DNA of 64,000 nucleotides from Salminus brasiliensis (lineage: Eukaryota; Chordata; Actinopteri; Characiformes; Bryconidae), in NCBI RefSeq assembly GCF_030463535.1, contig NC_132900.1, positions 24,483,456 through 24,547,455 of the forward strand, given 5' to 3'. A program made the translations under genes and the position numbers. This document shows positions 1-64,000 of the stretch, piece by piece. Each line of letters opens with the position of its first letter. The stretch's first letter is position 1. A model generated the notes under the pieces. It searched no databases, was not told the origin of the DNA, and worked only from the letters and a program-made list of their open reading frames with translations.

Positions 1-576
1 TTGCATTTCCTTGTCTTGTACTTTTACAGAGAAATGCCAATGTTGAATCTCTCTGAGCACACAGACACCACAGTACCTAAGCTCCTCCCCCCAAGATAAG
101 TTAAAACTGTTTTGGCTTTTTAACTACATTGGACCCTGAAGAGTTCTGTTAGTGAACTTGACTGTCAAAACAAGACAAAGCCTGATAAGTGTTGCATCAC
201 TGTCAGTACAGAACAAGTTGAAACAAGTTTCAGGCACATTTGAAACCCACCCCTGTTCCCCTAAACACTGATGATTCAACTGAAAAGCAGACAGGCTTGT
301 CCAGGTATTGTGTAAACTGAGGATACTGTATAGGATAGCCATCACAAGCTATTTTTACCAGAAACTGCAATAAAGCCACCCTCTGGAGGTGGCGGAATAT
401 AAGCGATTAATTTTCAAGCCCCATGAAAAACATGCAACTCAAGACTTTCATTTAGGAACTTATCCACAGCATCAAGTGTAACAATCCTGAAACAATATAC
501 TGAGTGCATGGATGATTAAATAGCCATTACCTTTATCAATATCATTTTAAAACAAAACTGCAGTAAGGATACGTAC
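1..576. other. Intergenic or last-intron DNA beyond akirin1 coding exon 4
   Basis: No coding exon could be supported here. The akirin1 coding sequence should end with a very small last exon (two bases completing Tyr, then Val-Ser-stop) plus the 3' UTR. I found no acceptable acceptor followed by that pattern on the minus strand, so that exon is probably left of the window or too short to recognise. Confidence 0.4.
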
Positions 577-1983
577 AGCTGGCAGGTCTGGCTCCATACC
601 GCCGCATGATCTGATCTTGTGTGAATTTCACAAACGACTCATATTGTTCTGCAAAAAAGAGACATGAATGATCATTTAAAAAGGCTGCCAGTTCAGACAT
701 CATTAAGAATGTCTAAAATTATATTAGGGACAAGGTATAATGGAGGCTAATTTCTCAAACTTCAAATCATTACCACAATTTTTAGGCAAGGATCATTAAA
801 AATTTCTAAATTGAGTCATGACTAAATGTTAGTTACAAATCCACTAAACAAACAACTAAATTAGCTGTTCACACAGCAGCAAAATGGGAATCAGAAGTCT
901 GACCAAAACAACATTATGACTTGACATATACATGGTAAGAACTCAGACCTAAACCTTAACAGGCTAAAGTATTGAGACACCTACACATTACACCTACAGG
1001 TGCTTTTGACATAGAATTCTAAATCCATAGACACTCCAATTCATTAAGCCATTTAGGACATTCTTTCACAAACGTTTCTAAAGAGAGCATGGTTAGGCGG
1101 CTGAATTTATTCAACCGTGGCAATGGTGCAGATTTAGTACAATTATAGGCCTACTGATTAATCCTGATACATTTTTTTATTTAGTCTGTTTAAACAAATA
1201 CTGCTGTGTAGAGTCTTACTGGGATTAGGTCGGTTCATCACATGGTTAATTTTTATTTAATAAAAAACACCCACCACACTAAAGACTGCCAAACTAATTT
1301 CAAAAGGAGGCTCCTGTAGATCCAGGGACCCAAAGCTCATTTAACCCTGTATAGAATTTATACCCTGCCACAGAAATACTTTTTACCTGCCAGTTTTGTG
1401 TTCAAGATCTGCTCGTACTCCTCACGGATTTTCTCTTCGTGGTCTTTGAGGAGGCGCTCACAAAGGTAGCCCACCTGCCGCAGCGTAAATGTGGGCTGGT
1501 CCTTCTTCAGTGACGAGGCACCTAAAACAAACAATTTTTATTTATTTATATAAACACACACACCTTCATGGCCCAACTACACAAAGATACATAATTGTTC
1601 TAAACAGGTAAGCTGATGCGGCAAGAGTACTGAACATCATTCAGTATTCTCCCATATTAGGATGCTCCCATATACACATTCTTTTTCATAGCCCTCTAAG
1701 ATGGTCTGAACAGTGAAAGACCAGAGTATAAATGGCCACTAGAATTAAAAAAAAAAAAAACTATCAGACCTGAGGGTGAGCTGGGGGAGGAGATGGTGGG
1801 GCAAGGACTCGAACCCTCAGCAGTGCCACATGCCTCAGTCTGGTTGAAGGCACCCTCCAGTTGTCGCCGCCTTTGGTAGCGGCTGTACTCCTGTCGGATG
1901 TTCTGGAAGATCTGCTCTGTAAGGTGAAGGAAAAAAATAAATTAAAAAACCCACAAGGAATCAAACGTTTTGCAAACCCAGGG

Positions 1984-2021
<38 letters not shown>

Positions 2022-5000
2022 ATTTCTGTGATTAAGCCTCATCTTCATTCCTAGCAATTAAAAGTTGCACAGGCATTGAAAACAGGGCTCAAATTAAACT
2101 CTATAAAACTGCCTTTAGTATGTAAATGGTATTGCATCCTAAATTAATGCATTGGCAATCAGCCATCAAAGCAGCTTCAGACCATCAAAGCACTGGTGTT
2201 CAGGCTCTGCTAATCTCCACACATCGAAATTTAAAGACTCCCACAACAACCATATTCACCAAGTGTTCACAAACAGAATTTGGCTTCCGCCTTCAACCCA
2301 TCAGTGCAATGAACACACATACACAGAGTACCCAGTGACGAGTGATGGAGTTGAGAGTGTGAAATGACCAACAGTGGCAGCCTGCTGACCCAGGTATCGA
2401 ACCCACAACCCAGTCATCAATAGCCTGGAGCTCTAACCACTGAGCCACCACTGCCCATCCAATTAATACCATTCACTTTCTTTAAATATGAAAATGCACC
2501 AAAAGGGTTCTCTGGAGCTTCACAGCACCGCCTCTTTAAAAGAGGCTTTATTTATTTATATATATATAAAAAAAAAAAACATCCAATAGGCACCACCACC
2601 ATGCACCATACAAATTTACACCTACTTTACTATTCCATTTAGTCAGGCATATCACCATGCTGCATACTGTGAATGACAATATCCTTTTTTTTTGCCCATC
2701 AACCACCCTACATGAGTGCTGTATTTATAATCAGTTACTCTAAACAGATTAACTGCCAAAATCTGAAGACACACCAATTTTAGATTCAACCTATTCATAC
2801 AGTCCAAAATGGGCAACAACCACAATCCTGCAGGTCCTCTTCACACAAGATTAAAACTTCTAACTAAAACATATCCAAGCTGATTTTGGCCATCAAAGAT
2901 TTTTACCTTTTTACCTGATTAAAACAACCCTTTTATGGCAGCTGAGTCCAAGAGATAAAAGCCTAAAACCCAAAGAGGTTGTGATCAAGTTCCTGATTTC
3001 ATCCTCCTTCGCAGGAATCCTGGGTTGGGTCTCCTTCTCTGCATCATGATTGCTTTCTTTAAGCTTCTGAGGCCTAAGGGCATTTAACCAATTTTTCATC
3101 TTCTAAAAGATCAATTGCATAAAAGAATACCAATGCTGAGACCCTATGTGACCTAATTTCTTATGAAAACAGACCTTCACCTTATGTGGAGGAGTTGTCT
3201 TGGTGCTTGAAATGGGCCTTAGGTTCACAGAAGCAGTTGAATGTACCCCACAAAAAAAAAAAAAAAAAAAAAAAAAATTATAATTGAGTGACCATTGGTT
3301 AGTCCAGGTATTACATCTATCCAGCAGACAGGGCAAGAAGCAGAGATGAGAACCTCAAACCATCGTCATAGCCCGTCAACACCAAATGTGAGCAACATAT
3401 GATCTAGCAATCAATGAAGCAGCATTGACAGATTCAGGAAATATATGATCCATATTTGGCACTGTATTCTCAAAGATTAATAGAAACACAGAATTTGATT
3501 CACCACCAGAGGTTCAACTGTCCATTAAAAGAGTTTAAATGGGAAAACTTTGTAACAGTACTAAAACAGTCTGATACACCCCTTGGATTCTTTGCACTAC
3601 TGTCAGGGGACCCAAGTGGTGCATGCCAGACTAAGTGCTTGTGTGATGCGTGTTTGTGATTCAGTGTGTGGGGTCACTGCACACATTTGCTTATTCAGTC
3701 AACAGCAGTTCAGTCCCCACCCATTCATGGTGAAGTTACAAGGAGCGTTTCAGCCAAGACCGGGGTAGACACTTCCTAAACACAGTTCAAATCATGCCCC
3801 CAACATCACACTTACTGTACTGAAATAAATTACCAGCAACAATTTGGCTCTCAAAGGATGCATGATCTGATCCAATGAAACAGGGTTGATACAAGTACAT
3901 TTATTGTTATTGGGTCGGGTATTAGCCATTTTATGTTGAATCAAGTTCTGTCCTTTTATCATGTTGTAGCAGCGCACCCCCTAGTGTCCTCCAAGCACTA
4001 TTAACAGACTATTCCCTGCCTGCAGCAGTGAGGAGCATTCTTAGAAGAGAACAGTTAGCCGCACTGATTACAAAGTCAGAAATCAGAACATTTACTTCAT
4101 GACATTTGAGATATGCATTCGATAGCTGGCAGCATCACCACATTTTTTTACATTTTTATAAGCTGCGTGCACTTATGGTATTTTGGACCTCAGGGTTTAC
4201 AGAAGGGAATCATTCATTTTAAATTACAGACCAACATACCAACAGACCAGCATATAAACCATGCCTTCAGCACAGTGCCAATTCTCAGAAAGTGTGGGTT
4301 CAACTATATTTACATGAAAATCATTCATCTCCTGATACCATGACATCCTGGAAATATTGCTATACCGCCATTTTATTTAACATCCCATGATAAAAGGAAA
4401 CCAAACAACCCTGGAAGGCTTTGATGAGAATGTGATCATCAGTATTGATCCACTGGTCCCTAAAGCCACAGACCAGGGCTTCCCAAATGGGTGGGGTAGC
4501 TGCATTTCAGAGCACCACAACCCCTTCAGCTACCTCTGGAAAAACAGCCACAGAAACACAGGACAAGCAAAAAATAACACAAAAGATGACCACTTGAAAA
4601 AAAAAAAAATGCCCTATATGCATTATGTTACACACAGACCTCAGAAATCCCTTAAAATCACATTCAGCATTCATTTACTGTTAGCGACTCAATACTATGT
4701 TTTAAAAGCATATTCTACCTTTGCGTGTTTAATTAGTAATAAATACTAATTTGTTTTGTTTAGGAAGCCAATGGAAAAGAAACCAAACATTAACCGTAAA
4801 AACGAGTAAGGTTGCAATATGTATCAACAAGTTATCCTACTGCTTTGATTTATTTAGCTAGGATCCAAGTGCACATACATCGCAGTTTTGCTCAACTTGG
4901 GTTAATTAGATACCCCAAAACCATCGACTAAGCAGCGCTAGCTCCAGAGCACTAGCTACTGCGTTAGCTGCTATGAGCTACAAAGCTAGTAGCTTTGTTG

Positions 5001-6279
5001 ACTTATTTAGCGGTTCTTTCGCTTTACTTTACTATTTAAAGCTTTTGACTTACTTTTCTTACGGACCACCGTATCACCGATATTACGATTATTAAAAAAG
5101 CTTAACTTTAAGTTTCCTGGCCAGTGTGATGCCACTTATTCAGTTAACAACAGGGGTAACAATCGCTAGCTTAGCTTACGTTAGCTAGCACCAGCTCGTT
5201 CAATTCGATGTAGCTAGCTAGCACAATGCAGCTAAACAGAACTTGTGGCGATTAAAGCTCAACAAAACGGTGGTTTATGTAGGTCGCCAGGTTTTAATTG
5301 AAAGTAACTTGTAAAAAAGACGCGTAGTTGCCTACTTTGCTAGTTCAAACTAATTTATAATACAGTGAGCCAAGCTATAGTGCGCTAGCTATAGCTATAC
5401 TAGTTACCTAGCTAGCTACGCTGTGGCTAACCGAACCTTTAAATCGACAACTTTTACCCAACATATTCAGTTCAGAAGCTGAACAATGAGACGTTTAGCA
5501 GGTCGTAAATAGATGCTATGTATTGACCCTACTAATATTTCACAATGGACTTTGCATTTTAAGGCACAAACGACTTCATCGTTTTCCGTATTTAACGTTT
5601 TTCCTCTCTAAAATGGAGGAGTCCATATCGTGGAGCCCCTCCGAGAAACACTGCCTGGGTTTTTCTTTTATTGGAGGACATGGGCTTGGTTTGGTTCCTG
5701 TGTTCATCCACAATGGAACAACAGGGACTTACAGCAGCAGTTTCTACTCCCAAAGTTACTCAGTAAATCCCCCGATTAGCTGCTAGCTAGCTAAACGGCC
5801 CCACAATAATGTTGAAAACATTAAAAACGATTTCTTCTCTGCGTCTGGGCTCCAACTACACAGTTATACTGTCTAAAAGACACGCAAAACAATGCTTCAG
5901 CATTTTCAACGATATTTAACAGCCTCACAGACATTCATAAAACGGTGTTAATAAACAGCACCGATCCTTTTTTCGACAAGATGCTGACCAAACCTCGGAA
6001 AACTGAGGTTGGCGTAGCCGGTGCGCCACTACAAACCTCGGCCTTTACACGACAATTACAGCGGCGTTTCTCACCTGGAGTTAACCTGTGCTCTCCTCCC
6101 ATGGGCTGAGGGGACACCGGGTTCGGTGTAGTCTCTGTAGGCGGCCGAAGGCTGCATCTCTGCGGGGACGGAGCGGCCGGGCTGCCCGGCAGCGGGTTGC
6201 ACCTTCGTCGCTTAGGAGACTGGGGGCTGAGCAGGGCCTCAAACTCCATAGACCGTTTTAACGTAGCACCACAGGCCAT
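577..6279 (-). CDS. akirin1: Akirin-1, nuclear cofactor (3' end incomplete in window)
   Basis: Minus-strand coding exons are 6075-6279, 1770-1916, 1387-1521 and 577-648. Every junction is GT-AG in phase 1 (205, 147, 135 and 72 nt). The start is the ATG at 6279, giving the family N-terminus [19 protein letters not shown] followed by the nuclear localisation signal SPKRRRC. Exon 2 encodes [20 protein letters not shown], exon 3 the conserved [13 protein letters not shown] and [20 protein letters not shown], and exon 4 [19 protein letters not shown]. The [11 protein letters not shown] stretch and the FQNI variant favour akirin1 over akirin2. Exon 4 stops one base into a codon at a GTACGT donor, so the family C-terminus SYVS needs a further micro-exon; the full protein would be about 189 residues. 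Akirins are small nuclear proteins that link transcription factors to chromatin-remodelling complexes; akirin1 is tied to myogenesis in mammals. The 4.2-kb first intron (1917-6074) and the other introns hold a SINE and homopolymer runs but no other gene. Confidence 0.9.
2350..2456 (-). repeat. tRNA-derived SINE in akirin1 intron 1
   Basis: Read on the minus strand from 2456, the sequence starts GGGCAGTGGTGGCTCAGTGG, which contains an RNA polymerase III A-box-like TGGCTCAGTGG. About 35 bases on is a B-box-like GGTTCGATACC. This spacing is that of a tRNA head. The piece runs into a body with no tRNA cloverleaf completion and lies inside an intron, so it is a SINE copy and not a tRNA gene. Confidence 0.65.
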
Positions 6280-8142
6280 GATTACGGAGCGGATAAAACA
6301 AAAATAAACGACAAGCGAATTGGGACCTTTTAAAATTCCCCGACTACCGGTGTGTGAATGTGCGTATATCTATATACACAAATAAAGGCAAATTCCCGTT
6401 CTCTTTTCCCTTTCTCTCCGTAGGCTTTCTTTATTAGCTCACACTTAACTCCCCCTCCTACTTGCACCGGTTTGTATTTTCCAACTGCCAATCTCGAATC
6501 AAAACGCCAAGACGTCACAATACCGGACTGTACCATGTAGCCCTCATAGGGGAGCGCTCATTCTTTGACTACAATGCAATCTTCCCTTCACAGATTTCAC
6601 CCTGGCCAATAATGCATTGTACATTGTTGAATTTATATGTATATAAATCCAGGTCTGTGCAAAGTCTAATGGTCTGAAACTGTTCGTCGCAGTATTAAAA
6701 CACTAGATATCGTTAGAATAAACCTGAATTAACATAAAGTGGGTGGTCAGAAAATGCTGTTGGTCAGTAAAGTTATTGACATATGGGATAGAAGAACACA
6801 GGTTTATATATATGGTATTTGGCTGACAGTCATCTATTTAAATCATGCTACACAGGCTAGCGGATGTAGCAGCGAGTGTAGCATGGTGAGCTTGGCCAAA
6901 TAGGGAATGTACTACAGTGAAGGCACTATGCTACACAAGCTAACGTGTAGGTATGTCAATAGCTTTTCAGATAATTCTCTCAGCTGCTAAAGACTTGCAC
7001 AATACTGTTAATGCCTATGGTCTTACAAAAGTTGGGGCCTCAGTTTACTCTCCAACCAGGGGAACTAGCTATCTAGATTAACCCACATTTCAGGAGAATG
7101 TGGGTCTATATTTTTATGTAGCTACAAAATGTAAAAAATTCTAAAGGCTTCACAAACGTCCAAGCACCACTGTACACATAAGTCAAACCTGATAACAATT
7201 GTGGATAATAAAAAAATATTGAGAACTGTGTAAAAGAAAATGTTGCGTAACTTCCTCTATAAACAGTGGCAAACGGGTTCTCCTTTTAGGCTCAAAAGCC
7301 ATAATTCTTGCTGAGTTTACTGTTATATGTGGTTCAACAGCGAAAACTCATGGCTCAATTAGATATAGCACTAATCTAACGTAAGTGATATATTAGGGCA
7401 GCTATTTTACATCTTTGTAACACTGCCGAGATAAAAAAAAAACAACTAAAAAAGATGTAGTACATGCCTTTATTACTTCAAGGCCATCTTCAAATCCCAT
7501 TGGAAAGCCTGTTAATTTCCCTTTTAAATGGTGCTACATTTGTAAGGAACAGGCATTTGTGGAATGAGCAGCAGAGCTGAGTTTGTGGGTTGCGCCACAA
7601 TTAAATGGTTGCGTCCATTAAAAATGTGCCAATTTAGTCATTAAATCTAGGCTGAAAACTCAATTGTTTAGTTTAGATTTTGGTAATTAATGTTTCCCTT
7701 TAGATAAATGTTGCAGATTCAGGGATGGATTAATGGACATAAGGAATTGTGGTAACTAAGATGTTGGTGCTGTGGTACCTTTGCTTGCATGCAATCACTC
7801 AGGTTTGTGGACAGTAGAGCAGATGGGCACCATTGTTTCAGGGTGCTTCTGTGTCTGTGTTACCTTCTGGCTCTCTTCATTTAGATATCTTATATATAAG
7901 TTATAAGTTGGCCATCCTCCATTACCAACTATATTAAAGTTTGCATGAACTATTAATCTATTATCATTATCTAACTATTATCTATAGTTATTAGTATTAC
8001 TATTAACCACCCTTATTACTTTTATTGCTCTTACCATCACTATGGTTATATCAGTATAGCTAAGCATAACAGACGTATGTGACTTAAACTTATAAATAGT
8101 TTTGACCAGAGAATGGGTATGAATCTTGGTTCCCTCCATATA
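6280..8142. other. akirin1 5' flank and gene-free spacer
   Basis: The stretch just above the akirin1 start (about 6280-6540) should hold its 5' UTR and promoter. It has no evident TATA box at a usable distance. From 6700 to 8140 I see only AT-rich unique-looking DNA with no ORF resembling a known family. Confidence 0.4.
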
Positions 8143-9733
<1,591 letters not shown>

Positions 9734-11334
9734 TACATATTCCCCATCATATCACTGACTACTTACCTTTGATCTTACTGTATGCTTTCATGTTATGTGA
9801 AGTCTTTAACCAGGCTGTTTATAAACATAGCCTAGCCCTCCCCCATATTGAGACTCTAGTTAGTTTGAATGTAATCAGGTTTACTTACCTACTCACAAGA
9901 CAGTTTTCTATGGTAGTCATTAGAATTTGACCAATATGCGGCTAGTCGTTTGCATTTATGCTAAAGTCTTCTTGGTACCTAGATAGTGGGCAAATATGAT
10001 TACACTTACTGATTAGTTATGGCAATGTCAAGTGTACTATGGAATAAAACTGGCGTAGCTGTAGGGTCATGGCCCAGATCTGGTACATTCTTCTGGCCCA
10101 CATACTGCCCTGGGACAATGACAAAACACAGCAACAAATGGCACACCATTTGATTTTGGGCCAAAACTGGCTCTTAAAGGAGAGCAAAGAAGTCATGGCC
10201 CAATTCTACCCACTTTGAAATGATAGCATTGACTTCAGCAAGTCAGGGTGCCCCACTACAGTTAGACCAGTTTTAGGCCAACATGGAATGCTCCACAACA
10301 TTTCACATGGTAAAGCCTCATCTCAGCAAGAACCTAAGTAAATTAAGTCAATTAAACTTAGGACCAAATGTAATGAAATTTGTGTGTGGTATGTCTTTGT
10401 TGTAACAAAGCTCCACACTTACCACTGTCACCTGGCCCACAAACCACTGTAGAATGATAGCGACTTCAGCAAGTCAGGGTGCCTCAATACAATTATTGTA
10501 GCCTAACTGTTGCCAGTTTTAGGCCAACATGGAAATTTCACATGGAAGTTTCACATGGTAGGCCACACATGGTATGTAGGCCAGTTTTATTGATTCAAGA
10601 CATATAGTGGGTTAATGCATATATATTTTGGGGACAGAGGTCAAGACAAAAACAGGCAACATAAACATGAGGCGTTTTATTTTACAGCATATTTCAAACA
10701 TAGTTATCAAGAGAAGCTGTGCAAGCGGTATTTATAGTCTAAACAGTGATTTAAACCACAATGTCCAATTACGCTCTATTATTGTTATGCCAGCGACTCT
10801 ATTATAGACTACAGAATGTAACAGAAATTCCACCAATTTGTCAGACTTTCTGCACAACTCAGTGATTGAAATGAACACATTCAGAGTGGGGGCTTGGTGT
10901 GAAATTGAAGTTCATTGTAGTGAACCTTACTAACTTAGATTTCTTTACAGTGGTGGTGATAGGAACCAGGCGTTGGCATCAATATGACACAAATATACCC
11001 ATTTTTATTCTTCTGAGCTTTATTTGGTATGTTTATGATAGGCAAAATAATTTCGGAACTATGGAAAACAGTGACTAAGGCATTAGGCAGTGTTTTCAAC
11101 AATTTGGTGTAAAAACTTAAGTAAGGGAGCTGTTAGAGGTTCATTAGTCTGGTTCCAGTCACCACCACTGTGAACAATTTGCTCTCTACACTTTGTTGAT
11201 TTAATATTTGTTTTTCAATTAAACTCAAGGATGGTATTGTGTCTCAGTGCTCTTTGGGTCATGGAAAGCAATCTCAGACACTTGTGATAATTATTTTGGA
11301 AGGTGAGCCCAATTAAAGGAAAACTATTTAACAA
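9734..11334. other. Gene-free spacer with a diverged direct repeat
   Basis: No coding signal was found. Two diverged copies of a segment with GACTTCAGCAAGTCAGGGTG and AGTTTTAGGCCAACATGG occur at about 10228-10310 and 10456-10540. The neighbouring GGCCCA-rich text (10070-10210) looks like an old dispersed repeat. Confidence 0.45.
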
Positions 11335-12180
11335 GGATGTTCCACAATATTAAGCAGGCCATCACCTTTAAGCAATATGGGAAAGAAAAAGGATCTCTCT
11401 GCTGCTGTTACATTAGATATTTCATGAAAAAAGAGATTTTGGACTTTTTAGAGCAGAGACAGGTTTGTGCAGATAAAGTCATGATGAGTAAGGTTTTTGC
11501 CAGACAAATTCATCAGATTAAGAGAGCTGCCGCTAAAATGCCATTATAAAGAAGCAAACATGTATTTGTCCCACAAACCTCAAAGTGTAGGATCCTCCAG
11601 AGGTTTGCAATTGTGCATAAACCTACAATTCAGCCACCCCTAACCAGTGCTCACAAGCAGAAACAGTTGCAGTGGGCCCAGACATACATAAAGACTAATT
11701 TAGTCTTGTTCACTGCAGAGTGTTGTGCAACCCTGGATGGTCCAGATGGATGGTAGATGGCCAAAATCATGGGGGAGAGCTGGTAGGCCCCTTTAGGGTC
11801 CCTGAAGGTGACTGATTTTCTTCCATGGTACGAAAAGAAGAACTGTAGCAAAATCATCTTCATGCATGACAATCTCATGCTTCAAAAAATACTTCTGTGT
11901 CATTGGCTACTATGAGCATAAAATTAGAGAAACTCTTGATGTGGCCACCACCCTCCCCTGACATCAACCCTATTGAAAACCTTTGGAGTATTCTCAAGTA
12001 AAAGATCTATGAGGGTGAGAGGCAGTTGACATCAAAACAGCAGCCCTAAGAAGCTATTCTGACATTCTGCAGAGTAATTCAAGCAGAAGCTCTGCAAAAA
12101 AGTTTAATGGATGCAAGAATTGTGAAGGTGCTATCAATAAAGGTGCCCTCTTATATAACATGTAACTTGCCTGTTAAGAT
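11335..12180 (+). pseudogene. Decayed Tc1/mariner-type transposase
   Basis: On the plus strand an N-terminal block (11337-11549) reads as a helix-turn-helix-like domain rich in Lys and Arg. Downstream, near 11941-12000, is a block corresponding to WPPPSPDINPIENLWSIL, the signature around the third catalytic residue of Tc1/mariner transposases, but interrupted by frame changes. The end reads QAEALQKSLMDARIVKVL at about 12080-12140. Stops and frameshifts lie between the blocks. It belongs to a different subfamily from the element at 8.1-9.7 kb. Terminal repeats were not delineated. Confidence 0.65.
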
Positions 12181-13064
12181 GTCTTTGATTGAAATAGTAT
12201 TTGATTACAGTAAATGTGACCTCTTAATGCTGCAAATTAAACAAATTACCATTTTCAGTTTAATACAACCAATACAATTTAATGTGAAATGGATTCTTGG
12301 ATTCTTGTATTCAATATTGTGTCTGGTTTATGCCAATCATGTCCTTTGTTACTGTTTCATTTGTACAAAGCACATTGTTCCAGATGTCTTGGTCTTGGTC
12401 TAGGTGATGTCTGGAAAACATTAGTCTTGCTCTGATGGTCACACCTCCTATGAAAACTCAAGCGTTTGTGGTCTCTTTCTGATGATAGATGCAGTACTTT
12501 GACATGGAAAGAGCTATCTGTAGATCCGGTCATGACATTTTAGGATTGTTGGAGACTTCTTTATGTATTTTGTGGTCTGCTGTTGGACTGAACTTGCTAA
12601 GACAACTTGACCTGGACATGTTGGCAGTTGTTGCACTTTAAATTATGCACAAATTATTTTTGCGGACAGTGGAACAAGTGATTAAGTGTTCTGAGGGTGT
12701 CCTAACTCTTTCCTCACAGGAAAATTGTATTTATGTTAATACAATTTTACAAATGATTTGTTTGTTGTGTTTAGTTATATTATCTCCCAATATTGTTTAA
12801 GTCAAGATCACATTTCTGTGTGTTCCATGTGTTACATGGGATTTTCATGGGGTATCCTAACTTTTCCCTAACCTATCCCAACTCCCTGAGTTGTTGAGAT
12901 CTGTGAGAAAAAGACCTCCTCAAGAACACTGAAGCTTGTGTGACTCACACTGACCTGCGAGCACTGTGCCCTTGGACATAACTTCTCCGAAACAGATCTG
13001 CAGAGGTGCTCTTAAAAACAGTTCTCACACAATCCGAATAGGAGGGCACATGCCCGATGTCCAG
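12181..13064. other. Spacer and cnr2 3' UTR side
   Basis: No gene was recognised. Because cnr2 is on the minus strand with its stop at 13065, the right part of this stretch should contain the cnr2 3' UTR. No polyadenylation site was assigned. Confidence 0.4.
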
Positions 13065-14706
13065 CTAACCCAAATTTTGTTTGTCCAGGGATTCTGAAAT
13101 AGTATCTGCATATTTCTTATCAGCCTCTCTGGCGTCACTGTCTATATTCTGGAGGCAAACACAAGCCATATTTCCCTGACTACACATTCTGCATATACGC
13201 CTCACCAGGTTTACAAGTGCCCATCTGAGTTTGCGACACCGCAGTGCGTACAGCAGTGGGTTTACGGCCGAGTTTACCAAGCACAGCGTCCCACAGAAGG
13301 CAAAAGCTCGCTGTTCATTGTGTGTCAGCGTTCGTGAGACATCAACAACCATGATGGAGAGGCTGGGGACCCAGCAGAGCACCAGGATTAGTAGGATTAG
13401 GCCCAAGGTCTGCGCCAGACGAATATCCATACGCATCCTAGTCTGCCGCCCCAGCGTGGAGTGCCCTGCCTTTGAAGTCTCCATGGCTACTTCATGCTGG
13501 TGGGCCTTCCACAGGATTAGCACGTATGCTCCCACAATGACAAAGAGCACAATCAGCATGAGGCCCACCCAACAGCCCATGTAGCGTGGGTCAACATAGG
13601 GGAAGAGAAGTGAGCATGGAGGCTTGGATTGGCACCTCCAGCCAATCAGAGGGAGAAAAGAGATCACAACAGCCATGGTCCACAAGGCCGTGATCCCTAA
13701 CAAGGCCCGGCAGCACGTCACCAAGCTTTTGTATCGTGTAGCCTGGTAGATGCAAAGGTAGCGATCTACTGACGTTAGCAGCAGACTGCCAACAGAACCT
13801 GTAAAGGCCATGGTGACGCCCCCTAGTTTAAATAAGTATATTGCAGGGCCATCTTTGCGCTGGAAGAGGTGGAAATCCAAGAATATGATGGGGAAGAAGG
13901 AGCTGGCCAAGACGTCAGCAACTGCTAAGCTTCCGATGAAGAGGTACGAGGGCTGCTTACGCAAGCTGGCTGAAGTGCCAATGACTACCAGCACCAGTAT
14001 GTTCTCTAGGAAAGTAACAGGTCCAGTCAGGCCACAGATCCAGCTGAGAACCTTCTTCTCCATGTCGTTCAGCACCATGTATCGTGTCAGGTTCTCGCCC
14101 TCGATGCCTCCTACATCAACAAAGACACATTTTCATGATGGTAAAATAGTGGCATCTTGTAGAGCCATGAGCAGACTAGCTGAGAGAAGCTAGTCAGCTT
14201 GTCTGCTCATGGCTCTACAAGATGGTTTTTCACACCATACCGTGGGAAAACATATAACAACGTTTCATTTCAGCATATAATGTAGATAAGCTAGAAACAT
14301 GAAACCAATATGCTTTGAACTGCAGCTGGCTGGTTTTGATGGCTACTGATAAGTGTTTATTTTTTCTGAATTCACACACGCATTCAGAAATATTTATGCA
14401 ATGCTGATATACTGATTTACTGAAAGCTGATGTATATCTCAAGTTTTGCTCATTTAAACATTTCTAATCTTTCAATCCATACAACTTAATAATTAATAAT
14501 ACAGAAACTTAATAATGATCATGTTAATTTCGCTTCCGTGTATTTTCCCCTAAAAGTCCTATTTGGACAGTTTTGAACATGATTAAATGGAAACAATGTA
14601 AATGGTCATTATTTAAAAATTAAAAATTAAATAAATTGCTAAAGATTAAGATGATGACATTACCTGCAGCTGTGGGAGTTCCACTGTACGTCAGTGTAGT
14701 TGTCAT
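13065..14706 (-). CDS. cnr2: Cannabinoid receptor 2 (Gi/o-coupled GPCR)
   Basis: Two minus-strand coding exons: 14664-14706 (14 codons plus one base, donor GTAATG) and 13065-14110 (acceptor TGATGTAG). Spliced, they give 362 residues against 360 in human CB2. The N-terminus carries an N-glycosylation site NLT at residues 21-23. TM2 contains the CB-family stretch PSYLFIGSLAVAD. The DRY motif falls at residues 130-132, as in human CB2. TM4 follows WKAHQH-type loop conservation (ILWKAHQHEVA before TM6), TM6 has LCWVPSL and TM7 has NSAVNPLLYAL. The size and the short N-terminus argue against CB1, which has a much longer extracellular tail. The protein is a plasma-membrane receptor for endocannabinoids, mainly in immune cells. 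A downstream Met at 14078 could also start a 337-residue form, but exon 1 joins in frame and restores the expected N-terminus. Confidence 0.92.
14153..14224. repeat. Near-perfect inverted repeat (hairpin) in cnr2 intron
   Basis: Arms 14153-14183 and 14194-14224 are reverse complements over 31 bases with one mismatch; the outer 24 bases match perfectly (CATCTTGTAGAGCCATGAGC at the outside). The spacer is 10 bases. It lies about 40 bases inside the intron upstream of the second coding exon, so the pre-mRNA would fold into a stable stem next to the acceptor site. Confidence 0.85.
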
Positions 14707-16554
14707 CAGGCTTTGCTCTGTTGCCACTGCTTCTGCCTCTGGTGGGAAAATAATCTTGACGTTGGTGTTCTAATATTCAGTCAGAGCACTCTTCATGTAC
14801 ATGAATTTCAGTCAAAGCCTCAATTAAACACTTAGTGGTTCTGGAGATGTTTCTGAAAAGAACGGTTTGAAGATAATCCACTCACATAAGCAGATAGAAA
14901 GTCCATAAAAGATCAAAGCTCCAGTGAAAATGGGACTAATAATATCTCCTAACAATACTTTGTAGTCAATCAACACTGTCCCCATCAGTGATCGTGATGG
15001 TACATGTCCAAATGTATGTGGATACCACCTCCTTCACCAGCAAGTCAAAAGTATTAATACAGAGCGTGTGCTGCAGAAACAGCATCTACTCCTCTGGGAA
15101 GGATTTAAACAAGATGTTGGGACATTGCTTTGAAAAGGATTTGATCGCACAAGAACGAGAGCATCAGTGAGGTCAGGTACAGATGTTGGATGATTAGTTC
15201 TGTCACTCTAACTCATCAAGGTATTGGATGCAGCTCCACTGCTCCACTGCTCCACAGAGGGCTTTATACCCCTCTATCCCTCACTCTGCACTGGGTTCGT
15301 GTGCTCAAGGCTGCTCCAAAGCATCTCATTCTATTGATCAGTACTATTCTGTAGAGATTATACAAGATGTGTGTGAACACCTGTGACAGCCACCTTAAAG
15401 CATCTGAATTTACTCATTAGAGCTTCAACAGACCTCCTGCTGGATGAATGTGGGAGTGCTGGATGAAGAGAAGAGTGGGGGAGGAGTTGGAGTTGAGACA
15501 AGTCTCAATCTGTTATTCAGCACATTACTTTCTGTTTTTCTTTCTACTAATGTGTGTATGTTAACCCGTTTGTGTCCATCAGGTACACGTGAATTGCCAC
15601 AAACCTGTTAAGATTGGTCTAAAGTGCTGAAATGTTAGTGGTATATTAGTATTTTTATACATTTCTTATTCTTATACTTTTATTCACACATAATTCTTGG
15701 TTTTGTTACATCATGTGACTGTTTTAAATCATAGTATCATGTTAAATACAGTCTTTTAAACACTTGGATGGATTTAATGGACATTTCTTCAGATTTGTGA
15801 GCAAGCAACGCATGGAACATCCAGAAATAAAATGTTCATCTTTGGAAATTAATGGGTTGAATAAAAACTGCATCTAAGCACATGCCCAATGTTATCCATA
15901 TATGACTACCCTGTTTTTAAATGTATACACCATTTTAACTGGTGAGAAAAAGATTTGTAAAAAAATGTATATCCTAAAATGCAGGTTGTCGGCACTAAGG
16001 AACAATAAAATAAGCACCCACATGCCTTACCTACACTAGAACACCATTGAGCTGAGCAGACTACTTGACAGATGAACGTCTGAATGAAGACTAAAATTTA
16101 CTCAGCTATTAACCTCTGAGATACCTTTCTTTCGTACCTGTTAAAAGAAAAAGCTGGTAAGTAAAGTAGCAGGGCGTGAGCTGCCTACCTTAACGCTTCG
16201 CTGTGAGGAACCCAAACTGTCACAAACATAAACCTGCTGCAATGTGTCTCTGGTTACAACACCGCATTCTTCCTCTGTTAGAGGAAAAGTGAGAAAGGAA
16301 GTGTCATTTACAAAATTCAGCCTGACAGCTTCACTGGTTTTTTTCACACTACTAACCCATATGACCAGTCTGGCAGTGTGGTGCTCATCATTGGGCTTTT
16401 TCATCTGACTGCCTTTGAATGGTTTCTGTCTGAGACCTGTTTATCTGTATCTATCAGAAGAGTTGATTTGAGATCAGTGTAAAGAGGCACTGCTGGGATG
16501 CTTTGGTAGATACATCAACACTGTTTCCACACTACACTGCTACTTTTACATGTT

Positions 16555-16700
16555 TACATGGTTACACTACATCCATTTCCATTGATACACTACAGTCAAT
16601 TCCATGGTTACACTCCACCTGTTTCCATGGTTAGGCTATGTCTATTCTCATTGTCACAATACCCCAATTTTCCTACCTGTGTGTCCATGGTTACCTTCCA
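16555..16700. repeat. Degenerate tandem repeat with CCATGGTTAC units
   Basis: About five diverged units of roughly 29-32 bases share CCATGGTTACACT or close variants (near 16556, 16603, 16634, 16687). No coding meaning. Confidence 0.6.
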
Positions 16701-17524
16701 CCGTGAGACAGTTATGATGAGAGAAATTAATTGTGGAGAGATTTAGGCATTATTTGAAAATGTAAAATGTTTATGTGGACAATCATTTCCTACAAAGTGG
16801 AGTTATTACTGTTATTTGGTAATTACTGATCACATTCCTATTTCCAGTTCAGCCCCATCGGCATTTAGTATCTACAGGTCCAGGTCATGACACGTTTGTA
16901 CAATATGATCACACCCAGACCATATAAAGTCAGTCTAAGCGCAGCATGTTTTGGTAACAGACTGTCACACCCACTGTTGCCCTGGGTCCGTAGTGCCTAG
17001 GCCTTTTCTCAGGGTTTCAGTTGTTTAAAAAACACAACTTCACTTACCTTTATGGTCCTGAAGGTACATTATTTGCAATAACATATTTGCATATAATATA
17101 GTCATTTCCAGAAATATTTGTACATGGCAACACACTTTATTTTAAATTGTTTCCTAATAATTGGTTTAAAAAAAAAGCTAGGTCACTGGTAATGCTATTT
17201 TAAAACCACTAAACTTCAGCACCTAACCGGAAGGTGTGCTCAGAGGAGACGTGTGCACAGAAGCCCTGATGTTCCTGTGGGTTTACTGTGGTTTTTTGCA
17301 GAAACATTGTGAATCTAATTCTCTGACCGCAAATCTATTTCCATGCCAGTGTTTGCTCTTAGATCTTCATTTAAATCTACCATCATGGGCATAGGAATCA
17401 GGGCTTAGGCAAAAGTCCCCTCCTTTGGTGTTCATTAGCAAAAGTGGCAGAAGTACACATGTTCCATACTGAAGTAAGAGTTCACATTTAAAAAATACAA
17501 AAGTTAACAAAAGTTAACACACAC

Positions 17525-17525
17525 G

Positions 17526-17587
<62 letters not shown>
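17525..17587. repeat. (AT)n microsatellite
   Basis: Uninterrupted run of about 30 AT dinucleotides, preceded by a short (AC)n(GC)n stretch. Confidence 0.95.
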
Positions 17588-17590
<3 letters not shown>

Positions 17591-18448
17591 CAACTGAGTC
17601 TATACAAGTACATGCTTCAAAATGTACTTGGTACTTGGTACAAAAGGTATTTCTTTAAGGGATAAAAAACATTATGATATTCAGCTCACAGATTATAAAT
17701 AACGGTAATGTGTGATTTTCAGCTCTGATAGCCGGAACATGTGTAGCACTAACAATATTTTCCTGTATTTTCACTTAGGCCTTAATTTGAACAACATTGC
17801 TTATTTTCATTACAATTCTGTTTTAGTATTCTGTTTTCTGTATTCTGTCCTTTAAGGGCAATGCAGTTATATCTATTGTAAACTTTTAAAATTGAAACTA
17901 CAAATGCCACACATCTAAATCCAGGAAACCCCCCTCTCATTTTTAACTGTGCTCTCTGTTTCCAGTTATTTACAGGTTTTAAAAGCCTGGTGATTAAAGT
18001 ATCAGAAACCAAAAAATACCAGAAAAGTATTTAAATGTTCAGATGTAGACATCTGCTTCTCAGACCACTGAAAACCCCAGTCTTCCTACCTCACATAACT
18101 AACTAACCGTTAACACTATTGAACTGATTGGCAGTGTTAATCATTATTAAACACTGTGAGCTTGTTAAGCATAGATGACTTATATTGAGTGTATTGAATA
18201 TTAAAGTAGGAAGAACAATACAGTAAGCATCCTGAATGAACACTGTCTGATTCAGCTCCTCAGTGCATCTGACGGAGCAGCCTCTGATTCTGAAGTCTGT
18301 TTTAGTGAACGTATAAATGTGTGTTCTGAAATGTAGGGAGCAGAAATAAGGTAAACTGACAGAAATTGAAGGAAAGTACAGATATTTCACTTAAATACAG
18401 TAAATACAGTTATTATACTTCGCTATTACCACGTCTGGTCTAACAGGC

Positions 18449-18543
18449 ATTAAAAAAAAAATTAAAAAAAAAACAAAACAAAAAAAAAACAACGACAACA
18501 GCAACAAACAAACAAACAAACAAACAAAAAACAAAAAAAAAAA
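18449..18543. repeat. A-rich low-complexity tract with (CAAA)n
   Basis: Poly-A blocks interrupted by C with a CAAA repeat at about 18504-18528. It looks like a retroposon tail on the plus strand. Confidence 0.8.
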
Positions 18544-18626
18544 CAACCCAAACCCAAAGCCTTTTCTTGCCTTGTGGCCACTGGTACAAGGGTTGACGAG
18601 TCGGAGAATTTGTAAAGTACGGACAT

Positions 18627-18722
18627 TTCATTCAGCTGACAGTTTATATTTATTCATTCAGCTGACAGTTTATATTTATTCATTCAGCTGACAGTTTATA
18701 TTTATTCATTCAGCTGACAGTT
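18627..18722. repeat. 26-bp tandem repeat, four copies
   Basis: The unit CATTCAGCTGACAGTTTATA plus TTTATT is repeated with near-perfect identity; the last copy is cut short. It lies about 400 bp above the first pnrc2-like promoter (gene A). Confidence 0.9.
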
Positions 18723-19074
18723 TTATAATTACAACCGGGAATTTGCCTCAGACATGATTTACTAATTAAGGTCTGATTTTGTGCAAAGCTTTGGGTGCGC
18801 AGGCAACAATGCTATGCCATTTGTTCATTCATTTTGCGAAATCTAATGCTTCGTTTACACTGCAGGACAGTTGAGCCTGATACGTCCAAAGTGTTGCGTG
18901 TTAATTAAGAAAAGACCACTACATTGAGAAACCCTGCAGTGAAAACGAAGCTTTCGAGTCGGTTCGCTGCACAGCCCCACCTCCCAGTACTAAAATGAAT
19001 CAGCTGAATCGATCGCTCGATTCATTGAAATGAACAGTGCGAAAGAATCGGTGCCACCAAGGCGGTACCAAGCC

Positions 19075-19337
19075 TATCTCGCTTCTCCTATTGGTGACTA
19101 CGTTTCAGTGCTCTGTCCTGATTGGTCTGTTGCTTGGTGTCAGACGTGAACTGTTCATTCATAATAGAGGAGCCATTTTGTTGGGAAGGTAGAGATGAGA
19201 GTGACTATTGCTGTTAGTTTCGGGGTTTAGATGTTGTTTTCACACCGTGTGAGAAACGTCTTCACTCAGACCTGCAGCACAAATAACCAGCCTGTGTAGA
19301 ACGACTGGCTTTCGCCATCAGAACCCTGAAGAAGTGG
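19075..19337 (+). promoter_or_regulatory. Gene A promoter and non-coding exon 1 (pnrc2-like)
   Basis: Inverted CCAAT boxes (ATTGG) lie at 19090 and 19121, exactly 31 bases apart as in the pnrc2, C and D promoters. A YY1-like GCCATTTTGTTG follows at 19172. Exon 1 text GTTAGTTTCGGGGTTTAG, CACACCGTGTGAG and CAGAACCCTGAAGAAGTGG matches the pnrc2 exon 1. The donor is at 19338 (GTAAAT). A second YY1-like CTGCCATGTTGG sits about 47 bases into the intron. The transcription start is not defined. Confidence 0.75.
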
Positions 19338-19896
19338 GTAAATCTATGTGTTTATATCCTTTACTGTTGACAAAGCCTGCCTCTGCCATGTTGGAGGTCT
19401 TTTGTTTTGCTGTGGAGTCAGAATTCATGATTTTCAGTCTCAGTATGTTCAATCTAGGTGGCTGTACTTCTTTACCATTTAATTTCCTGTGTAACAAAGG
19501 GGTTGTTACTTGGATATTATACTAACTGTGTAACAAATCATGCACCAGTGCAACCAACAGTGTGATGAACAATTTTTATTTGTTTATGTTTGCTTGTAGT
19601 TAACTCATCTTTCTCTGTAGGTTTCAAGAATATAATTGCCAGTGGTTTTCTTAGGTTGTCCTAAAACACATGCATCCTTCATTATCATTGAATAAGAAAA
19701 ATGACTACATTTGTGTTGCACACAGGTTTGTGTTTGACCTCTTCCTTTAACCTGTCTGTGCACACATTGAGGGGACAGTAAACACACCGCCCAGAGCAGT
19801 GGGAATCCCCAGCTGCGGTGACCAGGGAGCCGTTTGAGGTGCCCTAGTTACCATGGTTGGGAAGCTCTTGCAAACCTTATCCCACTATTCGAATAA

Positions 19897-20165
19897 GAAT
19901 CAGAAATACTTTACTAATCCCAGGAGGGAAATTGCAGTTGTTACAGGTGCAACCGTTCATGTCAGAATAAACACTCTATAAAATAAACACTCTATAAAAT
20001 AAATGTAAAACAAAGAGAGAATCAAATTAAATATATACATGAATACATGAATATAGTAAAGTGGCATAGTGGTAATAACTGTGATAATAAATGTGGGAAA
20101 TTATTGCACACATTAAATTGAATTACAGTACTATTATTCAGTTTAATATGTGTGCAATAAAACTG
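19897..20165. repeat. Fish LINE/SINE 3'-tail-like repeat in gene A intron 1
   Basis: The piece ATACTTTACTAATCCCAGGA then GGGAAATTG resembles the tail motif common to many fish retroposons (a related TCCTTTATTAGTCCC motif occurs at 59009). It is followed by a short 18-bp direct repeat of AATAAACACTCTATAA. Family not assigned. Confidence 0.45.
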
Positions 20166-20599
20166 GTGCAATAATTTTCCATATTCCTAATCAGTGTGTT
20201 TACAGTGTCAGTCATGCTGAGTCGAAGTAGGTGTTCTAACAAAACACTAGACTGTACAGGACAGGGGCACTCCAGTACCAGAGTAGGCACATTGTAGTGC
20301 ATTGAAGGAGCTAGGGCCAAGATTCCCAATCCCAGTCCAGGGTCAGAGTTGGGAACTTGTGTTGTAATGTATGGCTATTGGATGTTGCTTTGGATGAATT
20401 GTGACTTAACAAACCTCAAAGATGAGAACCTTTGCATGTTTGTTTGTTGTGTTTCTTTTCCCATAAAGGTGACCTCCAGTTTGAGCAATATGGAGCATCC
20501 TAAATAGTGGGTTCAGCTATTTTTTCTCCAGCCTGCTGCTAATGGGTGAACTTCAAGTGTACAGCCCTGCAGGTGCCATACACAAACACTGGCTATAGA

Positions 20600-21494
20600 A
20601 TGGGTCGCAATGAAGAGCTCAGTGACTTTCAGCGTGGGGCTGTCATAGGATGCCACCTTTCCAGGAAGTCTGTACGTGAAATTTCTGCCATGCTGGAGCT
20701 GCCCCGGTCCACCGTAGGTGCTGTTATTGTGAAGTGGAAACGTCTTGGAGTGACGGCACCTCTGCCACGAAGTGGCCGGCCTCACAAGCTCTCAAACCAA
20801 GACGTCCAAGTTCTGGAGCGCGTAGCAAGCGAAAATCGCCTGTCCTCAGTTACAGCACTCACTACTGAGTTCCAGACTGCCTCTGGAAGAAGTGTCAGTC
20901 ACAGAACGATTCGCAGAGAGCTTCGCAGTTTGGGTTTTCGTGGTTTAGAGGCCGCACGGAAGCCAAAGGTCATCAAGCGCATTGCAAAGCCTGTCTTAAA
21001 ACCAAACAGCAAAGAAACAAGTGAGACGAAAGAAAACACGGTTTCCAGTGCTGAAGGGTGAGTTTTCTTTTCTCGCTAATGAAGGGTGTGTGTTTTTTTT
21101 TTTTCCATTTCAGTCTGGAAAGTCTGGTGGTAATTCAGGTCCTTGTTTGCATCAGACAAGAAATGTCAGATGCAGGTTTACCTTCTGAAGGAATGTGGAG
21201 TTCAGTAATATCGAAGTTTTTCCATATAAGAACATCTGAAGTTGGAGAGAAGCCAATTCACCACAGCCATATTACCATATTCATATATCCCTTCTCAGTG
21301 TGACTGCTTTAATTTATTTTTAGGTTTCTTAATTAACTTTTAATAACAGTCTTGTATGACACTCAGTACTCTGTTTGTGTACATTTGTTAGATTTTTAAC
21401 ACATTACCAAGTACAAATAGTAAAATAAGCTCTTGTTGTTAGGAATCCCAGTGGCGGTCAAGAGGATCAGGGACAAACGGATACCCATTTGTGA
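20600..21494 (+). CDS. Gene A: Tc1-derived double-HTH DNA-binding protein
   Basis: Exon 2 runs from the acceptor at 20469 (CATAAAG) to 21057; exon 3 starts at 21443 after TTGTTAG. CDS is 20600-21057 joined to 21443-21494, 169 residues. The start is the ATG of MGRNEELSDFQRG, the position where Tc1 transposases begin; an upstream GTG gives a longer frame but is Tc1 leader sequence. Residues about 5-50 form HTH 1, PRSGRPHK (57-64) is an AT-hook-like linker, and about 65-115 form HTH 2. A basic tail RKPKVIKRIAKPVLKP follows. There is no DDE catalytic domain. The exon-2 frame hits TGA immediately after the donor (GAAGG/GTGAG); splicing instead adds a short tail (NPSGGQEDQGQTD) ending at an early stop compared with genes C and E. 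The expected role is sequence-specific DNA binding in the nucleus, inferred only. It is the first of five tandem paralogues. Confidence 0.7.
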
Positions 21495-23154
21495 CCCGAT
21501 CAGGTAACCACAAGGGGAGCTGACAGGAAAAAAGTTTCTTTCAACTGTTGAGACTCATCTTAAGCCCTCCTCTCTTTCTGCACGTGAAGACACTCTGAAT
21601 GTTTGTTTGTTGTTTCACATCATATTAAGCGTTTAGCAGCCTCTGAAGGACCTGGACCTGAATGTTTGTATGGTGTTCTCACAGACTTGTATAGAGGCAT
21701 CTCTCGTTCCTTCAATGTTCTTTGGAAGCCATCAAGGCCAACATGGGATTTGACCTTGGAACAGAGTTGTGTTGCCTATTAAATGTCTTGTACATGGTCA
21801 TGAACCACTCCAAGCCCACATATTATACTAACATTTCAATTGTAGCCTTATTTTGCCTGATTTACATATCATTGGCCTAAAGGTTTTAATTATTTTTTGA
21901 AGTCTGTAGTGTACCCTTAGAAAGGGGTTCTTCAGTGGGTCTTTAGAGAAGACTGTGGTGCTATAGAGATATATGGGGAAAAAACAGACATGTTTTGCTT
22001 AGTTAGATGGCTCTTCATATTTAATGAAGATATTTTATAGATTTTTTTAATAGAACATTAAAAAAAGTGGTTCTATGTAGCACCAAAAAAGGTTCCACCA
22101 TCACCTTTTGCTTAAGCATATGGGGCATACCGAACCCTGTCCTTTTTCTGTTCTCTATTTGCACTTTTATGTGGCGGATTTTATTTGGGCCTTTTGAATT
22201 TAATTTTTTTTTAAATAAAATACACAAGCATGTGTTTAAGAATGTGATGTACTGAGACAATTTCTTTAATTGTTCACCCGTCGGCCTAATCCAGCACTTT
22301 TATACGTTTCTCCTTCATTATTTGTCTATTTAAAACACCTGTAAACTCCTGTAAGGTCTGTTTTTCTATAACATTTTTAGAAACTCCAGTTTGTGGTCTT
22401 TTGTTGTCTGTTAACATCACATAAATGATGAATGGGTGCGTAATCAGCTGTGTTTTTGGGGGAATGTCGAGGTCCCTCTCTAATCCTAATGCCTGCAGAT
22501 TCTGAGCTTTATAGGATCTCAGTCTCATGCTCCTATCAGAACATCTGCTGACACTGTCTGCGTTTTTTTTTTTTTTAATGATGTAGCGTAATTAATGAAT
22601 CCTCCACGTTATATTTCAGTTAAACACACGGGCAGTCAAAAAGAGTTGCTCATGAGAGCAAGGAGAACCAACCCATTATGGACGTTAACAGTGCTTATAA
22701 GTGTGGTGTAGTTCTTTCTCTGGCCCTGATGACCTTCTCACACCGCTTTGTCATCTTTTCTGCTGCTGCTTCTTCTTTTCTGCTGTACACAAAGCTTTTA
22801 CAGTGGCTGGGTCCCCCAACTCTCATTGAGGTTTGAATATGGCACCTGTGCTGTCATGGCAAGACCTGACTTTCCACACACAAACCACAGCCCCTTCAGA
22901 TTCTTACTTGAGTATATCTAACATTACACAGTGGTAGTTACGGACCTCTAGGTGAACTTGGACCCTTAAATATCTCACGTTAGAGTCAAAACTAACTGAT
23001 GGGATCGTGACGAGGCCTTTTCTTTTTGAACGTTTTTACACACTAACTGGAGTGGAAAAATGACGCCTGTTGTGTTACATCTTCACGTTCACGTATTTAG
23101 ATAAATATGAAAATACGGACTGTCCACTGTAATCTGTGTTTAGACGTCTAACAT
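21495..23154. other. Spacer between genes A and B, partly duplicated elsewhere
   Basis: No gene. Segments match the spacer after gene B (for example 21520-21800 against 27780-28060, sharing TTTCTTTCAACT and the piece ending in TGTACATGGTC). The part at 22480-22760 matches the spacer before gene E (37600-37700 and 37955-38010; both share TGACACYRTC-type text and GTGTGGTGTAG). This is the footprint of tandem segmental duplication. Confidence 0.6.
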
Positions 23155-23368
23155 AACCGCTTTGTCCAGCTGGTGAGAGGAGGGCGCTAAAGCAGCGGTT
23201 TGGAAGCGATGCTTTGAAAGCCCGGAGCAGAAGAAGTGGAGCGTAGTTTTCGCCGTGTTTCGGGGTTTAGGGGTTGTTTACATACCGTGTCTTTCATGAG
23301 GAGGTGCAGCATAAATAACTATCCTGTAAAAACCACTGGATTTCGCTGTCAGAACCCCGAGGAAGTCG
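23155..23368 (+). promoter_or_regulatory. Gene B upstream element and non-coding exon 1
   Basis: This copy has a different upstream block from A: CCGCTTTGTCCAGCTGGTGA and GGAGGGCGCTAAAGCAGCGG, shared with genes C and E. It is followed by the common exon 1 (TTTCGGGGTTTAGGGGTTG, CAGAACCCCGAGGAAGTCG) and donor GTGAGT at 23369. No CCAAT pair is present. An intronic YY1-like CCGCCGCCATGTTGG lies at 23421. Orientation and start are inferred from the shared exon. Confidence 0.65.
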
Positions 23369-23640
23369 GTGAGTCGATGTTTGTTCGGTTCGGTTCGGTT
23401 CTGTTTGTTAGCAAAGCCCCCCGCCGCCATGTTGGGGAGGTACTTGTCTTTGTTGCGGTGTGCAACCAGAATTCATGAACCACATTTTCTGTTTATCTAA
23501 ATGTATGTATTCAAGACTGAGATGGTCTGCAGGCGTCACAGTTTAATTCACTAATAGTGTCTGAATTGATAAAATTTTACAGTTACATTGTTCAGTTAAA
23601 TGAGTAGCGGTAGGGCTGCCAACTTTTACAAATTTACAAG

Positions 23641-25400
23641 GCTGGTCCATTGGAAGGGAATATAGGGATGGGGAGACGAGGCCGGTCCATTGGAAGGGAA
23701 TATAGGGATGTGGAGACGAGGCCGGTCCATTGGAAGGGAATATAGGGATGTGGAGACGAGGCCGGTCCATTGGAAGGGGTTATAGGGATGTGGAGACGAG
23801 GCCGGTCCATTGGAAGGGAATATAGGGATGGGGAGACGAGGCCGGTCCATTGGAAGGGGTTATAGGGATGTGGAGACGAGGCCGGTCCATTGGAAGGGAA
23901 TATAGGGATGGGGAGACGAGGCCGGTCCATTGGAAGGGAATATAGGGATGGGGAGACGAGGCCGGTCCATTGGAAGGGGTTATAGGGATGTGGAGACGAG
24001 GCCGGTCCATTGGAAGGGAATATAGGGATGTGGAGACGAGGCCGGTCCATTGGAAGGGAATATAGGGATGTGGAGACGAGGCCGGTCCATTGGAAGGGGT
24101 TATAGGGATGTGGAGACGAGGCCGGTCCATTGGAAGGGAATATAGGGATGGGGAGACGAGGCCGGTCCATTGGAAGGGGTTATAGGGATGTGGAGACGAG
24201 GCCGGTCCATTGGAAGGGAATATAGGGATGGGGAGACGAGGCCGGTCCATTGGAAGGGGTTATAGGGATGTGGAGACGAGGCCGGTCCATTGGAAGGGAA
24301 TATAGGGATGGGGAGACGAGGCCGGTCCATTGGAAGGGAATATAGGGATGGGGAGACGAGGCCGGTCCATTGGAAGGGAATATAGGGATGGGGAGACGAG
24401 GCCGGTCCATTGGAAGGGGTTATAGGGATGTGGAGACGAGGCCGGTCCATTGGAAGGGAATATAGGGATGTGGAGACGAGGCCGGTCCATTGGAAGGGAA
24501 TATAGGGATGGGGAGACGAGGCCGGTCCATTGGAAGGGAATATAGGGATGTGGAGACGAGGCCGGTCCATTGGAAGGGGTTATAGGGATGTGGAGACGAG
24601 GCCGGTCCATTGGAAGGGAATATAGGGATGGGGAGACGAGGCCGGTCCATTGGAAGGGGTTATAGGGATGTGGAGACGAGGCCGGTCCATTGGAAGGGAA
24701 TATAGGGATGGGGAGACGAGGCCGGTCCATTGGAAGGGAATATAGGGATGGGGAGACGAGGCCGGTCCATTGGAAGGGGTTATAGGGATGTGGAGACGAG
24801 GCCGGTCCATTGGAAGGGAATATAGGGATGTGGAGACGAGGCCGGTCCATTGGAAGGGAATATAGGGATGGGGAGACGAGGCCGGTCCATTGGAAGGGAA
24901 TATAGGGATGTGGAGACGAGGCCGGTCCATTGGAAGGGAATATAGGGATGTGGAGACGAGGCCGGTCCGTTGGAAGGGAATATAGGGATGTGGAGACGAG
25001 GCCGGTCCGTTGGAAGGGGTTACAGGGATGGGGAGACGAGGCCGGTCCGTTGGAAGGGGTTACAGGGATGGGGAGACGAGGCCGGTCCGTTGGAAGGGGT
25101 TACAGGGATGGGGAGACGAGGCCGGTCCGTTGGTAGGGGATACAGGGATGGGGAGACGAGGCCGGTCCGTTGGTAGGGGATACAGGGATGGGGAGACGAG
25201 GCCGGTCCGTTGGTAGGGGATACAGGGATGGGGAGACGAGGCCGGTCCGTTGGTAGGGGATACAGGGATGGGGAGACGAGGCCGGTCCGTTGGTAGGGGA
25301 TACAGGGATGGGGAGACGAGGCCGGTCCGTTGGTAGGGGATACAGGGATGGGGAGACGAGGCTGGTGCATTGAAAGGGGTTATAAGGATGGAATGACAAG
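23641..25400. repeat. 40-bp minisatellite, 44 units, in gene B intron 1
   Basis: The period is exactly 40 bases throughout (44 x 40 = 1760). The unit starts GCCGGTCCATTGGAAGGGAA and ends ATGTGGAGACGAG or ATGGGGAGACGAG. Units 1-33 carry CCATTGG; units 34-43 (24961-25360) carry CCGTTGG, and from 25121 also GGTAGGGGATAC; unit 44 is diverged. Two positions (AA or GT before TATAGGG, and T or G in ATGTGG/ATGGGG) vary in patchy higher-order patterns. All reading frames are open by chance of composition and none is a gene. Confidence 0.97.
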
Positions 25401-25967
25401 GTTGGTTCATTGAGATTCTCCCCACCAGCAATTTACAACTAGCAAGTACTGTTTGTCTGATTTAGGGGGCTTGACTGAACCATTTCAGCAAAACTAGATG
25501 GTGTGATGGGGTAATAATTTAATATTGCAAAAACATATTAAGAGGTTTATCCAACTTTACCCAGACAGGACTTGTTTTTAAAGTGCATTGGACTTTTTTG
25601 TTTCTTTGAAAACTTGACACTAAATAGATGCTTTGTTCTATTCATAAAGGTCATATTTGTTCAGTAGAACCACTCCAAAGTATTTAATCTTTCTAAAGGC
25701 ATTTAAGAAAAAAACAAACCAAAAAACAACCCATAAATACATGTTTTGTGAGTTTCTTCCAGCATTGAAGCATCTAATCCAGAACCAAGTTATGAACCTT
25801 TTTTTCCTGTCTGTCTTAAGGTGACATCAAGTGTGGGATGGATAACTCTGCATTGTGCAAAGTATGTGGACACCACTTCTAATTGGGAGGTTCACCTATT
25901 TCAGCCACACTCGCTGTTAACAGGTGAACATCAACCGTACAGCCCCACAGACTTCACCGGCAGCAGA

Positions 25968-26695
25968 ATGGGTCGCAGTGAAGAGCTCAGTGACTTTCAG
26001 CGCGGCACTATTATAGGATGCCACCTCTCCAAAAAATCGGTACGTGAAATTTCTGCTATGCTGGAGATGCCCCGGTCCACTGTAAGTGATGTTATAGTGA
26101 AGTGGAAGCGCCTTGGAATCACAACGCCTCTACCACGGAGTGGCCGTCCTCACAAGCTCTCAAACCGAGACATCCAAGTGCTGGAGCGCGTTGCAAGTGA
26201 AAATGGCCTGTCCTCTGTTACGGCACTCACTACTGAGTTCCAGACTGCCTCTGGAAGAAACGTCAGCCCCAGAACGGTTCGCCGGGAGCTTCACAGTTTG
26301 GGTTTCCGTGGTCAAGCGGCTGCACGCAAACCTAAGGTCGTCAGGCGCATTGCGAAGCCTGTCCTAAAACCAGCTGGCAAAGAAACAAGCAAGATGACAG
26401 AAAACACAGATTCCAGTACTGAAGGGTGAGTTTCTTCTGTGGCTATTTTTGTTTTTCTGTTAATCTTGGTTTTATGGTTTGACGCTGTCAAACCAGTTTC
26501 ATGTGTATTTCTGGATCTTCTAACAATTTAGTTCATCAGTTACAAATGGTAAAATGAGCTCTTCCTGTCAGGAACCCCAGTGGCGGCAAAGACAATCAGG
26601 GACACACTGTTGCCCAGACCTCGTCTGAGCCAGCAGCCCAGTCTGCAGATGGAGAGGTCTCCTCACCAAGCAACAGCACTGAAGCCCAGAGCTGA
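25968..26695 (+). CDS. Gene B: Tc1-derived double-HTH DNA-binding protein
   Basis: Exon 2 begins at 25821 after CTGTCTTAAG; CDS 25968-26425 joins 26572-26695 (acceptor TTCCTGTCAG), 193 residues. It starts MGRSEELSDFQRGTIIGCHL. The HTH 1 core is SVREISAMLEMPRSTVSDVI, the linker PRSGRPHKLS, and HTH 2 includes GRNVSPRTVRRELHSLGFRG. No transposase catalytic domain follows. Exon 3 reads NPSGGKDNQGHTVAQTSSEP and AAQSADGEVSSPSNSTEAQS before TGA. It therefore stops about 26 residues short of the C and E tails. A 14-codon upstream ORF (25838-25882) precedes the start, from the fossil pnrc2 start region. The 40-bp minisatellite fills most of its first intron. Function is inferred from the domain only. 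Confidence 0.72.
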
Positions 26696-27483
26696 GGACC
26701 TCCATGTCATCTTACTGAGCATAGACTCTGCAGTGGAAAATGAACTTAGAGAGTCTCGTGACACTAGAGCGTGAAAGACAGCACAACAAGCTGTTTGAGT
26801 GGTGTACAAGTTGACTGCACCCCAGAATAGCTAACGCTGGCCTGTTCTACATGGCAGAATATAACATACAGAAGATGGGAGATTCAAGCCCTGTGACCAG
26901 TGTTTTCAGATGTGCTCATGTCTGTCATTAAGTACATTGACATGCACACCAATGGTTGATGACTGATCTTCTAAGTAAGCTGTAATCATAAAATCAGTTT
27001 GATTACAGGGCCTAGTTGAGTTAAGCTTAGTCTGATTAAAATGTGATCCAGGCTGATGAGGAGGATGGGGTTTTAAGCCTTTGTTTCTCTGGCGTAGTAC
27101 AGTGGGTAACAGTAACGTGTTTCTAGTGGCAGTCTAGGGTTTGATTCATTGGCTGGGCAAAACCCCTAACACAGGATTCTCCTACCTGTGTAACTTCTCG
27201 TAAGTCACTAACTAATGATGTCTTGCACATCAAACGCAATATTTTGCACTGTGAAAATGCAACATGTCTGCCCCCTGTTCTAGACTTTCTATACCAGTCA
27301 CTGTTGCTTCTGGGGTTACCAGCCACAAAGATGGATCTGCTGTATGTCAGCATCTGATCTCCGCAAAGACCAGAAGAACGGTTTGTCTCCCTTGTTTTTG
27401 GAGTTAAAACAAGTGTGGGGAAACACTCAGCTGCATCTTAAATACTAACATGAAACTCCCTTCCCTGCCTGTTTGCCTAGGCA

Positions 27484-27722
27484 CACCGTTCACTCATGGC
27501 ATTAACATGCGTCTTGAGTGATCCAATCACAAATGATTGCATGAAAAACACCTGGTTGTTCACACCTGGCATTTTAAATGTGAACTCTTGTGATTGGATT
27601 TTTCACATCATTTCTGCTGGAGAAGGACATCAATAGTTAATCAAGAAGAGGCTGTGGTTTAAGCGGCTGGTTAGATTAGATCATCAAGGATGCATGTGAA
27701 TGCCAGGTGTGAACAGAGCCTA
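27484..27722. mobile_element. MITE-like element with inverted ends
   Basis: The left end ACCGTTCACTCATGGCATTA plus ACATGCGTC is mirrored at the right by GCATGTGAATGCCAGGTGTG plus AACAG, about 35-40 bases of imperfect inverted repeat. An internal copy of the same motif lies near 27556-27575 (GTTCACACCTGGCATTTTAA). There is no coding capacity. Target-site duplication was not resolved. Confidence 0.55.
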
Positions 27723-28708
27723 CGATGCAGATCCATGTATGTAAATTCAAGTAACCACAAGAAAAGCCGAGAGTAAAGACGTTTCTTTCAACTATTGAAA
27801 ACTATTTCAACTACAGACTCCTGCACATAAAGGCACTTAAGTTTGGAAGTTTTTCACATCACATTCACTGTGTATCAGCCTTTACTCTGAAGGAGCTGTA
27901 CCTAAATGCTATTCTCATACACTGTGAAGAGGCATCTCCCATTCTTCCAGTGATGCTGGAATGCCATCATGATTCTATCAAGGCTAACATGGGATGTGCG
28001 GCCTTGAAACAAAGGAGTGAAGGGCAAAGTTGTGTTGACCATTTAAGGCCTTGTACATGGTCACCTTTGATGTGTGCCCTTATTTTGCTTGATTTACAGA
28101 TCATTGGCATAAATGTTGGAATTATTTTTTTTCAGTATGTACTGTATCCTTAAAATGAAGTAATGGTATACTTCCCTTCTTTACATTTTCTCGTCACCTG
28201 TTGCACCTGTTGCCTTCTGAAAAGTACATGATGTTTTTCTTGGTACATGGTCTTTTGTGGGAGAACAGTCTCATGCTCATTTCAGAACGCCTACTGACCC
28301 AATCAGTGATGAAATATGATTGAAATATGAAATATGATTTCTTCACATCATATTTCAGACTATTTCAAACACAGGCAGTCAAATAGAATTGCTCGTGAGA
28401 TCAATCATGGACATTAACTTTTGCTTTGTTCTTTACTGCTGTCCATAAACCTCAAACAGGGGCTAGGTGTCACAAGCTCTCAGTCACTGTCGTCTCAAAA
28501 ACCTCCCCGAGTTTCTCTTGAAAATACCTCTAAACATATAGGCTTACGGTGAGGTTTTGCAACCCTTAAATTATCCTAAGATAATGGACAGATGTTGAAC
28601 TCAAATTCACTGCTTATAGGGAAAGGGTGCAAAGTTTGTGCTAAGATTTTAGTATTTTCTGTATCACACTTAACTTAAAGGAATGTTTCAGGGTAAATTA
28701 AGGAAAAT

Positions 28709-28831
28709 CCCTTTTTTTTTTTTTTTTTTTTTTTTGCAACTAGGCACAGGTGAAATAACAAATGTGTGTGTGTGTGTGTGTGTATATATGTATATATATA
28801 TATTGTGTGTGTATGTGTGTGTGTGTGTGTA
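28709..28831. repeat. Poly-T, then (TG)n/(TA)n microsatellites
   Basis: A T run at 28711-28735, then TG repeats at about 28763-28783, TA repeats to 28804 and TG repeats to 28831. The TG block lies close upstream of the duplicated pre-C segment. Confidence 0.9.
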
Positions 28832-29040
28832 GTACGATTGTATGTTTTGGAATTCTGTGCAACATGAGCGACATCTACTGGTCATTCGCTGGCACTACAT
28901 CACCAGTTCTCTACTGTTTTCTCTCGGTATGAAGAGGGAAGTCTGGAGTGCTAAAGAGAGGACGTTTTTGTTAAAACACATTAGTACGTTTACGTGTTTT
29001 ATATAAATGTTAATACATATGAACTGTGTTCATGGCCACC

Positions 29041-29544
29041 TAGCGCTAACCGTTTTGTCTAGCTGGTGAAAGGAGGGCGCTAAAGCAGCGGTTTAGATGC
29101 GATGCTCTAAGATCCCGGGGCAGAAGAAGCAGAGCGTACTTTTCGTTGTGAAGTTTCGGGATTTGGAGTTTTTCTGCGGTTTTTCTTTCTTACCTGTGTA
29201 AAAACATTTTACCTTAGAAAACCGTGGCGTGTGAAGAACCTCCACACACCGTTGCCTAGTCAGTGACGTAACAAAGGTAGCGCAGAGCTTGCCAATTGTT
29301 GCTATTGGACAATACGCCTCGGTGGTCGCTCCTGATTGGTCGGTTCTCGCTAGCCGTGAACTACTTATTCTTTATGGAGGCGCCATTTTGTTTTGTGTGA
29401 GTAGAGGAGAGTAATTTTGATTGTTAAGTTTAGGGTTTAATAGTTGTTCACACACGCGAGGAGCGTTTTCACTCAAAGCTGCAAAATAAATAACCACCTT
29501 AAATCAAACCATTGGTTTTTGCCGTCAGAACCCGGAGGAAGTCG
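29041..29544 (+). promoter_or_regulatory. Gene C double promoter and non-coding exon 1
   Basis: It carries both upstream types in series: the B/E-type block (GGAGGGCGCTAAAGCAGCGG, 29071-29090, with a following exon-like TTTCGGGATTTGGAG), then the pnrc2/A/D type. The latter has ATTGG boxes at 29304 and 29335 (31-base spacing) and CCATTTTG at 29383. Exon 1 ends CCGGAGGAAGTCG with donor GTAAGT at 29545. An intronic GCCGCCGCCGCCATGTTGG lies at 29587. It may use two start regions. Confidence 0.72.
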
Positions 29545-31700
29545 GTAAGTCGTAAAATTATTCACTTCTGTTTGTTAACAAAGCCCGCCGCCGCCGCCAT
29601 GTTGGTGAGGGGCTTTCATTGTTATGGTTTCAGTCAGAATTGATGACCGACATTTTTGTCTCCTTTACTTTTTATTTAAATGCGTCATTTAGGACTGAGA
29701 CTGTCTGTGAAGTTCGCTGTTTAGTTGGTAGCTATTTGTTTACTTCAGCACTTTGCGGTTAGCTATTAGCTACAGTATGAATGAGAGGCTGATGTAGTTA
29801 CAGATACGCGCTGCTAGATAAGTGTGTTGCAGTTGTTATTTGGGGGATTTTTCGTCCAGTCTTCCTAAAAAGGCTCCTGGTTCTGTGAGCTTTCTGGCCC
29901 GTCGTGCTGCTCTTTTGGAGTCCATGCACCAATTTGTTTTTAATGGTGTTTAGGCCTCCTGCGAAGGCAAAGTCTTCAGCTTGGACTCTTCAGGGAGTGT
30001 AAACATGCCTGTTAGGCACACTACAGGCTTCGAGCTTGGACTACTTAGCATAAAGAAAAAGTATTCGCACCATCTTACTTACAAATAATGTGCTTATTAT
30101 TATTATTAGCTACATATATTCTGCGATTTAAAGCCAGTCAGAAAACTATACTCAGAGATGGCTATCCATGTGTTCATATAGGCTGGTGGCCATTTTAAAA
30201 GCTGTAGCTATGAAAACTTTGGCCAAGAGAGTCCCATATATTGACTTTTCTTTATTATTATTTTTTAATGTTTTATCTTTTGAAAATGTGGGTGTCATTT
30301 GCTTTTTGCAAACTGACCAGATGTTTTAAACTATGCATAGCATGACTTGGATCTGAAAAATTGTTTTAAAGTAGTCCAGAGATATGGCACAGGTGCTGGC
30401 TATATAGTTTTAGAGATAAGCTAGCCTAGAGATAAGATTGTGATACACCAGTATATTATACCACTCCTTTACTGGCTTTTATTGTAAAGATCCACAACAC
30501 AGTACATTTTCAATTTACTAAGGTGAACAGTTTTAAAGAGTTCATATTATTGTGAGGCAGGCCTAAAGGGTACAGTACTCTGACAAGAAAAAGTAGCTAT
30601 AATTTAATAAACATTCAAGTGTTGGCTCATATTAAGGCAACATACATTTTGATGTCTAACCTAGATTTATGTTGAATGTTGTGATTAAAATGTTATTTTA
30701 TCAAATAGCTGATGCTAAAGTTAAGCCTAGCATGCTCCCATTAAGCTTATGTACATTGACTTTATGATCTATTTACATACCGACTTTAGAAGTTCCCTGA
30801 TGCTTGTCACTTTAAATGAAGCTTTAAAAGTACTTCTGCAATATTACAATGACAGTCTTAGACACTACGAATACACGTATTTAATAATAGATTCAGCAGA
30901 CAGTTGTGCAAGCTAGTTTGTTCTGCTTGATGTTGTATAGTTGGCCTTGAGGTAGCTGTTACTGCCTGTGGTGAATTAGCAGTAAAATGTGTCAAGGAAT
31001 TCATTTTTTTGTGCTAGATAAGCAGCCATTGGCAGTTGTTTCCAGTCTGAGCTACACTGTGCAGTTCTGCAGGGGGATTCAGGGCTCTCTCAGTTTTACA
31101 ATGTTTTAAACATGATTGATGTATGAAACATTACAGAAGTCCTGCATAATTAAGCATTTTCTTGGAAACGTTTATGTTGCATCCATCCCCATCGTTTATT
31201 GGTATTGACAGTCGACCAATTGGTGATTGGTAAAGGCCTCAAAAGTACTGACTGGTCCATTTCTAGATCATAATGTCTTGTATTATTATTATTATTATTG
31301 TTTTTCAGACAGTACAAACGGCACATGAGCTAAAGAATAAAGTAAAAGACAACCGAGAGAGACAGGGAAATGTTCCCTGTGCCACTGATTTTAGATGTTT
31401 CTTTGAGTTTTGTTGAGTTGAGATGCTTTTCTTCTCATGTCTGTTCTATGAAGTTTAAATGCGACACTTCCGATCCAACCTTTGGTGGAATGCATTATAG
31501 CATGTATACAGTGTAATGCATACCTGGTGATTGTTTGTTGGTAGAACATGCTGTTAATACTGTTTTTCTTTTGTCTTAAGGCGGCATCCAGTATGACCAA
31601 TATGGGAAGTGAAGGATACTCTGTATTGTCAAAGGAATGCTAACGAGTGAACATCAAGCGAACAGTCCCACGGTCTTCGTACACAAACACTGGCAGCAGA

Positions 31701-32897
31701 ATGGGTCGCACTGAAGAGCTCAGTGACTTTCAGCGTGGCACTATCATAGGATGCCACCTTTCCAAAAAATCGGTACGTGAAATTTCCACAATGCTGGAGA
31801 TGCCCCGGTCCACTGTGAGTAGTGTTATAGTGAAGTGGAAGCGTCTAGGAATCACGACACCTCTACCGCGAAGTGGTCGGCCACACAAGCTCTCAAACAA
31901 AGACATAAGGGTGCTGGAGCGTGTAGCAAGCGAAAATCGCCTGTCCTCTGTTATGGCACTCACTACAGAGTTCCAGACTGCATCTGGAAGAAACATCAGC
32001 CCCAGAACAGTTCGCCGGGAGCTTCACAGTTTGGGCTACCGTGGTCAAACGGCCACAAACAAGCCTAAGGCCTTCAAGCGCGCTGCAAAGCCTGCCTCAA
32101 ATGCTGCTGACATGGAAACAAGTGAGACGAAGGAAAACACGGTTTCCAGTAATGAAGGGTGAGTTTCTTGTGTGTGTTCCATGACTGATTTTTAATTTGT
32201 ACACTTGGTAACTTGCATACAGACAAAATTATGTTAAGTAGGCTTTTGTTAAAGCTGCTTTCACACAGAATGCAGAACATTACCTTCTGGCTTTTAGCAC
32301 ATTCAGTGCAAGAGCAGTAAGTGTGTCTGGTAGTTCTTTCCAACTGTGAGGAAAGGTTAGTTTTGTTTCTTTACACAAGCTGTATAATACCAGTCTTTGA
32401 ATGGAAGCATGGAAGCGGGCGTCTGCCCAATATGGTCTCCCAGGTTTGTACCAGTGTTTAAAGTAGCTAAGAAGAGGGAATCTCAAAAAATAAACTTGCA
32501 ACAGAGCACACAAACTTGCAACTTATGCGCAATGGTGTTGACTGCAGATTGTGCTGTCGTGAATAACCGTTACACATTAACCGAGCTGCAAAGAACTCTA
32601 CACAAAAAGGAAGTATTTAGCCTTTAACAAAGTTGTATAAGAAACTGAAAAAAACACCCCATCAGTTACAAGTACTAACAAGGTCTTTGTGTTAGGAACC
32701 CCAGCACCTGTGAAGAGGATCAGGGACCCGTGGATGCCCAGACAGCATCTGAGCCAGCAGCCCAGATTGTGGATGGAGAGGTCTCCACACCGAGCCACAG
32801 CACTGAGGCCCAGAGCAGAGATTTAAAGTCGTTCGAGGCCTTCCCCTTTATGGATTTGAACTTTACCAATGACGCTTCTTTTGGTTGTTTAAACTAA
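31701..32897 (+). CDS. Gene C: Tc1-derived double-HTH protein with full new C-terminus
   Basis: Exon 2 starts at 31581 (acceptor TTGTCTTAAG). CDS is 31701-32158 joined to 32696-32897 (acceptor TTGTGTTAG), 219 residues. It starts MGRTEELSDFQRGTIIGCHL. It has two HTH subdomains separated by PRSGRPHKLS and a basic segment TNKPKAFKRAAKPAS, and then exon 3: NPSTCEEDQGPVDAQ, a Ser/Glu-rich stretch, and an aromatic-acidic end FEAFPFMDLNFTNDASFG closing CLN-stop. That end resembles a transcriptional activation segment (inference). There is no DDE domain. Upstream in exon 2 a short ORF starting at the fossil pnrc2 ATG (MGSEGYSVLSKEC) precedes the coding start. Its tail is nearly the same as that of gene E, which supports real coding constraint. 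Confidence 0.78.
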
Positions 32898-33276
32898 TTA
32901 TAATGCCACAATTACTAAAAAAAAAAAAAACTCAACTGTTTCATTTGAGGTTGCATGTTTTGAGAACATGTTGATGAGCTTTTTTGACTGCTAACGTTTC
33001 TGCCGGTTATTTTCCTGATTATTTTTCTTGTAATGTTCTGAAAATAATTAAACTGTTTCAAGTTATGTTCCAAATTGTATGGCGTTCTCTTTCTATTGTC
33101 ATAGAAATAAGAGTGCTTCCATACATTTCTAAATGTTTCTCAGTGTAACTGTGGTAATTTCCCAAGTGTGAGTGTAGTGACAGAAGTTGCATGATCACCC
33201 TCCCCCCTTTATTATTATTTTTATTTTTTTATTGCATTTTTTTTAAACGTTATTACGAAGCAACTTTACAGGAATC

Positions 33277-33277
<1 letters not shown>

Positions 33278-33307
<30 letters not shown>

Positions 33308-33320
33308 ATATATATATATA
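33278..33320. repeat. (TG)n(TA)n microsatellite
   Basis: About 13 TG units followed by six TA units. Confidence 0.9.
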
Positions 33321-34574
33321 AAAAATTTCTTTTTTTTTTTTAAGTTTATATATGGTTTATGAACTGTAGTTTAATTATCTGTAACCCCTTTAAATCATAG
33401 TGTATCATTACATTTTGAACAGCTAATTTTCTGTATTACAAAAAGTAATACACATTTTATACAGTGTGTCTGAGCTATAGTCCGAGACAATGATGGGACT
33501 GAGAGCTGTAAGAGACCATGTGATATACTGTGCTCAGATTTATATTTGCATTTTGTATGTTTATTTTTATGCATGCATATATAATCATATAAACCATGGA
33601 GCTCTTTTGTGGTTAGATAGGCTTGTATATATCATGAGCCTCATTTCCTGAATCCTTGAGTGAGCACATGGATTTTGTTAGTGGAACGCAATGAGCCTGG
33701 GGTGAGTTGTTTTGGCTAACTTAAGCAAAGCTAACTTCAATAAGCACTGCTATTTTTTTTTTTTTTTTTGTCCATTTCTCTCCTAGCAGCAGTCCTGTGG
33801 TCATAATGACTATGTCTTTTTCCGCTGGACAACTGGCCCCAAGGTCCAAGTTCAGGTTTATATTCGTTTGACATCTAGGGTGATCAATTAGAACGTGACT
33901 GGTGTCCAAGTCTTCGCTTCTTTAGTTCTGGAGCTACAAGGCTAACATCGCTGACAAGCACTAGAAGTCAGGACTCATCCAAATCACAAATCCACGCCCA
34001 AAGCATTTTTCATCCTACTATTGTTGAGGTGTTGAGTGTGAAACCACCTCAGTCTTCAGCCGCACGAGTTAATGTTTATAGAAAGTAACTATGCCCTAAA
34101 CCAAATGAGCAAGTCTAGGCCACCTTAATCAAGACATGGATGACCTTCAAGATTTTTAGGATTTGGGTGACTGTTGACTCCCAGTGAATATTTCCAATGT
34201 TGTAGCTCCAGTTCAAATCTAAAGACACAAAATGGGGACACCAAACATGTCTTAGCTGGTTCACTGCATTTGAGTTGACACCTGTGTTTTGTAACACTTT
34301 TATTTGGATATGAGAATAATGGTTGCTATGAAATATTGCTCATGGTCTTAGCAAGAATCTGAGAAAAATCCAATGGTATATATGTAAGCATTTCAAGACA
34401 TCCGAAAATGTTCAAAAGTATAGACTGGGCTTGACTGAGAGGGCAAAACTGTCCCATTTCATTTAGATGAACATTGTTACATTACATATACATTAAATAT
34501 ATAACATATTTATTCAGTTAGTGTTCGTACCATGGAATTTAATGGAAAAAACATTGATTATCTTAATCTACAGA

Positions 34575-34830
34575 GGCATGGTTTGGAAGGGTTGCCAGGA
34601 GGAAGCCTCTTGTTCCTAAGTGAGAACATGGCAAAGTAAAGAACAGCAAAGTATTCTAGAGTCAACTGTGAGGTCGTCTACCCAACAAATTGGGTCATGC
34701 AACAGAACAATGAGCCCAATCACACCAGCAGATCTACAACAGAATGACTGAAACAAAAAACTCCATGTCAAAGTCCCAATTGAAACGATGTGGCAGGGCC
34801 TTAAGAAAGACCCCTAAGCAAAATAAAATA
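34575..34830 (+). pseudogene. Fragment of a Tc1-type transposase
   Basis: The text ATGCAACAGAACAATGAGCC, ATCACACCAGCAGATCTACA and CAGAATGACTGAAAC corresponds to the QQNNxPxHTSRSTTExLK region around the second catalytic residue of Tc1-type transposases. It is followed by a piece like the SPDLNPIEMLW region with stops and deletions. Too short to assign to a subfamily. Confidence 0.45.
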
Positions 34831-36112
34831 AAGCAGAGGAACCAGAGCTGGCAGAATATTTCAGTAATATATTGTTTACTAAAAAGATTAAGGCTTTACA
34901 AGAACAGTTAGTGTTAACTTGACTTGCCCAGGTACATCTGATTTGACAACCTATTGGAATACTTTCTTAAACTCTTTTCAAGTGAGGATGTGTCGTCATC
35001 AGTCTCATGCTCACCCTACCCCATTTCTTCACTTCTGATGACATCATTCAAATATGTTGCTTCTTTTAACTGTATTTGAACTTTTTAAGAACTTCTTCCA
35101 GTTTCTCAAACATTTGACTAGTATTATTTCTGAAAAAGAGATGCTGTATGAGAGATAATCACTTAATGGGTTTCGCCCTGGTCAAGGCCACTAGCCCTCC
35201 TAGAAACCCTGATCTTTGAGTTAAGACCTAAGTTATGCTGATTGCGTCTCCTTGAACACTAATGTCCCCAATCAGTTGAGTCACACTGCACACCAATTTA
35301 TCTATAAAAACTGTATATTTGATCTGATATTGATAGCTTGTATTATGGAACAGCGCAAAAGTGCCTGTAAAGTGCATGTTAATATGTCTTTATTTTGTGT
35401 TTTACTACTGCAAAGAGACAATTCACCATCTGCACTCAGTTTTCCACTCACCTTTACATGTGATTATGTGGCGTGATAATAAATGGGATATGATTTAATT
35501 TGATTTGTTCCAAAATGTGGACACAAAACATCATCCAGCTGATCCACCATCTTGGTTAAGTGAAAGACTGTAAATTATTCTTGTAATTTCCTTTAACAGC
35601 CTTGAGTTATATCAACACAGCCATATTGTTTAATCAGTATGTACTGTATTATTGCTGTTATTGTGAAATATATTTCCATATAGTACCATAGTAGTATAGT
35701 AGTATTACATTAGTAGTTGTAGCTGTTATGCAATGGGTGTTTTACCCAGCATTTAAAAAAAGAAATCTAAAGGTCAAAACTCAACAGTATTAAAATATTA
35801 TTTATTGTATTTTTTTGTAATTCAGTATTCCAGGTACACAAACCTGAATTTGATATATATATAAGCTGTGTCGTGACGGTAATAAAATGCAGCTCTAAAA
35901 TCTGATCATATGGGGATCATATGATCATACATTTTCAACACGGACATATTTTTTTATTAGTCATTAAATGTACATCCAAAACTGCAAAACAGGAGAAGCA
36001 CGAGCAGCTGGCACTGCTCACAGTGTCAACAAATGAGAGGAACAAGAAAGAGGAGTGAAAAATCTGATAGATGGAACTTGTGAAATGTTATATGTTCAAC
36101 AACATAAACAAA

Positions 36113-36116
<4 letters not shown>

Positions 36117-36187
<71 letters not shown>
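36117..36187. repeat. (AT)n microsatellite above gene D
   Basis: About 34 uninterrupted AT units, ending roughly 115 bases before the gene D CCAAT boxes. Confidence 0.95.
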
Positions 36188-36189
<2 letters not shown>

Positions 36190-36279
36190 ACACACGATAA
36201 ACCGAAAACGAAGTGTTTTCCTGTGTGAGAAACCTCCACTGCCTGGCTCCAGAAGACGTAGCGCTAACTACGGCATCAA

Positions 36280-36566
36280 CAAGCCCGCCTCGCTCCTCCT
36301 ATTGGACAATGCGCCTCGGTGTTCGATCTTGATTGGTCGGTTCCCGCCAGACGCGACCTGCTCATTCTTGATGGAGGCGCCGTTAGCGGAGGAGAAGAGG
36401 CTGAGGAGAGGAGAGGAGTGAAGAACAGAGCAGAGTAATCTTGGCTGTTAGTTTTGGTTGTGTAAAGGTTGTTTACACACCGTGTGAGGACGTCTTCACT
36501 CTGCAATATTAATAACCAGCCTGTATCAAACCACTAGTGTTCTCCACAGGAACCTCGAGGAGGTCG
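36280..36566 (+). promoter_or_regulatory. Gene D promoter and non-coding exon 1 (pnrc2-like)
   Basis: ATTGG boxes at 36301 and 36332 keep the 31-base spacing. The YY1-like site is degraded (GGCGCCGTTAGCGG in place of GCCATTTTG). Exon 1 ends CCTCGAGGAGGTCG with donor GTAAGT at 36567. Intron 1 is only 194 bases and lacks the intronic YY1-like motif seen in the other copies. Confidence 0.7.
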
Positions 36567-36887
36567 GTAAGTCTATTTTTAGGGACACCACCCCTAAAAT
36601 CTTTTTCAGCTCTGACGCATCTGATCCAGGACCACACCTGGGAATCTTTGGAGGAATGCATTATTGCACATATGCAGTGTAATGCACCTAGATAGTTACT
36701 GTTTTTAGAAGAGAACCTGCTGTTCATGCTGTTTATCTTTCTTTTCTGTCTGTCTTAAAGCATTGTCAAAAGTATGCGGACACACCATCTAATTAGTGGG
36801 CTCAGCTATTTCAGCCACACCCACTGCTAACAAGTGAACATCAAACGAACAGCCCCACAGTCTCTCTACCCTAACACTGGCAGCAGA

Positions 36888-37319
36888 ATGGGTCGCACTG
36901 AAGATCTCAGTGACTTTCAGCGTGGCACTATCATAGGATGCCACCTGTCCAAAAAATCGGTACATGAAATTTCTGCCCTGCTGAAGATGCCCCAGTCCAC
37001 TGTAAGTAGTGTTATAGTGAAGTGGAAGCGTCTAGGAGCTCCACCGCGAGGTGGCCGGCCACAGAAGCTCGCAAACCGAGACATCAAAGTGCTGGAGCGC
37101 GCAGCAAGTGGAAATGGTCTGTCCACTGTTACCGAGGTCCAGACCTCCTCTGAAAGAAACATCAGCCCCAGAACGGTTCACCAGGAGCTTCACACTTTGG
37201 CCGCAAAAAGGGCCGCAAACAAGCCTAAGGCCATCAAGCACATCAAGCCTGTCCTAAAACCAGACAACAAAGAAACTAGTGACACAAAAGAAAACACTGG
37301 TTCCAGTAATGAAGGGTGA
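36888..37319 (+). CDS. Gene D: shortened Tc1-derived double-HTH protein
   Basis: Exon 2 starts at 36761 after TGTCTTAAAG. The ATG at 36888 gives MGRTEDLSDFQRGTIIGCHL and 143 residues to the TGA at 37317-37319. It has 30 nt fewer than the other copies before the donor position, lost in several small deletions that all preserve frame: the linker reads GAPPRGGRPQK, the region before HTH 2 reads STVTEVQTSSERN, and the segment after it reads HTLAAKRAANKPK. The donor at the end of exon 2 survives as GTGACT but no exon 3 counterpart was found in the following 3 kb. The pnrc2-derived leader of exon 2 is missing, and exon 2 begins directly in Tc1 terminal-type sequence (CATTGTCAAAAGTATG). It may be a degenerating copy or a shorter isoform. 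Confidence 0.55.
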   Translation: MGRTEDLSDFQRGTIIGCHLSKKSVHEISALLKMPQSTVSSVIVKWKRLGAPPRGGRPQKLANRDIKVLERAASGNGLSTVTEVQTSSERNISPRTVHQELHTLAAKRAANKPKAIKHIKPVLKPDNKETSDTKENTGSSNEG

Positions 37320-37844
37320 CTTTTCTTGTGTGTGTTAATTTTTATTTTTATCTTTACACAAGGTTCTGTTTGGGAATGTGACCTATTGTGAGAATTTCTC
37401 TCACCAGTCTTTCCGTACTGTTATGCTTTTATCCATTATACCATTTTTGCCCATTGCAAAGAACTGTAGACTCATGGAAGATGTGTTTTTCTATTAAATT
37501 AATGAACTACAAATGATGTTTTTCATTTGTGGTCTTTTCACATGATATAAATAAAGAATGGTTGTGTAATGAGTCGTGTTTTGGTAAATGTCAAGTTCCC
37601 TCTCTTATCCTAGTGGCTGCAAACTCCCTGTTTTATAAGATAGCAGTCTCATGCTCAAATCAGACATCAATCAATCTACTGACACCATCAGTGTTTTTTT
37701 TAAATGATGTAGCATCTTTGGGTTAACGTAGAAAAACAGCAGAGTGGTCACCTTATTGACTTGTGTCTTATCTTTAGTAGTGTCTAAACTTAGAGGTATC
37801 TTTGAATTTTTTGGCCTATTCAAACTAGCTGAGGTTTTTCTTGG

Positions 37845-37917
37845 GTAAATAGCAAAGCACTTTGGACAAAGTCGCTCTGGATAAGAGTGTCTGCTAAACG
37901 CCTTAAATGTAAATGTT
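37845..37917 (+). repeat. SINE 3' tail
   Basis: GTCGCTCTGGATAAGAGTGT followed by CTGCTAAACGCCTTAAATGT is the widespread 3' domain of fish tRNA-derived SINEs. The tRNA head is missing. Confidence 0.65.
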
Positions 37918-38399
37918 AAATGGCATAAGATCAAACAGTAATACACATTAAGAGTGTCTACCAGTGTGGTGTAGCTCCTCCTCTGGCCTTGATGACCGTC
38001 TCACACCGCTTTGTTTTATGCAACCAGGCACAGGTACTCAGGACTGAAGAAAGTCCAGCCTAACTCAAGACTTTCCAGTGAAATACGTTGTTGGGAGTGA
38101 CGACACACCACAGCACTTTCTCATGTTTTCACAACATTCACACAAAATCTAAGGCTGTAAAATTGACCTTAAGAAAGCCCTTAGGTAAAACTCAAGACAT
38201 TTTCGCACTTAACTCTAACCCTTTCATGAATGGTGTCCACTATAGTGGACACAGAGTGATAAGCCATAACATAAATACCACCTGAGGACAGATAACAGAT
38301 CTGACCATTCGACTCATGGACTCCACAAGAGGGCCTTCTGTGGTATCAGCCACCAAGACGTTAGCAGCAGATAAGTTGTGTAGTAAGTTGTGAGGTGGG

Positions 38400-38640
38400 G
38401 CTTCTGTGGATCACATTAATTGACCCTGTCACCGGTTCACAGGTAAAAGGTTCCTTTCTTGAACTACTTTTGGTAGGTACTGACCACTACATACTGGGAA
38501 CACCCCAGTATTTTTGGAGATGCTCTGACCCATCCATGTCATTTTTCCTGTTGTTAACAACGTCACCTTCACAAACTGACTGTTTACATGGTGGCTAATA
38601 TAGCCCAACCCTTAACAGACGCCACTGTAGATGAAGATAC
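38400..38640 (-). pseudogene. Decayed Tc1/mariner-type HTH fragment (tentative)
   Basis: On the minus strand, GGGTCAGAGCATCTCCAAAA and GGGGTGTTCCCAGTATGTAG with TGGTCAGTACCTACC resemble the LGQSISKT..GCSRSAVVS region of a fish Tc1/mariner-type DNA-binding domain. Frames are broken. It is unrelated in detail to the A-E domain. Confidence 0.45.
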
Positions 38641-38792
38641 TCATAATATATGGGCATTTCTTAAACCTTTACTGTGTTGCTGAATAATTGATTTATTAAT
38701 ATTCCCTAAAAGCTACCCTGGAATATTACATCATAAATCCAAAATGGTGGCTGGCAGTGGACATCATCATGTGATATCTGGTAGATCTTATA

Positions 38793-38874
38793 AATGTGTT
38801 TATTCTTCAAAGAATAAACACATTCTTTGAAGAATTATTCTTCCAGGACATAAATTGGTACAATTTATGTCCTG
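38793..38874. repeat. Two adjacent perfect palindromes
   Basis: The first has 15-base arms 38793-38807 and 38810-38824 (AATGTGTTTATTCTT) with a 2-base loop. The second has 14-base arms 38844-38857 and 38861-38874 (CAGGACATAAATTG) with a 3-base loop. Between and overlapping them, ATTCTTCAAAGAAT (38802-38815) recurs in inverted form at 38822-38835. Confidence 0.85.
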
Positions 38875-39419
38875 ATCAAGTTGTAGGGAATACCAATTTA
38901 ATCAATATTACCACACTAGTGTTTACATATCATTTATGAGGACCCATTAAGTCATTTGGGTAAAATAGCATTAGAATAGAATATAGTAATAGAATGATAT
39001 AGTTATCTAAATACTTTATTAATAAATTGTTAATAACTGTATAGTATATGGTAGTATATATGTTATATTCAGAAACATTTTATTCTACATATATTTCAGT
39101 ATTATCTATTATTTCTTCCAATATAACATTATTATATTATATTTTAATATAAATGTACGTGTGTGCCAAAAAATCAGTTATCTTCACGTTATACATCAAA
39201 TGGAAATTTAGCAACATTATTTAAATATCATAGAAATTATAATAGATAATCATTTATGTTCTTTTTGTGTGGTCATAGCTCATTTCATATCGTAATTTTG
39301 CTGGAATGTATAATAATATGATAAAATAATAATATGAATAAAAGGCTTTATATAATGTTAAAGTATTGCTTTTATACTAAGTACACCTATATATTTTTGT
39401 GTTTTTGAATGGAAAATTC

Positions 39420-39421
<2 letters not shown>

Positions 39422-39485
<64 letters not shown>
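39422..39485. repeat. (AT)n microsatellite above gene E
   Basis: About 31 uninterrupted AT units followed by three copies of GCAATAT or near variants. Confidence 0.95.
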
Positions 39486-39488
<3 letters not shown>

Positions 39489-39759
39489 ATATGCAATATG
39501 CAAATATTGCAAATATTTAAAATCATGTCTAGTACATTCGTTTGTTTAGGAATGCTGTGTGCAACAGGCGTGACATCTAGTGGTCATGTGCTGCTACTAC
39601 ATCAACAGTGCAACAGTTCCTCTCTCTGAACGTTTTTGAGGCCTGTCTGAGGTGCTGTAGGACGGGCGTTTGTGTTACAGCATGTTAATACGTTCGCGTG
39701 TTTTAGAGCAGTCTGGTTATATGGACTGTTCACTGTCGGTGTTGGTGTTTAGACACCTA

Positions 39760-39986
39760 ATCTAACCGCTTTGTCCAGCCGGCGAGAGGAGGGCGCTAAA
39801 GCAGCGGTTTGGATGCGATGCTCTGAAAAACCCCCGAGCAGAAGAAGAAGATCGTAGTTTTTTTAGTTGTTAATTTCGGGGTTCGGAGGTTGTTTACGCA
39901 CCGCGTGGGACCTTTTACAATCAAAGCTGAAGCAGAAATAATCAGCCCCTGTCAAACCAGCGGCTTGGCTTGCGCCGTGGAAGTCG
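39760..39986 (+). promoter_or_regulatory. Gene E upstream element and non-coding exon 1
   Basis: B-type block CCGCTTTGTCCAGCCGGCGA with GGAGGGCGCTAAAGCAGCGG (39788-39807) and GGATGCGATGCTCTGAAA, then exon 1 text ending GCCGTGGAAGTCG. The donor region from 39987 is a tandem run of 8-base units (GTAAGTCG twice, then GTAGGTCG variants), offering several equivalent donors. An intronic YY1-like GCCGCCATGTTGG lies near 40064. Confidence 0.65.
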
Positions 39987-40887
39987 GTAAGTCGGTAAGT
40001 CGGTAGGTCGGTAGGTCGGGTGCCTGTTGGGTTCTGTTGTGGTTGTTAACAAAGTCTGCACCCGCCGCCATGTTGGAGAGGGACTCTCATTGTTATGATG
40101 TGGAGCCATAATCCATGACGTACACTTTTTAGGACTGAGCAATTTTTGTTATTAGCAAAATTCACAGTTTAATTCGGCTGGAGTCTGAATAAAACACATT
40201 TTTTTGTGAGTTTTGTGAGATTCCTGGGCCGTCGTGCTGCACTGTCCCGTTGCGGTCTATCTGCAGAGTTTAGATGGTGTTTAGGCAGAGGAACCTTCAG
40301 CTTGGACCTCCTGAGGTAGTTCTGGTGCTAGTTTTCTTTTAACCAGATCTTTGCTTCAGAATTTGCTGCTATTTAATTAAAACCATTCTTCTCTCCACCT
40401 GTGAAATTTTATCTGTGCCACTGGCTGCAATGTAATGCCAAATCTTGATCAGTTCACCCCCCTGAGTTCTTTATTAACCAAATCCAGCATTTTCCAATAT
40501 GCATCAGACTTGGTTCTTGATCACGTATTGTGACATTTCTTCTAATGTCTCTTCCATGAATGTTAAATGCATGTTTCAGTTTTTTTTTTCAATTTCTGAC
40601 ACATCCGATCCAGGTTTCCCCGAAAGGTGGGAACCCCTGGAATGCATTTTAGTACATATAGAGCATGATGCAGACAAAGTAACAGATTTGTCCTTTCTTT
40701 TCTGTCTGTCTTAGGTGACCACCAGTGTGACCAGTATGGTAAGTGGTGAAGGATACTGTGCATTGACAAAAGTATGTGAACATCCCTTCTAATTAGGGGG
40801 TTCAGCTGTTTCAGCCACGTCCACTGCCAACGAGCGAACATCAAGCATACAGCCCCACAATCCCTGTACACAAACACTGTCAGTAGA

Positions 40888-41808
40888 ATGGGTCGCAGCG
40901 AAGACCTCAGTGACTTTCAGCGTGGCACTATTATAGGATGCCACCTTTCCAAAAAATCGGTGCGTGAAATTTCTGCCCTGCTGGAGATGCCCCGGTCCAC
41001 TGTAAGTAATGTTATAATGGAGTGGAAGCGCCTTGGAATCACAACACCCCTACCGCGAAGCGGCCGGCCACAGAAGCACTCAGACAAAGATAACAAAGTG
41101 CTGGAGCGTGTGGCAAGTGAAAATGGCCTGTCTTCTGTTATGGCACTCACTACCGAGGTCCCGACCTCCTCTGGAAAAAACGTCAGCCCCAGAACAGTTC
41201 ACCAGGAGGTTCACAGTTTAGGTTTCCCTGGTCAAACAGCTGCAAACCATGCTAAGGTCATTAAGAGCAGCGCAAAGCCCGTCTTAAAACCACCCAGCAA
41301 AGAAACAAGGAAGACGAAAGAACACACCGTTTCCAGTAACGAAGGGTGAGTTTTCTTGCGTGTGGCTGTTTCTTGTTTGGATATTTTTCATCACCTTAGG
41401 TATCTTAAGTGCACAGACAGAAATGCTATTCATTAGTAATTACTCAAACATTTAATAAGACGAAAATGCACCACACAACAACAAAAAATCATATTTTAAC
41501 ATATAAATATTTGGACACTCTACCCTTGCCTTTAACAAAGTTGTATAAGAAACTGAAAAAAAAAACACCCCTTCAGTTACAAGTACTTACAAAGTCTTTG
41601 TGTTAGGAACCCCAGTGTCTGTGAAGAGGATCAGGGACACATGGATGCCCAGACAACAGCTGAACCAGCAGCCCAGTCTGTGGAGGGAGAACTCTCCACA
41701 CTGAGCCACAGCACTGAGGCCCAGAGCAGAGATTTAAAGCAATTTGAAGCATTCAGCTTTTCTGATTTGAACTTTACCAGTGATGCTACTTTTGGTTGTT
41801 TGAACTAA
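40888..41808 (+). CDS. Gene E: Tc1-derived double-HTH protein with full new C-terminus
   Basis: Exon 2 starts at 40715 after TCTGTCTTAG. CDS is 40888-41345 joined to 41607-41808 (acceptor TTGTGTTAG), 219 residues, the same length as gene C. It starts MGRSEDLSDFQRGTIIGCHL. It has two HTH subdomains with the linker PRSGRPQKHS and a basic part NHAKVIKSSAKPVLKP. Exon 3 gives NPSVCEEDQGHMDAQ, a Ser/Glu-rich stretch and FEAFSFSDLNFTSDATFG-CLN-stop. No DDE residues. The exon-2 leader is the best-preserved fusion point: it starts with pnrc2-type leader, has the pnrc2-like MVSGEGY codons, then Tc1 terminal-type sequence. This leaves an 18-codon upstream ORF at 40736-40792. It is the copy nearest pnrc2 and probably expressed if the promoter works. 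Confidence 0.78.
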
Positions 41809-44442
41809 TCCATTCCCTGTTGTAAAAACATTATTAGCTCAGCTGTTATGTTTATGGTTGCATGATTAAGAACATTTTGAAGATTGTTTTTTTTATTATT
41901 ATTATTCTTTTCATTCATTCATTCTTTTTTAAAAATTCTCTTTCCTGTAAGTTCTGAAAAGAATGAATTAAACATTCTCTTAAGTTATGTTCAGTTTTAT
42001 ATCTTCTCTTTCTACTGTTTGAGATATCACAATTATAGAAATAATAACAGGGTGTTTCTGTACATACAATTCTCATGAGAACATGTAAGGTTTTTTAGCG
42101 GCTTCCTGAATTATGTATCACATTGGTTCTTCAGGTATGATAGTATATCAAGCGCAGTTGTGATTTTTCTTGCTCAAACACTGAAAGATGAGTTGAACCA
42201 GGTGTGTTTGATAAAAAGATAAAACAGCAGACCCTAATATAGTAAATCAAATACTATACCTGACACTTAACACAAAGCTGCACTAACATTTTCAGTAAGC
42301 AAACCCCTTGACCTCTGGGGTAATCAGTCAAGACATGCTTGACTAATTTGCAAATCTTTGGTTGTTTAGTGCTGCAGCTACAAGGATAACTGACAAGCAC
42401 TAGAAGTCAGTAGTCACCCAAATCTTTTATGTAAAAAAAGCCTCTCTCATCCTATTCTTGAGATGGCATGTGAAGCCTCCTGAATGTTCAAAACCACATT
42501 GTGAAGCTTAGTTAATGTTTATAGTTCACAGAAAATCACAACATGCCCTGAACCACGCCAGCATGTCTGGGCCACCTTTTTCGAGATTTGAATGTGGTTT
42601 AAGATGTGGGTTGAGTTGGGTGACTATATACTCCCTGTGAATGTTGCAATGATGCAAAATGGGCACACCAAACATGTCTTAGCTGATTTACTGCATTTGG
42701 GGTGAGTGGCTCCTGTGTTTTCCATTTCCTTAACCAGTCATGTGAAGCTCATATTTAAACTGCTGTCTATTTTAAAACACTAATTTGGAGATGGGGGATC
42801 ATGGCGCTAAAACCCTGCTGGATTTCTTTTACTCCTAGAACACTAAATGGCATCAGAGATCAACACAACACAACCTTTTATTAGTATATACTGTATTGTT
42901 GCTGTTGCTTGGTGTAAATCTGAGGGAAAATCTGACCTTGTATACATAAACATTTCAAGGAGTGCCTTCAGGAAATATGTAAATATTTATGTAAAACTAT
43001 AGACTGGGCTTGACTGTGAGGGGATACCTCCAGGCAAAACCGCCATCCCCATTACATTCAATTTGGATGAATGTTGTTACATTGTATACCAATCTTCAAA
43101 ATCATATGTCAGTACATGAAAGAAACATCGTACCACATGTTGGTGTACACACTAAAAGGACCTTTTGTGTAAGTGTCCCTCATATTTGGCCTCGACCTGA
43201 GTGTTCTGCCTGTGTGGCATATTTTTTCCCAAACATTGACCTCAGTGTGTGTAGCTTCACCATCTGACCAAATATGGTTTGAGAGGTTTGAAGTTTTATG
43301 TGTCAACTACAACTAGAGTATAACTTGTAAATACCGTGTTGCAATTTGTGGGGACTGATTGGACTTCATTGCATACATGTTCAGATCAATCCAATCCTGA
43401 ATTGATGTCCTATCAATCAGTAACACTTTTAAGTAAAACTCCATTTATATAGGTTTATGAATGGTTTAATATGTGTTTATTAATAACCACCTAACACATC
43501 ACTAATAAGCAGTTACAACACCAATAAAAAAGTAAACAGTCATCTGTCTATTTTCATCTGTACTGTTAAATCTCAAATGTTGCCGGTTCCCTTTCTTCTT
43601 TTGTCTGCTCTGTTAGACACTATTAGTCACTTCTCAGCTTCAGTATATATTTTTTGTTAGAGGTTACTCCTAATCAGCCTAGTTTTCTAGTCACAAATCA
43701 TCTGACATTTTCATGTTGTACTGTTTACTCGCTATCTATATATTAATGACTTATCAACACTTATAAACACAACAGATTGTCATAGCATAAGGTGTAAAAC
43801 AGTGAGTTGTGTTACTAACATCAACAATACTGAGAATGTGAAGGTCAGCAAGCAAATATTCATCAGCAAACGTCGTCACTTCATATGTTAATGTAAGCTG
43901 ATCAAATGTAAGTTAACAGATCTCTGCTGAAGCTGGCAGCTAGAGCACTGGTTGATGAAGAACCCTCAGTAAAATCAGGAACCAGCAATATCTGAGCTTT
44001 AACAGTATGGAGAAATGTGGGCTCAACCCCCCAATGTCTCACATCTAATGTCAACGTATGCTCCCACCCCCACCCACCAACCATGAGACAAACAATCAGG
44101 CGTGAAAAAACACAAATGGGCACTGGACATTAACAAAACACCCCAACTTCACACCTAGGCTTCTTCTAAAGGGAACCAGAGTCATCTTCCTGCCATCATC
44201 AATATTACACCCCAATCTACACACCTCTTCCCAACTTTTGATCTGGTCAAGTGAGAAACGTGGGGATGGGTGATAACAGTCCGTACCCTGTGAGAATGTG
44301 TCCAGTAGGGGATGGGTGGGTATGTTGGGTATGTTGTTAATTATTTCAAAAAGTGTGACACACTTAACAAATAGCCCATGGCTTAAATTACTTAATTTAA
44401 TAAAAACTATTTTTAAATATCCTACTATTTTGAGCAAAAAGC

Positions 44443-44546
44443 CCAGTGTGGCCACAGTTACACAGGAGCCAAGTTCAGTGACCCCTCATCCCCTAGCGTC
44501 CTTCCACAACCACCGAGTCACTGGGTATCTCTGCCCATGGGTCCTT
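44443..44546 (+). pseudogene. Fragment of a duplicated pnrc2 coding exon
   Basis: About 104 bases match pnrc2 48193-48300 almost base for base: CCAGTGTGGCCACAGTTAC, GGAGCCAAGTTCAGTGACCC, CATCCCCTAGCGTCCTTCC, CACTGGGTATCTCTGCCCAT. Small deletions break the frame (TTCCACAACCACC in place of TTCCCAAACCACC). It corresponds to the conserved proline-rich, SH3-binding region of Pnrc2. It lies 2.6 kb after gene E and is the expected leftover of the pnrc2 copy that the Tc1-type insertion split. Confidence 0.85.
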
Positions 44547-44689
44547 ACACTGAAATAGAAACACTCTATAAACCACCAGATATATAATAAGGAAAATGCA
44601 TGCCACCTGGGATACCATAGCAATGTAATTTCTTCAGTAGAAAAATGTCCAGATATCAACAGCAAGACATCCCTTTTATGAATACCGGT

Positions 44690-45090
44690 TTATCAGTACA
44701 GAAGCATGAAGTCCAGAACCAGCCAGTTCTAAGACCGCTTCTTCCCCCAGGCTGCCAGGCTGTTGAACAGCCAGTAACAAAGTAATCAGTCCATAGCCCG
44801 CATATCTCACAACAGTCAGCACCACTATGGATCTGTATAGACAAACCACAAACCATATCACATCTTCACCCCACACAAACTCCCTTTGCACCCTGCACTT
44901 TACTAACTGGTACTGTCAGTCCAGTCACATTAAACATGACCAAAGGCTTGTGTCTTTCATGGGGCTCACCAATATATGTGTAACAACTGTATTTAAATTG
45001 TGTATTTTACGACTGGACAATGAAGTTTTCACTTATCTTTAGACCTGGGTTCAAGTGATGTGACAATAAACATGATTTGGTTTGATTTGA
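44690..45090 (+). repeat. 3'-truncated fish LINE end
   Basis: The start encodes the common LINE reverse-transcriptase C-terminus pattern (RTSQF..FFPQAARLLN-like, from TAAGACCGCTTCTTCCCCCA and GGCTGTTGAACAGCC). It is followed by a 3' UTR ending in an AATAAA-type region and a (TTTGGTTTGAT) tail near 45070. Clade not assigned. Confidence 0.6.
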
Positions 45091-45344
45091 AGAAGCAAAA
45101 TGTGGACACCAAACATGTCTAGGCTGATCCACCACATCTTCATGAGTGAAAGATTGTATATTTGTTTTTTTTCATGGCCTTAAACAGCCATGTGAAGCCC
45201 TGAATTAAGCTGCAGTCCAACTGTAACACTTTACTTTTGGAGATATGGGACCATGGTGCAAAACACCATGCTGAATTTAGGGGGGGTTATTGCACATTGT
45301 ATTTTAAAATTGAGGGATCTCTATTCCCTGAACATGTGTGTATA

Positions 45345-45530
45345 GTTTAAGTGTGTGTATGTGGTCCGCTGGGAGCAGTGCTGGCTGTGTATTCTGAGGG
45401 CAGCAGGAAGGAAGGACCTGCGATACCGCTTCTTCACACACTTGGGATGAAGCAGCCTGTCACTAAAGGAGGTGCCAGAGTCTCATGCATGGGGTGGGAG
45501 CTGTTCTCCAGCATGGATGCCATACCATGT
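45345..45530 (+). repeat. Second retroposon 3' fragment
   Basis: GTGCTGGCTGTGTATTCTGA, GGCAGCAGGAAGGAAGGACC and CTTCTTCACACACTTGGGAT resemble the post-ORF region of a fish LINE. No intact frame. Confidence 0.45.
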
Positions 45531-46239
45531 GAAACATACCTCTATATTATATGCTTTCCATATTATATATTACCATTGTTGAACTGGTAGCTGTAGCCGT
45601 CCCAGAAATGGGTGTTTTTCAAATGGGCCTCAACAAGAATTACTCTTATGTGTGATACAGGTAATAAGCGAATGTTGAATTTGAGCAATTTAGATATTTC
45701 CCACTGAGTGTAAATTGCAAAGAGCATTGCCTGTTACATTAGCTTTGACAGACAACTTCTAATGTATTAAAGTAGTGGAAGGACACACATGGCCATATAT
45801 GCATGCATAGAGGATCAGGTTTCCCACACTTTTGTCTGTGTGCTCTTCGACTTGCAGTTAAGAGACAGACATTTAATATAGAGATATTTATGGATGAAAT
45901 GTGACATTCTCAGTAAGTGTAGTAACCATTTTGTATGAGAATATGTGTCATGACTGTAATAAAATGCTGTTCGTGTTAAAAAATATCATATTTCCCCCCA
46001 AAAACTACAAATATGTGAATAGTGCTAGGCAGCATGGACATCTGGCACTGCTCATTGTGACAACAATAGAAAGGGGAAAACCAGATTGATGGAAGTCAGA
46101 AACTGCAATGTGTTCAACAATACAGAAGGACACGAACAAAATGGAAAACCGTGCAATAAACAAAAACCGAAAACGAGAAGTTCTCCTTTGTGAAAACCTC
46201 CACTGACCGTTGCCTCGCTCATGACGTAACGAAGGCAGC

Positions 46240-46527
46240 AACAAGCCTGCCTCGCCTCTCCTATTGGGCAACGCGCTACGATGCCTGATTCTGATTGGTC
46301 GGTTCCCGCGAGACATGAACTACTTATTCTTGATGGAGGAGCCATTTTGTTGTGAGAGAGAGAGACGGAGGAGAGAGGAGGACAGGAGAGTACTCTTGGG
46401 TTTTTAGTTTCAGGGTTTAGAGGTTGTTTACACACCGTGAGAAGAGCTTCTTCACTCAGAGCTGCAGCATAACCAACCGGTCTGGGTCAAACGACTGGCT
46501 TTCGCCGCCAGAACTCCGAGGAAGTCG
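46240..46527 (+). promoter_or_regulatory. pnrc2: pnrc2 promoter and non-coding exon 1
   Basis: ATTGG boxes at 46263 and 46294 (31-base spacing) are followed 48 bases later by a YY1-like CCATTTTG at 46342. Exon 1 reads TTTCAGGGTTTAGAGGTTG, ACACACCGTGAGAAG and CAGAACTCCGAGGAAGTCG, with donor GTAAGT at 46528. The intron carries CTCCGCCATGTTGG at 46566, matching YY1 on the minus strand. The paired CCAAT boxes suggest NF-Y use. This is the parent of the promoters of genes A-E. Confidence 0.75.
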
Positions 46528-47160
46528 GTAAGTCGGGGTTTGTTGTATTTGTTAACCAAGCCTGCCTCCGCCATGTTGGAGAGGGACGCTTCTTTGTTTT
46601 GGTGTGAAGCCAAAATCCACGACCTACATGTTTCTCTTATTTAGTGCTTAGTTCAGATCATGCATGCATTTCTGTGGTCTTTATTATTTAGATCCCATTA
46701 GCTAGATAGGACCAGAAAATTAATATGGCCACAAAATCGTGTTTCTTTAATAAGCTGCAACTTGTAGATATGTAGCTAGTTAGTGAGCTTTGTATTGTCT
46801 AAGAGACTGAATTAAAAAGTGTATTTATTTATTTATTTATTTTAAAGGAGTTAACTGGCTGACTATCAAGAATTTCATCCACATACTAGCTAGCTATTTT
46901 TCTTGGATTTGCTAAATTTGAAAAGCTTATCAAATCCAATCCAGTTTCCCATTTTAAAATGTACATGGTTTTGCACCGTTCTGCTCCCTTTATGAAGCAT
47001 GTGGTTGGTTGTGTTTTAGTGAGAAAAGTGCATTAGCTATAATCTTCATCACATTGCTGACACCCACCCCCTCCTAATTGTCGTAATAATTATGTAGAAA
47101 ACCAACTGTGATGTAGGAAAATGTACCCCCCAAAAAAACATCTCCAAATTGCCTCCTCAG

Positions 47161-47379
47161 ATCAGGGACTTCCCAGTGCGCCGTGTGCTGGGGTGAACTG
47201 ATGTTCAGCTCGGCTTCACGACAAAACATCGCTCGCTGGCACATGAAAACCTCGGACACTGTGGGCCTAAAGCGTGCAGTGAGAAGTAGATCGACTACTT
47301 CGAGGACCTGGAGCCCGATTGGAGAGGAGAAATTAAGAATTAGACACATCTACGCACTCAGCTTCTTCAACACAAAGAG
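47161..47379 (+). other. Candidate pnrc2 5' exon 2 with a 60-codon upstream ORF
   Basis: The exon has a good polypyrimidine tract and acceptor (GCCTCCTCAG to 47160) and donor GTATGT at 47380. An ATG at 47201 (MFSSASRQNIARWHMKTSDT...) stays open to the exon end. Spliced to 47859 it ends in TGA at 47860-47862, 17 bases before the pnrc2 ATG. The 60-residue product is very basic. No counterpart was seen in genes A-E. It could be a regulatory upstream ORF or a second small protein. Confidence 0.5.
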
Positions 47380-47879
47380 GTATGTCTGCGCTTCCTCAGG
47401 AAAGGCGATGGGGGATGGGCCGAGGCTGCTGGCTGCGCTGCGCGTAGCTCTTTGTTATTGCCAAGCCGGACGTTACCAGATTTATTTTCCTACCCTTTAA
47501 TGGTTGGAGTTTAAAACCTTTTTTTCTGTCGGCTGGTTGCTGTAGTAATTGATCACAGTTACGCAATCAGTTAAGCTCAGTTTTGTGATGTTTTTCCCCA
47601 TTGTAGAATAAACCCGTTATGTAACGTTAAGGCTTGTTTTGATTGGGCTGCTCTGTTCTTGTTTACACCAGAGGGGGCTTCATATTGTAGAGTAGTTGAA
47701 GTTATTTTATCAGTGCTGTAGTGACTTATTTATTTAAATGTAATTTGACAGGAACCAAGACTTTGGTTCTAGGCATAAGCCTAGAAGTGTGTTGCATTTC
47801 AAGACAGATGCTGTTTGTCTTTCTGTGCCTTTACTTATTCTTAATTTTGTTCTTAAAGGTGACATCCAGTGTGTGCAGT

Positions 47880-48359
47880 ATGGGAGGTGGTGAAAGATAC
47901 AACATTCCAGTGTCCCACCCCGATCACACAGCGTTGAAAAAGAACCACCAGGTTGGCAGGGCCAAACAAAGAAGTCGTAACCAAAACGGAGGCGTGCTTG
48001 CTGCCTCTTCTGGAGCACTGGTGGGACCCCACCTCCACGGCCACCGCAGGAGCGACAAGGGTAGTGGCTACTCATGGTCTCCTGAGGCGCGGCAGGCCGC
48101 GTCGGCGGAGAAGAAGAATGGGACTGTTCGCTTCGCCACACCATATGACCAAAACTGGGAGGGTGCGGTGTCTCATCTGAACAACCTTTTGGCAGTCCAG
48201 TGTGGCCACAGTTACGCTGGAGCCAAGTTCAGTGACCCCCCATCCCCTAGCGTCCTTCCCAAACCACCCAGTCACTGGGTATCTCTGCCCATGGGTCCTT
48301 GCGATCGCCGTGAGATGATGGCCTTTCAGTTAAAGAGCCTTCTGAAGGTGCAAGCGTGA
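47880..48359 (+). CDS. pnrc2: Proline-rich nuclear receptor coactivator 2
   Basis: Single coding exon starting at 47859 (acceptor TTCTTAAAG); the ATG at 47880 gives [11 protein letters not shown], the vertebrate PNRC2 N-terminus, and 159 residues. Conserved features in order: a basic Asn/Gln/Lys-rich middle, [20 protein letters not shown] followed by HWV (SH3-binding proline motif, about residues 114-136), and the C-terminal [11 protein letters not shown] with an LKSLL nuclear-receptor-box-like motif. Known role of the family: PNRC2 links UPF1 to the decapping factor DCP1A in nonsense-mediated decay and binds nuclear receptors; in zebrafish it promotes decay of segmentation-clock transcripts. 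The middle is longer than in human PNRC2 (139 residues). An upstream GTG frame extends the ORF, but that lies in the intron. Confidence 0.95.
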
Positions 48360-49161
48360 GGATGACTTTCACTGATCTCTCTATGTTTAACGAAGGCTCC
48401 CTTTTTTTTTTTAAACTCTTACCTTCCTGAAACGCTGCAGCACTGCAATACTATCTTTTTAATTAGGTTTTTATGGAAAAAAAAATAATTGGGACCATTG
48501 GCATTGATAACATTTTAGTCCATGATTGAGCTCAAAGCCAGATCTATTGGCTGGTTTCCTTGACCCATATTAAGATTAATCTCGGTCCAAGTAGGGTTTT
48601 AGTGTTACAACACTGTTTAAAATTTCTGCTTAGGCCGAGACTAGCCTTAATCCATGTGCATGGAACTAGGCCCTATATATAATTTTAAAAAATAAATAAT
48701 AATAAAAAAAAGTCCCCAGAGGTGTTCTGCTGCTGCAGCCTTGCAGGTGGGGGAGGTTTTGGTGGAGCTGTATGCCTTTGAACGATGAACTGGATTTTCT
48801 TCTCGCGTCTCGCTGTTTTTTTTTGTTCTTTTTTGTATTGGCCGTTATACATCCATAGTTTGCCAGTAAATCAGTTTTTCTAAAACGGAGGCTTATTGCA
48901 CACCCTCGACATGATGTTTTAATCACAACAGGTTTGTGTAAGAAGCTCTCTGTTCTAAAGCACATCAGCATTTGTAGCACACGGGTCCTTAGATTTGCAA
49001 ATACAGCATTTGCTAGTGTCGTTTCCTGGGGGGCAGGGGATGAAGCTGCTCGACTCTGTTCTGAAGAGCAGACTGAATGTGGAAGAACAGGCTGTGTTGT
49101 GGTTTAACCTCGGACTGACGTGTGTATTTGTGATGCACAGACCTTGTGCCTTCAACGCCTG

Positions 49162-49203
<42 letters not shown>

Positions 49204-49780
49204 ACTGCGCTGTGCGCACTGCACTATAGGTGTTGAAATGCAGCAAGGTTTGTAAGTCCGTAGCATTATTCCTATCGCGTAATCAATCGTAAGTGTTTGA
49301 GTTTACTTAAGCAATAGTAAGGACTCCCCTTTCGCTTATGTCATGGTAAAGTGCCATGTGTGCCACAGCAGGCGAAAGCATTATACATATATCTGGGAAT
49401 ACAATCAGTAATGTTTTAAGCTTCTCAAGCATCTCTTCAGAACACCTACACTGCAAGCTCTTTGCGGAGGAGGGTCCAAGCTGCCTGCAGGAGACGGGGT
49501 GGAGATGTTCCTCACCCTTGATCTTGCTTTATGGCCTTGTTTGCACTGTGGCGTATTCTGAGTTGATGTTTTGTAGCACTGCGCACGTTTCAAGATGTGG
49601 GATGTGAGTTTGGATGTGTTTACGTACAAGGAGGGGAGCAAACAAACCAAAAGGTCTTTCCCAAAGCCTGCCAAAACTGTACACCTCCCTTTCATGCTTG
49701 ATGTTCACTTTGCACTGCTGTTGAGTTACTGTTCTTCCTGTGGTGGGTACATATAACACAACAGCGCCCCCTATGTATTG

Positions 49781-49811
<31 letters not shown>

Positions 49812-50740
49812 TACTCATGTTAAGCAGCGTATGGAGTTGTCTACCTCTCTTTCGCAACCGTTAACGGCCGCCTAAAAGACAACAAAACAAAGCCTGATGT
49901 GTAAGGAGAGCCATGTAAATAATGAAATGTATAAAATATTGTAGCATATTGTACATTGTGCAGGGTTGTTTTAAACCTGCTGAAAAAGTATTTTAGTAAT
50001 AACACTGAATGTGTAAGTCATGTTGAAGGCATGACTGGATTTAAAACAATTAAATATTATTTTTGTTTAAAAAAAAAAAAAAGATACCATTTGCCCATAG
50101 CATGTGAACCCCTGCACTGTGCTGACTTGCCAGTGACCTTGCACATGATGCTTTTATTTTGTGTAATGCACAGTAATTCAAGGGTGAAAACATGCTTTAA
50201 GTGCAAAAAAAAATGTGAATTTTAAAAGGGACTTTTACACGCACACTTCTAATTACAGTGAAGGCACTTTTTTTGCAATAGTAAAAACTAGGTTAGATTT
50301 AGTGTTCAAATTGCTCACCTTTTGATTTACTGTTTCAGTTTTTCAAAGCTTATTTTCTAGTTAATGCTGTCTTGAACCCAAAACGTCAGTCTTTCCTCCG
50401 CAGGCTGATGTTTTTGGTGCATATTGCTGCTCCAGGGAACTTTTTATTATTATTATTATTTTTTTTTTATTTCTTGTGTGTGTGTGTAAAAGTCTGTAAA
50501 GAATTGGCTTTGAATTTGTCCCAACTTAAGTATCACTGTGGAAAAATACCTTGCTGCCCCATTTGATATTAATTGGTATGTACTAAAGAGGTTTTTGAAA
50601 GCACTGCATCATTTGGCTAAAAAAAAATAAATCCCCTCCTTTCCCCCCCCAAAAGTGTCTTTTTACTGTTCTAATTTGAGTGTATTTGGGTTTTATTGTG
50701 TTGGTCTTGATTTATTTTATGTTAATGAATTCCACACAGT
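48360..50740 (+). other. pnrc2: pnrc2 3' UTR and downstream region
   Basis: No coding frame. Poly-A and poly-T runs (49168-49196, 49784-49807), several ATTTA pentamers and AATAAA-like signals (about 48690, 50628) are visible. The stretch 48510-49880 is repeated at 57030-58205 with high identity, which marks it as duplicated DNA. The exact polyadenylation site cannot be set. Confidence 0.5.
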
Positions 50741-51369
50741 TGGGAGTCCCTAGTGTCATGTACTAATTTGTCACATCAGGGACTAGGTTTGGAAGCAGAT
50801 CAACAACTGAGAGCTACAGCCTCGAAACATGGTGGAGGTAGTTTCACACATTTCTATCAAGACTTCCCCCTGCTCACTTTCCTGAATTTCGCCTCTTTGC
50901 ACCTAGCTTCTGATTGCTGGGTGAGGCCTCAGAAAAAGCCAGTCACATGTCCAGTGCAAAAGTCTGGTGGTGTGCTGCTCTCCAGTGTTCTCTGAATATG
51001 ATTATGGTAAGGATTCTCAGAAATGCTCCCTCAAAGAGGCTGCTAAGTTTCGATTGTACTTTTGTGACCTGAATTATTGATGGAATTGACTCTCTTAAAT
51101 ACTCTTAAAAGCTTTAATCTTTTCTCTGCTGTAAAATAGATTAAATCAACCCTGTCTTCTGTACAGCAAGAGTTATTTTGTAGGAAGAATAGGAAAAGAA
51201 AGGTGAAGGACGCTTTGTTGAATGTTATTTACTCAGAAATATCAGTAGACACCAGCACAGTAAAATAGAAATAGGTTTTTGCTTACATTTATGCATAGAT
51301 ATGAAGGTATTAAAGGGTAAAGCAAAATCCAAACAAACACCCACTACTTGTAGATGAGTGTGTAAAACA
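50741..51369. other. Gene-free link between pnrc2 3' region and CTLD gene 1
   Basis: No gene. From about 50890 on it matches 58205-58460 (shared CAGTCACATGTCCAGT and GTCTGGTGGTG), part of the same segmental duplication. Confidence 0.5.
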
Positions 51370-54300
51370 CTAGTTATAAGAAGAGGATTGGTTTACAGTA
51401 CACAAAGCTCTGAATTTAGACCTACAGTTCTTATCGATCCATTTGAAGTCTTGCTTTGTGTCAATGGCACCACAGTGGTGGGACAGTGAAGGCTCTGGTG
51501 GTCCCCCTCCCACCCAGTTGGTCCAAGAACCCAAACCACTCCCATCGGACCAAAACCAGAAGCCAAAGAGTCGACTCTGTCCAAGCCCCACCCACAATGT
51601 CCCAGAGACTCGCCTCCTCCTGAGCTCATTCTTCACCTTAGTTTGGTCACACTCAGTCCGAATGTGTAGAAGACCAGTCCTGTTACCTTCCTGACAGTAG
51701 TCCAGAGCGCTCTCCCAGTTCATACCGCCATCACTGACATGAATGGAAGCTGACGGAGACAAAAGCAAATGTTTTAGAGTGACGTCAGAGACACTGGAAG
51801 TGTGTGTGTGTGTGTGAGGTCAGGACTTACTGCTGTAGCACAGAGCAGGTCCAGTATTGCTACACGGCACTGAATACAACTTTCCTGATACTAGTTTTAC
51901 ACAGTCTGATGGGAAAGGCCCAGGGTGACCATCCCACCAGTTTCTGTAAGCAGAGCGTCCTCCATCAGTCCACTCCCAGTCATCACGCAGCAGGCTGATC
52001 CAGAAGGGCGTGGTGCTGGTCATCCCTTTTATCTTCACTGCTTCATTCTGGTCCTGATCTCTGATGCTGACCAGATCAGTGTAGTTCCTCCTGCAGTAAG
52101 TCTGAGCTTCATACCGGGTCAGAGACTGAGTGATCAGATGATAGCTGAAGATGAGGTCAGTCACATCTGAGGGGAGAGAATGTAAAGCTATTCTTATTGA
52201 TAAATTTCAAATTTAGAGTTGGATCTGAAAGAAACAATTCAAATTTGATACAATTAAACAATCCATGGTTAATAGTCAGTATTTACCTTGTTTATAACAC
52301 ATGAAATTCCTTTTCTCTGAGCACTGAAGACTTTCCCATGAACCATCAGCCTTCATAGCAGCACAGCACGGCCCTGACCCACAGTCTCCTGACAGAGCAC
52401 TGAAGGTAACTTCATCACCATTAGACCATTTAGTACTGGACTGATTCCGGTACAGACCAGTCCAGGCAGAACCGATACCAGTCAGATTAATCAGTGCAGT
52501 GATGTCTTCCACATCGTACACAGTGACCAGGTCAGTGTAGTTGGCTCTGCAAGCTGCTCGAGCTTCAGTCTGAGTCATGTTCATCCCAATGAAATGGAAA
52601 GTTGTAAAGAGATTTCGTTCTGCAGGAGAAAAGACTGGAGAAATGTTCTCTAGTTAATGGAGCAGAACAGAAATGACAGGTGTAGGTGTGATGTGTGTGA
52701 TTCTATTTGAACCTTTACTCTTGTTTTACACTACACTTTATAATTAGTCATGTAGATTTCCATGCATATGTTCAACTTTGTTTTGTATAATTTCTGTTTA
52801 AAGTTCACTTTAGTTTTAGCACTGGAGCTACAAAACTTATGTAGCTAACAAGTAAAAGAAGTGTATATCCCACCACTTAGCACCAATGATGCTAAATGCA
52901 TGCCAAAACAATCATATACTCTTCCCAGACTGTGCAGATGTGTTCAGTAATCTCTAATAAACTTGCAGATGTGCTTCTGACACTGTATAACTTACTGCTA
53001 CCTAGAAACATGAACTGACTTATGGCTGAAATTTAGTCTTTACTGTGCAGCTTTAGTCCGTGTTTATAAATATCAGTTTTGTAATGAGTTTTATTAAAGT
53101 TAGAAACCCACATCAAATCAGCCTTCAGGGTTTAACATTTAACCGAGTTTAACAAGTTTAATTTGTTCTGGACAGCAACAACTTTGTAGTGAAAGATAAG
53201 GCAGTGAGCTGGGTCATGTGTTTGTTATCTCACCACTAGAGGGCCTTAGTTTGACTCTAAAAAGCTATTCTTAAGCAGAGAGAAATTGTGCAGGAAAAAC
53301 TGCACCAGGTTTCAGATCTAAATGGTTAAGAAAATTCTCTTAACTTCATATTTTTCATTATTATTTTTTTTACAATGATTCTACTTTACATAAAATTTTA
53401 ACAATGCCTAATTAATGCCAGTAGAAGCCTTGCTCTGTGTCTGTGGCATAATAGTGGTGGGTCAGTGAAGGCTCTGGTGTTCTCCCTCCCACCCAGTTGG
53501 TCCAAGTCCCATCAGTCCCATCAGACCAAAAACTCAGAAGCTAGAGAGTCAAAGTCAGACTTAATGTGCAGAAGACTGATCCTGTTACCTTTCTTACAGT
53601 AGTCCAGATGTCTGTCCAAGCTGACATTTACAGACACTGATAGAGACAGAAAAGACAATGTTTTGCAGTGAGATCAGAGACACTGACTGATGTAAGGTGT
53701 GTTATATTGATGGTACTGGACACTGCTGAGAGAGGTAGAGTGTGTGTGAAGTCAGGACTTACTGTTGTAGCACAGAGCAGCAGACACACTATTACTGCAT
53801 GGCACGGTTTCCCATTTCCCATTTCTCAGCCATGTACAGTTTGATGATGATCGAGGTTGACCAGCCCACCAGTTTCTGTAAGCAGAGTGTCCTCCATCAG
53901 TCCACTCCCAGTCATCACGCAGCAGGCCGATCCAGAAGGGCGTGGTGCTGTTCATCCCTTTTATCTTCACTGCTTCATTCTGGACCTGATCTCTGATGCT
54001 GACCAGATCAGTGTAGCTCTTCCTGCAGTAAGTCTGAGCTTCATACCAGGTCAGAGACTGAGTGATTAGATGATAGCTGAAGGTGAGGTCAGTCTCATCT
54101 GTGGAGGGGAAAGAAAGGACACTGAATTTTGATGCAAACAGAGAAAAGACATACAGAGTTCATACAGTTTAAATCTCTATAGTTAATAGTCCGTTTTTAC
54201 CTTGTTTATAACACATGAAATTCCTTTTCTCTGTGCACTGAAGACTTTCCCATGAACCATCAGCCTTCATAGCAGCACAGCAGGGCTTTGGCCCACAGCT

Positions 54301-56353
54301 CCCAGTCAGATTACTGAATGTAACTTCATCACCATTAGACCATTTAATACTGTTCTGACCGCGCTGCAGACCAATCCAGACTGTACTGTTAGTTTTAGTC
54401 AGATTAATCAGTGCAGTGTTGTCTTCTTCACTGCACACAGTGACCAGGTCAATGTAGTTGGCTCTGCAAGCTGCTCGAGCTTCAGTCTGAGTTATGTTCG
54501 TCCCAATGAGATGGAAAGTTCTGAGACAGCTTTGTTCTGCAGGAGAAAAGAGTTTGTGTGAAAGAGAATGTGTTTGAAATCATTTCTGTACTGTTTATTG
54601 TTTTTCTGTATATTTTATGATTATTAATGTGGGGATTTGGATGGAAACATTCAGGTTTGATGAGCAAAAAGAAAATCTTTAAGGTTTACACTGCTTAAAG
54701 AACATATCTCTTTAAAGTCTCTAATGAGTGATTTCTAACACATTGCTAATGGTAAAGTAGTACACAGTAGTACACTGTCAGCCCTGCGGCGCCGCGCCCC
54801 CCCCCCCCCCAGGGGCGGCTTCGGGCCGCGGTCCACAGGCTCCTCGGAACTTTTCAGTCAATGTTAGGTTAATTTCTATGTTCACGTACTTTCTGTTCCT
54901 CCGTTGGTTTGCTCACTAAGGACTTTTATGTTGACAGCGGTCGCAGTAAGGCGCCATGTTTTTGTGTTTACATCTGATTTGTTTCACCTGAGTGCTGGAG
55001 TACAAAGGGAGCAAACGCAGAGGCATCGGCGTCGAGAATTACTCTTGCGATGCCAAGCTGTAAGGTTGGCTTCATGGTCTGGAGACTTCTAGGAAGTTCT
55101 ACAAGTTCTAGTAGTCTATGCTCTATCGGAGCGGTTTCTCGTACAGGAGTTCGCTGTCTGGTTCACCGGTTGGTCGCCAGGGTGATTTGGCGTCCGGTTC
55201 CCTAGCAACTGAGTCGAGTAAGTTCGTCAGCGCCTGACTAGCGCGGGGTTTGATTTGTCCCCTCTCGCTTTGCTCCCGGACTGCTTTCCAGCCTCAGGTG
55301 GTTTTTTCCTGGTTTATCCCCTTTCGGTTTTCACCTGTTTGTTTTCTGTTTCTGTTTATTGGACCCTGTACTTTGCTGCCTCGTTTTGTTTGTGTTTGTT
55401 CATTTTGGTTCGGTCATTAAAGACGGTTTCTCTGCATTGCTCTGTCCCTGCGAGTGTTCCCTTGTCTCGCCTAGCCAGCATGACATACACATACACATGT
55501 ATTATTTGATTTGTGTTCTAACCATCACCAACACATTTGGCCATCTGATTTCTTTATTATTTATTTATTATTTATTAACCAATTAATGTACTCATGGTTT
55601 TTTATAGTTTACTCCTTAGAGTGTTTTTACAGTGTGATGCTAATGATCCAACTAATCTGAATATGGATATTATCAGATCCTCACCCAACATTTAGTGCAT
55701 GACATTAGCTAGACACCACAGAAAAACTACTGACAAACAACACCTAATTATGAGACTAATCATAAGAATCAACAATCAACATATGAATGAAACTTCGCCA
55801 GTTCGGCCAAACTGGCACACGCAATCACCTCCACCACCGCTAGAGGGAGGTAGTGTACTTCTTAACAAGCTTTGTAAACTTCACTAAAATCTGGACTGAA
55901 TATAGAAATATTTCATGCCAGTCAAAAAAACCTTATTTTTAAAGATTATTAATTGCTTGAAATATCCATATTGTTTCACAGTTAGCAGGATAAACCTAGA
56001 CTACATATCATAAGTACATGGAATTGCATTCATGCCAGAACTGCAGTGGTTTGCTGGTTTAGTAGGATCAGGTATCTATCATCTCTATGAGTAGAAGAAC
56101 AGAACCAGCAGATCAGACCAGTTCAGAAATCAGTTATTGTTCACTGTTTAGAATCTAGAATAAAAAGAGTCCAGAACACATCCATCAGAAACCCTTCAAG
56201 ACTATAAGCAGAACCAGATAGTGAAGAAAGCTTATTAATTATGAGTACAGGTGTGTGGTGTTTAGTGTCAATTAGTGTGTAAAGATAATGTATTAAACGT
56301 AGAGATGCACCTGAGAAGAGGAGCAGGAGGAGGATGACAGGGATGGTTGCCAT
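51370..56353 (-). CDS. Secreted/receptor-like multi-CTLD protein, copy 1
   Basis: Minus-strand exons: 56311-56353 (signal peptide MATIPVILLLLLFSG), 54201-54536 (CTLD a), 53763-54098 (CTLD b), 52287-52619 (CTLD a'), 51831-52166 (CTLD b'), 51370-51749 (CTLD c', stop). All junctions are GT-AG in phase 1 and the sum is 587 residues. A sixth, third-type CTLD exon between b and a' is dead (separate entry) and skipping it keeps frame. Each domain shows C-type lectin hallmarks: EA-YC-x4-TDL starts, WIGL or WTGL, W-x-W-D/S-G, and paired Cys before the end. The EPN/QPD and WND calcium-sugar motifs are not intact (HPG, PPEPS), so classical sugar binding is doubtful. There is no transmembrane segment after the last CTLD. 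It resembles fish macrophage-mannose-receptor-like lectins. It could instead be two adjacent genes. Confidence 0.75.
53436..53636 (-). pseudogene. Decayed third-type CTLD exon, copy 1
   Basis: The acceptor CTCTATCAG at 53637 survives and the frame starts like the intact c' exon (LDYCKKGNRISLLHIKSDF), but the centre is deleted and an in-frame TGA lies at 53521-53523. The GG-rich PPxP stretch follows out of frame. The same decay is shared by copy 2 at 63425-63604, so it predates the duplication. Confidence 0.8.
54776..55485 (+). mobile_element. Solo LTR (710 bp) in CTLD gene 1 intron 1
   Basis: It starts TGTCAG and ends ATGACA, inverted ends of the TG..CA type, flanked on both sides by the 5-base duplication TACAC (54771-54775 and 55486-55490). 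A GC-rich 5' part with a C run and a 3' part with ATTAAA before CTGCGAGTGTTCCC fit an LTR with its polyadenylation region. No internal retroelement sequence remains, so it is a recombined solo LTR, probably of the Gypsy type (inferred from the 5-base duplication). Confidence 0.75.
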
Positions 56354-57009
56354 AGTAACACACATTTCCACCAGAGTTGGTGCCCTGAGGGTTTGAAATA
56401 CAGCATCAGAACTGCTCTGGACATCAGTCAGTCTGATTATCAAACACAATGTAAACACAGTTTGTAGGAAGGAATTCACATTATAAAACACGTTTCTATC
56501 ATCATCTTACCTGATGAAGTGCTGGATGCTGAATGAGGAGAAAACACAACCAGAAAACTAATCCTGCTGGCTTCACAGTGTCAGGAGAAACGCAGGCTGG
56601 AGCTGAAAAGCATGTTGTAATGTATGATGAAGGGTTGTGAAGAAACAAGGAAACTAGATGCAAATGTGTGCACAGGAGAGGAGCCCCAATCATAAAAAGA
56701 TACAGCCTTCTGTAAATGACCTGCATCATGGAAATCAGCCGAACAATCAACAACAGTACATTTATAACTATACAATTACCCTTTATGTTTTCAATTCATT
56801 TTTATAACAATGTTTTGTAAGCCATCATAAGAGTGTACAGATAAATATAGATTAACCTTCCTGTGCTTCATGTTTATTAGGATAAACTGTGTTTCAGACA
56901 CATTAAGTCCTCTTCTGGACAAAAAAGCTTTTCATTAAGATTGATTGTGATACAGTACCCATACTTTCACTGTAGTTCACTATAGTACAGTATAGTCATT
57001 ATAGTAAAA
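56354..57009. other. CTLD gene 1 upstream region
   Basis: It should hold the 5' UTR and promoter of the lectin gene. No exon or known element was recognised. Confidence 0.4.
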
Positions 57010-58300
57010 GCCATTGCCACTGATGTGAACATTTAGTCCATGATTGAACTCAAAGCCACCTCTGTGGGCTGGTTGCCTTGACCCATATTAAGATGAATCT
57101 CGGTCCAAGTAGGGTTTTAGTGTTACAACACCGTTTGATATTTCTGCTTAGGCCGAGACTAGCCTTAATTCATGTGCATGGAACTAGGCTACCCCCCTCT
57201 TTTATTATTTATATACTATTTATATTTAAAATATTTTTTAAAATATTTAAAATAATATTAAAATATTGGTGTTCTGCTGCTGCAGCCTTGCAGGTGGGGG
57301 AGGTTTTGGTGGAGCTGTATGCCTTTGAACGATGAACTGGATTTTCTTCTTGCGTCTCGCTGTTTTTTGTTCTTTTTTGTATTGGCCGTTATACATCCAT
57401 AGTTTGCCAGTAAATCAGTTTTTCTAAAACGGAGGCTTATTGCACACCCTCGACATGATGTTTTAATCACAACAGGTTTGTGTAAGAAGCTCTCTGTTAC
57501 AGCATTTGCTAGTGTCGTTTCCTGGGGGGCAGGGGATGAAGCTGCTCGACTCTGTTCTGAAGAGCAGACTGAATGTGGAAGAACAGGCTGTGTTGTGGTT
57601 TAACCTCGGACTGACATGTGTATTTGTGATGCACAGACCTTGTGCTTAAGCAATAGTAAGGACTCCCCTTTCGCTTATGTCATGGTAAAGTGCCATGTGT
57701 GCCACAGCAGGCGAAAGCATTATACATATATCTGGGAATACAATCAGTGATGTTTTAAGCTTTTCAAGCATCTCTTCAGAAAACCTACACTGCAAGCTCT
57801 TGGACGGAGGAGGGTCCAAGCTGCCTGCAGGAGATGGGGTGGAGATGTTCCTCACCCTTGATCTTGCTTTATGGCCTTGTTTGCACTGTGGCGTATTCTG
57901 AGTTGATGTTTTGTAGCACTGCGCACGTTTCAAGATGTGGGATGTGAGTGTGGACGTGTTTACGTACAAGGAGGGGAGCAAACAAACCAAAAGGTCTTTC
58001 CCAAAGCCTGCCAAAACTGTACACCTCCCTTTCATGCTTGATGTTCACTTTGCACTGCTGTTGAGTTACTGTTCTTCCTGTGGTGGGTAACACAACAGCG
58101 CCCCCTATGTATTGTTCCTTTTTTTTAGTTACTCATGTTAAGCAGCGTATGGAGTTGTCTGTACCTCTCTTGCGCAACCATTAACGGCTGCCTAAAAGAC
58201 AACAAAACCCTGCTTCTGATTGCTGTATGAAGCCTTAGGAAAAGCCAGTCACATGTCCAGTACAAGAGTCTGGTGGTGGTGTGCTGCTCTCCCGAAATGC
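57010..58300 (+). repeat. Duplicate of the pnrc2 3' UTR without coding part
   Basis: 57030-58205 repeats 48510-49880 in order with high identity (for example CAAGTAGGGTTTTAGTGTTA, GTTCTGCTGCTGCAGCCTTG, TGCTAGTGTCGTTTCCTGGG) but with deletions (poly-T blocks, a segment near 57497 and another near 57645). From 58205 it jumps to the equivalent of 50900. No pnrc2 coding sequence precedes it. It marks the start of the second copy of the pnrc2-3' UTR/CTLD block. Confidence 0.9.
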
Positions 58301-58899
58301 TCTCCCTAAGAGGCTACTAATTTTTATTGTACTTTTGTGCCCTGAATTAATAGTTTTAACAATAATGATCAGAAACCCAACACTCTTAAATCATCTTCAA
58401 AGCTTTAAAAGACTTCACTGCAGTAAAATAGTTTTTTTCAACCATGTCTTCTATACAGCAAGGGTCATTTTCTAAAAAGGAGAATAGGGAAAGATTGATG
58501 AAAGAAATATTAGTAAACACCAACACAGTACAATAGAAATACATTTGATTAAATTCATGCATTTGTATCAATAAATACTTTTCTGCACTGTCCCAAAACT
58601 ACTCTAAACTAAATAACAAAACTCTCACAGACTTTTGTACTTTTTACTAAAAGTTACTTTTATGTTAAATGTGAACCTTGAGAATTAAAACTACCAGAGC
58701 TAAGGGGAATGTAATATGGCCAAAATGACAAACACATGTTACATAAAAACTGTTAAGTTCCCCTCACTCTCCCCTTTTAATGTTCATGCCCTTAGTTCAT
58801 GTTCCAACTCAGTGGGTGCAGCACTTGTCTAAGCAATCTGATGTCTAGCAGAGCGTGTAGTATATTTAAGGCAAAAAAGTAATTCTTGTATTAAAAAGC

Positions 58900-59129
58900 T
58901 TCTCCAAAATGTTCGACAATGTGAAAGGGTTGAGAGATTTTACCACTGTGTTCAAAATGTTAGTCAGAGATCAAGAACAATGTAAGATAAGATAAGATAA
59001 GATAAGATAGTCCTTTATTAGTCCCGCAGTGGGGAAATTCCCAGTGTAATGATCTTGATCTCTGACTAACATTTTGAACACAGTGGTAAAATCTCTCAAC
59101 CCTTTCACATTGTCGAACATTTTGGAGAA
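58900..59129. repeat. Perfect 77-bp inverted repeat around a GATAA repeat and retroposon tail
   Basis: Arms 58900-58976 and 59053-59129 are exact reverse complements. The 76-base spacer contains (GATAA)n at about 58984-59007 and the fish retroposon tail motif TCCTTTATTAGTCCC...GTGGGGAAATTC. No coding sense. Confidence 0.95.
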
Positions 59130-60505
59130 ATGTTATCTAGCTAGTTAAATTTCCCTAATGATAATTAAAATCATATTATTCATACTAACGTTAGTTAACT
59201 CCCAGTGCTAATGAGCGAAAAGATATAGATAGCACTAGATAGCTAGTTTAAATCTTCAGTTACAATCAGGTATTTTGCCACAAGTTAATTTAGTTGCTTC
59301 AAAATAATCTGTATTCAGTTACAGCTGATATGCCTTATGAAATATTACTCAGAAACTGAACATTTTGTTTTGTTACTAAATGTTTACTTCTCATCTCCGA
59401 GGCAGCACTTTCCTGCAACCGTCTGTTCGGGTCAGTTGGAGTGAGCTTGTGTGTCCTCTGTCACGTGATCTCCCAATCAACTATAACAGAGCCGGTTTAT
59501 GGAGAGTCTGAGCACTTCTTATTGCTCCATGTTGTATCAAAAAATGACTGCAAAAGGCCAGAGGGAGCCCGTGAGCAAGTCCGCGAAAAGGGGTGAAGAC
59601 GTTAAAATAGCATCTAACCACTTTTTCCACAGCAAATGGATTTTGGGCAGTAGAGACACTAGCATTACTGTTACTGAGTGCGGATTGGTTAGTGAGTTGT
59701 CTTATAACTAAAGCTTTGAAATATTTGTCTTCAGTTCTGAAACATTAGATGCCATTCTGTTAAGGTAATGAGTGAATCTTTCAGTGTAAAAATGGTTAAA
59801 CTATGACTGCTTCATTGTAACCTTTTCCTTTTGGACCCCCTTGTCCGGTTTAAAGTCCCATAAAGTCCCTGTTTGAGCTTAGCCATGGCCCTGTGGCTAG
59901 AAAGCCCTCCTCTTTGTTGTTAGCTTTGACATCTTTTTGGCTCCGTTATGCACCTTAAATTCTTTAAAAACAATAGATGAACTAAATGATAGTTTTTAAT
60001 CTTATTGTTATGCAATCCAACGCACAACATCATATTTGTTTAAAACCAATAATGCAACGTCTGCAAAACTAATTTTCTCGTATGAAGTGGGTGTGGCCTA
60101 AACACGCTGTGTTTATATATATAACAAGTCAAGACTGTTCTGTAACAGTTTGGGGACTTTGGGATTGGGCATTATGCAGCTCTGTATTAGTTAAGCAGCA
60201 TTTTCTTTTGAAGAAGAAACAGCAATGTTTGAGGTTCGTGGTTTGTTAATTCCCTGTGCTAAACTCAAAATTTTCAGCTATGCCAAGATAGATACACTTT
60301 TCAATTCTATGGCCATTTCAGTGCAATTATATTGACAGTTTGAGCTCGATTTAGAAATCCTGGAAGAAGAAATACAAAATATTTAAGATGTGATTTAGAA
60401 CATCCTAGATCAAACAAATAAAAAAATCATTGCAGTTTTTAAATATTGCGTGGATGTCTGAATTCATATATTTCTCATTTGTTTGTGCAACTCTATGATG
60501 CCGCC
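59130..60505. other. Gene-free stretch
   Basis: AT-rich DNA with no recognised gene or repeat; the ORF near 59500-59711 has no family features. Confidence 0.4.
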
Positions 60506-61105
60506 GCCCACAGGCCCATATAAGGACGTCCGATATCCATTTCATTTGTATCTATTTCATGTTTATGTGTTGCACTTGGGACTGGGAGCATTTAAGGAGC
60601 TTCTCTACTGCTACTCACTGCTGTGAATTGAGTGTCTGTGGCATGATTCAAGTTAGCTCCTAGTCTGGTTCTAGAGGCAAGCACGTTGTGTCGCTTCCTG
60701 CTCATGCTCCTTTGCGGCTCCAGCTCACGAGGCAGTCACAGCATATTCAGGTTGGGCTTGCCTTGTTATCTAGTTCAGGCAGCTGGCTCTCCAGCTACCC
60801 TTTTTGTTTACTCGGCTCTAGTTTTCAGTTCTAGTTTCCCTGCATCCCAAGCCAGGCTTGTGGGTTTCATTCGTCCCCTTCCCTCGTTTAGTTCATCTTA
60901 GTTCATTCCAGCTCATCCCCTGTCACTCCTGCTCCTCCCAGTCCCAGGTTTGTTGTGTTCGCCATTTGGTTTGTCACCTTCTGTTTGTGTTCTAGTTTTG
61001 ACCATTAGTTTGCTGCACCTTGTTTTCTCTGCACCTTGTTTTGTAAGCCCTTTATTTTTAAATAAAACCTTGCTTAGTTCCATCCCTGCGAGTGTTCATC
61101 CCATT
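60506..61105 (+). mobile_element. Probable LTR relic
   Basis: The C/T-rich body with a TATAAGG-like box at the start and AATAAAACCTTG before TCCCTGCGAGTGTTC near the end resembles the solo LTR at 54776 (same TCCCTGCGAGTGTTC). Inverted ends and target-site duplication were not found. Confidence 0.45.
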
Positions 61106-61404
61106 TTTTGTATATATATAAAGAAAAATCTAAAAAAGTAAAAAACTTTGCTAAAACATAAATTTGCTTTTAATTCTTTAATTAAAATGTGTCGATTTAC
61201 AAATTAAATTACACTACTTTTGCTATAGCTGTGCCCACAGTGTCCAATTATTTTTGCCATTTCTTAAAAACAAGATGTTCTTATAAAACAATAATTTGGA
61301 GAAGAACAGTGGTAATAAACCCGTAAGTATTAAAGGGAAGTTTAACGCAAAACCCAAAATGAACATAATAAACACCCACTACTTGTAAATGAGTGTGTAA
61401 AACA

Positions 61405-64000
61405 CTAGTTATAAGAAGAGGATTGGTTTACAGTACACAAAGCTCTGAATTTAGACCTACAGTTCTTATCGAGCCATCTGAAGTCTTGCTTTGTGTCAAT
61501 GGCACCACAGTGGTGGGACAGTGGAGGCTCTGGTGGTCCCCCTCCCACCCAGTTGGTCCAAGAACCCAAACCACTCCCATCGGACCAAAACCAGAAGCCA
61601 AAGAGTCGACTCTGTCCAAGCCCCACCCACAATGTCCCAGGGACTCGCCTCCTCCTGAGCTCATTCTTCACCTTAGTTTGGTCACACTCAGTCCGAATGT
61701 GTAGAAGACCAGTCCTGTTACCTTCCTGACAGTAGTCTAGAGCGCTCTCCCAGTTCATACCGCTATCACTGACATGAATGGAAGCTGACAGAGACAAAAG
61801 CAAACGTTTTAGAGTGACGTCAGAGACACTGGAAGTGTGTGTGTGTGTGTGTGTGTGTGAGGTCAGGACTTACTGCTGTAGCACAGAGCAGGTCCAGTAT
61901 TACTGCACGGCACTGAATACAACTTTCCTGATACTAGTTTTACACAGTTTGATGGGAAAGGCCCAGGCTGACCATCCCACCAGTTTCTGTAAGCAGAGCG
62001 TCCTCCAGCAGCCCACTCCCAGTCATCACGCAGCAGGCCGATCCAGAAGGGCGTGGTGCTGTTCATCCCTTTAATCTTCACTGCTTCATTCTGGTCCTGA
62101 TCTCTGATGCTGACCAGATCAGTGTAGTTCCTCCTGCAGTAAGTCTGAGCTTCATACCAGGTCAGAGACTGAAGGATCAGATGATAGCTGAAGGTGAGAT
62201 CAGTCTCATCTGAGGGGAGAGAATGTAAACCTTTTGTTAAACTTTGCATTTGATCTAAAAGAAATAGTAGTTCAGATTTGATACAATGAAATGATCAATT
62301 AATAGTCAGTATTTACCTTGTTTATAACACATGAAATTCCTTTTCACTGAGCACAGAAGACTTTCCCATGAACCATCAGCCTTCATAGCAGCACAGCACG
62401 GCCCTGACCCACAGTCTCCTGACAGAGCACTGAAGGTAACTTCATCACCATTAGACCATTTAGTACTGGACTGGACTGGATTCCGGTACAGACCAGTCCA
62501 GGCAGAACCGATACCAGTCAGATTAATCAGTGCAGTGATGTCTTCCACATCGTACACAGTGACCAGGTCAGTGTAGTTGGCTCTGCAAGCTGCTCGAGCT
62601 TCAGTCTGAGTCATGTTCATCCCAATGAGATGGAAAGTTCTGAGACAGCCTTGTTGTGCAGGAGAAAAGACTGGAGAAATGTTCTCTAGTTAATGGAGCA
62701 GAACAGAAATGACAGGTGTAGATGTGATGTGTGTGATTCTATTTGAACCTTTACTCTTGTTTTACACTACACTTTATAATTAGTCATGTAGATTTCCATG
62801 CATATGTTCAACTTTGTTTTGTATAATTTCTGTTTAAAGTTCACTTTAGTTTTAGCACTGGAGCTACAAAACTTATGTAGCTAACAAGTAAAAGAAGTGT
62901 ATATCCCACCACTTAGCACCAATGATGCTAAATGCATGCCAAAACAATCATATACTCTTCCCAGACTGTACAGATGTGTTCAGTAATCTCTAATAAACTT
63001 GCAGATGTGCTTCTGACACTGTATAACTTACTGCTACCTAGAAACATGAACTGACTTATGGCTGAAATTTAGTCTTTACTGTGCAGCTTTAGTCCGTGTT
63101 TATAAATATCAGTTTTGTAATGAGTTTTATTAAAGTTAGAAACCCACATCAAATCAGCCTTCAGGGTTTAACATTTAACCGAGGTATTTCGTTGGTTATC
63201 TTTTACTGGCCCTGCCTGTGGTTTTTTGGTTCTAGCATTGTCTCCCTGTTTAGCTTCCCTATCTCGTCTGGCTCCCTGGCTACCAACCAGCCTCAGGTGG
63301 CCTTCATATTTTGCCCATGTTCGTTTGTCACGTTGGTATTTTGGTTAATCATTATCTCTTGTGTTATTGCTGTGTTCTTGTTTCCCCCTGTTTTGTTGTC
63401 CTAGCCAGTCATGACACTGTGGCATAATAGTGGTGGGTAAGTGAAGGCTCTAGATTTCTCCCTGCCACCCAGTTGGTCCAAGTCCCATCAGACCAAAAAC
63501 TCAGAAGCTAGAGAGTCAAAGTCAGACTTAATGTGCAGAAGACTGATCCTGTTACCTTTCTTACAGTAGTCCAGAGGGCTCTCCAAGCTGACATTTACAG
63601 ACACTGATAGAGACAGAAAAGACAATGTTTTACAGTGAGATCAGAGACACTGACTGATGTGAGGTGTGTTATATTGATGGTACTGGACACTGCTGAGAGA
63701 GGTAGAGTGTGTGTGAAGTCAGGACTTACTGTTGTAGCACAGAGCAGCAGAAACAGTATTATTGCATGGCACGGTTTCCCATTTCCCATTTCTCAGCTGT
63801 GTACAGTTTTGTAATGGTAATAACGATCGAGGTTGACCAGCCCCCCAGTTACTGTAAGCAGAGTGTCCTCCATCAGTCCACTCCCAGTCATCACGCAGCA
63901 GGCCGATCCAGAAGGACATACTGATGTTCCCTCCTTTTATCTTCACTGCTTCATTCTGGTCCTGATCTCTGATGCTGACCAGATCAGTGTAGTTCTTCCT
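61405..64000 (-). CDS. Multi-CTLD protein, copy 2 (5' end outside window)
   Basis: Minus-strand exons: 63730 to beyond 64000 (CTLD b, partial), 62317-62649 (CTLD a'), 61874-62209 (CTLD b'), 61405-61784 (CTLD c', stop). It is closely similar to copy 1; the last exon differs at only a handful of residues. Exon a' has lost its normal acceptor: the equivalent of CTGCAG/AAC reads CTGCACAAC. The next AG (AACAAG/GC) would start the exon six bases later, still in phase 1. The domain features and missing calcium-site residues match copy 1. Whether the protein is made depends on that cryptic acceptor. Confidence 0.7.
63182..63416 (+). mobile_element. LTR fragment inside CTLD gene 2
   Basis: At the point where the duplicated copy 1 sequence reads on (after TTTAACATTTAACCGAG), copy 2 has a foreign C/T-rich piece ending CTAGCCAGTCATGACAC. 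Its end matches the end of the solo LTR (CTAGCCAGCATGACA). It replaces about 270 bases of the original intron. Confidence 0.6.
63425..63604 (-). pseudogene. Decayed third-type CTLD exon, copy 2
   Basis: Same truncated structure as copy 1 at 53436-53636, with LLHIKSDFDSLASEF and then a stop. It lies between exons b and a'. Confidence 0.75.

Follow-up and report, generated by a model that had tools for sequence, protein, structure and literature searches.

Five copies of a compact unit, here called genes A to E, lie on the plus strand upstream of pnrc2 in Salminus brasiliensis (NC_132900.1), within a window of 64 kb, by which we mean the whole stretch of DNA that was analysed. Each places the DNA-binding region of a Tc1-type transposase behind an exon that resembles exon 1 of pnrc2. 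This raises the question of whether these units are the remains of a transposon or host genes and, if the latter, how they arose and what their proteins do.

Layout of the array

Gene A consists of a non-coding, pnrc2-like exon 1 (19150..19337; the starts of all first exons given here are approximate), an exon 2 (20469..21057) that codes for the HTH domains from 20600 and ends at the donor GTGAGT, and a truncated exon 3 (coding part 21443..21494), most of which is lost. In gene B, a non-coding exon 1 (23250..23368) precedes exon 2 (25821..26425, coding from 25968) and exon 3 (coding part 26572..26695), where the stop falls at an Arg codon of C. Gene C has a non-coding, pnrc2-like exon 1 (29390..29544) with CCAAT boxes upstream, exon 2 (31581..32158, coding from 31701) and exon 3 (coding part 32696..32897). 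Gene D comprises a non-coding, pnrc2-like exon 1 (36370..36566) and exon 2 (36761..37315), coding from 36888 to an altered donor, GTGACT; no exon 3 of D was found. Gene E has a non-coding exon 1 (39860..39986), exon 2 (40715..41345, coding from 40888) and exon 3 (coding part 41607..41808). All of these features are on the plus strand, as are exon 1 of pnrc2 (46340..46527), the relative of the five first exons, and the pnrc2 coding exon (47859..48359; ATG at 47880, 159 aa).

A preliminary description of this DNA had proposed the five start codons given above, the exon 1-2 junctions (19337-20469, 23368-25821, 29544-31581, 36566-36761 and 39986-40715) and an exon 2 coding length of 458 nt in A, B, C and E and of 428 nt in D, all of which are borne out, as are the third exons in A, B, C and E. 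Splice signals are present, and ATTAAA signals lie 150-160 nt past the stops of C and E. A pnrc2-like exon 1 is indeed found in all five copies, with donors that align with the donor of pnrc2 exon 1. The duplicated pnrc2 promoter that was proposed to accompany it holds for A, C and D, which carry pnrc2-like promoter DNA, but not for B and E, in which homology to pnrc2 starts only inside exon 1. The DNA upstream of these two copies is of another kind that is also found upstream of C. Upstream ATGs occur in A to E, and none occur in pnrc2 over the stretch taken as its leader; translation of the five copies would therefore be lowered.

The joint between pnrc2 and a Tc1 element

Exon 2 of E opens with a fossil of the start of the pnrc2 coding exon (40715..40756), comprising the acceptor side, the start codon (fossil ATG at 40736) and the next 18 nt. 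The homology extends over 42-44 nt at 83-84%, spanning acceptor and ATG, and stops at the codon 7 TA (40754-40755). From there the exon continues with a Tc1 left end (40754..40887), made up of the TA, an inverted-repeat remnant and the 5' leader of the element. With the pnrc2 coding exon as a DNA query, its first 42 nt were matched, in E, and the rest of that exon had no counterpart in A to E. The start-codon region of pnrc2 also opens exon 2 of C; its presence in E and C had been missed in the first reading of this DNA. Contrary to the earlier statement that no terminal inverted repeats remain, Tc1 left-end sequence lies ahead of the start codon in B (a remnant at about 25840-25880), D and E, and partly in C. 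A right end was not found in the window, since the four sites that match an 18-base end probe with at most three mismatches are all on the plus strand.

The position of the break agrees with the ends of relic Tc1 elements elsewhere in the genome. A search of 15 relic loci with exon 2 of E matched 10, and in four of these (L006, L010, L013 and L016) the match starts at 40752-40753, at their own TACA(C/T)TATA ends. Paired inverted repeats, sought in all 15 loci, were found in two (L010 and L016), again at TACA(C/T)TATA ends. The breakpoint is less sharp in L008 and L018, where the match begins 6-7 nt further left, and under a looser alignment the match to L010 likewise extends further left; the leader of L028, aligned on one strand, gave no good match. 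Read in this way, A to E appear to be chimeric, with exon 1, the acceptor and the start-codon fossil coming from pnrc2 and the left end and HTH reading frame from a Tc1 element. Insertion at the codon 7 TA would be a sharper origin than the one first proposed.

As judged from the sequence, a Tc1-type transposon would have inserted at this TA in a tandem duplicate of pnrc2, after which exon 1 and the splice acceptor, both inherited from pnrc2, would have come to lead into the start codon of the transposase itself. The sequence shows that the DDE domain and the right end are missing, together with the remainder of the pnrc2 coding exon, and that a new tail and a third exon have been added; the order of these changes is conjectural. 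The fusion would then have been copied in tandem to give at least five units, of which A, B, C and E would have kept a DNA-binding-domain protein and D would have decayed.

Purifying selection on the HTH domain

A Pfam scan of the exon 2 proteins agrees with the earlier proposal of Tc1-type HTH domains without a DDE domain. HTH_SB is listed for all five proteins and passes the curated cutoff in A to D, with E falling slightly short of it; HTH_Tnp_Tc3_2 is above its cutoff in A, B and C only, under it in E and not listed for D. No DDE family is listed for A to E, whose reading frames stop after the HTH region. The PAI subdomain of Sleeping Beauty (PDB 2m8e) is a solved relative (E-value 1.4e-5). 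A match to PNRC is obtained with pnrc2 but with none of the five exon 2 proteins, and no effector domain is identifiable. The proteins had been described as having 219 residues, which is true of C and E only; A has 169 and B 193. C and E carry an additional acidic, phenylalanine-rich C-terminus that is absent from A and B. Exon 3 as a DNA query against the window matched A, B, C and E only, and as a protein query against the whole genome B, C and E only, so that no source for it was found in pnrc2 or elsewhere by these searches.

The dN/dS among the five exon 2 coding sequences is below 1 overall, D excepted (M0 omega 0.436, 2dlnL 28.6). Branch omegas are 0.31 for A, 0.17 for B, 0.38 for C and 0.42 for E, each with a 2dlnL of at least 5.0 against 1, and 1.0 for D. 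Codons 1-60 gave an omega of 0.28, and the tail (codons 123-152) does not differ from 1 (0.69). A free-ratio fit gave an omega of about 1.28 on two short internal branches, and the B-D pair alone gave 0.67, not different from 1 (2dlnL 2.1). Taken over its full coding length, exon 3 shows no significant constraint between C and E (omega 0.75, 2dlnL 0.4); its last 25 codons gave 0.28 (2dlnL 3.5).

Indels point the same way. C and E differ by no indel in 660 coding nt (458 in exon 2 and 202 in exon 3) and by 34 in 786 aligned non-coding nt, namely 5/133 in exon 1, 3/119 in the exon 2 leader, 12/193 in the 3'UTR and 14/341 upstream. No coding indel was found in the five compared pairs among A, B, C and E, and in 3 of 5000 runs of a neutral simulation none of the five frames acquired a stop. 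Purifying selection thus acts on the HTH domain of all copies but D, which has decayed. The proposal that host proteins derived from a Tc1 domain are under selection is accordingly supported for A, B, C and E, given omega below 1, the lack of coding indels and stops, a single locus and decayed relatives, but not for D, whose neutral omega, altered donor and missing exon 3 argue against a working member. Indels, stops and omega also rule out decaying transposon copies.

Relatives, alternative explanations and possible function

Among 150 places scored (from 10,288 first-look candidates in the 1.07 Gb genome), the five strong matches (E-value below 1e-50) all lie in this window, and no dispersed copy of the unit was found in the genome. 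Of the 15 next-best relatives fetched, 14 are decayed, with in-frame stops, and much of the match list consists of 348-aa frames that look intact and belong to another Tc1 family, about 37% identical. None of 22 pattern matches in viral contigs, nor of 84 in bacterial and archaeal genomes, was confirmed as a relative.

We consider it probable that A to E are host genes that arose from a Tc1 insertion in a pnrc2 duplicate and encode DNA-binding regulators of Tc1-end-like sequences. The genome holds 1,279 such sites at up to three mismatches, compared with none for the reversed control. The proteins would most likely be nuclear regulators, binding to Tc1 ends being assumed, with the acidic, phenylalanine-rich C-terminus of C and E as a putative effector and A and B as possible domain-only competitors. 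Domain-only transposase fragments that compete at transposon ends are known from other elements, and A to E may instead have been kept in genome defence, blocking Tc1 transposases at their ends rather than regulating host genes. We regard this as rather unlikely. A and B, which are without the C-terminal extension, do have the lowest branch omegas, and 348-aa frames of an intact-looking Tc1 family make up much of the match list; however, that family is distant, the decay of the nearest relatives suggests that the cognate Tc1 family is dead, and the longer exon 3 is retained in C and E.

That a dead Tc1 insertion in a pnrc2 pseudogene was copied in tandem to give the array, and that the frames are open through recency or chance, is improbable and strongly disfavoured. 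The relaxation of D, the loss of most of exon 3 in A, exon 3 codon rates no different from neutral and the uncertainty that upstream ATGs lend to translation would all fit such a history, but omegas below 1 on the terminal branches of A, B, C and E, many indels outside the coding sequence and none within it, and the rarity of open frames in the simulations do not. It is very improbable that the first exons serve mainly as alternative promoters or regulatory transcripts of pnrc2, with the reading frames as a by-product: the shared strand and aligned exon 1 donors would be expected, but the constraint sits in exon 2 codons, with synonymous change tolerated, and C and E have ATTAAA signals of their own. 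An assembly artefact, for which no supporting point was found, is hardly credible, as the copies are 14-18% apart in exon 2 (six pairs measured) and are arranged in order along a single 32.8 Mb contig.

How transposase-derived genes were born usually has to be inferred at a time when erosion has long since obscured the joint. Here the joint is readable nearly to the base and several paralogues share the fusion, one of them decayed; with a possible effector tail in two copies and not in two others, the steps from insertion to regulator become testable. Vertebrate host-transposase fusions, as reportedly described by Cosby et al. in 2021, join a host domain, for example KRAB, in many cases by splicing. 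A to E resemble them in having a transposase DNA-binding domain under purifying selection in a putative host gene, and differ in that the insertion lies in the first coding exon and the exon 3 partner has no recognised domain; no fusion to a host protein domain was found by the DNA search with the pnrc2 coding exon or the genome search with exon 3. We know of no Tc1-domain gene family in fish that is without any host protein domain, and none is described in the titles and abstract openings of the open-access literature among the matches listed. The first HTH domain resembles that of the Sleeping Beauty transposase (PDB 2m8e) by sequence, whereas A to E lack the DDE domain and a detectable right inverted repeat and are confined to one locus. 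In the F-box A2 family of Caenorhabditis (fbxa-215 and kin), a single capture of a Tc1/mariner transposase HTH domain by an F-box/FTH protein was followed by expansion into a family (PMC12062965), a course similar to the one proposed for A to E; for A to E, the host gene gave exon 1, an acceptor and sometimes a promoter, but no protein domain. In Xenopus dm-W, non-coding hAT DNA made the C-terminus on a host DNA-binding domain (PMC9250109). Like A to E, dm-W is chimeric, its first exon being non-coding, other exons being duplicates from the host and one coding exon deriving from a transposon, but in A to E the transposon supplied the DNA-binding domain itself.

A more specific form of the regulator reading, unlikely to hold in full, predicts that paralogues with an effector tail (C and E) and without one (A and B) compete at about 1,300 Tc1-end sites scattered beforehand and feed back on the ends retained in second exons of the family (B, D and E). 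None of 10 fetched loci from the 1,279 end-like sites has an HTH match at an E-value of 0.01, so that several element families probably share a Tc1-like end. Among the end-like loci, the leader of L041 shows a resemblance by eye.

Five candidate genes between a receptor gene and pnrc2

The region between a rhodopsin-family receptor gene (13065–14132, by Pfam; cnr2 in the preliminary description) and pnrc2 (46.3–48.4 kb, by the Pfam PNRC domain) holds five plus-strand units, A to E. The window (C27:24483456–24547455) also has many Tc1 elements, and its gene content suggests a ray-finned fish. Exon 1 of each unit is non-coding, and its donor aligns with the donor of pnrc2 exon 1. Exon 2 carries the ATG (20600, 25968, 31701, 36888 and 40888 in A to E) and 458 coding nt up to a GT donor in A, B, C and E, or 428 nt in D. 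With exon 3 included, the predicted proteins have 169 (A), 193 (B) and 219 (C and E) residues; an exon 3 was looked for in D and not found. In the six exon 2 pairs measured, the copies diverge by 14–18%. Pfam lists HTH_SB in all five, E scoring 40.8 bits, below the cutoff of 43; it places HTH_Tnp_Tc3_2 above cutoff in A, B and C, and finds no DDE domain in A to E. About 44 tandem copies of a 40-bp unit (23639–25391) take up most of intron 1 of B. A decayed Tc1/Sleeping Beauty-like element occupies 8360–9391 on the minus strand, its HTH and DDE pieces lying in separate ORFs, both below Pfam cutoffs.

In a whole-genome protein search (1.07 Gb), 150 of 10,288 first-look candidates were scored, and among these only five places reached E-values below 1e-50, all within the window. 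The next 15 matches (loci L006 to L020) show 44–53% identity, with in-frame stops in every one except L012, and lower among the 150 are many intact-looking 348-residue frames of another Tc1 family (~37% identity). In the genome, matches to the exon 3 protein are confined to B, C and E. Viral contigs and bacterial and archaeal genomes were scanned as well, and no relative was confirmed there.

Probable origin by Tc1 insertion into a pnrc2 duplicate

The first 42–44 nt of exon 2 in E, together with the acceptor, align at 83–84% identity with the beginning of the coding exon of pnrc2, a match that takes in the pnrc2 ATG; the same piece is kept in C. The pnrc2 N-terminus M-G-G-G-E-R-Y is still legible in E as M-V-S-G-E-G-Y. 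This homology stops at the TAC of codon 7, and from there onward E exon 2 resembles old Tc1 relics elsewhere in the genome, 10 of the 15 relic loci searched matching it. In four of these ten (L006, L010, L013 and L016) the match starts at 40752–40753, at the relics' own TACA(C/T)TATA ends, and L010 and L016 carry a matching inverted repeat further on. The break is not equally sharp throughout: L008 and L018 start 6–7 nt further left; four others start further in. Queried with the leader of E, a DNA search turned up three more relics, whose matches start a few nt within the break. Two of these, L030 and L031, gave good alignments by script; L028, aligned on one strand only, gave no good match. 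Because pnrc2 homology ends where Tc1-relic homology begins, and TA is the target site of Tc1, the sequences indicate that the element inserted at the TA within codon 7 of a pnrc2 copy. The preliminary description, which saw no terminal repeat remaining, was thus wrong for the left end, as E matches Tc1 relics from their own ends. Later losses removed the pnrc2 piece from D, most of the left end from A and part of it from C.

Other traces of pnrc2 are present. A coding-exon fragment at 44440–44546, between E and pnrc2 (93% identity over 107 nt), is a further partial duplicate, and a paralogue at G000:C1:35964710-35964865 matches the final 50 residues of pnrc2 at 68% identity.

Selection and expression signals

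A codon model written for this analysis was fitted to exon 2 of all five copies, 152 codons in length, using the unrooted topology that scored best, ((A,B),C,(D,E)). Overall omega is 0.436 (2ΔlnL 28.6 versus omega 1), and single-branch values are 0.31 for A (2ΔlnL 11.7), 0.17 for B (13.6), 0.38 for C (5.8) and 0.42 for E (5.0). Branch D, at 1.01 (0.0), departs from the remaining branches (2ΔlnL 5.0), and the two short internal branches stand at about 1.28 in a free-ratio fit. By region, omega is 0.28 for codons 1–60, 0.44 for 61–122 and 0.69 for 123–152, the last not different from 1. When neutral evolution was simulated from C along branches of the fitted lengths, all five copies stayed stop-free in 3 of 5000 runs.

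Over 458 + 202 coding nt, C and E are free of indels relative to each other, whereas their aligned non-coding sequence has 34 in 786 nt (exon 1, 5 in 133; exon 2 leader, 3 in 119; 3'UTR, 12 in 193; upstream, 14 in 341). No coding indel separates the five pairs compared among A, B, C and E; D and E differ by five, of which two have lengths not divisible by three but together keep the frame. Exon 3 of C and E is open in one frame only. Its C–E omega of 0.75 is not different from 1, with 0.28 over the last 25 codons (2ΔlnL 3.5), so that frame and absence of indels support coding, and codon rates do so weakly.

The stretches scanned for A, C, D and pnrc2 contain CCAAT boxes; those scanned for B and E do not, and the DNA upstream of B and E is similar to a second segment that lies upstream of C. 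The proposal of a selected host family under a duplicated pnrc2 promoter holds in part: purifying selection is evident in A, B, C and E, whereas D does not show it and the pnrc2-like promoter fails in B and E. Upstream ATGs in each of A to E, some being the fossil pnrc2 start, count against easy expression; none was found in the stretch examined for pnrc2, exon 1 starts being approximate.

Putative DNA binding and related systems

The HTH region of A to E is related by sequence to the PAI subdomain of Sleeping Beauty, and the predicted products are most likely nuclear DNA-binding proteins still recognising Tc1 ends. Sites like the 30-base Tc1 end, at up to three mismatches, number 665 + 614 genome-wide, with none in a reversed control. 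Ten fetched loci of such sites held no HTH match at an E-value of 0.01; a good share of the sites therefore probably stems from short derivatives of several families. Near the receptor gene, about 0.9 kb away, lies one match to the Tc1-end probe (15009–15026, two mismatches). At the C-terminus of C and E, a stretch that holds four acidic residues and five conserved phenylalanines could serve as a motif for activation or docking; B lacks it, having a stop codon at the position of an Arg codon in C, and A has lost this part. Omega is lowest in these domain-only copies, which suggests that selection acts on binding itself; the departure from one common omega is significant only in B (2ΔlnL 4.35; A, 1.29).

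The general class for comparison is that of vertebrate host-transposase fusions. The family closest in kind is Caenorhabditis F-box A2, with a captured Tc1/mariner HTH (PMC12062965). Among the papers listed by searches of the open-access literature, titles and abstract openings describe neither a fish Tc1-domain gene family nor pnrc2 with a transposase, and a term search of an article on transposon-derived transcription factors (PMC10027918) returned no passage on Tc1 HTH domains or teleosts, its single Tc1 hit being a reference title.

Downstream of pnrc2, a segmental duplication is likely, given a copy of the pnrc2 3' region at 57011–57189 (90.6% identity) and similar ORF translations at 48.7–49.7 kb and 57.3–58.0 kb. 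Minus-strand ORFs at 51370–54579 and 61405–62689 resemble repeated C-type lectin domains when their translations are read by eye.
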